The notes below the pieces were generated by a model, which saw only the letters and a list, made by a program, of their open reading frames with translations, searched no databases and was not told the origin of the DNA. A program made the position numbers and the translations under genes. A stretch of 64,000 nt of DNA from Haliotis asinina (taxonomy: Eukaryota > Mollusca > Gastropoda > Lepetellida > Haliotidae). Positions 1 through 64,000 of the stretch are shown piece by piece; the stretch's first letter is position 1, and every line of letters begins with the position of its first letter. Where the stretch lies: assembly GCF_037392515.1 (NCBI RefSeq), contig NC_090295.1, positions 21,096,001-21,160,000 on the forward strand, written 5' to 3'.

Positions 1-108
1 CACGCCTAAAGTCGGGTTCGTTTCTCCACATGGGTACAGTGTGTGAAACCCATTTCTGGTGTCCTCAGTCGTGATATTGCTGGATAAAAAGACGGCGGCG
101 TTAAGCTA
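1..108 (+). mobile_element. tRNA-derived SINE (family A), 3' part
   Basis: The sequence reads from the tRNA-like head (GGGTTCGTTTCTCC) through ACATGGGTACAGTGTG and CCCATTTCTGGTGTCC to GATATTGCTGG and a GGCGTTAAGCTA tail. This is the order seen in the other family A copies of the window. The 5' head lies outside the window. A weaker tail-like piece follows at about 290-362. Confidence 0.6.
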
Positions 109-589
109 TACTCTGTGTCTTCCTGGAGACTCTAACAGAGGATCTGGCTTTTAGCCAGTGTGACCAGCAGATGGTTGCACTGTGGATTGTAACATGACAG
201 AGATGATGACAGTGTCCGTCAACTGGATCGTTGTACTGTTGGAATATTGCCATGTCCACTCATGAACCCAAATCTCTTTAATTGAACTATTGCGAAGTGA
301 GACCCATTGTGGTGTCCCCTAATTTTCTGAAATATTGCGAAAAGCAGCACAGGCCCTCACTCCTTGTCAGAAGCACAGACTAACATGAAGCAACAGTTAC
401 CTGTTGATTAAAATGTGCATCTGAAACAATAATGATATCAACTAGGGGCGGAGTACAACTGTTCTTAATTTCAAAGCTCAATCAGTCTTAACTTGTCAAA
501 TCCTTCTACGGTTAGGCCCCTTTTAATTGCAATTCTCCAGGTCGATGACAAGGGAGACTACAGCTTGTTTTTAATTTTTTGCACGTTAG

Positions 590-766
590 GTGGCGCGGTC
601 GACATGGGTCCTTTCTTTTACGGCCTTGGCACGGATACCCTTTCTGCTAGAGCGTACCAATTCAATGACACAACAGGCGAGTTTAAGAACATCGTTGCCG
701 TTGTCACCGCTCGAGGATGCTTTCCTATCACCAGAACAACTGTGATTCTGCGTCCCGGATCCGGAA
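590..766 (+). CDS. Possible exon of a host gene, PKD-like beta-sandwich segment
   Basis: An open frame runs through this stretch while the other two forward frames are stopped. A pyrimidine tract ending TTAG lies just before 590, and a perfect donor GTAAGT starts at 767, so the exon would be 177 nt with phase 1 at both ends. Such symmetric phase 1-1 exons are common for extracellular domains. The peptide (YQFNDTTGEFKNIVAVVT, then RTTVILRP) resembles the last strands of PKD/REJ-type Ig-like domains, but this is pattern recognition only. An alternative acceptor, TCTCCAG, ends at 540 in the same frame and would give a longer exon. Upstream exons would lie outside or far left of the window. Confidence 0.38.
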
Positions 767-1066
767 GTAAGTGGTGATCACAAATGGTGTTTGGAACTGG
801 TTTCAATCTCATAACTGATGACTGTATAACTACTACGGATCAGTTTATCGAATATCATTTCTTTCAAACGCATATTTAAAGGGGGTCAAGAACATAAGTT
901 TCCTGATTTTTTACAACCATAAAAATTCCTGATTCAATCATGGCTTGCAGTTTTTATAACACGTCCACATTGCACCAGGGTTGTTGTGAATGGGATAGGT
1001 GAGAATGTGCCAGGGTCATGGTGCATGATTTGTGCTCCTAACAATAAAGGTGTGTGATTCTTCCAG

Positions 1067-1156
1067 ACAACGTCTTGAGAGTCGCGTGCGTGAACAATAT
1101 ATTGCCCGGTATCAGGGACAGCACCAATCTTCGACCCCCCATACTACTGTAGTAAG
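1067..1156 (+). CDS. Possible last coding exon of the same gene
   Basis: The segment is bounded by an acceptor (TTCTTCCAG, ending 1066) and a strong donor (AAG then GTGAGA, from 1157). Joined in phase to the exon ending at 766 it adds 27 residues (NNVLRVACVNN to RPPILL) and stops at TAG 1150-1152. Splicing would then continue in the 3' UTR, across an intron holding a long CT repeat, to an acceptor (CTTTCTTTCACAG) ending at 1636. A second frame is also open through both this exon and 1637-1690, but it does not match the phase of the exon before it. The model rests on splice signals alone. Confidence 0.3.
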
Positions 1157-1167
1157 GTGAGAAAAAC

Positions 1168-1344
<177 letters not shown>

Positions 1345-1690
1345 CAGATCAGTCAGATGATATTTTCAGTTAAACGATCTGCGTCCCGTTCCTCAAAGCG
1401 CAACGATGACCGTAATTCCTATTCTTTAACATAGACTTACTTACTGCCTGTGACGATGCGACGTCTTTCAAGAACGGGGCCATGAGACACCTTCCACATG
1501 GGACCTTCATGGCCAGTCATTAATTCAGACCAGCGTTTCTCTGCACAACCAGAACGTATATACTTTTAATGAGACAGTTTGACCTCTGAAAATTTTTTAT
1601 GATGTTCATTGTTATTTCTCTCTCTTTCTTTCACAGAGCGCCCAGAAAGATGTCAGAAACAAGCACGAGAACCTGGCTGCGTTAATTTGA

Positions 1691-2402
1691 CGTTTCTTGC
1701 TTTGTACAAGGATGTTGGGGACCTCTTTGTCGGACAGCGAATGAACTGATTGTAACTGTGAACATGGATTATAACTTTCGAATTTGTTCGATGGGTTAGT
1801 GGTTAAGTCAAAGTCAAAATGAAGTGTACTGTATGAAACCCCCCGGCCTATATATATAGCGGTTACAGTGATAAATGAATATTTTGGATGTTTACATGTA
1901 TATATATTTAATGGTATACATTTAGTTTAATAAGAAGATCTCATTTTGCTAATGCATGTCAAAGATGCAAAGACAAATGTGAATATTTTAGTTTAGGTTA
2001 GAAGTAAAGGTATTTGCTCTTTAATCCGAAGATCAGGATTCGATAATAACTTGCATTATTCCTATCCTGCTTATGATCTTTTGTTTATATTTAACCAAAG
2101 AATATTGTTCTATCTTACTTGGAGAACCGAATTGAGATTTTGAGGAAAACGATACAAGAGGTCTCAAGTGACTGTACGTTTCACTACATTTTTGAAACAA
2201 TAAATGGTTACTGCTCCATTCCAGTTTTCATTTTCTGATGCCTCTAGAACTGTGGTATTTAGTGAGTGGTTGAAACATCTTTACGTTAAAACAGTGTGTA
2301 GTGTTATATTATAAACTAGCAAGATTCTGTAGACGCTGGATACATTACATTTGTATACATTATTTGTAACTTGTGGGAGAGGATCCATCCATGCATCGAT
2401 GG
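1691..2402. other. AT-rich stretch, no gene seen
   Basis: No convincing exon. An AATAAA at about 2199-2204 could be a distant poly(A) signal for the gene to the left, but nothing else supports it. Confidence 0.5.
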
Positions 2403-2403
2403 G

Positions 2404-2470
2404 ATATAGAGAATCTCACCCAAGTGTCTACTGATATCAATATCTCAACACCAGTTGATAAAGTAACAAA
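2404..2470 (+). repeat. Short dispersed repeat, partner of 7336-7428
   Basis: Bases 2404-2430 are an exact 27-nt reverse complement of 7402-7428. The following GTGTCTACTGATATCA...GTTGATAAAG also resembles 7336-7380 in direct orientation. This looks like a small hairpin-type non-autonomous element present twice. Confidence 0.5.
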
Positions 2471-2770
2471 TATCCGAGGCTTGCTTGCCGAGATTCTATT
2501 TATCATCCAAAATAATTCTTCATTAGTTTTCAATGAAAAATGTACATCTCTGAACACAGCACTGCCATTAGATTTGCAGTGCATCAACGTCATAGAATTG
2601 TGACATGACGTTCATGACGTCATATCATTGTAAAGGCATTTACAAAATCTACTGTCAAAACGATATCTCCTAGAAGATATCGTGTGATCTCACACAAGCG
2701 ATATCACCTGTGGAACACAGTTTTGGATGATAAATATTGGGGCTCCTTCATGGCGTAAACAAACGAAAAC

Positions 2771-2957
2771 GGCGAGTCTGCAAATAATCGAGCCAAGACC
2801 AGACAATCCACTGATCAATAGCATGACTATCGATCATCTCAATGAGAATACGATGCCACTTGTCAGCCAAATCAGCTACCCTGACAACCCGATCCCGTTA
2901 GTCGAATCTTACGACAAGCATGGGTTATTAAAGATTCATTCCAACCTGGATCTACAT
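2771..2957 (-). mobile_element. SINE family B copy
   Basis: On the minus strand it carries the family landmarks in order: CCATGCTTGTCGTAAGA, GGGATCGGGTTGTCAGGGT, the GATCGATAGTCATG block, and GACTCG-like sequence followed by TTTGCAGAC. It is diverged, and is followed at 3029 by a second copy in opposite orientation. Confidence 0.65.
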
Positions 2958-3028
2958 GGGTCGACAGAGAAGAACCTGATTCTCAGCGTTTCTTTTGCTG
3001 TTCAGTATACAGTCTACATTGCACATGG

Positions 3029-3135
3029 GTAGATCGATGCTCATGCTGTTGATCACTCGATTGCCTGTTCCAGACTCGATTATTTACAAACCACCGCCAT
3101 ATAGCTGGGATATTCCTAAGTGTGGCGTTGAACAA
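3029..3135 (+). mobile_element. SINE family B fragment
   Basis: Direct-orientation 3' half: TAGATCGATGCTCATG, TTGATCACTCGATTG, CCAGACTCGATTATTTAC, CCGCCATATAGCTGG, ending in GTGTGGCGTTGAAC. It forms an inverted pair with the copy at 2771-2957. Confidence 0.7.
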
Positions 3136-3403
3136 AAGCCATCTAACATTCTTGCTGAAATTGGATTTAAAAGCTGTTACCCCCAGTCCAATCCATGCAT
3201 ATCCAAGACCTAGTTGAAACAATGTTTTGTCAGTAACATTCTCACATCAGTTGCAAATTCCAACAAATAAAATAACATCTGCTAGACTTTAGATGTATAC
3301 CGGTTTGGACGCATTGAGCTGTGTTTCAAGCAAATTGAGGTAGAACGTTTCATTGTGAAGACGTAAAATGGGTATCTTCAACTGGTATAAAATATGGTGT
3401 ACA

Positions 3404-3545
3404 GTGAGTGAGTGAGTGAGAATAGTTTCACGTCGCTTTTGGCAATATTTCCGCAATATCACCGCGGTAGACACAAGAAATGGACTTCAAATGTACTTAT
3501 GTGGGGAATAAAAACGCTTTGACCACAATGCTACCATACCGCCTC
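3404..3545 (-). mobile_element. SINE family A copy
   Basis: It starts at the GTGAGTGAGTGAGTGAG tail, continues with TTTCACGTCGCTTTTGGCAATATT and ATATCACCGCGG, and ends in a decayed tRNA-like head (AACGCTTTGACCACAATGCTACC). The B-box region is largely lost. Confidence 0.7.
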
Positions 3546-3628
3546 ACTAGTTGTGGATGTGAGGAAGCCCATTGTCAAGATGTAGATTGGGTATCTTCAA
3601 CTGGTATAATATACGTTGCCTTGCGAGG

Positions 3629-3768
3629 GAGTGAGTTTAGTTTTACGTCGCTTTTTGCAATGTTACGATGATAGATACCAGAAACACACAGTCTACCCAT
3701 GTGGAGAATCACACTTCGGGTCTTTGACGTGACGAGCGAACGCTTTAAACACAAGGCTACCCCACGAA
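3629..3768 (-). mobile_element. SINE family A copy
   Basis: Tail GAGTGAGTTTAGTTTTACGT, then the ACCCATGTGGAGAATC region and the head TGACGAGCGAACGCTTTAAA with AAGGCTACCCC. It lies less than 100 bp from the previous copy, in the same orientation. Confidence 0.72.
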
Positions 3769-3984
3769 CGCCCAGAAAACATTTACAAGTTTGTAACTAT
3801 ATTTTTTCGTTGCATTAAACTCTTGTGTACCCTGCAAGTCAGAATCAAAATTTGATTCGGCAGGATTTAAGTGTCAAAGTCATTACAATGTAGTTGAGAT
3901 AACTTAAACAAAGAGTGTTAAACAGTTATGATAGTTATGATCGATTCCTTCGATTTGAGAGTAGAGTACTTGGAGGAGCCTACC

Positions 3985-4282
3985 AAATGAAATATCTAGC
4001 ATACTGTCCACTTCGTCATCTGTACACTCTACACCTGCCATCCGAGCTGTCAAATGAAATCTCGACTAGCCAGTGAAGAAAACACCATTCCAATCGTCTC
4101 CCAATCTTGCACCAGGCAAGAGGTGCCTGTCGGTGACTTTGGAGCAAATCTGGACGTATTGGAGGACGTCGGGGTCGGATGTTGTGTTGCCCCAATCGGC
4201 TCCGTACAGTCCTGAAACTGACAGTGGTCATACTGACAGTCTGGATGAGCCGAATGGGGTTGTCAGGCTGATGTGATGTCAC
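3985..4282 (-). mobile_element. Tc1/mariner-like transposase fragment
   Basis: On the minus strand one frame reads RTVRSRL, then IRPRRPPIRPDLLQSHRQ, LAWCKIGRRLEW and DSSDGRCRVYR. These are the linker and the start of the catalytic domain of Tc1-like transposases (usual form: TVRNRLRE, IRPRRP, RQARLAWC, DESRFHL, DGRVRVYRR). Next to the DGRCRVYR motif, where FTDESRF is expected, the reading has shifted. In the alternative frame the first catalytic Asp codon has become Gly and the next codon a stop. Neither the N-terminal helix-turn-helix region nor the rest of the catalytic domain is present. It is a dead fragment. Confidence 0.75.
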
Positions 4283-4903
4283 CCGTGGACGTTCGGTTCA
4301 AGACAAATCCCTTGTGTTCCCGTAACGTTGAAAACGTGTCCATAGAGATGAAAGTTTTGGCCATTCCAGTTTAACAGCATACCCATGGCGCAGAGACCGA
4401 TTTTCTGTTGGCCGTGGCATGATGTAAGCGCAATTTAGGTTGATATTAATGTGTTTTCCTACTACATGCAGAGGCCAGAGACTAATCAACCATTTTTCAA
4501 TTTTCAGCATTAGATGTCCAAGTAAGTTAATTGTGCACGTTGTGTTGTTCGGTTGGAAGAGACGACAATAGACCCAATGCATTATCGACTATATATTCTG
4601 TGGGCTAAACTGAAATGGTGAGTATCGTTCGGACCAAGCCAGATGTCCTTAGTCCCCTACTGAGTCAGTAGCCAGTCATTCTGAGACCGGCTATCAGGTG
4701 TAAATATAGATACATTCATATAACATGTTTATTGTACACTTGCATTTAATTCTAATTTCTAAGTTCCCTACTTTGTTACCTTTCATTTGCGACATTTATA
4801 TCTCTTAAGCGTTCGTGGTTATGTCTACTACTCAAAACATGGCAAAACCAGTGTTGCGTTTCTTTTGCTGCTCACTACTTTCACATAAAAAGGGTAATTC
4901 TTT
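4283..4903. other. No gene or repeat recognised
   Basis: A 94-codon open frame on the minus strand (4298-4582) has no recognisable motif and no promoter or splice support. Confidence 0.5.
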
Positions 4904-4958
4904 TGTATGTATGTATGTATGTATGTATGTATGTATGTATGTATGTATGTATGTATGC
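4904..4958. repeat. (GTAT)n microsatellite
   Basis: About 13 perfect copies of the GTAT tetranucleotide. Confidence 0.97.
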
Positions 4959-6764
4959 ACGTTCAGTACGACATTACAGTCAATATGGCATTAGCATGCG
5001 AAAGTGAAATATGTAAATTAATGTGTGTATGTAAAAGATACATATTTACGTGCTTGCGTCCAAGCCAAAATGCGACATTCAATTCAATGTCTGCATAAGA
5101 AAACGAACTGCGAGTATAAAGGAAAATGCAATCAAAATATGTATTAATACGACAGGTCAATCCAAATGTAAACACAGTAACCAGTGAATTGAAATTCATG
5201 TGTAATTCTATGTGTAAGTTTTCTATTGACGTTGGTGGTTTGGGCTGTGTACTGTTGAAAGCAGTGGACATACATCATGTATTGCATCATGTTTTCCGTA
5301 CAGTACAGTGATATGTTTCCACTGTATCTGTCATCTGGAATTTCCTGTCATCATCAACAACTGAATGTCATTATGTCACCATTTACTACCTAAACTGCCT
5401 CGGGAGGGAGGAAAATCTTACGTACATGTATAACGACGCATAGACAATGAAGGTGTTTGAATCTCTTGTCAGACACCCACCTGTCAAGTTGGTTATTTTT
5501 GTATCTCAGGAATCGTGTATGAGTGGGCTATTAATGCGTCCTGGAGTTGATTCTCGCCACAGTATATATTTTATTTAACTTACTATGAACGAAGTATCGA
5601 AGTCTGTGACTTTCCTGGACATTGCTGAAGTCAGCGTACTTTTTGTACAGGTTACACAAAGCCAACCTTTTTCCACATACGTCAATAGTAACGTCATTTG
5701 TTCCTCACAAATAACAAGAACGTTACATGCCGTTACAAGACGTTACATGTGTGCACAGTGTGGTCTCGGAGCTGCAATGCAACACCAAGTCTGGCTTGGT
5801 TAACCTCTTGCCTACTTCGAGGACAAGGTTGATGACACCAAATGCTTGAAAACATCTCTGTACACGTTCAGCATTTGTCATACGGTTAAAAAAGAGAGCA
5901 CCGGATATCTAAGAATGTAGTCAGTTTTAATGACTGGATGGACACAGACTGCGAAATAGTCATTGGCCTACTAGCTATTAAATCTCCGGTCGGGCCAGTA
6001 AATTTCCATAATCACTGGCCCGACTGGAAAGTGAACTTTCACGGGGTCATTTTGTAAAATAATATATCACACTGTGTTAAGTTATAAGTCACTTTTAAAT
6101 CACGCAAGACTACGACCTGATAAAATTGTTTATCATATTAGCAACTTAATGATCAATTCCGTGTCATGCCGACAATGTCTTATTTTCACTGTTGTTGTGA
6201 ACTTTTGCTTACTAGTGTCTACATTCAAAGTTCCGGCTAATGAATAATTGTGTGGGCTAGTAACTTTCAGGCATGGCTAGTCAGATCGGCTCACAAAATT
6301 TGGAAAGTATTTCGCACACTGGACGGATGTACATTTGAAAAACAACAATATCTTACGCAATATCATCTAGTCCCTGTCACATGTCTCCATCAGAACGGAA
6401 GTTACGATACCCGCTCCGGGAGCAAACAGATCTTTATTTAGTGTGGTAGAACCTAAAAGGACATTCTCGCACTCATTGTGAGTTTGCTCTTCTCTGATCC
6501 TTGATGTACAATATTATTTCTTTACTAAAGTATGTGTTTGTGTATGTCATCTATAATCCGTTCAGATAAAGGAGATATCTCGGGATAGCTAGATCTGACT
6601 GTTTCTGACACGATAATTCAATAATTTGATATCTGATATGCTGTACATATTTTATTTAAAATACATCAATATTATTTTCGTTCTGTCATATGATGTCTGT
6701 TCGTATAAATGCATAAATGAAACTTGATGCATCACAACGCGTTTGTTGCTGGTATGTAATTATG
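4959..6764. other. AT-rich intergenic sequence with one strong hairpin
   Basis: No supported gene. A 14-bp inverted repeat lies at 5986-5999 and 6014-6027 (see findings). Open frames at 4963-5271 (minus) and 5585-5803 (plus) lack motifs or signals. Confidence 0.5.
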
Positions 6765-7345
6765 TGTCATGCAAGTTGCATCAGTATATGCCGCTTGCTG
6801 ATGCTACACATATACCATATAGGGTGCATCAGTATGTGTTGGTTACTGGTATAAATTAAATGGATGTATCGCACATGTTGCATCAATATGTGGTGGTTAT
6901 TGGTTTGGATGTATTTGTTAAACGTGTTGCATCTGTGTGTGTTGGTTAAAGGTATAAATGCATATTGCATCAACGTGTATTTACAGGTATTGATGCATGT
7001 ATGAAACGTGTTGTATCAATGTGTGTTGGTTACTGGTATCATCGCTTGCACCCTGCATCTTGCAACAACATGTGTCTTTACTGATAAAAATGCATGTATC
7101 ACACATGTTGCATCAGAATGTGTTGGTTGCATGTATATATGCATGTATCACACGTGTTGCATCAATATGTGATGTTTACTGATGTTAATGGTAGCATGAC
7201 ACATGTTGGATCAATATGTGTATTTAATGGTATAAATGTTTGCATCACACGTGTTGCATCAATATGGGTTGGTTAACGGTATAAATGCATGTATCACACG
7301 TGTTGCATCAATATGTGTTGGTTACTTGTATAAATGTGTCTACTC
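6765..7345. repeat. Degenerate minisatellite, period about 49 bp
   Basis: Repeated phrases TGTGTTGGTTACTGGTATAA and GCATGTATCACACGTGTTGC followed by ATCAATA recur about a dozen times with drift in length and sequence. The copies at 7090-7320 are the most alike. Weaker traces of the same AT-rich, ATGTAT-containing sequence continue towards 7900. Confidence 0.85.
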
Positions 7346-7428
7346 ATATCAGTTATAACAACACTCGTTGATAAAGGTAAAACTGATATAATTGTTATCA
7401 ATAGACACTTGGGTGAGATTCTCTATAT
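7336..7428 (+). repeat. Hairpin-type short element
   Basis: It begins GTGTCTACTCATATCAG and ends with the inverted TTGTTATCAATAGACAC followed by TTGGGTGAGATTCTC. The ends are imperfect inverted repeats of each other, and the last 27 nt are the exact reverse complement of 2404-2430. It may be a MITE-like non-autonomous element. Confidence 0.45.
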
Positions 7429-7434
7429 ACCCTA

Positions 7435-8016
7435 TATGTTACGACATATTGTATCGACCCAAATGTATTCATGAAACATGTAAATCGATATGTGAAACCC
7501 GCTGGTATGATTTGAAAGCATACTGTATACATTGCTTGTATATGTTTCTTGAATAAATCCACGTATATCCACGTCATTTTATGTATGGCCGATGAACAGA
7601 TCTTCAATGTGGTATATATACAGATATCGTGCTTCAAAACTGCATTAATATATGTTATAGAGTACATGCTGAAGGTACCAATATGTTGTACAAATGTATA
7701 TAGGATTATGTTTCAATATAGTATCAAAAACACAATGGCACACTAACATATACTACACATAAAAGCCTATATAATTCATGTCATCATTATGTATTAAGAG
7801 TTCGTACAAATGCATATTTCAGTCAGTATGCATCGAATGCTGTTGCCTGAATGCATGCTTCATACACGGAACCTACATCAATATAAATACATATAAACAA
7901 ACGTACATACATGTGCTCGTTATGGTGTAATATCACAACTGTTAGAAGTGTATAAATCACAGTGGTTCACCAGAATAAAGCTTTGCATTCACGAAACATG
8001 AGCTTGAAATGTACGC
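7435..8016. other. AT-rich, no gene seen
   Basis: ATGTAT/ATACAT-rich sequence, probably decayed satellite related to the minisatellite on its left. No supported exon. Confidence 0.4.
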
Positions 8017-8017
8017 A

Positions 8018-8143
8018 AGGACGGTGGGACAGCCCAAAGCAAAGGTTGAAGCGTTCGCTCGTCACGCCAAAGACCCAGGTTCGATTCCGCACATGGATAC
8101 ATCTGTTGTCCCATTGCTGTCATATTGTTGAAATATTACTGAG
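8018..8143 (+). mobile_element. SINE family A, near-complete head
   Basis: The tRNA-related head reads GGTTGAAGCGTTCGCTCGTC, then AAGACCCAGGTTCGATTCCG. The last part carries a good polymerase III B box (GGTTCGATTCC). The body and ATTGTTGAAATATTACTGAGTG tail follow. It abuts a second copy in opposite orientation. Confidence 0.8.
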
Positions 8144-8282
8144 TGAATGAGTTTAGTTTTACGCCACATTTAGCACTATTTCTGCGAAATCAAGGCGGGT
8201 GGCACAAGAAATGGGACTCACACATCCCACCCATGCAGGGAATCGAACCCGAGTCATCGGCGTGACTGGCAAACGACCCTTA
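8144..8282 (-). mobile_element. SINE family A copy, inverted to its neighbour
   Basis: Tail GAGTGAATGAGTTTAGTTTTAC, core AGCACTATTTCTGCGAAATC, head GGGAATCGAACCCGAGTCAT then CGGCGTGACTGGCAAACGA. Together with 8018-8143 it forms a tail-to-tail inverted pair. Confidence 0.8.
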
Positions 8283-8454
8283 ACATATTACTGAAAGCGA
8301 CGTCAACATATATTCTTATAAACGTATGCATTGTTACCGGTTTTTCGCTTTTCGATCCTCCCACTGGAATCGATTCGCGATAAAAGCGTCGAGCGTCTAT
8401 CTGTATTTTAATACTTTCAAACAATGAGCGTTGTTTCATATCAATATACCCGCG

Positions 8455-8700
8455 AACACTCGGTTAGAATGTTGGTCTTGAGTAACCCATGCTTGTCGTA
8501 AGAGGCGACCAAAGGGATCGGGTGGTCAGGCTCACTGACTTGGTTGACACATGTCATCGGTTCCCAATTGCGAAGATCGATGCTCATGTTGTTGATCACT
8601 GGATTGTCTGGTCCAGACTCAATTATTTACAAACCGTCCCCACGTAGCTGAAATACTACCGAGTGCGGCGTAAAACTTTACTCATTCATTCTCTCATTTC
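8455..8700 (+). mobile_element. SINE family B, near full length
   Basis: A long copy: TCGGTTAGAATGTTGGTCTT, CCATGCTTGTCGTAAGAGGC, GGGATCGGGTGGTCAGGCTC, TGACACATGTCATCGGTTCC, ATCGATGCTCATGTTG, CCAGACTCAATTATTTAC, then CCGAGTGCGGCGTAAAACTT and a CATTCATTCTCTC tail. Its 3' core and tail are shared with family A. Confidence 0.82.
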
Positions 8701-9028
8701 AATATGTAAATTCTTTTCAAAGACTTTAAATCGCGTGTTGTGTAACATTTTTTGGGTCAAAAAGCAGAACGCGTAAAATACTAGATTCTACTTAATGACT
8801 TTTCAACAAAGGAAACTGACAAGAAAAAGTACAGGATCCTGTTTCAATGAAGGTGAGTTCACACACGCGCATGTAAACACCAACTATGTTTAGCAGTTAT
8901 CACAAACTATACAGTTTCTCCATAAATCCTCGCCTTTTAGACGAACAACTAGACATATTATTATTCAACTTCTGCCCTTGTGGTCCCTACCGAGCCGTCG
9001 TATTCGTTATTGTCAGAAGTTTTTTGTG

Positions 9029-9217
9029 GATGCCGTGGTGGCTGAGAAGGTTAAATCGCTGACTTATGTGGCTAACACAAAGAACGTGGTGTGGACTATC
9101 AGTTGTCAGGCTTCCATTTTTGTGGAAGCCATGCTGGCTCAGTATGTTAAATCACTGACTTGTGTGCTGGCGAGTAGCTTTTTATCTCTGAGAGTGTGGG
9201 TTTGAATCCCGACTGGA
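9029..9217 (+). mobile_element. Different tRNA-derived SINE-like element, doubled head
   Basis: Two tRNA-like segments follow each other: GTGGTGGCTGAGAAGGTTAA then ATCGCTGACT, and CATGCTGGCTCAGTATGTTA then AATCACTGACT. The second ends with GTGGGTTTGAATCCCGACTG, an A-box / B-box arrangement like Ser/Leu tRNAs. No acceptor-stem pairing was found, so it is not called a tRNA gene. It belongs to neither family A nor family B. Confidence 0.5.
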
Positions 9218-9219
9218 TG

Positions 9220-10260
9220 CGTATTCTTTTCAGTTAACTCAAAATATTTCACATTAATTATCTTAAATAACTAGTTGACAGCTTATATAAATTTATCAGC
9301 AAACAACTTCTGCGTCACCTACTAACTGCCCCATGCCAACTCTCTGATAAATCTTGAATTGTAATTGACGACTATTAAACTGCATTCCCTTTATCATATT
9401 CTTTGAGGGTTTTGCTCAATCAGTTAGCAAAATAGATCCCCAAAAGCACAATACCCACGATCGTCTTAAAAAGCACTATTAACTCAATGCGGCTTAACTG
9501 TATTAAACACCAAAACGTTTTAATGACTGTGAGCATTTTAACAATTTTTTTTTTTTAAAAAAACCACTCATTCATGCTTTCCATATCCGTTAACACCGGG
9601 TGTCCTCGTCACTGATTGTCGGTGTTCAGTTCATATCAGTTTCACAGCTATTCTTTCCTTCATCCCAAACGGAATTTGTAACAGGGTGTCTTTCATTTAT
9701 ATGAAACAAACTTTACCACCCTGCGTGAAAAATGAAAATATTATCAGTGATATAAGAATCCCACTAAAGTCTGCTTTTGATTCATGAATTTTATTTTGGG
9801 AATCAGTCCAGAAAACGTGTTTTATTTAATGATAGAGCATTCTTTCCCCTAGACGTTACTCAAAGCCATATCCTCCCACGTACAGGTGTGGAAAAAGAAT
9901 GATGAGATATACTCCTCGATTGCGATTATGCCGGCGTATTACTGAGAGGTAAATAGAGGTATTCAAAGAATACAATGTATATAAGCTTGAGTGATTGTTA
10001 GTTCATTTATCTGATTACATTGATAACATCACCCGAACACAACCACTCACAGAAACAACATGCAAAACACGTGGCATGAATGTGATTCATATTGCAATGT
10101 TCACGCTGTAGTCTGATCGGTTAAAACCCACCGGTTATCATCCTCTGGTACAACAGGCTGCTCCTGGATAAAATACCCCAAAAAGCGTTTTCAGATCAAC
10201 ATTAGGACCGGGGTGCAAAGGTCAACTGATCGCCATGTTTACCCTAGACTCCGGATGAAT
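9220..10260. other. No gene or clear repeat
   Basis: AT-rich sequence with a poly(T)/poly(A) run near 9547-9562. No open frame with supporting signals. Confidence 0.5.
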
Positions 10261-10264
10261 TTGA

Positions 10265-10411
10265 GTGAGTGGGTGAGGTTAGTTTTACACCGCACTCAGC
10301 AATATTCTAGCTATGTGGCGGTGGTCTGTAAATAATCGAGTCTGGACCAGACAATCCAGTCATCAACAACATGAGCATCGATCTACGCAATTGGGAACCG
10401 ATGACATGTGG
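10265..10411 (-). mobile_element. SINE family B 3' half
   Basis: Tail GTGAGTGGGTGAGGTTAGTT, core ACCGCACTCAGCAATATTCT, then GGTCTGTAAATAATCGAGTC, ACAATCCAGTCATC and GAGCATCGATCTACGCAATT. It stops at GATGACATGTG. Confidence 0.8.
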
Positions 10412-10642
10412 GCTATGATGTGGGCGAGTACAGGAACAGCAAGGGGTAGGGTCGTAGCTGTTATTATAAAATAAAGCCCGGGCTTACATGTGATTGATGG
10501 TAGAAAGGTTGAGCAAGTCCTCAAAGCTTTGTATAGGTTAATCATCCTTAGTTATAGTAGTGATATAAATAAACTCTGCGAGGGATTTGCGAACGCTTTA
10601 ACTACACCCCGCTAAATAAAACAAAACCACACCGTAAAATAC

Positions 10643-10786
10643 ATAAATAAATAAATAAATGAATGAATGAATGAATGAATGAATGAATGAATGAATGAAT
10701 GAATGAATGACTGACTGACTGACTGACTGACTGACTGACTGACTGACTGACTGAATGAATGAAGAAAGAAAGAAAGAAAGAAAGAA
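10643..10786. repeat. Compound tetranucleotide microsatellite
   Basis: (AAAT)n, then (GAAT)n, (GACT)n, a short GAAT run, and (GAAA)n. The open frames on its minus strand are products of the repeat. Confidence 0.95.
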
Positions 10787-11113
10787 TGATAACAACAAGA
10801 CCCATCCAAAACTTGTTTTTGTATGTCGTGGGTGCGGGTTTTGAATTAACAGAGATCGGACCTGGCATCTGCCAAGATTATGATGGATATGTAGTACGAA
10901 CATCGTAACGCTAACTCTCTCTCTATATATTATCTTGACAGAAACAAACGATTCCTTTTAAATTAAAAATAGCAGACTCATGATACAGATATTGTGTTAC
11001 ATACATTTGTCACAAACACAGAACTTGAAATGGCGGATAACAACAATATACCATTATAATAACTGTACTTATAAATGAGCAACAGGTTCTACAAAATAAA
11101 TGCATAACAAATT

Positions 11114-11944
11114 TTATCTAAGAAGAACATCTTTAAAGACCATTTGTCTTTTCTTGGCTGCTAAAAAGAGACATTTACAGAGATTTATTAAGATTACAAC
11201 TTTTGAAAAATAATACTTGCGTCTTGCCCGAGGTTGGGTATTCCAAGTCCTATTTTGGAAGAAGTGTGTATCTTAAATTATGATATAATGGGCACTATAT
11301 AATAAACATAAGAATGTCGTCAGATTTAGTGTTTGGGCAACTACATACGGACATCATCCTGTAATATGGTGTATTCCACCGATTCAGTTGATAACTAATG
11401 ATTTGAAAAATTAGGAAATTAGTGCTTTATAATTCAACTGCTACATTTTCCATTTGAGTTCTGCAGAAATCCAGCTTTAACGGAAGCCTCTAAATCTAAA
11501 CTCCCGCATCGTAGCTTAATATTAATACACCATTCCATAAACTGAGAGATAAATAAGAGACTGTATCCTACACTTTGCTGTCGCCATACTTCACTAAAAC
11601 CATAAATGAATAACAATGACTTAACGTTTATAGCCGAACAGGACTTGTGCTTTTCGATATTCAGAATTATAGGAGCGCTTCAAAATCACATTGTCGGTTT
11701 CCGACAATAACAATAACAAAGACATGAATATTTTGATAAAGCAAAGTGCCTTGACATTAGGCATGCTTAGAATACTACGAGCTAACAAACTTTGAATGCG
11801 TCTATTTAACAATGACATTAAATTACAGTATCCATCATCACCACCTTCAACATAAGACGATGAGTAAAATCCCCATACTTTGGTGCCGTAAGTAAAAATA
11901 GGAAAAATTTCAGTATAAAAATATGCTGAAGAACTTCCTGTGGA
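11114..11944 (-). mobile_element. LINE (non-LTR retrotransposon) 3' fragment
   Basis: On the minus strand, three open pieces in sequence resemble the C-terminal part of a LINE polyprotein downstream of the reverse transcriptase core. They are IFTYGTKVWGFYSSS (the usual YG-x-EVWGF motif), then YGFSEVWRQQSVGYSLLFIS, and at the end KVVILINLCKCLFLAAKKRQ, which reaches a stop at 11114-11116. The pieces are separated by at least two stops or frame changes, so the copy is dead. The 5' part is missing: a SINE occupies the sequence directly upstream (11945-12158). The clade was not assigned. Confidence 0.6.
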
Positions 11945-12158
11945 AGAGTGAGTGAGATTAGCTTCATGCCGCACTCATGAATATTCCAGCTATATGAGGG
12001 CGGTCTGTAAAATATCGAGTCTGGACCAGACAATCCAGCGATCAACACCAAGAACATCGATCTACGCAATAGGGAACCAATGACACGTGTCAACCAAGTC
12101 AGCGACCCTGACTACCGGGTCCCGTTAGTCGCCTCTTACAAGCATGGGTTACTGAAAG
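11945..12158 (-). mobile_element. SINE family B, near complete
   Basis: Tail GAGTGAGTGAGATTAGCTTC, core GCCGCACTCATGAATATTCC, GGTCTGTAAAATATCGAGTC, ATCGATCTACGCAATAGGGA, GTCAACCAAGTCAGCGACCC, then GTCCCGTTAGTCGCCTCTTA and AAGCATGGGTTACTG. It lies at the truncated 5' edge of the LINE fragment and may have inserted into it. Confidence 0.85.
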
Positions 12159-12159
12159 T

Positions 12160-12890
12160 CAATATTATAACCCAAAATTGACCTAAGGTTGACATTATCA
12201 ATTGCATTACCTGCAATTCCACACACGTGAAAATCCTGAAAGTGACATTACTGTGATTAGCCAGGAAAGAACAAACAGTGTTTGAGGTTAAATAACCAAT
12301 TATTTGACATTCGCCAATCGGCATTACGAAGTTTCCGTTACAAGTGTCAGATCTTTCACACTCCTTGACAATAGTGGAGAGAGTAAAGGGAGGTCACTCT
12401 TGTAGGCTTTCGTATCTGTGGACAAGACGTTATTCCATGAGAGTAATAATGCACCCATCCATTTACATACGTCATACATTTTAAATATTCTTGCACATAT
12501 AAAATATTGTTAAGTACATTACACAGAAAATAATGTCCACGTGGAAAACGTAGCCATTTAAGGTAAATAGTTTTCAGAATTATCACTTTGATCATGAAAT
12601 GTCTCAAACCCGTCCTCATTTTGATTTTTCACGCGTCCAAAGCTAACTCAAGGGCTATAAACTCCCAATCAACCGCTCCATGTTTGCACACTTATATCTC
12701 TCTAGCAGATCAGCAATACACGACGAAACGTATTTGTAAATACTTTTTTCAGGACTTTTTTCAGGATAACTCTGAACATTGTCAGCCGACTGCAGAGCAT
12801 GGAGGTTATTGGGCTAGACCAATCTATATTTAACAGAAAATTACTTGTTTAAAACCGAACATAGCAATGTTTCGTCCACACTTATCAGTC
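12160..12890. other. No gene supported
   Basis: An open frame at 12588-12833 (plus) starts with a weakly hydrophobic MKCLKPVLILIFHASKA. A minus-strand frame covers 12356-12619. Neither has a TATA box, splice sites or a recognisable domain. Confidence 0.4.
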
Positions 12891-12892
12891 CG

Positions 12893-13072
12893 TAAATACT
12901 TTGGACCAGACAATACTGTGATAGATATCATGAATAATCGAGCCACGCAATCAAGAAGTCAGCTGGTCTGCACACCCAACCTGTGAAGATCCGGGTTAGA
13001 ATTGGTCTTCAGAAACCCATGCTTGTGGTAACAGCAAGTAACAGGTGGTGCGTGGTTCATGGACTCGGCCTG
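12893..13072 (+). mobile_element. Rearranged SINE family B pieces
   Basis: Bases 12893-12950 are family B core pieces in scrambled or reverse order (TTTGGACCAGACAATACTG, AATAATCGAGCC). From about 12985 a direct head follows: GATCCGGGTTAGAATTGGTC, TTCAGAAACCCATGCTTGTG, then a diverged GACTCGGCC. Confidence 0.55.
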
Positions 13073-13077
13073 TTAAG

Positions 13078-13184
13078 GGGACCTCAGATATGGGGTTCAC
13101 ACATGGTACCATGTGCGGTATCGAACTCGGGACTTCAGCGTGAAGAGCGAACACTTTAACCACTAGACTACGTCACTGCCACCG
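13078..13184 (-). mobile_element. SINE family A head
   Basis: ACACATGGTACCATGTGCGG, TATCGAACTCGGGACTTCAG, CGTGAAGAGCGAACACTTTA and ACCACTAGACTACGTCACTG: the reverse complement of the tRNA-like head, with a recognisable A-box region (TAGTCTAGTGG). Confidence 0.75.
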
Positions 13185-13539
13185 TACATGCGAAAGGTCG
13201 CTTCATAGATCTGTGACATATTGCTTTTTATGCACAGACAAGTAATTATTTGGACAGGATTTCAGTTTCCAATGACGACATTGGCCTTGTCGTTAATGTG
13301 TAGTACTGCCTGTCCCGAGTGTGTGAAGATGCGCTTTACAGATACAATCCCTGTTATTCATCGATAGTGGTCCCTTATAACCTTTTCAGTAGTTGAGATG
13401 CTTCCCTTGAGAACGCCAGAATCCTGTGGTCACTGGATTGAATCCCGATTCGCCACACCTATGTTTGCTAGTTTGTGTGCTCTACCGTTTTCAGGGTTCC
13501 TGGAAGAGGCAAACGTGTGAGATGTGTCGTCTCATGATA

Positions 13540-13635
13540 TAATGTGTACAGTGTGTGATACTCATTTCTGGTATCTGTGATATGTTCTGGAATATTGCTA
13601 AAAGCGGTGTAAAACTAAATTCACTCATTCACTTG
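13540..13635 (+). mobile_element. SINE family A tail
   Basis: GTACAGTGTGTGATACTCAT, TTCTGGTATCTGTGATATG, TGGAATATTGCTAAAAGCGG, TGTAAAACTAAATTCACTCA. A diverged tRNA-like head (GGTCACTGGATTGAATCCCG) lies at about 13415-13450. Confidence 0.7.
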
Positions 13636-14025
13636 ACATAAACGGCTTACCAATGTAACGACTTTATACACAACATACATGTACTCACTTCAAACGTTGC
13701 GCAGTCCATAACATTACTCACGATAAAGATGAGCCAAAAAGAAACTTCACAAAATGTAAATTTTAAAAACAATAAGTAATTTTTCTCTGATGATACATCT
13801 ATGTATCCGAAGTGAGATCCCTATCTTTCGACTCTAGAAAAACGTTAACAAAACCCACTCAAACCCATCCATTCGTCGTGCAAATGACGTTAGTGCCAAA
13901 GCAAGTTTTGCACGTGCAGTCGATCACGTGATCTTCGCATCGAAGTTTTCTTCATTTGCACATGTTTGCATTGGCCTCAAGGATTGAAAAGACACTTTTA
14001 AACCACAGTTCTAACGGTACTTTAA

Positions 14026-15017
14026 ATGCCACGACTGGCAAATGTGCAACGTGAACGTGCCTTGGGCATGTTGCAAGCGGGAAGATCAGTTATTGACGCC
14101 GCAAGAGCAATGGGATGCAGCCGTCGTACTGTGCATAACTTGTGAGGCACCACAACAAACTGGCACCACTTCTGATTGCCCAAGGTCGGGTCGTCCACGT
14201 GCGACGTCACGAGTAGAAGACCGTCAAATCGTCCTACGTGACGGGTTTCTGCCGGCTACACGAACCAGGACTGAGATGTTTGGAGGTCAACTGTGTTCTC
14301 ACAGACCATTCGAAATCGGTTTGCGGGCTGCGAATCTCCATTCTCCATAGCGTGGGCCAATACTGACGCCGTTTCATTAACATCAAGGTCTGCTATGGGT
14401 CCAACGTCACCTCCGATGGACCCAGAGAGACTGGAATCGAGTTGTCTTTAGCGATGAATCCAGGTTTACCCTCAGATTCGCGGACGGCAGCCATAGAGTC
14501 TGGAGACGACTTCGTGAACGGTATGCCCAGTGTTGTATACAGGAAGTCGACAGATTCGGGGGCGGAGTTTGCATGGTGTGGGGTGCTTACTGTGGGAACA
14601 ACCGTTCAGGTCATCCATGGAAACCTCACAGCTGCTGCGTACCGCGACCAGGTGCTCACCCCTGAACACGTTCCTTTCATGGCGGCTCATGGCCCAGGTC
14701 TACAGTTCCAGCATGATAATGTTCGGCCGCATAAAGCGATGTTGACACGAAATTTCCTTCAAAACGCTGGAATCAACGTCATGGACTGGTTATTGAGGTC
14801 CCCAGTCCTTAACCAAATAGAACACAATTGGGATGCACTTGGGAGAAGGCTTCGTGGTCTTAGGAACCAACCGCAGAATTTGCAGGAACATGGCGCTGCC
14901 TTGCAAGAGCAATGGCGCATTTGAATCCCCAACCTCGCGACCACGCGCATCATGCAGTCGATTAGGAGACGGCGTTTGACAATGGTGAATGCGCGGGTTG
15001 GCTATACACAATATTGA
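14026..15017 (+). mobile_element. Decayed Tc1/mariner (DD34E) transposon coding region
   Basis: The transposase starts at ATG 14026 (MPRLANVQRERALGM, then RSVIDAARAMGCSRRTVHNL, the helix-turn-helix). It continues in shifted frames through TTSDCPRSGRPRATSR, VFSDESRFTL (first Asp, codon 14453) and FGGGVCMVWGAY. The longest open piece (14442-14924) carries QFQHDNVRPHKA (second Asp, codon 14715) and NQIEHNWDALGRR (Glu, codon 14820). There are 34 residues between that Asp and Glu, the DD34E signature of Tc1 elements. The C-terminus is VNARVGYTQY before the stop at 15015-15017. At least three frame changes and several stops make it non-functional. No matching terminal inverted repeats were found, so the full element ends are not set. 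Confidence 0.85.
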
Positions 15018-15109
15018 ACTGAGAACTTTCGATTTTTTATTCTTGTGACTTGACATTTTGTATACCCATTTTAGCCTAATGGAACTCATTGTGGTATTGT
15101 CAGTGTATC

Positions 15110-15798
15110 GAGTACATCACACAGATCTGAGCAATGAAATATAATATCAATTTGACCATCTTACCAGTTCTTGTTCTTTTATAGTACCGTGAAGAAAGAA
15201 TGTGAAGATCTTTTGTGACTCAGTATATACATATATACTCATCATATGGTCACAATTGTACAATCGACGCTGCATAGATATCTTAGGGATGTGGAAATGG
15301 TTTTTTCGCTACTATGTATTGATTAGCGAATGAATTGTACAAATATTGGATTATATTAGACGGATATGTGTGAAATGCATTCTGAATGCTCTTTAGGTTC
15401 ACGGAAAGGGCCGACTGGGGACGAACTCAGCTACATGATACCATGGAGACTATATAGATATTATCCCTGACGTTGCTGAAATGGCCGATTCTGTCGAATT
15501 CAAATCAGGTTACGGAAAAAGGTGCGAAGAACGGATATCACCAGTAGGTTTCGTATCGAGGCGAGTGATAGCAAAATCATTTACTGGTTCAAAAAAGAAA
15601 GCGGGTATTTTTGTGTGTGCTGGCATTTTAAAAAATGGCTAATAACCATCTGAAAATAAATTTAGCTTACTGTCGGGAGCTTCAGTAGTGGAAATGACGT
15701 TTTCAGTTCCATCATTTAAGATGTTCTGTCTCCGACGCAGTAGTTCCTGATGTTCTGAACCAAGTGATTTTGGTCACGTAGCAAGTCCATTCAGCAAG
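15110..15798. other. No gene seen
   Basis: AT-rich sequence between two Tc1-related pieces. The first part may hold the 3' non-coding end of the element to its left. Confidence 0.4.
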
Positions 15799-15873
15799 AC
15801 CCTCCAATTCGCGGACGGCAGGCATAGTCTGGACACGACGTCGTGAACGGTATGCCCAATGTTGTGTGCAGAA
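15799..15873 (+). mobile_element. Tc1-like fragment, sense piece of a chimera
   Basis: AATTCGCGGACGGCAGGCAT, GACACGACGTCGTGAACGG and TATGCCCAATGTTGTGTGCA match 14476-14545 of the neighbouring Tc1 copy in the same orientation, with a few substitutions and one short deletion. It joins directly to an antisense piece of the same gene region at 15874. Confidence 0.7.
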
Positions 15874-15975
15874 AGTCGCGGTAAGCAGCAGCTGTGAGGT
15901 TTCCACGGATGACCAGAATTCGGGAACGGTTGTTCCCACAGAAAGCACCCCACACCATGCAACTTCCACAGGAGT
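15874..15975 (-). mobile_element. Tc1-like fragment, antisense piece of a chimera
   Basis: The minus strand reads GCATGGTGTGGGGTGCTTTC, TGTGGGAACAACCGTTC, GGAAACCTCACAGCTGCTGC and TTACCGCGACTTT. These correspond to 14569-14650 of the Tc1 copy in reverse. The sense piece (15799-15873) and this piece meet without a spacer. Confidence 0.7.
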
Positions 15976-16064
15976 CAGCGTAGTTCCCGAACCTCGTTGT
16001 ATATTTTCCTCACTTCAGCTTCAACCCCTTGGCCTCTATATATGCCTTTCTTACTTATGTTGAT

Positions 16065-16220
16065 CTATTTCCCCGTGTCTCGACGTCTAATGCCTGACTG
16101 CTGCAGGATCCGCTTCAGGTGATTAAACTCTTCTCTCCACTGTGAAATTTCTGTGTCGTCGTGAACTGTGCCCGAAACTACCACAAAACATACGACAGCA
16201 ACAACAACTGATCTTCCCAT
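16065..16220 (-). CDS. Small secreted peptide, single exon (51 aa)
   Basis: The peptide starts MGRSVVVAVVCFVVVSGTVH, a short basic start and a strongly hydrophobic core typical of a signal peptide. A hydrophilic part of about 32 residues follows (DDTEISQWREEFNHLKRILQ, then QSGIRRRDTGK) that looks amphipathic and helical and contains KR and RRR basic sites. The frame is also open upstream to an earlier Met at 16295, but that extension (MNISYRKFIHRD) would bury the signal peptide, so the inner Met was chosen. A TATA-like TCTTTATAAC lies on the minus strand at 16311-16320, a sensible distance upstream. A donor-like GTAAG just after the stop leaves a 3' UTR intron possible. Family not recognised; a processed peptide precursor is one possibility. 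Confidence 0.5.
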   Translation of the reverse strand: MGRSVVVAVVCFVVVSGTVHDDTEISQWREEFNHLKRILQQSGIRRRDTGK

Positions 16221-16308
16221 GTTGAAGTTTGAGTGAAACTGAGAGTCAGATTGAGAAATATCCCTGTGTATGAACTTCCGGTATGAGATGTTCATGGACT
16301 GATTAGAA

Positions 16309-16320
16309 GCGTTATAAAGA
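16309..16320 (-). promoter_or_regulatory. TATA-like box for the gene at 16065-16220
   Basis: TCTTTATAAC on the minus strand, about 90 nt before the start codon. Initiation about 30 nt downstream would leave a 5' UTR of roughly 60 nt. Confidence 0.4.
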
Positions 16321-16702
16321 CTTAATCAGCTCGGTGCCCTCAGATAATTGCCGTTTAAAGTACTCATTAACTATCATATCCCGTACGGCTGAATGCAGTG
16401 TACTCGTACCACTATGAAAAATTAGCAGTGGACATGCAGAATACGAGAAGTATCTGGATATTAACTGTCTTTAAAGTGTGGCCATATCTGGTTTGGCATT
16501 CCTTATGATGCATTTTCTATATTTGAATGCAGAATTAGACAGATACATATTCGGTAGATATATGTGCAAAATTAGGCACATAAACATGCAGAATTACTTC
16601 TATGTACAAACCGAATTAAGCAGATACGAATGGCGATTTGAAGGGATATGTTTGGAGAATAGGACAGATAAATGTGCAGAATACGTTAAACAGACATGCT
16701 GA

Positions 16703-16866
16703 ATGAGTGAGTGAGTATGATTTTACGCCACTTTAAGCAATATTTCAGCAATATCACGGCTGCCGACACCAATAATGGGCTTCACATATTATACCCAAGT
16801 GGGAATCGAACCCGGGTCTTCAGCGTGACGAGAGAACACTTTAACCAATTGGCTAACCCACCGTCC
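16703..16866 (-). mobile_element. SINE family A, near full length
   Basis: Tail GAGTGAGTGAGTATGATTTT, core TTTAAGCAATATTTCAGCAA, TATCACGGCTGCCGACACC, ATGGGCTTCACATATTATAC, then GGGAATCGAACCCGGGTCTT, CAGCGTGACGAGAGAACACT and TTAACCAATTGGCTAACCCA. This is the best copy for reading the whole family: about 165 bp. Confidence 0.88.
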
Positions 16867-16869
16867 CTT

Positions 16870-17500
16870 ATGCTGAACGAGACAGATGTATATGCCAAAT
16901 AAAGATGCATACAGGATCAAGGTTTTACCTCGACTTACAGATATGTGGTCCCGGCAACCACCAGTTATTAGTTTAGGGGTTCTTGCAGGCAACGTGAGGG
17001 TCCCCTGAAGTCAAGGTTTAGAGAACCCTGCGTTTTGATCAAGTCTATAGAGCCAAGAGTAAATCATTGATTACATGGATCGATGAGTATGATCAATGAT
17101 GCCCGTAACTGCCCCGAAAGAAATAGCTTACATTTATTGTGGGTACATTGAATAATATTGCACGTCCCTCTGGACGCAGTGACTTTTTCCTGCATTCATA
17201 CACTATATTTTGATCACACCAAAAGTATACTGGAATTTGAACCAAACTTGCACCTCGCTTGAACACGGGGTACGTTGAAAATAACAGAAGAGCGCTCAGC
17301 CAACAGGGAAGCGATATTTATGTGTGAGGTAAGATTAACATGTGTATATCCTTTATACATGATCCTTCTCAGTGAACTCAGTTGATTTCATCCACCATGT
17401 TACACAGACTAATCACGCACAATGAAAACCTAACACAACAAATTTAAGGACTACCGTTCTTTTCAGCCCAGCATATATAAATAGCCTTACTGAGTAGCGT
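16870..17500. other. No gene recognised
   Basis: No supported exon or clear repeat family member. Confidence 0.45.
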
Positions 17501-17505
17501 CAATG

Positions 17506-17586
17506 TGTCCCTGGATTCATGTTGTACCCATGATGGGAGTAGAACCCAGACTAACACCTTTAACGAGGCAACACATCGCCCACCCA
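17506..17586 (-). mobile_element. Decayed SINE family A head
   Basis: TTGTACCCATGATGGGAGTA, GAACCCAGACTAAC and CCTTTAACGAGGCAACACAT retain the head order but are strongly diverged. Confidence 0.4.
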
Positions 17587-17595
17587 CGTTGACCT

Positions 17596-17684
17596 GATAT
17601 GATAATAAAACCTTGGAACACACCCCTTTCACTAAGGCTATTGATATGATCATAAAACCTTGGAACACACCCCTTTCACTGGGC
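17596..17684 (+). repeat. Local tandem duplication, about 46 bp twice
   Basis: The phrase AAAACCTTGGAACACACCCC followed by TTTCACT appears twice in a row, with nearly the same flanks (GATATGATAAT / GATATGATCAT). Confidence 0.85.
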
Positions 17685-17690
17685 AAAGGT

Positions 17691-17696
17691 TTTATT
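17691..17696 (-). terminator. Possible poly(A) signal of the gene at 18102-19569
   Basis: TTTATT on the plus strand, AATAAA on the minus strand, about 400 nt past the stop codon. Confidence 0.35.
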
Positions 17697-18101
17697 GTAG
17701 TTCTTTTTAACGTCTCTCAGTAGCACTTAGAATCTGGTTGGATGTAGAGCAGCGTTTTTATGGATGACAACTTCTCCACTGCAATACTATAGATACGTCA
17801 TTTCGGTGTAGATCCTAGCTACGTTGTCAAGCAACTTATGCATATTACAAATTATACATTATGTACAAGGAGAAATAAATACATATAAAGTTACTTGGTA
17901 AAATACAAGTGAAGAAGTTGATGTGCAGTGCGTTTACCACATGTCTCTTTTGAGATTACAGAAATGATTGAAACCGTATGGACAAAGAGAGTGTTATTCT
18001 TGATTAGCATTGTTTAGTTCATCATAAGCTGTAGGGATGTAATGTCCTTGATCTGTGTTGTCTGGGTTGTCTTTGTCCGTCTTTACCGTGAAGCTAAGAT
18101 T

Positions 18102-19569
18102 TCACCCCGATTGCATGGTCTTCACACACAACTGTTGACACGTGTAGCCTTGGTGAATACTTCCTACCTTCTGGCAGTATGTACATATTACCCTTAACAG
18201 GATTGTGGTAGCGCCGATGCGAGAGGATGAAGATCTGGCGATGATGTCTGCAGAAGATGTGATCATTTTATTCGAGCTGCCGAAACTGCTCGTGGTTCCT
18301 GGAACTGAAAAAATGGGATATGACGTAACATACTGTGAATAAGTGAGTTTAGTTCTACGCCGTTTTAAAAGAATTCTAGCAATATCACCGCCATACTGTA
18401 ATACTTGTATTTTGTGTAACGTCACAGGCATCAATGGTCCAGCTATATGACTTCTGTCTGTATTGAGTGAGTGAGTGAGTTATACGCCAGAGTTTCACAC
18501 ACTTTACCCATGTGAGGTATCGAACCCGGGTCCCAAGCATGACGAGTGGACGATGTAACCCTTACGCTACCCCACCGTCCAGATGGCGGTCTGTAAATTC
18601 TGGACTAAATAATCTAGTGATTGACATCATGAGCTTCGATTAACGAAATGTGGACACTATGACAAGCATCAAGCAGTCTGACGGGATAACTAACTTAGAT
18701 AGTATTCAAGATCACAAAACAAAACCTGTCCGTGTTTGGATTAACACATTTTCGGATTACCGCACCATTACCAAGTGAGTGAGTGAGTTAAATTTAAAGT
18801 CATTTTGCAATGTCTTAGCCATATCGTGAGTGTTTTGTGTAACGTCAGCTCGTTGCATGTGTCTCTGACAGAGGAATTAACAGAACATTTAATTACAAAT
18901 TTATACAAGTATAACATGCGAGTACAGTACTCACTCGCTCATACACTCCTGCACCCATTCACTCACTCACTCACTCACTCATTCACTTACTCACTCTCAG
19001 CACATATTGATAAAACATAGTACAGCACTCACTCACTCACTAATGCACCAACCTAACTGTTCTGTAACTCACTCACTCACTCACCCACTCACTCACTCGC
19101 TCCCAACACATATTAATAAAACATCAGCGTGCAACACTCTCACTCACTCACTCCCAGCTCATATTAACAAAACCCACCTATTCGCTCTGTAGCTCACTCC
19201 TGCACCCATTCATTCACTCACTCATTCACTCACTCACTCCCACCACATATTGATAAAACATAGTACAGCACTCACTCACTAATGCACCTACCTAACCGCT
19301 CTGTAACTCACTCACTCACCCACTCACTCATTCACTCACTCCCAACACATATTAATAAAACATCAGTGCACAGCACTCTCACTCACTCGCTCACTCACTC
19401 CTGAACCCACCCATCCACTCACTCCCGAACCCACTCACTCTCTCACTCACTCACTCACTCACTCACTGCCAACACAATAATACAAAGTAGTTCAGCAACA
19501 CCAACCTGTTTTAACAGTCGCAGTGATTGCATGGAACATCCCGATGAACAAGAACAGCAACGTGAACAT
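18102..19569 (-). CDS. Small secreted cysteine-containing protein, two exons (88 aa)
   Basis: Exon 1 (19569 down to 19506) encodes MFTLLFLFIGMFHAITATVK, a classic signal peptide, and ends ACA G before a GTTGGT donor. Exon 2 (18304 down to 18102) follows a strong acceptor (CCCATTTTTTCAG) and continues in matching phase 1: VPGTTSSFGSSNKMITSS, a Ser-rich stretch, then ICTYCQK, GYTCQQLC and a stop. The protein has 88 residues, with four Cys in a C-x2-C ... C-x3-C pattern that would suit two disulfides. A TATAAATA box lies 66 nt before the start codon, and a possible AATAAA lies about 400 nt past the stop. The 1201-nt intron holds SINE pieces and CACT repeats. The donor (GTTGGT) is not ideal. Family not recognised; likely an extracellular peptide or shell/mucus component. 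Confidence 0.6.
18339..18408 (-). mobile_element. SINE family A tail fragment
   Basis: AAGTGAGTTTAGTTCTACGC, then TTCTAGCAATATCACCGCCA. It lies in the gene's intron, just before exon 2. Confidence 0.65.
18464..18660 (-). mobile_element. SINE family A copy joined to a family B piece
   Basis: GAGTGAGTGAGTGAGTTATA, CACACACTTTACCCATGTGA, GGTATCGAACCCGGGTCCCA and AAGCATGACGAGTGGACGAT to about 18582 are family A. GGCGGTCTGTAAATTCTGGA to ATGAGCTTCGATTAACGAAA (18583-18660) is family B. Both are intronic in the secreted-protein gene. Confidence 0.7.
18773..18836 (-). mobile_element. SINE family A tail fragment
   Basis: AGTGAGTGAGTGAGTTAAAT, then CATTTTGCAATGTCTTAGCC and ATATCGTGAG. Only the tail and core survive. 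Confidence 0.55.
18934..19470. repeat. (CACT)n-rich region with a longer internal period
   Basis: Runs of CACTCACT are separated by recurring phrases such as CACATATTGATAAAACATAG, CAACACATATTAATAAAACA and TGCACCCATTCA, so it is a higher-order repeat built from SINE-tail-like CACTCACT. It lies in the intron of the minus-strand secreted-protein gene. Confidence 0.9.
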
Positions 19570-19634
19570 ATTTATGTCAAGATGTGACAATAACCTGCGA
19601 CGTCTCCTCACCTCACGAGTTTAACAGGGCTCGA

Positions 19635-19642
19635 TATTTATA
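19635..19642 (-). promoter_or_regulatory. TATA box for the gene at 18102-19569
   Basis: The minus strand reads TGTATAAATATCG. It lies 66 nt before the ATG at 19569, which leaves a short 5' UTR of about 40 nt if initiation is 25-30 nt downstream. Confidence 0.6.
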
Positions 19643-19649
19643 CATGTGT

Positions 19650-20480
19650 ATCAAGTGTTGATCCCTCAGTAAATAAAGCTTCGATAGACAAATATTCAGC
19701 ATGACGTCTAAGCTAAAGTTGGATGCAACAGGACTTCCTTGTGTGTCTTTGAACACACCACTTAAATATCTGGGTGAACTCGACATTTTATTCCAAATTC
19801 CTGGAAATTCACCCAGAATTGGAAAACAGAAGCAGACCACCCCAAAGCAACATCACACAAGCGTTACGATGCTGAAAACAGTCGCGAAACTCTGCAATCA
19901 AAATTATAAACAATACCGTTCGTTTCAAATGCTTTACCATGGATGACCATTTCTTGTAATTTTGTGTCACTATGCAAATATTGGCTCGTACCCCACTGGT
20001 GTATATTCATTCGATTACTGCTCAAGACGAATTAATATTTTTGCGCTTTCATCTTTTTGGACCTTAAGCCTGTACCGTAATATTTTGGGGTTAATTTTCT
20101 TATTGTTGTTTATGTTAGGCCAGAAATAGGGTTGAAAGAAAATAAATTATTTTCTGTGACTACTTTCTTAGATGGATGAATTTAAACAAAACACCCCCAG
20201 AAACTTAGAGAGTTTTTCCGTATTGTTCGAGAATTACATGGATTAAGCGTTTCTGAAAGGGGAATCCCCTTGTGTTCTGAACTGACTGTTTCATCATTGT
20301 CGACCCAGCTCACGTCGGTACCCGGATATGGACTTCAGCGAGAGGCCCAGCACCTGAACTGACAGTGCAGAAGCATGTGCTTGTCGCCACTAGTTTCACA
20401 CCAAGGTGTCAATTCTACTTTTAAACTCTTAAGACTGAGTGTTCATTGTATCAGTTAATAAAACCTGAAGCGCATATTGC
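19650..20480. other. No gene recognised
   Basis: An 81-codon plus-strand frame (19701-19946) overlaps the minus-strand frame 19613-19840. Neither has motifs or splice support. Confidence 0.45.
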
Positions 20481-20483
20481 ACG

Positions 20484-20805
20484 GTGAGTGAGTATGGTTT
20501 CACGTCGCTCTCAGCAATATTCCAGCAATATTCTAGCAATATTCCAGCTGGGAACACCAGAGTAATTGAGTGAGTTTATTAGAAAAATATTACGGCGGGG
20601 GACAACACAAATGGGTTTCACACGGGTCCAAGTGGGAATCGAACCTGGGTCTTCAACGTGACGAGCGAACGCTTCAACCACAAAACTACCCAACCTCACA
20701 GGGGACACTAGAAATGGATTGCACACGTTTTACCCATGTGGGGAATCGAACCCGGGTCTTCAGCGAGACGGCCAGATGGTTTAAAGACAAGTTAACTCCA
20801 CCGCA
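20484..20805 (-). mobile_element. Two SINE family A copies, one behind the other
   Basis: Tail and core (GTGAGTGAGTATGGTTTCAC, a triplicated CAATATTCCAGCAATATT-like core), a second tail (GAGTGAGTTTATTAG) and two heads: GTGGGAATCGAACCTGGGTC at about 20631, and GTGGGGAATCGAACCCGGGT at about 20739. A nested or tandem arrangement. Confidence 0.8.
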
Positions 20806-20842
20806 CCGCATACACTGGACTTTTGCTGCTTCAATTTCTTAA

Positions 20843-20910
20843 GACTATGCTTGTCTTAAGAGGCGACTAACGGGGTCGGGTGGTCAGGCTCGCTGACTCG
20901 GTTGAGGAAC
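20843..20910 (+). mobile_element. SINE family B head fragment
   Basis: CTATGCTTGTCTTAAGAGGC, GACTAACGGGGTCGGGTGGT, CAGGCTCGCTGACTCGGTTG. It is close to the family consensus but truncated on both sides. Confidence 0.75.
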
Positions 20911-21569
20911 TATCGAAGAAGCTCACTTGCCTAAGGTGTGAGAACATAGGTGGCTCTCTTCAATATAAGCGGTCGTGATGTTGCTAGAATATTAATGTCT
21001 CAGCGCATTACAAAGTTCTCCCTTCTCACTTTGAGTAAGCACAGGTGTGGCGAACCAATAATCCAGCGACTGGTTATCTGTGAGGCGCTCCCTCAGGGAA
21101 CACCTGTATCATGGGCATCCCTCACCAACGACCTCAATAGACTACATGGACATCGTATTCATATTATATGAAACGTCCACATGTGGATATCACGACACGG
21201 ATGTTGTTTCATTAGTTTAAACACAGGTAAGTCCAGAGATTATGATGACGATGAGGAGGATGAAGCCTAATGCCCTACCCCTACGTGTAAGAAAACTATT
21301 TGTAGTTGCTTTTGTTGATGGCTTTCTGATTTCTTCTTCTTTTTTTATTTTTTTATTTATTTATTTTTTTATTTATGATGCTGAATCAGAACCAAATGAA
21401 CCTGTCTGAAGATTGCAATCAAGTGAACAGCAAATGTCCATTTCGTTTTTCCAGTAACCACCGAAAGAATGTTGTATAATGCCGCACCCAGCAATCAGTG
21501 GTTCGGTGAAGCCCAACAATCACACCAGTGTATGCAAACAACGTCGCCACGAATGATTGTGTGTTTGTC
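20911..21569. other. No gene recognised
   Basis: Contains a T-rich/ATTT-rich tract at about 21333-21376. No supported exon. Confidence 0.4.
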
Positions 21570-21712
21570 TTTAAAGCAGCTTTAAGCAATATTCCAGCAA
21601 TATCACGACGTGGGACACCAGATATACACATCACACATTGTACCCATGCGGGGAATCGAATGGGTCTCCTGCTTGAGGAGCGAACGCTTCTACAATGAGT
21701 ACCACACCGCCC
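21570..21712 (-). mobile_element. SINE family A copy
   Basis: AAGCAGCTTTAAGCAATATT, CCAGCAATATCACGACGTGG, CACATTGTACCCATGCGGGG, AATCGAATGGGTCTCC, then GAGCGAACGCTTCTACAATG. Confidence 0.8.
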
Positions 21713-22245
21713 ACGCTATATCGAAACTGAAGATAATCATTCCACATTTTTCCTCGTTCTACGTCACTGTACTGGTTTAAAACAACGTTGTCGTTCGGAT
21801 AGTCTAGCCCGAACTTTACACAATAATTCCTCCACAAACGATTCTTTCATTGACGACACGTCGGAAACGTGAAAGTTTCTCTTACTTTGTTATCTCCCCT
21901 GGACCCACAACAAAATGGCGGTTCAACTGGTTATTCGTTATTCGGCGGTTCAACGTTATTCAGCGGTTGAACCATATTCGTAAGCACTCGGAGGTTGCGG
22001 AGAGGAACGAGTGGTGACGAATGTATGCACACTTTGACACCTAAAGTGTACTAGCAAGACAAATTTTTGCTAATACACATCCGTAGAACGCACATGTAGT
22101 ACCTTTGTTTGGAGGCCATTCGGGTACAAGCATTTTGTTTAAGACTATGTGGTGGACTTCCTCCATTAACCATGTGTAATGCCCACACAACGTGGCGTCA
22201 TAGTTTGGGCGAATCTTCGATCTATTTGATCGCGTAGTGGACAGT
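21713..22245. other. No gene recognised
   Basis: Contains a short direct repeat (AACGTTATTCAGCGGTTGAA near CGGTTCAACGTTATT, about 21945-21972). Nothing supports a gene. Confidence 0.4.
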
Positions 22246-22366
22246 AGAGCTTGAGTTTGTTGCAAACCAGAAGGGGCTTCACACATTGTGTCCACCTGGG
22301 GAATCGAACCCGGACCTTTAGCATGACGAGCGAACACCTAACCACAAAGTTACCCGACCGTCCCAG
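22246..22366 (-). mobile_element. SINE family A head
   Basis: GGGGCTTCACACATTGTGTC, CACCTGGGGAATCGAACCCG, GACCTTTAGCATGACGAGCG, AACACCTAACCACAAAGTTA. Confidence 0.78.
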
Positions 22367-22743
22367 TGGACAAAGTTGGCTCGATGAAGGGAAAAGTGGT
22401 TCAGTGATGGGTCCAGATGGACTGATTTGGGTAACACCGCTGCGTCAGTTTTTGTAGGACTACGCTTAACTTTTGTTAGATTGAGTTAAAACCGTCCCTT
22501 GCCCATTACAAACGGAGAATTTACAATGACTGAACTCAAAACTGCAGTGGTTCCATTTTGAAAGGATCTCAAATATGGATAACACTGACTAGTTGAAGAA
22601 AATGTGAACATTTAAGGTTGGGTCTGCTTGTGTTTTAAGAAAAATCACAACTTGGAACAAACAGGTTATGGCAATGACTGAGCAGTATTTTCATGCATGT
22701 TGCCTTTCAGGTGCAGGGAGATGATTATTTGCTTTGAATTTAA

Positions 22744-24795
22744 GAGGCCGGTCGTGCGAAATGTCAAGCAAGCTATGTTGGGGTTTACGAAATGTGAGTT
22801 AGATTCTTCAGGGGTTATGGAGCCGGTGGAGTAAACTGCCTAACGGGCTTTCTTGGGGGTTATGGAGCCGGTGGAGTGAAATGTCTGGGAGACTTTCATG
22901 GGGGTTATGGAGCCGGTGGAGTGAAATATCTTGCAGGCGTTCTTGGGGGTTATGGAGCCGGTGGAGTGAAATATCTTGCAAGACTTTCTTAGGGGTTATG
23001 GGGCCGGTGGAGTGAAATGTCTTGCAAGACATTCTTCGGGGTTATGGAGTCGATGGAGTGAATTGTCTAGCAGACTTTCTTGGGGGTTATGGATCCAGTG
23101 GAGTGAAATGTCTTGCAGGCGTTCTTGGAGGTTATAGAGCCGGTGGAGTGAAACGTCTTGCAGTCTTTCTTGGAGGTTATAGAGCCGGTGGAGTGAAATG
23201 TCTTGCAGACTTTATTGGGGGTTATGGAGCCGGTGGAGTGAAATGTCTTGCAGGCTTTCTTGGGGTTATGGGCCATTGAAATGAAATGTCTTGCAGGTTT
23301 TCTTGGAGTTACGGAGCCGGTGGAGTGAAATGTCTTGCAGACTTTATTGGAGGTTATGGAGCCGGTGGAGTGAAATGTCTTGCAGGCTTTCTTGGGGTTA
23401 TGGGCCATTGAAATGAAATGTCTTGCAGGTTTTCTTGGAGTTACGGATCCAGTGGAGTGAAATGTCTTGCAGACTTTCTTGGGGGTTATGGAGCCGGTGG
23501 AGTTAAATGTCTTGCAGTCTTTCTTGGGGGTTATGGAGCCGGTGGAGTGAAATATCTTGCAGACTTTCTTGGGGGTTATGGAGCCGGTGGAGTGAAATGT
23601 CTTGCAGGCTTTCTTGGGGGTTATGGATCCAGTGGAGTGAACTATCTTGCAAGACTTTCTTGGGGGTTATGGAGCCGGTGGAGTGAACTATCTTGCAGAC
23701 TTTCTTGGGGGTTATGGGGCCGGTGGAGTGAAATGTCTTGCAGACTTTCTTGGGGGTTATGGAGCCAGTGGAGTGAAATGTCTTGCAGGCTTTCTTGGGG
23801 GTTATGGATCCAGTGGAGTGAAATATCTTGCAAGACTTTCTTGGGGGTTATGGGGCCGGTGGAGTGAAATATCTTGCAGACTTTATTGGGGGTTATGGAG
23901 CCGGTGGAGTGAAATGTCTTGCAGGTTTTCTTGGGGTTATGGGCCATTGGAATGAAATGTCTTGCAGGTTTTCTTGGGGTTATGGGGCCGGTGGAGTGAA
24001 ATGTCTTGCAGACTTTATTGGGGGTTATGGAGCCGGTGGAGTGAAATGTCTTGCAGGCTTTCTTGGGGTTATGGGCCATTGAAATGAAATGTCTTGCAGG
24101 TTTTCTTGGAGTTACGGAGCCGGTGGAGTGAAATGTCTTGCAGACTTTATTGGAGGTTATGGAGCCGGTGGAGTGAAATGTCTTGCAGGCTTTCTTGGGG
24201 TTATGGGCCATTGAAATGAAATGTCTTGCAGGTTTTCTTGGAGTTACGGATCCAGTGGAGTGAAATGTCTTGCAGACTTTCTTGGGGGTTATGGAGCCGG
24301 TGGAGTGAAATATCTTGCAGACTTTCTTGGGGGTTATGGAGCCGGTGGAGTGAAATGTCTTGCAGGCTTTCTTGGGGGTTATGGATCCAGTGGAGTGAAC
24401 TATCTTGCAAGACTTTCTTGGGGGTTATGGAGCCGGTGGAGTGAACTATCTTGCAGACTTTCTTGGGGGTTATGGGGCCGGTGGAGTGAAATGTCTTGCA
24501 GACTTTCTTGGGGGTTATGGAGCCAGTGGAGTGAAATGTCTTGCAGGCTTTCTTGGGGGTTATGGATCCAGTGGAGTGAAATATCTTGCAAGACTTTCTT
24601 GGGGGTTATGGGGCCGGTGGAGTGAAATGTCTTGCAGACTTTATTGGGGGTTATGGAGCCGGTGGAGTGAAATGTCTTGCAGGTTTTCTTGGGGTTATGG
24701 GCCATTGGAATGAAATGTCTTGCAGCCTTTTAGGTTCTTGGGGGAGCTGGTGGAGGAAACTGTCTTGTGGGTTATGGAACTGGAGTAAATGATGG
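22744..24795. repeat. G-rich minisatellite, 45-bp unit, about 44 copies
   Basis: The unit is TTATGGAGCCGGTGGAGTGA then AATGTCTTGCAGACTTTCTT and GGGGG. Most units are 45 bp (15 codons); some are 44 or 46. Translated blocks read GGYGAGGVKCLAGFL repeatedly, but the frame is broken by odd-length units and by a TGA-containing variant (ATGGGCCATTGAAATGAAAT), so the whole is not one coding exon. There is also a higher-order structure: the stretch from 23418 recurs from 24221, about 760-800 bp later, with one unit lost. Edges are diverged: the first units (22744-22810) and last units (24715-24795) are the most different. Confidence 0.92.
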
Positions 24796-25649
24796 AACTT
24801 GCTATTTTAAAGTGATGACACATTTATCATGACCATAAACGTCCCATACTTCCGATAAACGCACGGACACTGAACAATTATTACAACAGTCTAAACCCGT
24901 TCAGATTCGCGTCAGAAATGCCCTTCAACAACAGTGATACTACGGCTGAGTTTGGTATAAAGCAGCATACAAACACGTTTACTTCATAAGTACAGCTGTC
25001 ACAGCACACGTTACCATGATGGAGTATAGGACATGGTATCTTCAAAGCTTTCACAATGTCCAGCAGGAACGCACCTAAAGTCGCTCGGGTAGCAACCCGG
25101 AATTATAGTGCTGTCGTGCTGTCGGATATGTTGTTAATACGCGAGAGTCTGAAATGTCTGTTAAAATAACTTCGGCCTAACTACAGTTCCAGTGGCAGGG
25201 AGTTGAGAAACGTAGAAAAGAGGACTGTAATGAGGAGAGATTAGAGCAGAAATGAGCAATGTGGATTTTTTCGAATTAAATTATAAAAGTGACCATAACT
25301 TAATGCAAATTAGTGTGCGATGATATTTCATTACAAAGGACACTTTTAAAATGCCCATGTTGAAATTAAACTTATACTTGAAATTTAGCTTCATTTAAAG
25401 GAAAGCTGACGTAAAGAAATGAAAACTTTAACACTGAAACAATGAAGGATGTAGTCTCACCATCATTATCATAAGAAACAGGTAGGGGGGTGGTCTCAAA
25501 GGCAAAACAAGGAGAAGTGTCGCAGAGGGTGGCTTGGGTGGTTCTGTCTGGGGGATTGGGATATCAGCTAAAATAAGATAATCCTTTAGGGGAATTAAAC
25601 TAGAGAATCAGTCAAAGCAAGTTACACGTAATACCCAGTCCTCGCGATC
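24796..25649. other. Gene-free stretch with a promoter-like site
   Basis: At about 24954-24962 GGTATAAAGCAGC resembles a TATA box and is followed 55 nt later by ACCATGATGG (ATG 25017). The frame ends after 20 codons without a signal peptide or a good donor, so no gene is called. Confidence 0.35.
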
Positions 25650-25722
25650 TTCGGTCTGCCATATAGCTGGAATATTGCTGAGTGCGGCGTAAAACTAAAC
25701 TAACTCACTCACTCACTCACTC
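25650..25722 (+). mobile_element. SINE family B 3' end
   Basis: TCTGCCATATAGCTGGAATA, TTGCTGAGTGCGGCGTAAAA, CTAAACTAACTCACTCACTC. A clean copy of the core and tail shared by families A and B. Confidence 0.85.
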
Positions 25723-26011
25723 GATCTTCGGTTGGTATTGTCATCTATACATTTGAGACATTTAACATGATGGCTGATTTTAAGCTTTTCAATGTGTATC
25801 ACACTTTTACATACCTCAGCATAAACGTTATGAAATATAGACACGTAAGAAGTAAATCAACAGATCAGTCACAGTCAACACACATGAAAAAGGCATAACA
25901 CATCTTTGAGATGACCCCTTGTGTCTAGAGACAGCACATGCATTTCATTCATGCCAGGGGAGTCGACGTTCCGTCGTCATACCTGGCTGAGCGACTGTAT
26001 TGCCATATATA

Positions 26012-26243
26012 CTGCTTGACAAGTGTTAGATGAGCCAGCGCAGTGCACGCGTTTGTGACAAGCAGGCGGGCCAAGTAATCTGGACGAATACACTTGCTTG
26101 TTAAAGGTGGATTGAACTTTTCAATATTTAGGCAACAACCCGTTTCAATGTTGTTTCAAAGGGAATGTTTTAGAGGGCATTCCCATATCTGCAAACTTGG
26201 CGTCATTTGTCAGGTCTTGACTCATCTAATGCTTGTCAAGCAG
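26012..26243. mobile_element. MITE with 26-bp terminal inverted repeats and TA flanks
   Basis: The left end CTGCTTGACAAGTGTTAGAT then GAGCCA and the right end TGACTCATCTAATGCTTGTC then AAGCAG are inverted repeats with about 3 mismatches in 26. Both ends are flanked by TA (26010-26011 and 26244-26245), as expected for the TA target duplication of Tc1/mariner-type elements. The 232-bp interior has no coding capacity, so it would need a transposase from elsewhere. Confidence 0.7.
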
Positions 26244-26245
26244 TA

Positions 26246-26502
26246 GTCTGATCTATTGCTTTCAGCATCTATTCATATTTTGCCCGATTTTACGAGTAAA
26301 CCTGCTGAATATCCATCCTATTAGGCATCCCACGGACCGCCCAGATAGGCTGATGTAGGTTATTTCGACATATTATACTTGCAACCGTGTAAATTTTAGG
26401 GAAACTGAGTAACAGAGGTTTTTTCAGCGACAGTTCTTACGAAAACGACCCTTCTTTTACATCTGATCCCAACATCAGATCAGTTGCACTCAATAATATT
26501 AA
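26246..26502. other. No feature recognised
   Basis: Short gap between the MITE and the next SINE; nothing seen. Confidence 0.4.
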
Positions 26503-26693
26503 AGCTATACGACTGCAGTCTGTAAATAATCGAGACTTGGCCGAACGAAGGAGTCATCAACTGCTGGAACAACGACCTACGCATTTAAAATTCGATTACA
26601 TGTGTCAACCAAGTCACCTTGTCTCACCAAATGATCCTCTTAGTCGCATCTTACGGCGACAAAATTCCAACCCGAGTCTTCGCGATTTCGGGT
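26503..26693 (-). mobile_element. SINE family B, diverged
   Basis: CAGTCTGTAAATAATCGAGA, GGAGTCATCAACTGCTGGAA, CAACGACCTACGCATTTAAA, ATGTGTCAACCAAGTCACC, then CTTAGTCGCATCTTACGGCG and a head-like CCCGAGTCTTCGCG. Confidence 0.65.
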
Positions 26694-26876
26694 GAGTTAA
26701 GATCATGTAAAATGCGGTTTAATACTAGTTTCAATATTAATAAAGAACGATGTGCAAATATGAGTGCACTTAAACTTATGCAGAATTTGGCCAGTTATAC
26801 ATAGCTTGCCGGTTTCCTCACTGGAAAACGGTTACTTCCATCGTTTATTCTCTTGTGGATAGACGAATCCGTGAAG

Positions 26877-26913
26877 ATGCAGTTCTATAAAATAACACTC
26901 GTTGTGGCATTGG
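26877..26913 (+). pseudogene. Edge unit: exon 1 only of the Gly-rich gene
   Basis: ATG 26877 encodes MQFYKITLVVAL (two changes from the usual exon 1) and keeps an intact donor (GGGTAAGTT). After about 110 nt of intron the sequence jumps at GTGAC to the spacer phrase ATGTAGATGACTATTTGACC. It jumps again at GGATCA to AATCAAGGTCTGTTACAATC, and then runs into the promoter of gene 1. Exon 2 and most of the spacer are therefore missing: the unit is 752 bp, start to start. The upstream TATA region does not match the other units. The exon is still in phase with exon 2 of gene 1, so read-through splicing to it is conceivable. Confidence 0.75.
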
Positions 26914-27553
26914 GTAAGTTTAACCTTTCAACATAGCTCTTTGGGTATTGCAAACGCTCACTGAGAAGTTCACCCCTTCTTTCATTTCCTAGCATATGTT
27001 CTACAAAAATGTGACTTAAAAAGTGACATGTAGATGACTATTTGACCTGCTTTCAGCCTCTCGCTACCTTCTATCCCTACACTCTTAATATCAATCTAAA
27101 CTTCTTATGTTTAAAAGGATGTTGGATCAATCAAGGTCTGTTACAATCATCGCAAGTCAGGAAACCATTCCACTGCACTACGAGACTTACAGCAACCTGA
27201 TATTTACATGTATGTATTCTTCTTGCATTTTATAGATTTCACTCCATTCACTTTTTGTGTATGCTATATTTACTTTCAAGTCATTGGATGAGTCAGTGTA
27301 ACCCAGCTTTTCATCCAGCAGAGAAACAGCCAAGGGGCGTCTGTTTGCCTTACTAATGCACAGTATGTGTCTGATAGCTAAGCAGGAAAACGTAAATAAT
27401 AAAGAATGAATATATCCAGTGTCAAGGTGATATTACATAACATGCTGGTAGTTCACAAATAAATGGTTAGGAAAAACTCAAAATGGAATTTCTTTTCTTT
27501 CGTTCTCAATTGAGGCTATTTCGATTCACTGTCTTCATTTCCTTCTCCATTTG

Positions 27554-27561
27554 TATAAAAG
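27554..27561 (+). promoter_or_regulatory. TATA box of gene 1
   Basis: TATAAAAG, exactly 75 nt before the ATG. The same distance holds in every complete unit. The 5' UTR (about 45 nt, CATCGTTTATTCTATTGTGG onward) is conserved across units. Confidence 0.85.
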
Positions 27562-27628
27562 GCCCTGTGTGCTTGCAAAACGGTCATTTACATCGTTTAT
27601 TCTATTGTGGATAGACGTATCCATAAAG

Positions 27629-28193
27629 ATGCAGGTCTATAAAATAGCACTGGTTGTGGCATTGGGTAAGTTTAACCTTTCATTATGGCTGTTTCGGTAT
27701 TGCAAAAACGCTGACTGAGAAGTTCACCCCTTCTTTCATTTCATAGCATATGTTCTACAACGATGTGACTTAAAGAGCTAAGAAAGTGTTCTTAGCAGCA
27801 CTTTAATGTTGAAAACGATATTTTAGGGATGTTTTTTACAGATGGTTAACAACTGATGTGTGCTTCTTCATTTCCTTTCCAGTGTTCACAGCCTTCTTTG
27901 GCTCTGCCTATGGTGGCCACGGAGGTGGTGGTGGCAAAGGAGGTGGAGGGGGGCATGGAGGTGGCGGCAAAGGCGGTGGTGGCAAAGGAGGTGGCGGCAA
28001 GGGAGGCGGTGGCAAAGGAGGTGGTGGCCATGGAGGAGGTGGTGGAAAAGGAGGCGGTGGCCATGGAGGAGGTGGTGGAAAAGGAGGCGGTGGCCATGGA
28101 GGAGGTGGTGGAAAAGGAGGCGGTGGCAAAGGAGGTGGCGGCCATGGAGGAGGTGGAAAGGGCGGTGGTGGAGGTGGCGGCCACCATGGTTAA
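27629..28193 (+). CDS. Gly-rich secreted protein, gene 1 (115 aa)
   Basis: Exon 1 is 27629-27665 and exon 2 is 27883-28193, with a 217-nt GT-AG intron in phase 1 (donor G/GTAAGTTT, acceptor TTTCCTTTCCAG). The spliced product begins MQVYKIALVVAL then VFTAFFGSAYG, a clear signal peptide with cleavage likely after SA or AYG. The mature part, about 92-94 residues, is only Gly, Lys and His: GGGGK, GGGGH and GGGGGK blocks (10 Lys, 8 His), ending GGGGGGGHHG. It has no Cys or aromatic residue beyond the Tyr at the cleavage site. Such proteins are usually secreted extracellular components such as shell matrix, mucus or adhesive; a glycine-rich antimicrobial peptide is an alternative. This copy differs from the others by Val3 and by TCAAGTGCC after the stop. 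Confidence 0.88.
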
Positions 28194-28305
28194 GCTCAAG
28201 TGCCTCTGCACATTTCTGTCAAATGCTGGACATCTGGTGTCATCATGGTCATATGTTCATTAACTACACCGTCCTATACAATGTCAGCTTTAAGAAATCT
28301 GGTCA

Positions 28306-28311
28306 AATAAA
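28306..28311 (+). terminator. Poly(A) signal of gene 1
   Basis: AATAAA in GGTCAAATAAACTCAC, 113 nt after the stop codon. The later genes checked have it at the same offset. Confidence 0.8.
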
Positions 28312-29969
28312 CTCACAAAAACAATGTCCTTTCCACTTTGTACTTACTTATTGCTTCCTTGCAAATTTCAAGAAGAAACATGTATGTCCTCCCTGATAAG
28401 AGACGTACATAACAATCAGAAAGAAGGAAGCCCATATTCTGTAAATCAGAGACACAGACATACCAAGCGCATACCTTTTCATGCCAGTTTCAACATGCTA
28501 CTTTTAACATCGAATCCTCATAGAAAAACGCAAGTCATTACTGCCAATGATTCACTTCTTGACTGTATTGTCGGAAAGTACAGGCATGGTCTGTATCATT
28601 GTCCATTGGGGACATTAAGACGAGGCTCGAATGAAAGGGAGTGAAACCAAGTACATCAGTTCCAGCTCCACACATTCGGCAGGCTGCCGCAAAACACATT
28701 CATAGTAACATGTGAACACATTTCACTTTCAAGCTTTTTCAAATGGTTTGTCCTCATTGTGTACGTGAAGAAAAACAGAGCATGTCCCCTCAACTACATT
28801 TGCCTCAATATCAAATGAACTGATTACTGTACACAATAGTCCCCAAACATGTCAGGTCTACATTCTTTATGGCCACGTGTAGACCTTTCTGTGCCTTAGA
28901 AAGCCTGAAACTTTAGAGAAATACATCATCATTAAGGTAGCAGCATACCATGACTAACACCATTTACTTCACATCTGTCCATAGCCGTTACATGACAGTC
29001 AGTGCCTTAATTACATTCTTCAACTATCTGCTAGGCACAATAGTATGCCATTTAGAGCTCATTCTTAAATACAATCACATTAAGTTTACTCTTTACACAT
29101 TGAAATGAGGATAGCATGCCACGTCTACGTTTTCTAACACTAGCATATACTAGTCTTGATACACGATATCAGTCATGTGGAGAGAGCTCATAGAGATCAA
29201 TTGAACATTCAGACTACAAACGTTGAACTGATTGTTCTGTTTTCCCTTAAATGTTTGGAGCAACATGATGTATATGTGTGACATGTAGATGACTATTTGA
29301 CCTGCTTTCAGCCTCTCGCTACCTTCTATCCCTACACTCTTAATATCAATCTAAACTTCTTATGTTTAAAAGGATGTTGGATCATACCTGTGTCCATTAT
29401 TCAATAGATCGTACTAAAGGTTTATGTTTGGTGCCACTAGCAGCAAATTTGGCAATGGAGCCATGTAGCATTTGCTTTTAATTCCATAAGGAGTGGTACG
29501 TTTTCATCATATGAAATCTTGCAGTACCTATCTTTGCCCACTTCAATCAAGGTTTGTTACAATCATCGCAAGTCAGGGAACCATTCCACTGCACTACGAG
29601 ACTTACAGCAACCTGATATTTACATGTATGTATTCTTCTTGCATTTTATAGATTTCACTCCATTCACTTTTTGTGTATGCTATATTTACTTTCAAGTCAT
29701 TGGATGAGTCAGTGTAACCCAGCTTTTCATCCAGCAGAGAAACAGCCAAGGGGCGCCTGTCTGCCTTACTAATGCACAGTATGTGTCTGATGGCTAAGCA
29801 GGAAAACGTAAATAATAAAGAATGAATATATCCAGTGTCAAGGTGATATTACATAACATGCTGGTAGTTCACAAATAAATGGTTAGGAAAAACTCAAAAT
29901 GGAATTTCTTTTCTTTCTTTCTCAATTGAGGCTATTTCGATTCACTGTCTTCATTTCCTTCTCCATTTG
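28312..29969 (+). other. Spacer of unit 1
   Basis: About 1.66 kb between the poly(A) signal and the next TATA box; the same sequence recurs in all units. It carries a 106-codon open frame (28324-28644, MSFPLCTYLLLPCKFQ...) preserved in every spacer with a few replacements. It lies past the poly(A) signal and has no promoter of its own. The CTTTTCTTTCTTTCTCAATT tract just before the TATA box is conserved and may be a promoter element. Confidence 0.7.
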
Positions 29970-30044
29970 TATAAAAGGCCATGTGTGCTTGCAAAACGGT
30001 CATTCACATCGTTTATTCTATTGTGGATAGACGTATCCGTGAAG

Positions 30045-30609
30045 ATGCAGCTCTATAAAATAGCACTGGTTGTGGCATTGGGTAAGTTTAACCTTTCATT
30101 ATAGCTGTTTGGGTATTGCAAAAACGCTGACTGAGAAGTTCACCCCTTCTTTCATTTCCTAGCATATGTTCTACAACGATGTGACTTAAAGAGCTAAGAA
30201 AGTGTTCTTAGCAGCACTTTAATGTTGAAAACGATATTTTAGGAATGATCTTTACAGATGATTAACAACTGATGTGTGCTTCTTCATTTCCTTTCCAGTG
30301 TTCACAGCCTTCTTTGGCTCTGCCTATGGTGGCCACGGAGGTGGTGGTGGCAAAGGAGGTGGAGGGGGGCATGGAGGTGGCGGCAAAGGCGGTGGTGGCA
30401 AAGGAGGTGGCGGCAAGGGAGGCGGTGGCAAAGGAGGTGGTGGCCATGGAGGAGGTGGTGGAAAAGGAGGCGGTGGCCATGGAGGAGGTGGTGGAAAAGG
30501 AGGCGGTGGCCATGGAGGAGGTGGTGGAAAAGGAGGCGGTGGCAAAGGAGGTGGCGGCCATGGAGGAGGTGGAAAGGGCGGTGGTGGAGGTGGCGGCCAC
30601 CATGGTTAA
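30045..30609 (+). CDS. Gly-rich secreted protein, gene 2 (115 aa)
   Basis: Exons 30045-30081 and 30299-30609; TATA 29970-29977; AATAAA 30722-30727. Exon 1 is the standard MQLYKIALVVAL. It is the first copy with the TAAGTTCAACTGG 3' UTR start that marks genes 2-6. Confidence 0.88.
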
Positions 30610-32459
30610 GTTCAACTGGCTCTGCACATTTCTGTCAAATGCTGGACATCTGGTGTCATCATGGTCATATGTTCATTAACTACACCGTCCTATACAATGT
30701 CAGCTTTAAGAAATCTGGTCAAATAAACTCACAAAAACAATGCCCTTTCCACTTTGTACTTACTTATTGCTTCCTTGCAAATTTCAAGAAGAAACATGTA
30801 TGTCCTCCCTGATAAGAGACGTACATAACAATCAGAAAGAAGGAAGCCCATATTCTGTAAATCAGAGACACAGACATACCAAGCGCATACCTTTTCATGC
30901 CAGTTTCAACATGCTACTTTTAACATCGAATCCTCATAGAAAAACGCAAGTCATTACTGCCAATGATTCACTTCTTGACTGTATTGTCGGAAAGTACAGG
31001 CATGGTCTGTATCATTGTCCATTGGGGACATTAAGACGAGGCTCGAATGAAAGGGAGTGAAACCAAGTACATCAGTTCCAGCTCCACACATTCGGCAGGC
31101 TGCCGCAAAACACATTCATAGTAACATGTGAACACATTTCACTTTCAAGCTTTTTCAAATGGTTTGTCCTCATTGTGTACGTGAAGAAAAACAGAGCATG
31201 ACCCCTCAACTACATTTGCCTCAATATCAAATGAACTGATTACTGTACACAATAGTCCCCAAACATGTCAGGTCTACATTCTTTATGGCCACGTGTAGAC
31301 CTTTCTGTGCCTTAGAAAGCCTGAAACTTTAGAGAAATACATCATCATTAAGGTAGCAGCATACCATGACTAACACCATTTACTTCACATCTGTCCATAG
31401 CCGTTACATGACAGTCAGTGCCTTAATTACATTCTTCAACTATCTGCTAGGCACAATAGTATGCCATTTAGAGCTCATTCTTAAATACAATCACATTAAG
31501 TTTACTCTTTACACATTGAAATGAGGATAGCATGCCACGTCTACGTTTTCTAACACTAGCATATACTAGTCTTGATACACGATATCAGTCATGTGGAGAG
31601 AGCTCATAGAGATCAATTGAACATTCAGACTACAAGCGTTGAACTGATTGTTCTGTTTTCCCTTAAATGTTTGGAGCAACATGATGTATATGTGTGACAT
31701 GTAGATGACTATTTGACCTGCTTTCAGCCTCTCGCTACCTTCTATCCCTACACTCTTAATATCAATCTAAACTTCTTATGTTTAAAAGGATGTTGGATCA
31801 TACCTGTGTCCATTATTCAATAGATCGTACTAAAGGTTTATGTTTGGTGCCACTAGCAGCAAATTTGGCAATGGAGCCATGTAGCATTTGCTTTTAATTC
31901 CATAAGGAGTGGTACGTTTTCATCATATGAAATCTTGCAGTACCTATCTTTGCCCACTTCAATCAAGGTCTGTTACAATCATCGCAAGTCAGGGAACCAT
32001 TCCACTGCACTACGAGACTTACAGCAACCTGATATTTACATGTATGTATTCTTCTTGCATTTTATAGATTTCACTCCATTCACTTTTTGTGTATGCTATA
32101 TTTACTTTCAAGTCATTGGATGAGTCAGTGTAACTCAGCTTTTCATCCAGCAGAGAAACAGCCAAGGGGCGCCTGTCTGCCTTACTAATGCACAGTATGT
32201 GTCTGATAGCTAAGCAGGAAAACGTAAATAATAAAGAATGAATATATCCAGTGTCAAGGTGATATTACATAACATGCTGGTAGTTCACAAATAAATGGTT
32301 AGGAAAACTCAAAATGGAATTTCTTTTCTTTCTTTCTCAATTGAGGCTATTTCGATTCACTGTCTTCATTTCCTTCTCCATTTGTATAAAAGGCCCTGTG
32401 TGCTTGCAAAACGGTCATTCACATCGTTTATTCTATTGTGGATAGACGTATCCGTGAAG

Positions 32460-33023
32460 ATGCAGCTCTATAAAATAGCACTGGTTGTGGCATTGGGTAA
32501 GTTTAACCTTTCATTATAGCTGTTTGGGTATTGCAAAACGCTGACTGAGACGTTCACCCCTTCTTTCATTTCCTAGCATATGTTCTACAACGATGTGACT
32601 TAAAGAGCTAAGAAAGTGTTCTTAGCAGCACTTTAATGTTGAAAACGATATTTTAGGAATGATCTTTACAGATGATTAACAACTGATGTGTGCTTCTTCA
32701 TTTCCTTTCCAGTGTTCACAGCCTTCTTTGGCTCTGCCTATGGTGGCCACGGAGGTGGTGGTGGCAAAGGAGGTGGAGGGGGGCATGGAGGTGGCGGCAA
32801 AGGCGGTGGTGGCAAAGGAGGTGGCGGCAAGGGAGGCGGTGGGAAAGGAGGTGGTGGCCATGGAGGAGGTGGTGGAAAAGGAGGCGGTGGCCATGGAGGA
32901 GGTGGTGGAAAAGGAGGCGGTGGCCATGGAGGAGGTGGTGGAAAAGGAGGCGGTGGCAAAGGAGGTGGCGGCCATGGAGGAGGTGGAAAGGGCGGTGGTG
33001 GAGGTGGCGGCCACCATGGTTAA
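32460..33023 (+). CDS. Gly-rich secreted protein, gene 3 (115 aa)
   Basis: Exons 32460-32496 and 32713-33023; intron 216 nt; TATA 32385-32392. The protein is standard. Two DNA marks: a GAGACGTTCACC variant in the intron, shared only with genes 4 and 5, and a silent GGC-to-GGG change in a Gly codon of exon 2 (GGCGGTGGGAAAGG), shared only with gene 8. Confidence 0.88.
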
Positions 33024-34873
33024 GTTCAACTGGCTCTGCACATTTCTGTCAAATGCTGGACATCTGGTGTCATCATGGTCATATGTTCATTAACTACACC
33101 GTCCTATACAATGTCAGCTTTAAGAAATCTGGTCAAATAAACTCACAAAAACAATGCCCTTTCCACTTTGTACTTACTTATTGCTTCCTTGCAAATTTCA
33201 AGAAGAAACATGTATGTCCTCCCTGATAAGAGACGTACATAACAATCAGAAAGAAGGAAGCCCATATTCTGTAAATCAGAGACACAGACATACCAAGCGC
33301 ATACCTTTTCATGCCAGTTTCAACATGCTACTTTTAACATCGAATCCTCATAGAAAAACGCAAGTCATTACTGCCAATGATTCACTTCTTGACTGTATTG
33401 TCGGAAAGTACAGGCATGGTCTGTATCATTGTCCATTGGGGACATTAAGACGAGGCTCGAATGAAAGGGAGTGAAACCAAGTACATCAGTTCCAGCTCCA
33501 CACATTCGGCAGGCTGCCGCAAAACACATTCATAGTAACATGTGAACACATTTCACTTTCAAGCTTTTTCAAATGGTTTGTCCTCATTGTGTACGTGAAG
33601 AAAAACAGAGCATGTCCCCTCAACTACATTTGCCTCAATATCAAATGAACTGATTACTGTACACAATAGTCCCCAAACATGTCAGGTCTACATTCTTTAT
33701 GGCCACGTGTAGACCTTTCTGTGCCTTAGAAAGCCTGAAACTTTAGAGAAATACATCATCATTAAGGTAGCAGCATACCATGACTAACACCATTTACTTC
33801 ACATCTGTCCATAGCCGTTACATGACAGTCAGTGCCTTAATTACATTCTTCAACTATCTGCTAGGCACAATAGTATGCCATTTAGAGCTCATTCTTAAAT
33901 ACAATCACATTAAGTTTACTCTTTACACATTGAAATGAGGATAGCATGCCACGTCTACGTTTTCTAACACTAGCATATACTAGTCTTGATACACGATATC
34001 AGTCATGTGGAGAGAGCTCATAGAGATCAATTGAACATTCAGACTACAAGCGTTGAACTGATTGTTCTGTTTTCCCTTAAATGTTTGGAGCAACATGATG
34101 TATATGTGTGACATGTAGATGACTATTTGACCTGCTTTCAGCCTCTCGCTACCTTCTATCCCTACACTCTTAATATCAATCTAAACTTCTTATGTTTAAA
34201 AGGATGTTGGATCATACCTGTGTCCATTATTCAATAGATCGTACTAAAGGTTTATGTTTGGTGCCACTAGCAGCAAATTTGGCAATGGAGCCATGTAGCA
34301 TTTGCTTTTAATTCCATAAGGAGTGGTACGTTTTCATCATATGAAATCTTGCAGTACCTATCTTTGCCCACTTCAATCAAGGTCTGTTACAATCATCGCA
34401 AGTCAGGGAACCATTCCACTGCACTACGAGACTTACAGCAACCTGATATTTACATGTATGTATTCTTCTTGCATTTTATAGATTTCACTCCATTCACTTT
34501 TTGTGTATGCTATATTTACTTTCAAGTCATTGGATGAGTCAGTGTAACTCAGCTTTTCATCCAGCAGAGAAACAGCCAAGGGGCGCCTGTCTGCCTTACT
34601 AATGCACAGTATGTGTCTGATAGCTAAGCAGGAAAACGTAAATAATAAAGAATGAATATATCCAGTGTCAAGGTGATATTACATAACATGCTGGTAGTTC
34701 ACAAATAAATGGTTAGGAAAACTCAAAATGGAATTTCTTTTCTTTCTTTCTCAATTGAGGCTATTTCGATTCACTGTCTTCATTTCCTTCTCCATTTGTA
34801 TAAAAGGCCCTGTGTGCTTGCAAAACGGTCATTCACATCGTTTATTCTATTGTGGATAGACGTATCCGTGAAG

Positions 34874-35437
34874 ATGCAGCTCTATAAAATAGCACTGGTT
34901 GTGGCATTGGGTAAGTTTAACCTTTCATTATAGCTGTTTGGGTATTGCAAAACGCTGACTGAGACGTTCACCCCTTCTTTCATTTCCTAGCATATGTTCT
35001 ACAACGATGTGACTTAAAGAGCTAAGAAAGTGTTCTTAGCAGCACTTTAATGTTGAAAACGATATTTTAGGAATGATCTTTACAGATGATTAACAACTGA
35101 TGTGTGCTTCTTCATTTCCTTTCCAGTGTTCACAGCCTTCTTTGGCTCTGCCTATGGTGGCCACGGAGGTGGTGGTGGCAAAGGAGGTGGAGGGGGGCAT
35201 GGAGGTGGCGGCAAAGGCGGTGGTGGCAAAGGAGGTGGCGGCAAGGGAGGCGGTGGCAAAGGAGGTGGTGGCCATGGAGGAGGTGGTGGAAAAGGAGGCG
35301 GTGGCCATGGAGGAGGTGGTGGAAAAGGAGGCGGTGGCCATGGAGGAGGTGGTGGAAAAGGAGGCGGTGGCAAAGGAGGTGGCGGCCATGGAGGAGGTGG
35401 AAAGGGCGGTGGTGGAGGTGGCGGCCACCATGGTTAA
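34874..35437 (+). CDS. Gly-rich secreted protein, gene 4 (115 aa)
   Basis: Exons 34874-34910 and 35127-35437; TATA 34799-34806. The predicted protein equals that of gene 2. The intron carries the GAGACGTTC variant of genes 3-5. Confidence 0.88.
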
Positions 35438-37287
35438 GTTCAACTGGCTCTGCACATTTCTGTCAAATGCTGGACATCTGGTGTCATCATGGTCATATGT
35501 TCATTAACTACACCGTCCTATACAATGTCAGCTTTAAGAAATCTGGTCAAATAAACTCACAAAAACAATGCCCTTTCCACTTTGTACTTACTTATTGCTT
35601 CCTTGCAAATTTCAAGAAGAAACATGTATGTCCTCCCTGATAAGAGACGTACATAACAATCAGAAAGAAGGAAGCCCATATTCTGTAAATCAGAGACACA
35701 GACATACCAAGCGCATACCTTTTCATGCCAGTTTCAACATGCTACTTTTAACATCGAATCCTCATAGAAAAACGCAAGTCATTACTGCCAATGATTCACT
35801 TCTTGACTGTATTGTCGGAAAGTACAGGCATGGTCTGTATCATTGTCCATTGGGGACATTAAGACGAGGCTCGAATGAAAGGGAGTGAAACCAAGTACAT
35901 CAGTTCCAGCTCCACACATTCGGCAGGCTGCCGCAAAACACATTCATAGTAACATGTGAACACATTTCACTTTCAAGCTTTTTCAAATGGTTTGTCCTCA
36001 TTGTGTACGTGAAGAAAAACAGAGCATGTCCCCTCAACTACATTTGCCTCAATATCAAATGAACTGATTACTGTACACAATAGTCCCCAAACATGTCAGG
36101 TCTACATTCTTTATGGCCACGTGTAGACCTTTCTGTGCCTTAGAAAGCCTGAAACTTTAGAGAAATACATCATCATTAAGGTAGCAGCATACCATGACTA
36201 ACACCATTTACTTCACATCTGTCCATAGCCGTTACATGACAGTCAGTGCCTTAATTACATTCTTCAACTATCTGCTAGGCACAATAGTATGCCATTTAGA
36301 GCTCATTCTTAAATACAATCACATTAAGTTTACTCTTTACACATTGAAATGAGGATAGCATGCCACGTCTACGTTTTCTAACACTAGCATATACTAGTCT
36401 TGATACACGATATCAGTCATGTGGAGAGAGCTCATAGAGATCAATTGAACATTCAGACTACAAGCGTTGAACTGATTGTTCTGTTTTCCCTTAAATGTTT
36501 GGAGCAACATGATGTATATGTGTGACATGTAGATGACTATTTGACCTGCTTTCAGCCTCTCGCTACCTTCTATCCCTACACTCTTAATATCAATCTAAAC
36601 TTCTTATGTTTAAAAGGATGTTGGATCATACCTGTGTCCATTATTCAATAGATCGTACTAAAGGTTTATGTTTGGTGCCACTAGCAGCAAATTTGGCAAT
36701 GGAGCCATGTAGCATTTGCTTTTAATTCCATAAGGAGTGGTACGTTTTCATCATATGAAATCTTGCAGTACCTATCTTTGCCCACTTCAATCAAGGTCTG
36801 TTACAATCATCGCAAGTCAGGAAACCATTCCACTGCACTACGAGACTTACAGCAACCTGATATTTACATGTATGTATTCTTCTTGCATTTTATAGATTTC
36901 ACTCCATTCACTTTTTGTGTATGCTATATTTACTTTCAAGTCATTGGATGAGTCAGTGTAACTCAGCTTTTCATCCAGCAGAGAAACAGCCAAGGGGCGC
37001 CTGTCTGCCTTACTAATGCACAGTATGTGTCTGATAGCTAAGCAGGAAAACGTAAATAATAAAGAATGAATATATCCAGTGTCAAGGTGATATTACATAA
37101 CATGCTGGTAGTTCACAAATAAATGGTTAGGAAAACTCAAAATGGAATTTCTTTTCTTTCTTTCTCAATTGAGGCTATTTCGATTCACTGTCTTCATTTC
37201 CTTCTCCATTTGTATAAAAGGCCCTGTGTGCTTGCAAAACGGTCATTCACATCGTTTATTCTATTGTGGATAGACGTATCCGTGAAG

Positions 37288-37851
37288 ATGCAGCTCTATA
37301 AAATAGCACTGGTTGTGGCATTGGGTAAGTTTAACCTTTCATTATAGCTGTTTGGGTATTGCAAAACGCTGACTGAGACGTTCACCCCTTCTTTCATTTC
37401 CTAGCATATGTTCTACAACGATGTGACTTAAAGAGCTAAGAAAGTGTTCTTAGCAGCACTTTAATGTTGAAAACGATATTTTAGGAATGATCTTTACAGA
37501 TGATTAACAACTGATGTGTGCTTCTTCATTTCCTTTCCAGTGTTCACAGCCTTCTTTGGCTCTGCCTATGGTGGCCACGGAGGTGGTGGTGGCAAAGGAG
37601 GTGGAGGGGGGCATGGAGGTGGCGGCAAAGGCGGTGGTGGCAAAGGAGGTGGCGGCAAGGGAGGCGGTGGCAAAGGAGGTGGTGGCCATGGAGGAGGTGG
37701 TGGAAAAGGAGGCGGTGGCCATGGAGGAGGTGGTGGAAAAGGAGGCGGTGGCCATGGAGGAGGTGGTGGAAAAGGAGGCGGTGGCAAAGGAGGTGGCGGC
37801 CATGGAGGAGGTGGAAAGGGCGGTGGTGGAGGTGGCGGCCACCATGGTTAA
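37288..37851 (+). CDS. Gly-rich secreted protein, gene 5 (115 aa)
   Basis: Exons 37288-37324 and 37541-37851; TATA 37213-37220. Standard protein. Last of the three genes with the GAGACGTTC intron variant. Its spacer has its own changes (AAATGATTTGTCC, CATTGTTTACG, near 38400). Confidence 0.88.
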
Positions 37852-39702
37852 GTTCAACTGGCTCTGCACATTTCTGTCAAATGCTGGACATCTGGTGTCA
37901 TCATGGTCATATGTTCATTAACTACACCGTCCTATACAATGTCAGCTTTAAGAAATCTGGTCAAATAAACTCACAAAAACAATGCCCTTTCCACTTTGTA
38001 CTTACTTATTGCTTCCTTGCAAATTTCAAGAAGAAACATGTATGTCCTCCCTGATAAGAGACGTACATAACAATCAGAAAGAAGGAAGCCCATATTCTGT
38101 AAATCAGAGACACAGACATACCAAGCGCATACCTTTTCATGCCAGTTTCAACATGCTACTTTTAACATCGAATCCTCATAGAAAAACGCAAGTCATTACT
38201 GCCAATGATTCACTTCTTGACTGTATTGTCGGAAAGTACAGGCATGGTCTGTATCATTGTCCATTGGGGACATTAAGACGAGGCTCGAATGAAAGGGAGT
38301 GAAACCAAGTACATCAGTTCCAGCTCCACACATTCGGCAGGCTGCCGCAAAACACATTCATAGTAACATGTGAACACATTTCACTTTCAAGCTTTTTCAA
38401 ATGATTTGTCCTCATTGTTTACGTGAAGAAAAACAGAGCATGTCCCCTCAACTACATTTGCCTCAATATCAAATGAACTGATTACTGTACACAATAGTCC
38501 CCAAACATGTCAGGTCTACATTCTTTATGGCCACGTGTAGACCTTTCTGTGCCTTAGAAAGCCTGAAACTTTAGAGAAATACATCATCATTAAGGTAGCA
38601 GCATACCATGACTAACACCATTTACTTCACATCTGTCCATAGCCGTTACATGACAGTCAGTGCCTTAATTACATTCTTCAACTATCTGCTAGGCACAATA
38701 GTATGCCATTTAGAGCTCATTCTTAAATACAATCACATTAAGTTTACTCTTTACACATTGAAATGAGGATAGCATGCCACGTCTACGTTTTCTAACACTA
38801 GCATATACTAGTCTTGATACACGATATCAGTCATGTGGAGAGAGCTCATAGAGATCAATTGAACATTCAGACTACAAGCGTTGAACTGATTGTTCTGTTT
38901 TCCCTTAAATGTTTGGAGCAACATGATGTATATGTGTGACATGTAGATGACTATTTGACCTGCTTTCAGCCTCTCGCTACCTTCTATCCCTACACTCTTA
39001 ATATCAATCTAAACTTCTTATGTTTAAAAGGATGTTGGATCATACCTGTGTCCATTATTCAATAGATCGTACTAAAGGTTTATGTTTGGTGCCACTAGCA
39101 GCAAATTTGGCAATGGAGCCATGTAGCATTTGCTTTTAATTCCATAAGGAGTGGTACGTTTTCATCATATGAAATCTTGCAGTACCTATCTTTGCCCACT
39201 TCAATCAAGGTCTGTTACAATCATCGCAAGTCAGGAAACCATTCCACTGCACTACGAGACTTACAGCAACCTGATATTTACATGTATGTATTCTTCTTGC
39301 ATTTTATAGATTTCACTCCATTCACTTTTTGTGTATGCTATATTTACTTTCAAGTCATTGGATGAGTCAGTGTAACCCAGCTTTTCATCCAGCAGAGAAA
39401 CAGCCAAGGGGCGCCTGTCTGCCTTACTAATGCACAGTATGTGTCTGATAGCTAAGCAGGAAAACGTAAATAATAAAGAATGAATATATCCAGTGTCAAG
39501 GTGATATTACATAACATGCTGGTAGTTCACAAATAAATGGTTAGGAAAAACTCAAAATGGAATTTCTTTTCTTTCTTTCTCAATTGAGGCTATTTCGATT
39601 CACTGTCCTCATTTCCTTCTCCATTTGTATAAAAGGCCCTGTGTGCTTGCAAAACGGTCATTCACATCGTTTATTCTATTGTGGATAGACGTATCCGTGA
39701 AG

Positions 39703-40267
39703 ATGCAGCTCTATAAAATAGCACTGGTTGTGGCATTGGGTAAGTTTAACCTTTCATTATAGCTGTTTGGGTATTGCAAAAACGCTGACTGAGAAGTTCA
39801 CCCCTTCTTTCATTTCCTAGCATATGTTCTACAACGATGTGACTTAAAGAGCTAAGAAAGTGTTCTTAGCAGCACTTTAATGTTGAAAACGATATTTTAG
39901 GAATGATCTTTACAGATGATTAACAACTGATGTGTGCTTCTTCATTTCCTTTCCAGTGTTCACAGCCTTCTTTGGCTCTGCCTATGGTGGCCACGGAGGT
40001 GGTGGTGGCAAAGGAGGTGGAGGGGGGCATGGAGGTGGCGGCAAAGGCGGTGGTGGCAAAGGAGGTGGCGGCAAGGGAGGCGGTGGCAAAGGAGGTGGTG
40101 GCCATGGAGGAGGTGGTGGAAAAGGAGGCGGTGGCCATGGAGGAGGTGGTGGAAAAGGAGGCGGTGGCCATGGAGGAGGTGGTGGAAAAGGAGGCGGTGG
40201 CAAAGGAGGTGGCGGCCATGGAGGAGGTGGAAAGGGCGGTGGTGGAGGTGGCGGCCACCATGGTTAA
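39703..40267 (+). CDS. Gly-rich secreted protein, gene 6 (115 aa)
   Basis: Exons 39703-39739 and 39957-40267; intron 217 nt; TATA 39628-39635. Standard protein. Last gene with the TAAGTTCAACTGG 3' UTR start. Confidence 0.88.
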
Positions 40268-42117
40268 GTTCAACTGGCTCTGCACATTTCTGTCAAATGC
40301 TGGACATCTGGTGTCATCATGGTCATATGTTCATTAACTACACCGTCCTATACAATGTCAGCTTTAAGAAATCTGGTCAAATAAACTCACAAAAACAATG
40401 CCCTTTCCACTTTGTACTTACTTATTGCTTCCTTGCAAATTTCAAGAAGAAACATGTATGTCCTCCCTGATAAGAGACGTACATAACAATCAGAAAGAAG
40501 GAAGCCCATATTCTGTAAATCAGAGACACAGACATACCAAGCGCATACCTTTTCATGCCAGTTTCAACATGCTACTTTTAACATCGAATCCTCATAGAAA
40601 AACGCAAGTCATTACTGCCAATGATTCACTTCTTGACTGTATTGTCGGAAAGTACAGGCATGGTCTGTATCATTGTCCATTGGGGACATTAAGACGAGGC
40701 TCGAATGAAAGGGAGTGAAACCAAGTACATCAGTTCCAGCTCCACACATTCGGCAGGCTGCCGCAAAACACATTCATAGTAACATGTGAACACATTTCAC
40801 TTTCAAGCTTTTTCAAATGGTTTGTCCTCATTGTGTACGTGAAGAAAAACAGAGCATGTCCCCTCAACTACATTTGCCTCAATATCAAATGAACTGATTA
40901 CTGTACACAATAGTCCCCAAACATGTCAGGTCTACATTCTTTATGGCCACGTGTAGACCTTTCTGTGCCTTAGAAAGCCTGAAACTTTAGAGAAATACAT
41001 CATCATTAAGGTAGCAGCATACCATGACTAACACCATTTACTTCACATCTGTCCATAGCCGTTACATGACTGTCAGTGCCTTAATTACATTCTTCAACTA
41101 TCTGCTAGGCACAATAGTATGCCATTTAGAGCTCATTCTTAAATACAATCACATTAAGTTTACTCTTTACACATTGAAATGAGGATAGCATGCCACGTCT
41201 ACGTTTTCTAACACTAGCATATACTAGTCTTGATACACGACATCGTCATGTGGAGAGAGCTCATAGAGATCAATTGAACATTCAGACTACAAGCGTTGAA
41301 CTGATTGTTCTGTTTTCCCTTAAATGTTTGGAGCAACATGATGTATATGTGTGACATGTAGATGACTATTTGACCTGCTTTCAGCCTCTCGCTACCTTCT
41401 ATCCCTACACTCTTAATATCAATCTAAACTTCTTATGTTTAAAAGGATGTTGGATCATACCTGTGTCCATTATTCAATAGATCGTACTAAAGGTTTATGT
41501 TTGGTGCCACTAGCAGCAAATTTGGCAATGGAGCCATGTAGCATTTGCTTTTAATTCCATAAGGAGTGGTACGTTTTCATCATATGAAATCTTGCAGTAC
41601 CTATCTTTGCCCACTTCAATCAAGGTCTGTTACAATCATCGCAAGTCAGGGAACCATTCCACTGCACTACGAGACTTACAGCAACCTGATATTTACATGT
41701 ATGTATTCTTCTTGCATTTTATAGATTTCACTCCATTCACTTTTTGTGTATGCTATATTTACTTTCAAGTCATTGGATGAGTCAGTGTAACCCAGCTTTT
41801 CATCCAGCAGAGAAACAGCCAAGGGGCGCCTGTCTGCCTTACTAATGCACAGTATGTGTCTGATAGCTAAGCAGGAAAACGTAAATAATAAAGAATGAAT
41901 ATATCCAGTGTCAAGGTGATATTACATAACATGCTGGTAGTTCACAAATAAATGGTTAGGAAAAACTCAAAATGGAATTTCTTTTCTTTCTTTCTCAATT
42001 GAGGCTATTTCGATTCACTGTCCTCATTTCCTTCTCCATTTGTATAAAAGGCCCTGTGTGCTTGCAAAACGGTCATTCACATCGTTTATTCTATTGTGGA
42101 TAGACGTATCCGTGAAG

Positions 42118-42681
42118 ATGCAGCTCTATAAAATAGCACTGGTTGTGGCATTGGGTAAGTTTAACCTTTCATTATAGCTGTTTGGGTATTGCAAAACGCT
42201 GACTGAGAAGTTCACCCCTTCTTTCATTTCCTAGCATATGTTCTACAACGATGTGACATAAAGAGCTAAGAAAGTGTTCTTAGCAGCACTTTAATGTTGA
42301 AAACGATAATTTAGGAATGATCTTTACAGATGATTAACAACTGATGTGTGCTTCTTCATTTCCTTTCCAGTGTTCACAGCCTTCTTTGGCTCTGCCTATG
42401 GTGGCCACGGAGGTGGTGGTGGCAAAGGAGGTGGAGGGGGGCATGGAGGTGGCGGCAAAGGCGGTGGTGGCAAAGGAGGTGGCGGCAAGGGAGGCGGTGG
42501 CAAAGGAGGTGGTGGCCATGGAGGAGGTGGTGGAAAAGGAGGCGGTGGCCATGGAGGAGGTGGTGGAAAAGGAGGCGGTGGCCATGGAGGAGGTGGTGGA
42601 AAAGGAGGCGGTGGCAAAGGAGGTGGCGGCCATGGAGGAGGTGGAAAGGGCGGTGGTGGAGGTGGCGGCCACCATGGTTAA
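42118..42681 (+). CDS. Gly-rich secreted protein, gene 7 (115 aa)
   Basis: Exons 42118-42154 and 42371-42681; TATA 42043-42050; AATAAA 42794-42799. Standard protein. It shares with gene 8 the intron variants GATGTGACATAAAG and GATAATTTAGG and the 6-bp CATTTC insertion in the spacer, so the two are a recent duplicate pair. Confidence 0.88.
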
Positions 42682-44538
42682 GCTCAACTGGCTCTGCACA
42701 TTTCTGTCAAATGCTGGACATCTGGTGTCATCATGGTCATATGTTCATTAACTACACGGTCCTATACAATGTCAGCTTTAAGAAATCTGGTCAAATAAAC
42801 TCACAAAAACAATGTCCTTTCCACTTTGTACTTACTTACTGCTTCCTTGCAAATTTCAAGAAGAAACATGTATGTCCTCCCTGATAAGAGACGTACATAA
42901 CAATCAGAAAGAAGGAAGCCCATATTCTGTAAATCAGAGACACAGACATACCAAGCGCATACCTTTTCATGCCAGTTTCAACATGCTACTTTTAACATCG
43001 AATCCTCATAGAAAAACGCAAGTCATTACTGCCAATGATTCACTTCTTGACTGTATTGTCGGAAAGTACAGGCATGGTCTGTATCATTGTCCATTGGGGA
43101 CATTAAGACGAGGCTCGAATGAAAGGGAGTGAAACCAAGTACATCAGTTCCAGCTCCACACATTCGGCAGGCTGCCGCAAAACACATTCATAGTAACATG
43201 TGAACACATTTCACTTTCAAGCTTTTTCAAATGGTTTGTCCTCATTGTGTACGTGAAGAAAAACAGAGCATGTCCCCTCAACTACATTTGCCTCAATATC
43301 AAATGAACTGATTACTGTACACAATAGTCCCCAAACATGTCAGGTCTACATTCTTTATGGCCACGTGTAGACCTTTCTGTGCCTTAGAAAGCCTGAAACT
43401 TTAGAGAAATACATCATCATTAAGGTAGCAGCATACCATGACTAACACCATTTCCATTTACTTCACATCTGTCCATAGCCGTTACATGACAGTCAGTGCC
43501 TTAATTACATTCTTCAACTATCTGCTAGGCACAATAGTATGCCATTTAGAGCTCATTCTTAAATACAATCACATTAAGTTTACTCTTTACACATTGAAAT
43601 GAGGATAGCATGCCACGTCTACGTTTTCTAACACTAGCATATACTAGTCTTGATACACGATATCAGTCATGTGGAGAGAGCTCATAGAGATCAATTGAAC
43701 ATTCAGACTACAAGCGTTGAACTGATTGTTCTGTTTTCCCTTAAATGTTTGGAGCAACATGATGTATATGTGTGACATGTAGATGACTATTTGACCTGCT
43801 TTCAGCCTCTCGCTACCTTCTATCCCTACACTCTTAATATCAATCTAAACTTCTTATGTTTAAAAGGATGTTGGATCATACCTGTGTCCATTATTCAATA
43901 GATCGTACTAAAGGTTTATGTTTGGTGCCAATAGCAGCAAATTTGGCAATGGAGCCATGTAGCATTTGCTTTTAATTCCATAAGGAGTGGTATGTTTTCA
44001 TCATATGAAATCTTGCAGTACCTATCTTTGCCCACTTCAATCAAGGTCTGTCACAATCATCGCAAGTCAGGGAACCATTCCACTGCACTACGAGACTTAC
44101 AGCAACCTGATATTTACATGTATGTATTCTTCTTGCATTTTATAGATTTCACTCCATTCACTTTTTGTGTATGCTATATTTACTTTCAAGTCATTGGATG
44201 AGTCAGTGTAACCCAGCTTTTCATCCAGCAGAGAAACAGCCAAGGGGCGCCTGTCTGCCTTACTAATGCACAGTATGTGTCTGATAGCTAAGCAGGAAAA
44301 CGTAAATAATAAAGAATGAATATATCCAGTGTCAAGGTGATATTACATAACATGCTGGTAGTTCACAAATAAATGGTTAGGAAAAACTCAAAATGGAATT
44401 TCTTTTCTTTCTTTCTCAATTGAGGCTATTTCGATTCACTGTCTTCATTTCCTTCTCCATTTGTATAAAAGGCCCTGTGTGCTTGCAAAACGGTCATTCA
44501 CATCGTTTATTCTATTGTGGATAGACGTATCCGTGAAG

Positions 44539-45102
44539 ATGCAGCTCTATAAAATAGCACTGGTTGTGGCATTGGGTAAGTTTAACCTTTCATTATAGCT
44601 GTTTGGGTATTGCAAAACGCTGACTGAGAAGTTCACCCCTTCTTTCATTTCCTAGCATATGTTCTACAACGATGTGACATAAAGAGCTAAGAAAGTGTTC
44701 TTAGCAGCACTTTAATGTTGAAAACGATAATTTAGGAATGATCTTTACAGATGATTAACAACTGATGTGTGCTTCTTCATTTCCTTTCCAGTGTTCACAG
44801 CCTTCTTTGGCTCTGCCTATGGTGGCCACGGAGGTGGTAGTGGCAAAGGAGGTGGAGGGGGGCATGGAGGTGGCGGCAAAGGCGGTGGTGGCAAAGGAGG
44901 TGGCGGCAAGGGAGGCGGTGGGAAAGGAGGTGGTGGCCATGGAGGAGGTGGTGGAAAAGGAGGCGGTGGCCATGGAGGAGGTGGTGGAAAAGGAGGCGGT
45001 GGCCATGGAGGAGGTGGTGGAAAAGGAGGCGGTGGCAAAGGAGGTGGCGGCCATGGAGGAGGTGGAAAGGGCGGTGGTGGAGGTGGCGGCCACCATGGTT
45101 AA
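44539..45102 (+). CDS. Gly-rich secreted protein, gene 8 (115 aa, Ser29)
   Basis: Exons 44539-44575 and 44792-45102; TATA 44464-44471. One replacement, Gly29 to Ser (GGT to AGT, motif HGGGSGK). It carries the silent GGG codon otherwise found only in gene 3. Confidence 0.88.
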
Positions 45103-46959
45103 GCTCAACTGGCTCTGCACATTTCTGTCAAATGCTGGACATCTGGTGTCATCATGGTCATATGTTCATTAACTACACCGTCCTATACAATGTCAGCTTT
45201 AAGAAATCTGGTCAAATAAACTCACAAAAACAATGTCCTTTCCACTTTGTACTTACTTACTGCTTCCTTGCAAATTTCAAGAAGAAACATGTATGTCCTC
45301 CCTGATAAGAGACGTACATAACAATCAGAAAGAAGGAAGCCCATATTCTGTAAATCAGAGACACAGACATACCAAGCGCATACCTTTTCATGCCAGTTTC
45401 AACATGCTACTTTTAACATCGAATCCTCATAGAAAAACGCAAGTCATTACTGCCAATGATTCACTTCTTGACTGTATTGTCGGAAAGTACAGGCATGGTC
45501 TGTATCATTGTCCATTGGGGACATTAAGACGAGGCTCGAATGAAAGGGAGTGAAACCAAGTACATCAGTTCCAGCTCCACACATTCGGCAGGCTGCCGCA
45601 AAACACATTCATAGTAACATGTGAACACATTTCACTTTCAAGCTTTTTCAAATGGTTTGTCCTCATTGTGTACGTGAAGAAAAACAGAGCATGTCCCCTC
45701 AACTACATTTGCCTCAATATCAAATGAACTGATTACTGTACACAATAGTCCCCAAACATGTCAGGTCTACATTCTTTATGGCCACGTGTAGACCTTTCTG
45801 TGCCTTAGAAAGCCTGAAACTTTAGAGAAATACATCATCATTAAGGTAGCAGCATACCATGACTAACACCATTTCCATTTACTTCACATCTGTCCATAGC
45901 CGTTACATGACAGTCAGTGCCTTAATTACATTCTTCAACTATCTGCTAGGCACAATAGTATGCCATTTAGAGCTCATTCTTAAATACAATCACATTAAGT
46001 TTACTCTTTACACATTGAAATGAGGATAGCATGCCACGTCTACGTTTTCTAACACTAGCATATACTAGTCTTGATACACGATATCAGTCATGTGGAGAGA
46101 GCTCATAGAGATCAATTGAACATTCAGACTACAAGCGTTGAACTGATTGTTCTGTTTTCCCTTAAATGTTTGGAGCAACATGATGTATATGTGTGACATG
46201 TAGATGACTATTTGACCTGCTTTCAGCCTCTCGCTACCTTCTATCCCTACACTCTTAATATCAATCTAAACTTCTTATGTTTAAAAGGATGTTGGATCAT
46301 ACCTGTGTCCATTATTCAATAGATCGTACTAAAGGTTTATGTTTGGTGCCAATAGCAGCAAATTTGGCAATGGAGCCATGTAGCATTTGCTTTTAATTCC
46401 ATAAGGAGTGGTATGTTTTCATCATATGAAATCTTGCAGTACCTATCTTTGCCCACTTCAATCAAGGTCTGTCACAATCATCGCAAGTCAGGGAACCATT
46501 CCACTGCACTACGAGACTTACAGCAACCTGATATTTACATGTATGTATTCTTCTTGCATTTTATAGATTTCACTCCATTCACTTTTTGTGTATGCTATAT
46601 TTACTTTCAAGTCATTGGATGAGTCAGTGTAACCCAGCTTTTCATCCAGCAGAGAAACAGCCAAGGGGCGCCTGTCTGCCTTACTAATGCACAGTATGTG
46701 TCTGATAGCTAAGCAGGAAAACGTAAATAATAAAGAATGAATATATCCAGTGTCAAGGTGATATTACATAACATGCTGGTAGTTCACAAATAAATGGTTA
46801 GGAAAAACTCAAAATGGAATTTCTTTTCTTTCTTTCTCAATTGAGGCTATTTCGATTCACTGTCCTCATTTCCTTCTCCATTTGTATAAAAGGCCCTGTG
46901 TGCTTGCAAAACGGTCATTCACATCGTTTATTCTATTGTGGATAGACGTATCCGTGAAG

Positions 46960-47493
46960 ATGCAGCTCTATAAAATAGCACTGGTTGTGGCATTGGGTAA
47001 GTTTAACCTTTCATTATAGCTGTTTGGGTATTGCAAAACGCTGACTGAGAAGTTCACCCCTTCTTTCGTTTCCCAGCATATGTTCTACAACGATTTGACT
47101 TAAAGAGCTAAGAAAGTGTTCTTAGCAGCACTTTAATGTTGAAAACGATATTTTAGGGATGTTCTTTACAGATGATTAACAACTGATGTGTGCTTCTTCA
47201 TTTCCTTTCCAGTGTTCACAGCCTTCTTTGGCTCTGCCTATGGTGGCCACGGAGGTGGTGGTGGCAAAGGAGGTGGAGGGGGGCATGGAGGTGGCGGCAA
47301 AGGCGGTGGTGGCAAAGGAGGTGGCGGCAAGGGAGGCGGTGGCAAAGGAGGTGGTGGCCATGGAGGAGGTGGTGGAAAAGGAGGCGGTGGCCATGGAGGA
47401 GGTGGTGGAAAAGGAGGCGGTGGCCATGGAGGAGGTGGCGGCCATGGAGGAGGTGGAAAGGGCGGTGGTGGAGGTGGCGGCCACCATGGTTAA
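46960..47493 (+). CDS. Gly-rich secreted protein, gene 9 (105 aa)
   Basis: Exons 46960-46996 and 47213-47493; TATA 46885-46892. Exon 2 is 30 nt shorter: ten residues are lost in the C-terminal third, so GGGGGHGGGGGHGGGGK replaces the longer H/K series. The reading frame is kept. From this unit on, the spacer belongs to the TTTACCCATTG group. Confidence 0.88.
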
Positions 47494-49343
47494 GCTCAAC
47501 TGGCTCTGCACATTTCTGTCAAATGCTGGACATCTGGTGTCATCATGGTCATATGTTCATTAACTACACCGTCCTATACAATGTCAGCTTTAAGAAATCT
47601 GGTCAAATAAACTCACAAAAACAATGCCCTTTCCACTTTGTACTTACTTATTGCTTCCTTGCAAATTTCAAGAAGAAACATGTATGTCCTCCCTGATAAG
47701 AGACGTACATAACAATCAGAAAGAAGGAAGCCCATATTCTGTAAATCAGAGACACAGACATACCAAGCGCATACCTTTTCATGCCAGTTTCAACATGCTA
47801 CTTTTAACATCGAATCCTCATAGAAAAACGCAAGTCATTACTGCCAATGATTCACTTCTTGACTGTATTGTCGGAAAGTACAGGCATGGTCTGTATCATT
47901 GTCCATTGGGGACATTAAGACGAGGCTCGAATGAAAGGGAGTGAAACCAAGTACATCAGTTCCAGCTCCACACATTCGGCAGGCTGCCGCAAAACACATT
48001 GATAGTAACATGTAAACACATTTCACTTTCAAGCTTTTTCAAATGGTTTGTCCTCATTGTGTACGTGAAGAAAAACAGAGCATGTCCCCTCAACTACATT
48101 TGCCTCAATATCAAATGAACTGATTACTGTACACAATAGACCCCAAACATGTCAGGCCTACATTCTTTATGTCCACGTGTAGACCTTTCTGTGCCTTAGA
48201 AAGCCTGAAAGTTTAGAGAAATACATCATCATTAAGGTAGCAGCATACCATGACTAACACCATTTACTTCACATCTGTCCATAGCCGTTACATGACTGTC
48301 AGTGCCTTAATTACATTCTTCAACTATCTGCTAGGCACAATAGTATGCCATTTAGAGCTCATTCTTAAATACAATAACATTAAGTTTACTCTTTACCCAT
48401 TGAAATGAGGATAGCATGCCACGTCTTGGTTTTCTAACACTAGCATATACTAGTCTTGATCCACGATATCAGTCATGTGGAGAGAGCTCATAGAGATCAA
48501 TTGAACATTCAGACTACAAGCGTTGAACTGATTGCTCTGTTTTCCCTTAAATGTTTCGAGCAACATGATGTATATGTGTGACATGTAGATGACTATTTGA
48601 CCTGCTTTCAGCCTCTCCGTACTTCTACCCCTACACTCTTAATATCAATCTAAACTTCTTATGTTTAAAAGGATGTTGGATCATACCTGTGTCCATTATT
48701 CAATAGATCGTACTAAAGGTTTATGTTTGGTGCCACTAGCAACAACTTTGGCCATGGAGACATGTAGCATTTGCTTTTAATTCCATAAGGAGTGGTATGT
48801 TTTCATCATATGAAAGCTTGCAGTACCTATCTTTGCCCACTTCAATCAAGGTCTGTTACAATCATCGCAAGTCAGGGAACCATTCCACTGCACTACGAGA
48901 CTTACAGCAACCTGATATTTACATGTATGTATTCTTCTTGCATTTTATAGATTTCACTCCATTCACTTTTTGTGTATGCTATATTTACTTTCAAGTCATT
49001 GGATGAGTCAGTGTAACCCAGCTTTTCATCCAGCAGAGAAACAGCCAAGGGGCGCCTGTCTGTCTTACTAATGCACAGTATGTGTCTGATAGCTAAGCAG
49101 GAAAACGTAAATAATAAAGAATGAATATATCCAGCGTCAAGGTGATATTACATAACATGCTGGTAGTTCACAAATAAATGGTTAGGAAAAACTCAAAATG
49201 GAATTTCTTTTCTTTCTTTCTCAATTGAGAGTATTTCGATTCACTGTCTTCATTTCCTTCTCGATTTGTATAAAAGGTCCTGTGTGCTTGCAAAACGGTC
49301 ATTCACATCGTTTATTCTATTGTGGATAGACGTATCCGTGGAG

Positions 49344-49907
49344 ATGCAGCTCTATAAAATAGCACTGGTTGTGGCATTGGGTAAGTTTAACCTTTCATTA
49401 TAGCTGTTTGGGTATTGCAAAACGCTGACTGAGAAGTTCACCCCTTCTTTCGTTTCCCAGCATATGTTCTACAACGATGTGACTTAAAGAGCTAAGAAAG
49501 TGTTCTTAGCAGCACTTTAATGTTGAAAACGATATTTTAGGGATGTTCTTTACAGATGATTAACAACTGATGTGTGCTTCTTCATTTCCTTTCCAGTGTT
49601 CACAGCCTTCTTTGGCTCTGCCTATGGTGGCCACGGAGGTGGTGGTGGCAAAGGAGGTGGAGGGGGGCATGGAGGTGGCGGCAAAGGCGGTGGTGGCAAA
49701 GGAGGTGGCGGCAAGGGAGGCGGTGGCAAAGGAGGTGGTGGCCATGGAGGAGGTGGTGGAAAAGGAGGCGGTGGCCATGGAGGAGGTGGTGGAAAAGGAG
49801 GCGGTGGCCATGGAGGAGGTGGTGGAAAAGGAGGCGGTGGCAAAGGAGGTGGCGGCCATGGAGGAGGTGGAAAGGGCGGTGGTGGAGGTGGCGGCCACCA
49901 TGGTTAA
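49344..49907 (+). CDS. Gly-rich secreted protein, gene 10 (115 aa)
   Basis: Exons 49344-49380 and 49597-49907; TATA 49269-49276. Standard protein. The 5' UTR has CCGTGGAGATG instead of CCGTGAAGATG, shared only with gene 11. Confidence 0.88.
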
Positions 49908-51757
49908 GCTCAACTGGCTCTGCACATTTCTGTCAAATGCTGGACATCTGGTGTCATCATGGTCATATGTTCATTAACTACACCGTCCTATACAATGTCA
50001 GCTTTAAGAAATCTGGTCAAATAAACTCACAAAAACAATGCCCTTTCCACTTTGTACTTACTTATTGCTTCCTTGCAAATTTCAAGAAGAAACATGTATG
50101 TCCTCCCTGATAAGAGACGTACATAACAATCAGAAAGAAGGAAGCCCATATTCTGTAAATCAGAGACACAGACATACCAAGCGCATACCTTTTCATGCCA
50201 GTTTCAACATGCTACTTTTAACATCGAATCCTCATAGAAAAACGCAAGTCATTACTGCCAATGATTCACTTCTTGACTGTATTGTCGGAAAGTACAGGCA
50301 TGGTCTGTATCATTGTCCATTGGGGACATTAAGACGAGGCTCGAATGAAAGGGAGTGAAACCAAGTACATCAGTTCCAGCTCCACACATTCGGCAGGCTG
50401 CCGCAAAACACATTGATAGTAACATGTGAACACATTTCACTTTCAAGCTTTTTCAAATGGTTTGTCCTCATTGTGTACGTGAAGAAAAACAGAGCATGTC
50501 CCCTCAACTACATTTGCCTCAATATCAAATGAACTGATTACTGTACACAATAGACCCCAAACATGTCAGGCCTACATTCTTTATGTCCACGTGTAGACCT
50601 TTCTGTGCCTTAGAAAGCCTGAAAGTTTAGAGAAATACATCATCATTAAGGTAGCAGCATACCATGACTAACACCATTTACTTCACATCTGTCCATAGCC
50701 GTTACATGACTGTCAGTGCCTTAATTACATTCTTCAACTATCTGCTAGGCACAATAGTATGCCATTTAGAGCTCATTCTTAAATACAATAACATTAAGTT
50801 TACTCTTTACCCATTGAAATGAGGATAGCATGCCACGTCTTGGTTTTCTAACACTAGCATATACTAGTCTTGATCCACGATATCAGTCATGTGGAGAGAG
50901 CTCATAGAGATCAATTGAACATTCAGACTACAAGCGTTGAACTGATTGCTCTGTTTTCCCTTAAATGTTTCGAGCAACATGATGTATATGTGTGACATGT
51001 AGATGACTATTTGACCTGCTTTCAGCCTCTCCGTACTTCTACCCCTACACTCTTAATATCAATCTAAACTTCTTATGTTTAAAAGGATGTTGGATCATAC
51101 CTGTGTCCATTATTCAATAGATCGTACTAAAGGTTTATGTTTGGTGCCACTAGCAACAACTTTGGCAATGGAGACATGTAGCATTTGCTTTTAATTCCAT
51201 AAGGAGTGGTATGTTTTCATCATATGAAAGCTTGCAGTACCTATCTTTGCCCACTTCAATCAAGGTCTGTTACAATCATCGCAAGTCAGGGAACCATTCC
51301 ACTGCACTACGAGACTTACAGCAACCTGATATTTACATGTATGTATTCTTCTTGCATTTTATAGATTTCACTCCATTCACTTTTTGTGTATGCTATATTT
51401 ACTTTCAAGTCATTGGATGAGTCAGTGTAACCCAGCTTTTCATCCAGCAGAGAAACAGCCAAGGGGTGCCTGTCTGCCTTACTAATGCACAGTATGTGTC
51501 TGATAGCTAAGCAGGAAAACGTAAATAATAAAGAATGAATATATCCAGCGTCAAGGTGATATTACATAACATGCTGGTAGTTCACAAATAAATGGTTAGG
51601 AAAAACTCAAAATGGAATTTCTTTTCTTTCTTTCTCAATTGAGAGTATTTCGATTCACTGTCTTCATTTCCTTCTCGATTTGTATAAAAGGTCCTGTGTG
51701 CTTGCAAAACGGTCATTCACATCGTTTATTCTATTGTGGATAGACGTATCCGTGGAG

Positions 51758-52321
51758 ATGCAGCTCTATAAAATAGCACTGGTTGTGGCATTGGGTAAGT
51801 TTAACCTTTCATTATAGCTGTTTGGGTATTGCAAAACGCTGACTGAGAAGTTCACCCCTTCTTTCGTTTCCCAGCATATGTTCTACAACGATGTGACTTA
51901 AAGAGCTAAGAAAGTGTTCTTAGCAGCACTTTAATGTTGAAAACGATATTTTAGGGATGTTCTTTACAGATGATTAACAACTGATGTGTGCTTCTTCATT
52001 TCCTTTCCAGTGTTCACAGCCTTCTTTGGCTCTGCCTATGGTGGCCACGGAGGTGGTGGTGGCAAAGGAGGTGGAGGGGGGCATGGAGGTGGCGGCAAAG
52101 GCGGTGGTGGCAAAGGAGGTGGCGGCAAGGGAGGCGGTGGCAAAGGAGGTGGTGGCCATGGAGGAGGTGGTGGAAAAGGAGGCGGTGGCCATGGAGGAGG
52201 TGGTGGAAAAGGAGGCGGTGGCCATGGAGGAGGTGGTGGAAAAGGAGGCGGTGGCAAAGGAGGTGGCGGCCATGGAGGAGGTGGAAAGGGCGGTGGTGGA
52301 GGTGGCGGCCACCATGGTTAA
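51758..52321 (+). CDS. Gly-rich secreted protein, gene 11 (115 aa)
   Basis: Exons 51758-51794 and 52011-52321; TATA 51683-51690. Protein, promoter changes (TCTCGATTTGTATAAAAGGT) and intron match gene 10, which points to a recent duplication. Confidence 0.88.
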
Positions 52322-54171
52322 GCTCAACTGGCTCTGCACATTTCTGTCAAATGCTGGACATCTGGTGTCATCATGGTCATATGTTCATTAACTACACCGT
52401 CCTATACAATGTCAGCTTTAAGAAATCTGGTCAAATAAACTCACAAAAACAATGCCCTTTCCACTTTGTACTTACTTATTGCTTCCTTGCAAATTTCAAG
52501 AAGAAACATGTATGTCCTCCCTGATAAGAGACGTACATAACAATCAGAAAGAAGGAAGCCCATATTCTGTAAATCAGAGACACAGACATACCAAGCGCAT
52601 ACCTTTTCATGCCAGTTTCAACATGCTACTTTTAACATCGAATCCTCATAGAAAAACGCAAGTCATTACTGCCAATGATTCACTTCTTGACTGTATTGTC
52701 GGAAAGTACAGGCATGGTCTGTATCATTGTCCATTGGGGACATTAAGACGAGGCTCGAATGAAAGGGAGTGAAACCAAGTACATCAGTTCCAGCTCCACA
52801 CATTCGGCAGGCTGCCGCAAAACACATTGATAGTAACATGTGAACACATTTCACTTTCAAGCTTTTTCAAATGGTTTGTCCTCATTGTGTACGTGAAGAA
52901 AAACAGAGCATGTCCCCTCAACTACATTTGCCTCAATATCAAATGAACTGATTACTGTACACAATAGTCCCCAAACATGTCAGGCCTACATTCTTTATGG
53001 CCACGTGTAGACCTTTCTGTGCCTTAGAAAGCCTGAAAGTTTAGAGAAATACATCATCATTAAGGTAGCAGCATACCATGACTAACACCATTTACTTCAC
53101 ATCTGTCCATAGCCGTTACATGACTGTCAGTGCCTTAATTACATTCTTCAACTATCTGCTAGGCACAATAGTATGCCATTTAGAGCTCATTCTTAAATAC
53201 AATAACATTAAGTTTACTCTTTACCCATTGAAATGAGGATAGCATGCCACGTCTTGGTTTTCTAACACTAGCATATACTAGTCTTGATCCACGATATCAG
53301 TCATGTGGAGAGAGCTCATAGAGATCAATTCAACATTCAGACTACAAGCGTTGAACTGATTGCTCTGTTTTCCCTTAAATGTTTGGAGCAACATGATGTA
53401 TATGTGTGACATGTAGATGACTATTTGACCTGCTTTCAGCCTCTCCGTACTTCTACCCCTACACTCTTAATATCAATCTAAACTTCTTATGTTTAAAAGG
53501 ATGTTGGATCATACCTGTGTCCATTATTCAATAGATCGTACTAAAGGTTTATGTTTGGTGCCACTAGCAACAACTTTGACCATGGAGCCATGTAGCATTT
53601 GCTTTTAATTCCATAAGGAGTGGTATGTTTTCATCATATGAAAGCTTGCAGTACCTATCTTTGCCCACTTCAATCAAGGTCTGTTACAATCATCGCAAGT
53701 CAGGGAACCATTCCACTGCACTACGAGACTTACAGCAACCTGATATTTACATGTATGTATTCTTCTTGCATTTTATAGATTTCACTCCATTCACTTTTTG
53801 TGTATGCTATATTTACTTTCAAGTCATTGGATGAGTCAGTGTAACCCAGCTTTTCATCCAGCAGAGAAACAGCCAAGGGGCGCCTGTCTGCCTTACTAAT
53901 GCACAGTATGTGTCTGATAGCTAAGCAGGAAAACGTAAATAATAAAGAATGAATATATCCAGCGTCAAGGTGATATTACATAACATGCTGGTAGTTCACA
54001 AATAAATGGTTAGGAAAAACTCAAAATGGAATTTCTTTTCTTTCTTTCTCAATTGAGGCTATTTCGATTCACTGTCCTCATTTCCTTCTCCATTTGTATA
54101 AAAAGCCATGTGTGCTTGCAAAACGGTCATTCACATCGTTTTTTCTATTGTGGATAGACGTATCCGTGAAG

Positions 54172-54670
54172 ATGCAGCTCTATAAAATAGCACTGGTTGT
54201 GGCATTGGGTAAGTTTAACCTTTCATTATAGCTGTTTGGGTATTGCAAAAACGCTGACTGAGAAGTTCACTCCTTCTTTCATTTCCTAGCATATGTTCTA
54301 CAACGATGTGACTTAAAGAGCTAAGAAAGTGTTCTTAGCAGCACTTTAATGTTGAAAACGATATTTTAGGGATGTTCTTTACAGATGATTAACAACTGAT
54401 GTGTGCTTCTTCATTTCCTTTCCAGTGTTCACAGCCTTCTTTGGCTCTGCCTATGGTAGCCACGGAGGTGGTGGTGGCAAAGGAGGTGGAGGGGGGCATG
54501 GAGGTGGCGACAAAGGCGGTGGTGGCAAAGGAGGTGGCGGCAAGGGAGGCGGTGGCAAAGGAGGTGGTGGCCATGGAGGAGGTGGTGGAAAAGGAGGCGG
54601 TGGCAAAGGAGGTGGCGGCCATGGAGGAGGTGGAAAGGGCGGTGGTGGAGGTGGCGGCCACCATGGTTAA
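54172..54670 (+). CDS. Gly-rich secreted protein, gene 12 (93 aa, most altered)
   Basis: Exons 54172-54208 and 54426-54670; TATA-like TATAAAAA at 54097-54104 (others have TATAAAAG). Exon 2 has lost 66 nt, two 11-residue GGGGHGGGGGK repeats, in frame. It also carries Gly24 to Ser (AYGSHGG) and Gly41 to Asp (HGGGDK), the only acidic residue in any copy. The 5' UTR has TTTTTTC for TTTATTC. It remains open and spliceable, but these changes suggest weaker constraint. Confidence 0.85.
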
Positions 54671-56521
54671 GCTCAACTGGCTCTGCACATTTCTGTCAAA
54701 TGCTGGACATCTGGTGTCATCATGGTCATATGTTCATTAACTACACCGTCCTATACAATGTCAGCTTTAAGAAATCTGGTCAAATAAACTCACAAAAACA
54801 ATGCCCTTTCCACTTTGTACTTACTTATTGCTTCCTTGCAAATTTCAAGAAGAAACATGTATGTCCTCCCTGATAAGAGACGTACATAACAATCAGAAAG
54901 AAGGAAGCCCATATTCTGTAAATCAGAGACACAGACATACTAAGCGCATACCTTTTCATGCCATTTTCAACATGCTACTTTTAACATCGAATCCTCATAG
55001 AAAAACGCAAGTCATTACTGCCAATGATTCACTTCTTGACTTTATTGTCGGAAAGTACAGGCATGGTCTGTATCATTGTCCATTGGGGACATTAAGACGA
55101 GGCTCGAATGAAAGGGAGTGAAACCAAGTACATCAGTTCCAGCTCCACACATTCGGCAGGCTGCCGCAAAACACATTCATAGTAACATGTGAACACATTT
55201 CACTTTCAAGCTTTTTCAAATGGTTTGTCCTCATTGTGTACGTGAAGAAAAACAGAGCATGTCCCCTCAACTACATTTGCCTCAATATCAAATGAACTGA
55301 TTACTGTACACAATAGTCCCCAAACATGTCAGGCCTACATTCTTTATGGCCACGTGTAGACCTTTCTGTGCCTTAGAAAGCCTGAAAGTTTAGAGAAATA
55401 CATCATCATTAAGGTAGCAGCATACCATGACTAACACCATTTACTTCACATCTGTCCATAGCCGTTACATGACTGTCAGTGCCTTACTTACATTCTTCAA
55501 CTATCTGCTAGGCACAATAGTATGCCATTTAGAGCTCATTCTTAAATACAATAACATTAAGTTTACTCTTTACCCATTGAAATGAGGATAGCATGCCACG
55601 TCTTGGTTTTCTAACACTAGCATATACTAGTCTTGATACACGATATCAGTCATGTGGAGAGAGCTCATAGAGATCAATTCAACATTCAGACTACAAGCGT
55701 TGAACTGATTGTTCTGTTTTCCCTTAAATGTTTGGAGCAACATGATGTATATGTGTGACATGTAGATGACTATTTGACCTGCTTTCAGCCTCTCGCTACC
55801 TTCTATCCCTACACTCTTAATATCAATCTAAACTTCTTATGTTTAAAAGGATGTTGGATCATACCTGTGTCCATTATTCAATAGATCGTACTAAAGGTTT
55901 ATGTTTGGTGCCACTAGCAGCAAATTTGGCAATGGAGCCATGTAGCATTTGCTTTTAATTCCATAAGGAGTGGTATGTTTTCATCATATGAAATCTTGCA
56001 GTACCTATCTTTGCCCACTTCAATCAAGGTCTGTTACAATCATCGCAAGTCAGGGAACCATTCCACTGCACTACGAGACTTACAGCAACCTGATATTTAC
56101 ATGTATGTATTCTTCTTGCATTTTATAGATTTCACTCCATTCACTTTTTGTGTATGCTATATTTACTTTCAAGTCATTGGATGAGTCAGTCTAACTCAGC
56201 TTTTCATCCAGCAGAGAAACAGCCAAGGGGCGCCTGTCTGCCTTACTAATGCACAGTATGTGTCTGATAGCTAAGCAGGAAAACGTAAATAATAAAGAAT
56301 GAATATATCCAGTGTCAAGGTGATATTACATAACATGCTGGTAGTTCACAAATAAATGGTTAGGAAAAACTCAAAATGGAATTTCTTTTCTTTCTTTCTC
56401 AATTGAGGCTATTTCGATTCACTGTCCTCATTTCCTTCTCCATTTGTATAAAAGGCCATGTGTGCTTGCAAAACGGTCATTCACATCGTTTATTCTATTG
56501 TGGATAGACGTATCCGTGAAG

Positions 56522-57086
56522 ATGCAGCTCTATAAAATAGCACTCGTTGTGGCATTGGGTAAGTTTAACCTTTCATTATAGCTGTTTGGGTATTGCAAAA
56601 ACGCTGACTGAGAAGTTCACCCCTTCTTTCATTTCCTAGCATATGTTCTACAACGATGTGACTTAAAGAGCTAAGAAAGTGTTCTTAGCAGCACTTTAAT
56701 GTTGAAAACGATATTTTAGGAATGATCTTTACAGATGATTAACAACTGATGTGTGCTTCTTCATTTCCTTTCCAGTGTTCACAGCCTTCTTTGGCTCTGC
56801 CTATGGTGGCCACGGAGGTGGTGGTGGCAAAGGAGGTGGAGGGGGGCATGGAGGTGGCGGCAAAGGCGGTGGTGGCAAAGGAGGTGGCGGCAAGGGAGGC
56901 GGTGGCAAAGGAGGTGGTGGCCATGGAGGAGGTGGTGGAAAAGGAGGCGGTGGCCATGGAGGAGGTGGTGGAAAAGGAGGCGGTGGCCATGGAGGAGGTG
57001 GTGGAAAAGGAGGCGGTGGCAAAGGAGGTGGCGGCCATGGAGGAGGTGGAAAGGGCGGTGGTGGAGGTGGCGGCCACCATGGTTAA
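56522..57086 (+). CDS. Gly-rich secreted protein, gene 13 (115 aa)
   Basis: Exons 56522-56558 and 56776-57086; TATA 56447-56454. Standard protein with a silent CTC Leu codon in exon 1. It shares CACACAAACAATG after the poly(A) signal with gene 14. Confidence 0.88.
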
Positions 57087-58937
57087 GCTCAACTGGCTCT
57101 GCACATTTCTGTCAAATGCTGGACATCTGGTGTCATCATGGTCATATGTTCATTAACTACACCGTCCTATACAATGTCAGCTTTAAGAAATCTGGTCAAA
57201 TAAACTCACACAAACAATGTCCTTTCCACTTTGTACTTACTTATTGCTTCCTTGCAAATTTCAAGAAGAAACATGTATGTCCTCCCTGATAAGAGACGTA
57301 CATAACAATCAGAAAGAAGGAAGCCCATATTCTGTAAATCAGAGACACAGACATACCAAGCGCATACCTTTTTATGCCAGTTTCAACATGCCAGTTTTAA
57401 CATCGAATCCTCATAGAAAAACGCAAGTCATTACTGCCAATGATTCACTTCTTGACTGTATTGTCGGAAAGTACCGGCATGGTCTGTATCATTGTCCATT
57501 GGGGACATTAAGACGAGGCTCGAATGAAAGGGAGTGAAACCAAGTACATCAGTTCCAGCTCCACACATTCGGCAGGCTGCCGCAAAACACATTCATAGTA
57601 ACATGTGAACACATTTCACTTTCAAGCTTTTTCAAATGGTTTGTCCTCATTGGGTACGTGAAGAAAAACAGAGCATGTCCCCTCAACTACATTTGCCTCA
57701 ATATCAAATGAACTGATTACTGTACACAATAGTCCCCAAACATGTCAGGCCTACATTCTTTATGTCCACGTGTAGACCTTTCTGTGCCTTAGAAAGCCTG
57801 AAAGTTTAGAGAAATACATCATCATTAAGGTAGCAGCATACCATGACTAACACCATTTACTTCACATCTGTCCATAGCCGTTACATGACTGTCAGTGCCT
57901 TAATTACATTCTTCAACTATCTGCTAGGCACAATAGTATGCCATTTAGAGCTCATTCGTAAATACAATCACATTAAGTTTACTCTTTACTCATTGAAATG
58001 AGGATAGCATGCCACGTCTACGTTTTCTAACACTACCATATACTAGTCTTGATACACGATATCAGTCATGTGGAGAGAGCTCATAGAGATCAATTCAACA
58101 TTCAGACTACAAGCGTTGAACTGATTGTTCTGTTTTCCCTTAAATGTTTGGAGCAACATGATGTATATGTGTGACATGTAGATGACTATTTGACCTGCTT
58201 TCAGCCTCTCGCTACCTTCTATCCCTACACTCTTAATATCAATCTAAACTTCTTATGTTTAAAAGGATGTTGGATCATACCTGTGTCCATTATTCAATAG
58301 ATCGTACTAAAGGTTTATGTTTGGTGCCACTAGCAGCAAATTTGGCAATGGAGCCATGTAGCATTTGCTTTTAATTCCATAAGGAGTGGTATGTTTTCAT
58401 CATATGAAATCTTGCAGTACCTATCTTTGCCCACTTCAATCAAGGTCTGTTACAATCATCGCAAGTCAGGGAACCATTCCACTGCACTACGAGACTTACA
58501 GCAACCTGATATTTACATGTATGTATTCTTCTTGCATTTTATAGATTTCACTCCATTCACTTTTTGTGTATGCTATATTTACTTTCAAGTCATTGGATGA
58601 GTCAGTCTAACTCAGCTTTTCATCCAGCAGAGAAACAGCCAAGGGGCGCCTGTCTGCCTTACTAATGCACAGTATGTGTCTGATAGCTAAGCAGGAAAAC
58701 GTAAATAATAAAGAATGAATATATCCAGTGTCAAGGTGATATTACATAACATGCTGGTAGTTCACAAATAAATGGTTAGGAAAAACTCAAAATGGAATTT
58801 CTTTTCTTTCTTTCTCAATTGAGGCTATTTCGATTCACTGTCCTCATTTCCTTCTCCATTTGTATAAAAGGCCATGTGTGCTTGCAAAACGGTCATTCAC
58901 ATCGTTTATTCTATTGTGGATAGACGTATCCGTGAAG

Positions 58938-59502
58938 ATGCAGCTCTATAAACTAGCACTCGTTGTGGCATTGGGTAAGTTTAACCTTTCATTATAGCTG
59001 TTTGGGTATTGCAAAAATGCTGACTGAGAAGTTCACCCCTTCTTTCATTTCCTAGCATATGTTCTACAACGATGTGACTTAAAGAGCTAAGAAAGTGTTC
59101 TTAGCAGCACTTTAATGTTGAAAACGATATTTTAGGAATGATCTTTACAGATGATTAACAACTGATGTGTGCTTCTTCATTTCCTTTCCAGTGTTCACAG
59201 CCTTCTTTGGCTCTGCCTATGGTGGCCACGGAGGTGGTGGTGGCAAAGGAGGTGGAGGGGGGCATGGAGGTGGCGGCAAAGGCGGTGGTGGCAAAGGAGG
59301 TGGCGGCAAGGGAGGCGGTGGCAAAGGAGGTGGTGGCCATGGAGGAGGTGGTGGAAAAGGAGGCGGTGGCCATGGAGGAGGTGGTGGAAAAGGAGGCGGT
59401 GGCCATGGAGGAGGTGGTGGAAAAGGAGGCGGTGGCAAAGGAGGTGGCGGCCATGGAGGAGGTGGAAAGGGCGGTGGTGGAGGTGGCGGCCACCATGGTT
59501 AA
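58938..59502 (+). CDS. Gly-rich secreted protein, gene 14 (115 aa, Leu6)
   Basis: Exons 58938-58974 and 59192-59502; TATA 58863-58870. One change in the signal peptide, Ile6 to Leu (MQLYKLALVVAL), conservative for secretion. Otherwise it pairs with gene 13. Confidence 0.88.
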
Positions 59503-61353
59503 GCTCAACTGGCTCTGCACATTTCTGTCAAATGCTGGACATCTGGTGTCATCATGGTCATATGTTCATTAACTACACCGTCCTATACAATGTCAGCTTT
59601 AAGAAATCTGGTCAAATAAACTCACACAAACAATGTCCTTTCCACTTTGTACTTACTTATTGCTTCCTTGCAAATTTCAAGAAGAAACATGTATGTCCTC
59701 CCTGATAAGAGACGTACATAACAATCAGAAAGAAGGAAGCCCATATTCTGTAAATCAGAGACACAGACATACCAAGCGCATACCTTTTTATGCCAGTTTC
59801 AACATGCCAGTTTTAACATCGAATCCTCATAGAAAAACGCAAGTCATTACTGCCAATGATTCACTTCTTGACTGTATTGTCGGAAAGTACCGGCATGGTC
59901 TGTATCATTGTCCATTGGGGACATTAAGACGAGGCTCGAATGAAAGGGAGTGAAACCAAGTACATCAGTTCCAGCTCCACACATTCGGCAGGCTGCCGCA
60001 AAACACATTCATAGTAACATGTGAACACATTTCACTTTCAAGCTTTTTCAAATGGTTTGTCCTCATTGGGTACGTGAAGAAAAACAGAGCATGTCCCCTC
60101 AACTACATTTGCCTCAATATCAAATGAACTGATTACTGTACACAATAGTCCCCAAACATGTCAGGCCTACATTCTTTATGTCCACGTGTAGACCTTTCTG
60201 TGCCTTAGAAAGCCTGAAAGTTTAGAGAAATACATCATCATTAAGGTAGCAGCATACCATGACTAACACCATTTACTTCACATCTGTCCATAGCCGTTAC
60301 ATGACTGTCAGTGCCTTAATTACATTCTTCAACTATCTGCTAGGCACAATAGTATGCCATTTAGAGCTCATTCTTAAATACAATCACATTAAGTTTACTC
60401 TTTACTCATTGAAATGAGGATAGCATGCCACGTCTACGTTTTCTAACACTACCATATACTAGTCTTGATACACGATATCAGTCATGTGGAGAGAGCTAAT
60501 AGAGATCAATTGAACATTCAGACTACAAGCGTTGAACTGATTGTTCTGCTTTCCCTTAAATGTTTGGACCAACATGATGTATATGTGTGACATGTAGATG
60601 ACTATTTGACCTGCTTTCAGCCTCTCGCTACCTTCTATCCCTACACTCTTAATATCAATCTAAACTTCTTATGTTAAAAAGGATGTTGGATCATACCTGT
60701 GTCCATTATTCAATAGATCGTACTAAAGGTTTATGTTTGGTGCCACTAGCAGCAAATTTGGCAATGGAGCCATGTAGCATTTGCTTTTAATTCCATAAGG
60801 AGTGGTATGTTTTCATCATATGAAATCTTGCAGTACCTATCTTTGCCCACTTCAATCAAGGTCTGTTACAATCATCGCAAGTCAGGGAACCATTCCACTG
60901 CACTACGAGACTTACAGCAACCTGATATTTACATGTATGTATTCTTCTTGCATTTTATAGATTTCACTCCATTCACTTTCTGTGTATGCTATATTTACTT
61001 TCAAGTCATTGGATGAGTCAGTGTAACCCAGCTTTTCATCCAGCAGAGAAACAGCCAAGGGGCGCCTGTCTGCCTTACTAATGCACAGTATGTGTCTGAT
61101 AGCTAAGCAGGAAAACGTAAATAATAAAGAATGAATATATCCAGCGTCAAGGTGATATTACATAACATGCTGGTAGTTCACAAATAAATGGTTAGGAAAA
61201 ACTCAAAATGGAATTTCTTTTCTTTCTTTCTCAATTGAGGCTATTTCGATTCACTGTCTTCATTTCCTTCTCCATTTGTATAAAAGGCCATGTGTGCTTG
61301 CAAAACGGTCATTCACATCGTTTATTCTATTGTGGATAGACGTATCTGTGAAG

Positions 61354-61917
61354 ATGCAGCTCTATAAAATAGCACTGGTTCTGGCATTGGGTAAGTTTAA
61401 CCTTTCATTATAGCTGTTTGGGTATTGCAAAACGCTGACTGAGAAGTTCACCACTTCTTTCATTTCCTAGCATATGTTCTACAACGATGTGACTTAAAGA
61501 GCTAAGAAAGTGTTCTTAGCAGCACTTTAATGTTGAAAACGATATTTTAGGGATGTTCTTTACAGATGATTAACAACTGATGTGTGCTTCTTCATTTCCT
61601 TTCCAGTGTTCACAGCCTTCTTTGGCTCTGCCTATGGTGGCCACGGAGGTGGTGGTGGCAAAGGAGGTGGAGGGGGGCATGGAGGTGGCGGCAAAGGCGG
61701 TGGTGGCAAAGGAGGTGGCGGCAAGGGAGGCGGTGGCAAAGGAGGTGGTGGCCATGGAGGAGGTGGTGGAAAAGGAGGCGGTGGCCATGGAGGAGGTGGT
61801 GGAAAAGGAGGCGGTGGCCATGGAGGAGGTGGTGGAAAAGGAGGCGGTGGCAAAGGAGGTGGCGGCCATGGAGGAGGTGGAAAGGGCGGTGGTGGAGGTG
61901 GCGGCCACCATGGTTAA
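61354..61917 (+). CDS. Gly-rich secreted protein, gene 15 (115 aa, Leu10)
   Basis: Exons 61354-61390 and 61607-61917; TATA 61279-61286. Val10 to Leu in the signal peptide (MQLYKIALVLAL). The 3' UTR starts TAAGCTCAACTGACTC. Confidence 0.88.
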
Positions 61918-63768
61918 GCTCAACTGACTCTGCACATTTCTGTCAAATGCTGGACATCTGGTGTCATCATGGTCATATGTTCATTAACTACACCGTCCTA
62001 TACAATGTCAGCTTTAAGAAATCTGGTCAAATAAACTCACAAAAACAATGTCCTTTCCACTTTGTACTTACTTATTGCTTCCTTGCAAATTTCAAGAAGA
62101 AACATGTATGTCCTCCCTGATAAGAGACGTACATAACAATCAGAAAGAAGGAAGCCCATATTCTGTAAATCAGAGACACAGACATACCAAGCGCATACCT
62201 TTTTATGCCAGTTTCAACATGCCAGTTTTAACATCGAATCATCATAGAAAAACGCAAGTCATTACTGCCAATGATTCACTTCTTGACTGTATTGTCGGAA
62301 AGTACAGGCATGGTCTGTATCATTGTCCATTGGGGACATTAAGACGAGGCTCGAATGAAAGGGAGTGAAACCAAGTACATCAGTTCCAGCTCCACACATT
62401 CGGCAGGCTGCCGCAAAACACATTTATGGTAACATGTGAACACATTTCACTTTCAAGCTTTTTCAAATGGTTTGTCCTCATTCGGTATGTGGAGAAAAAC
62501 AGAGCATGTCCCCTCAACTACATTTGCCTCAATATCAAATGAACTGATTACTGTACACAATAGTCCCCAAACATGTCAGGCCTACATTCTTTATGTCCAC
62601 GTGTAGACCTTTCTGTGCCTTAGAAAGCCTGAAACTTTAGAGAAATACATCATCATTAAGGTAGCAGCATACCATGACTAACACCATTTACTTCTCATCT
62701 GTCCATAGCCGTTACATGACTGTCAGTGCCTTAATTACATTTTTCAACTATCTGCTAGGCACAATAGTATGCCATTTAGAGCTCATTCTTAAATACAATC
62801 ACATTAAGTTTACTCTTTACTCATTGAAATGAGGATAGCATGCCACGTCTTGGTTTTCTAACACTAGCATATACTAGTCTTGATCCACGATATCAGTCAT
62901 GTGGAGAGAGCTCATAGAGATCAATTCAACATTCAGACTACAAGCGTTGAACTGATTGCTCTGTTTTTCCTTAAATGTTTGGAGCAACATGATGTATATG
63001 TGTGACATGTAGATGATTATTTGACCTGCTTTCAGCCTCTCGCTACCTTCTATCCCTACACTCTTAATATCAATCTAAACTTCTTATGTTTAAAAGGATG
63101 TTGGATCATACCTGTGTCCATTATTCAATAGATCGTACTAAAGGTTTATGTTTGGTGCCACTAGCAGCAAATTTGGCAATGGAGCCATGTAGCATTTGCT
63201 TTTAATTCCATAAGGAGTGGTATGTTTTCATCATATGAAATCTTGCAGTACCTATCTTTGCCCACTTCAATCAAGGTCTGTTACAATCATCGCAAGTCAG
63301 GGAACCATTCCACTGCACTACGAGACTGACAGCAACCTGATATTTACATGTATGTATTCTTCTTGCATTTTATAGATTTCACTCCATTCACTTTTTGTGT
63401 ATGCTATATTTACTTTCAAGTCATTGGATGAGTCAGTGTAACCCAGCTTTTCATCCAGCAGAGAAACAGCCAAGGGGCGCCTGTCTGCCTTACTAGTGCA
63501 CAGTATGTGTCTGATAGCTAAGCAGGAAAACGTAAATAATAAAGAATGAATATATCCAGTGTCAAGGTGATATTACATAACATGCTGGTAGTTCACAAAT
63601 AAATGGTTAGGAAAAACTCAAAATGGAATTTCTTTTCTTTCTTTCTCAATTGAGGCTATTTCGATTCACTGTCTTCATTTCCTTCTCCATTTGTATAAAA
63701 GGCCCTGTGTGCTTGCAAAACGGTCATTCACATCGTTTATTCTATTGTGGATAGACGTATCCGTGAAG

Positions 63769-64000
63769 ATGCAGCTCTATAAAATAGCACTGGTTGTGGC
63801 ATTGGGTAAGTTTAACCTTTCATTATAGCTGTTTGGGTATTGCAAAATGCTGACTGAGTAGTTCACCCCTTCTTTCGTTTCCTAGCATATGTTCTACAAC
63901 GATGTGACTTAAAGAGCTAAGAAAGTGTTCTTAGCAGCACTTTAATGTTGAAAACGATATTATAGGGATGTTCTTTACAGATGATTAACAACTGATGTGT
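63769..64000 (+). CDS. Gly-rich secreted protein, gene 16, cut by window end
   Basis: TATA 63694-63701; exon 1 63769-63805 (MQLYKIALVVAL) and a donor. The window ends inside the intron, about 20 nt before the expected acceptor, at AACTGATGTGT. Exon 2 is expected just outside. Confidence 0.8.

Follow-up and report, generated by a model that had tools for sequence, protein, structure and literature searches.

A tandem array of about forty near-identical genes for a predicted secreted Gly/Lys/His protein in Haliotis asinina

The stretch of Haliotis asinina DNA analysed here (64,000 nucleotides, hereafter the window) holds part of a head-to-tail gene array. On its 49.7-Mb contig the array spans ~97 kb and contains 40 complete genes, along with two remnants left by deletions. 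Egg-lysin exons indicate an abalone as the source. We read the array, with a probability of roughly 0.55, as a dosage-amplified gene set whose secreted product, a disordered polycationic protein, belongs to mucus, an adhesive or a shell/cuticle matrix. The precise gene number is that of the assembly and is best given as about forty. The window takes in fifteen of the complete genes and the start of a 16th, which begins at 63769 and is truncated at the window end. The left edge of the array is at window position 26822, in a remnant that has kept exon 1 (26877-26913) and lost exon 2. To the right, the array extends 60 kb past the window and ends at contig position 21,220,064. An exon 2 past the window (contig position C16:21161870) belongs to a unit without promoter and exon 1, and the spacer of the array's last unit is shortened. 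The features in window coordinates are:

26822-27427, + strand: remnant unit at the left edge of the array, exon 1 at 26877-26913, no exon 2 (internal deletion)
27629-28193, + strand: gene 1, 115 aa, exon 1 at 27629-27665, exon 2 at 27883-28193
29970-29976, + strand: TATAAAA of gene 2, 75 nt before the ATG
30045-30609, + strand: gene 2, 115 aa
30722-30727, + strand: AATAAA of gene 2, 112 nt after the stop
32460-33023, + strand: gene 3, 115 aa
34874-35437, + strand: gene 4, 115 aa
37288-37851, + strand: gene 5, 115 aa
39703-40267, + strand: gene 6, 115 aa
42118-42681, + strand: gene 7, 115 aa
44539-45102, + strand: gene 8, 115 aa, one Ser in place of Gly
46960-47493, + strand: gene 9, 105 aa, in-frame shortening of exon 2 by 30 nt
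49344-49907, + strand: gene 10, 115 aa
51758-52321, + strand: gene 11, 115 aa
54172-54670, + strand: gene 12, 93 aa, in-frame shortening of exon 2 by 66 nt
56522-57086, + strand: gene 13, 115 aa
58938-59502, + strand: gene 14, 115 aa
61354-61917, + strand: gene 15, 115 aa
63769-64000, + strand: gene 16, truncated by the window end; whole in the contig, 126 aa, C16:21159769-21160365

Gene-to-gene spacing is 2350-2421 bp among the window copies, and the units are 98.1-99.9% identical in pairwise comparison (gaps left out). DNA searches of the genome with exon 1, the intron and the start of exon 2, and with 1.2 kb of spacer, each gave 40 matches, all in the array (40 of 42 candidates scored in both cases). 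A protein search gave 42 matches, also all in the array (81/81 candidates scored), and these represent 41 exons since one exon 2 is split; diverged relatives outside the array might escape searches of this kind. An assembly artefact from a repeated contig is unlikely because the 38 aligned whole units differ by 0.04-1.49% from the nearest unit. The closest copies are separated by about one change per 2.4 kb, and for these the artefact is less firmly dismissed. Chance or low-complexity noise was also rejected as a source of the array: the unit is ~2.4 kb long and is repetitive in exon 2 only.

The genes share a single architecture. In the window, 15/15 have a 37-nt coding exon 1, a GTAAGT donor, a phase-1 intron of 216-217 nt, the acceptor CTTTCCAG and an open exon 2, with TATAAAA at -75 and AATAAA at +112. 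A preliminary description had proposed at least fifteen intact tandem copies of a two-exon unit with its TATA box, phase-1 intron and poly(A) signal at fixed distances, all fifteen open and spliceable, and each of these points was borne out, with 40 complete genes in the whole array. The tandem array that it delimited is also real, but starts earlier, at 26822, and runs beyond the window. Across the array, the GTAAGT donor and an identical acceptor are found in 40/40 genes, as is a TATA box 75 nt upstream of the ATG, and AATAAA lies 112 nt past the stop in 39/40. The exception is g21, a complete copy beyond the window without AATAAA. A reference copy of the unit contains several other ORFs of ~50-135 codons, two of which overlap exon 2 in other frames. 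A search for RNA genes in the window gave no Rfam matches at the gathering score and no tRNAs.

The protein has a signal-like N-terminus (judged by eye) and is predicted to be exported from the cell. In most copies the mature part has 83 or 93 residues, with runs of Gly interrupted by a Lys or His at intervals of about five or six residues. The commonest form is built of 75 Gly, 10 Lys and 8 His (81, 11 and 9% of 93 residues) and ends in GGGGGGGHHG. The earlier claim that the mature product contains Gly, Lys and His only stands for this form, but in some copies the mature part also includes one or two other residues (Ser, Asp, Arg, Val or Leu). The mature part has no Tyr in the commonest copy and almost no hydrophobic residue, and the protein is without Cys. 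The 93-residue form has a computed net charge of about +16 at pH 5.5 and +9 at pH 8. The mature protein is probably disordered. The product of one copy (115 aa) matched 0 Pfam families in a profile search and 0 entries in a PDB sequence search, both at E up to 1 and by methods that low complexity handicaps. No match was obtained when the first 61 residues were compared by tblastn with phage records, a result of no weight. Four of the 11 tryptic pieces of the commonest form are GGGGK and the others are 9-11 residues of near-pure Gly, so that trypsin-based shell or mucus proteomics could miss such a protein.

A short, cationic, Gly-rich product with a signal-like N-terminus and no Cys would also suit an antimicrobial or immune effector, i.e., a peptide amplified for epithelial or mucosal defence. 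The near absence of hydrophobic residues from the mature part speaks against this, as do the likeness of the copies and their low nonsynonymous rate (see below), whereas immune effectors often diversify. In the mucus of Cornu aspersum, Gly-rich peptides have been detected by mass spectrometry, among them GGGGHGGGGK and GGGKGGGGH, which according to the available text of the reports come from antibacterial fractions, the activity of single peptides being predicted (PMC11206429, PMC8945727). These are similar short strings, but they come from de novo sequencing of peptides whose mixed composition also includes Leu, Val, Pro and other residues, and the likeness does not imply kinship with the array protein. 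We consider an antimicrobial role unlikely.

The copies show clear signs of unequal crossing-over. Distance between units grows with their separation (Mantel r 0.69, p 0.001, 38 units), both across the array and within its subfamilies (r 0.58 for 19 left units and 0.42 for 16 right units; p 0.001-0.002 across tests). Neighbouring copies are the most alike, as in concerted evolution, and this is the pattern expected from unequal crossing-over. The same process could spread a unit neutrally or selfishly, with the gene as a little-expressed passenger. In keeping with this, ~84% of copies would stay open under substitution at the spacer rate, and the intact frame alone is thus weak evidence. Between the consensuses of the two subfamilies, several parts of the spacer differ as little as exon 2 does. 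In the right subfamily, the 300 nt upstream of the ATG differ by 0.41%, below exon 2 at 0.83%, and variable sites are hardly fewer in exon 2 (42.7/kb) than in the spacer (46.3/kb). Gap runs are multiples of three in 81/81 cases in exon 2, 77/132 in the spacer and 0/35 in the intron; exon 2 is built of in-frame repeats, and recombination alone would therefore tend to give such gaps.

The passenger explanation is nonetheless improbable. Exon 2 differs less than both the intron and the whole spacer in 3/3 pairwise comparisons: 0.50% against 1.84 and 1.66% in the left subfamily, 0.83% against 1.43 and 1.20% in the right, and 1.48% against 5.31 and 3.81% between the subfamilies. In the mature part, the 40 copies show 17 synonymous changes at 77.7 sites and, at 189.3 sites, 11 nonsynonymous ones (10 when a double change is taken as one). 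The resulting nonsynonymous/synonymous ratio per site is 0.27 overall (left subfamily 0.23, right 0.41), with a simple binomial p of 0.0004-0.0006 that is optimistic since the copies share ancestry. This ratio gives moderate support to purifying selection that keeps the mature protein. By the same count the N-terminal codons show no constraint (4 nonsynonymous changes, 1 synonymous). The chance of finding 40/40 genes open at the spacer rate is 0.0009 under an independence that the copies violate. Least probable of all is a metal-binding hardening protein of radula, jaw or cuticle with Gly and His carrying cross-links, as they do in the hardened material of worm jaws and squid beak: the recurrent His and very high Gly would fit, but Lys outnumbers His in the commonest copy and the mature part lacks Tyr.

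We thus prefer the dosage array. Its forty or so genes, nearly identical and each equipped with a TATA box and (39/40) a poly(A) signal of its own, would jointly yield much protein, and unequal crossing-over together with purifying selection on the protein would hold them alike. The preliminary description had seen selection for very high output in many equal copies of a short secretory gene. Its premise is confirmed by 40 near-equal, intact, separately promoted copies with a signal-like N-terminus, and the selection itself is plausible. The likeness to silk, chorion or mucus genes that it drew is a suggestion from composition. The product would be a short, disordered polycation exported into an extracellular material, for which its composition suggests mucus, adhesive or shell/cuticle matrix. 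Lys and His, set at regular intervals along a flexible chain of Gly, could bind polyanions, either sulphated glycans or acidic matrix proteins, and His could act as a pH or metal switch between an acidic granule (pH 5.5) and near sea water (pH 8). High expression, the producing tissue, the binding partner and the function are what we infer from the genes. It is a doubtful, more far-reaching idea that the array makes a novel extracellular material, mainly a three-residue Gly/Lys/His polycation from about forty genes, in which His loses charge on the way from granule to sea water and so triggers coacervation or cross-linking on secretion. If expressed, the array would be a clear example of a minimal gene for a secreted polymer whose output is raised by its presence in many near-equal copies, and the product would be a natural GGGGK/GGGGH polyelectrolyte relevant to adhesion and mineral binding.

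Shematrins typically combine a basic C-terminal motif with Gly-rich repeats that contain Tyr or other hydrophobic residues, and the all-Gly/Lys/His mature form with its GGGGGGGHHG end has a different composition. Lysine-rich mantle proteins (KRMPs) have two distinct domains, a basic one rich in Lys and, after it, one rich in Gly and Tyr; the array product has its Lys and His scattered throughout the Gly, and the mature part has no Tyr. The KRMPs of Pinctada, a lineage-specific, expanded mantle family in the available text (PMC4897951), resemble the array product in being Lys-rich and in the expansion of the family.

Gly-rich proteins of Haliotis shell and mantle include GAAP, DGRP and a glycine-rich boundary protein (PMC6003135), which are described there as also rich in Ala, Asn or Ser, Asp, Gln or Met. 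In the available text of that study 'lysine-rich' is absent and 'histidine' appears a single time, in the title of a reference. In that of a limpet mucus study (PMC7333891), nothing resembles the array protein, and 'histidine' and 'lysine' occur 0 times. Our literature search, with most subscription papers and all supplements outside its scope, found no description of the gene or array.

The closest parallel in gene arrangement is with the shematrins of pearl oysters, which in the available text are repetitive, Gly-rich secreted proteins encoded by tandem genes, five in two scaffolds, whose extra copies may, according to the authors, raise transcript number (PMC4759782). Both systems consist of tandem genes for repetitive Gly-rich proteins, secreted in the oyster and predicted to be so here. 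There are five shematrin genes versus about forty near-uniform copies in the array, and the comparison, one of composition and gene arrangement, does not imply kinship. Tandem genes for secreted Gly-rich proteins are already known, and forty near-uniform copies of a gene for a three-residue protein add a new variation on this arrangement.

All 15 complete two-exon genes in the window lie head to tail, spaced 2350-2421 bp apart, and have an open reading frame, a 37 nt exon 1, a 216-217 nt intron with a GTAAGT donor and a CTTTCCAG acceptor, TATAAAA at 75 nt 5′ of the ATG and AATAAA at 112 nt 3′ of the stop. The preliminary description of these units as open, spliceable and with TATA and poly(A) signals at fixed distances was accurate for all 15. 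A search of the genome (1.14 Gb, 159 contigs) with exon 1, the intron and the start of exon 2, in which 40 of 42 candidates were scored, gave 40 matches, every one in a single run on C16, the contig on which the window occupies 21,096,001-21,160,000. With 60 kb to the left of the window and 140 kb to the right examined, the array extends from ~21,122,822 to 21,220,064 (~97 kb) and holds 40 complete genes (g01-g40, left to right). The donor, acceptor and TATA are present in 40/40 and AATAAA in 39/40, the signal having been lost in g21. The last unit has a shortened spacer, and two units are broken:

Window 26877, left array edge: remnant unit, exon 1 without exon 2
C16:21161870: remnant unit that retains exon 2 but lacks both promoter and exon 1, spacer fused to the next unit's intron by deletion

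Between them the 40 genes specify 21 different proteins, 93-131 aa long, two of which are each encoded by 10 copies. The array is thus genuine, large and close to uniform; its minimal gene has a product that appears to be secreted, and selection probably maintains it.

Secretion is suggested by the hydrophobic N-terminus (MQLYKIALVVALVFTAFFGSAY). The mature form is defined here by an assumed cut after residue 22. On that assumption, the commonest left-hand form has 93 residues (75 Gly, 10 Lys, 8 His), with Lys or His mostly every five or six residues and a computed net charge of +9.2 at pH 8 and +16.0 at pH 5.5. It is probably disordered, and neither Pfam nor PDB gave a match at E up to 1. Length differences between the proteins come from modules gained or lost in frame in exon 2.

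The genes form a left subfamily (g01-g20, mostly 115 aa, MQLYKI) and a right subfamily (g24-g40, mostly 105 aa, MQLYKL), with g21-g23 mixed between them. Gaps excluded, mean unit difference is 1.49% within the left (19 units), 1.13% within the right (16) and 3.41% between them. Difference rises with separation (Mantel r 0.69, 38 units; left 0.58, right 0.42; p 0.001-0.002 throughout), the expected outcome of unequal crossing-over with local spread.

Selection on the protein is likely rather than proven. Across the 40 copies, 17 of the changes in the mature part are synonymous and 11 nonsynonymous (10 when a double change in g34 is taken as one), over 77.7 and 189.3 sites, a ratio of 0.27; the binomial p of 0.0004-0.0006 is optimistic, given the copies' common descent. 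The ratio is 0.23 in the left subfamily (9 synonymous, 5 nonsynonymous) and 0.41 in the right (6 and 6). All mature-part nonsynonymous changes fall in Gly codons and none in Lys/His codons, although some ten events are too few to build on. Pairwise differences (left, right, left vs right) are 0.50, 0.83 and 1.48% in exon 2, 1.66, 1.20 and 3.81% in the spacer, and 1.84, 1.43 and 5.31% in the intron. Gap runs in exon 2 are all multiples of three (81/81), though its repeat structure alone could yield them. Open frames by themselves are weak evidence because ~84% of copies are computed to stay open after substitution at the spacer rate. Counting against selection, variable sites in the right subfamily are barely rarer in exon 2 (42.7/kb) than in the spacer (46.3/kb). 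The same synonymous and nonsynonymous count shows no constraint on the N-terminal codons (4 nonsynonymous, 1 synonymous). The 300 nt 5′ of the ATG in the right subfamily differ by 0.41%, below exon 2, and some 100-nt windows outside exon 2 have 0-1 differences between subfamily consensuses, as low as exon 2:

Relative to the ATG, 1300-1449 and 1950-2099 downstream and -300 to -151 upstream: examples of low-difference windows, subfamily consensuses compared

The spacer 5′ of the promoter, between roughly -565 and -151 relative to each ATG (a unit's end and the next one's start), also has 0-1 differences per 100 nt between consensuses. It may be regulatory sequence upstream of the gene, or gene conversion may have spread it between units.

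Other features lie on the left flank and on contig C14:

Window 493-777; C16:21056747-21057091; C16:21082701-21083054: left-flank family exons
Window 14015-14921: two ORFs, first assessed by eye
Window 22811-24730: 45 bp minisatellite, ~43 copies, each strand with long ORFs
C16:21071573-21075981, upstream of the window: ORF run resembling, by eye, a LINE-type retroelement that encodes endonuclease and reverse transcriptase
C14:26671878-26918244: egg-lysin-like exons, six matches

The three exons of the small left-flank gene family are related, sharing 44-57% identity across 58-102 aa. Ependymin matches one of them weakly (E 0.033, below cut-off) and the other two not at all; Ependymin matches above cut-off are on contigs C8 and C10. 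The second ORF at 14015-14921 has a DDE_3 transposase match, also below cut-off (E 0.0026). The six C14 matches to Egg_lysin (PF01303) are above cut-off, two with internal stops, and the 14 control genomes gave none. Two of the translated exons have four PDB matches at E up to 0.01, all of them sperm or egg lysins, which are abalone proteins. The animal is therefore probably an abalone.

The most probable role of a short polycation supplied by about forty near-equal genes is in a bulk extracellular material. An antimicrobial role may apply instead, and is kept alive by garden-snail mucus, whose antibacterial fractions yield peptides that contain short runs of Gly, Lys and His (PMC11206429, PMC8945727). 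Low-complexity repetitive secreted proteins are common in the molluscan mantle (PMC4897951). In a pearl oyster, PMC4759782 records tandem shell-matrix genes, including five Gly-rich shematrins in two scaffolds, and proposes that higher copy number may give more transcripts. The shematrins, mantle proteins and mucus peptides resemble the array protein, but the likeness does not amount to kinship.
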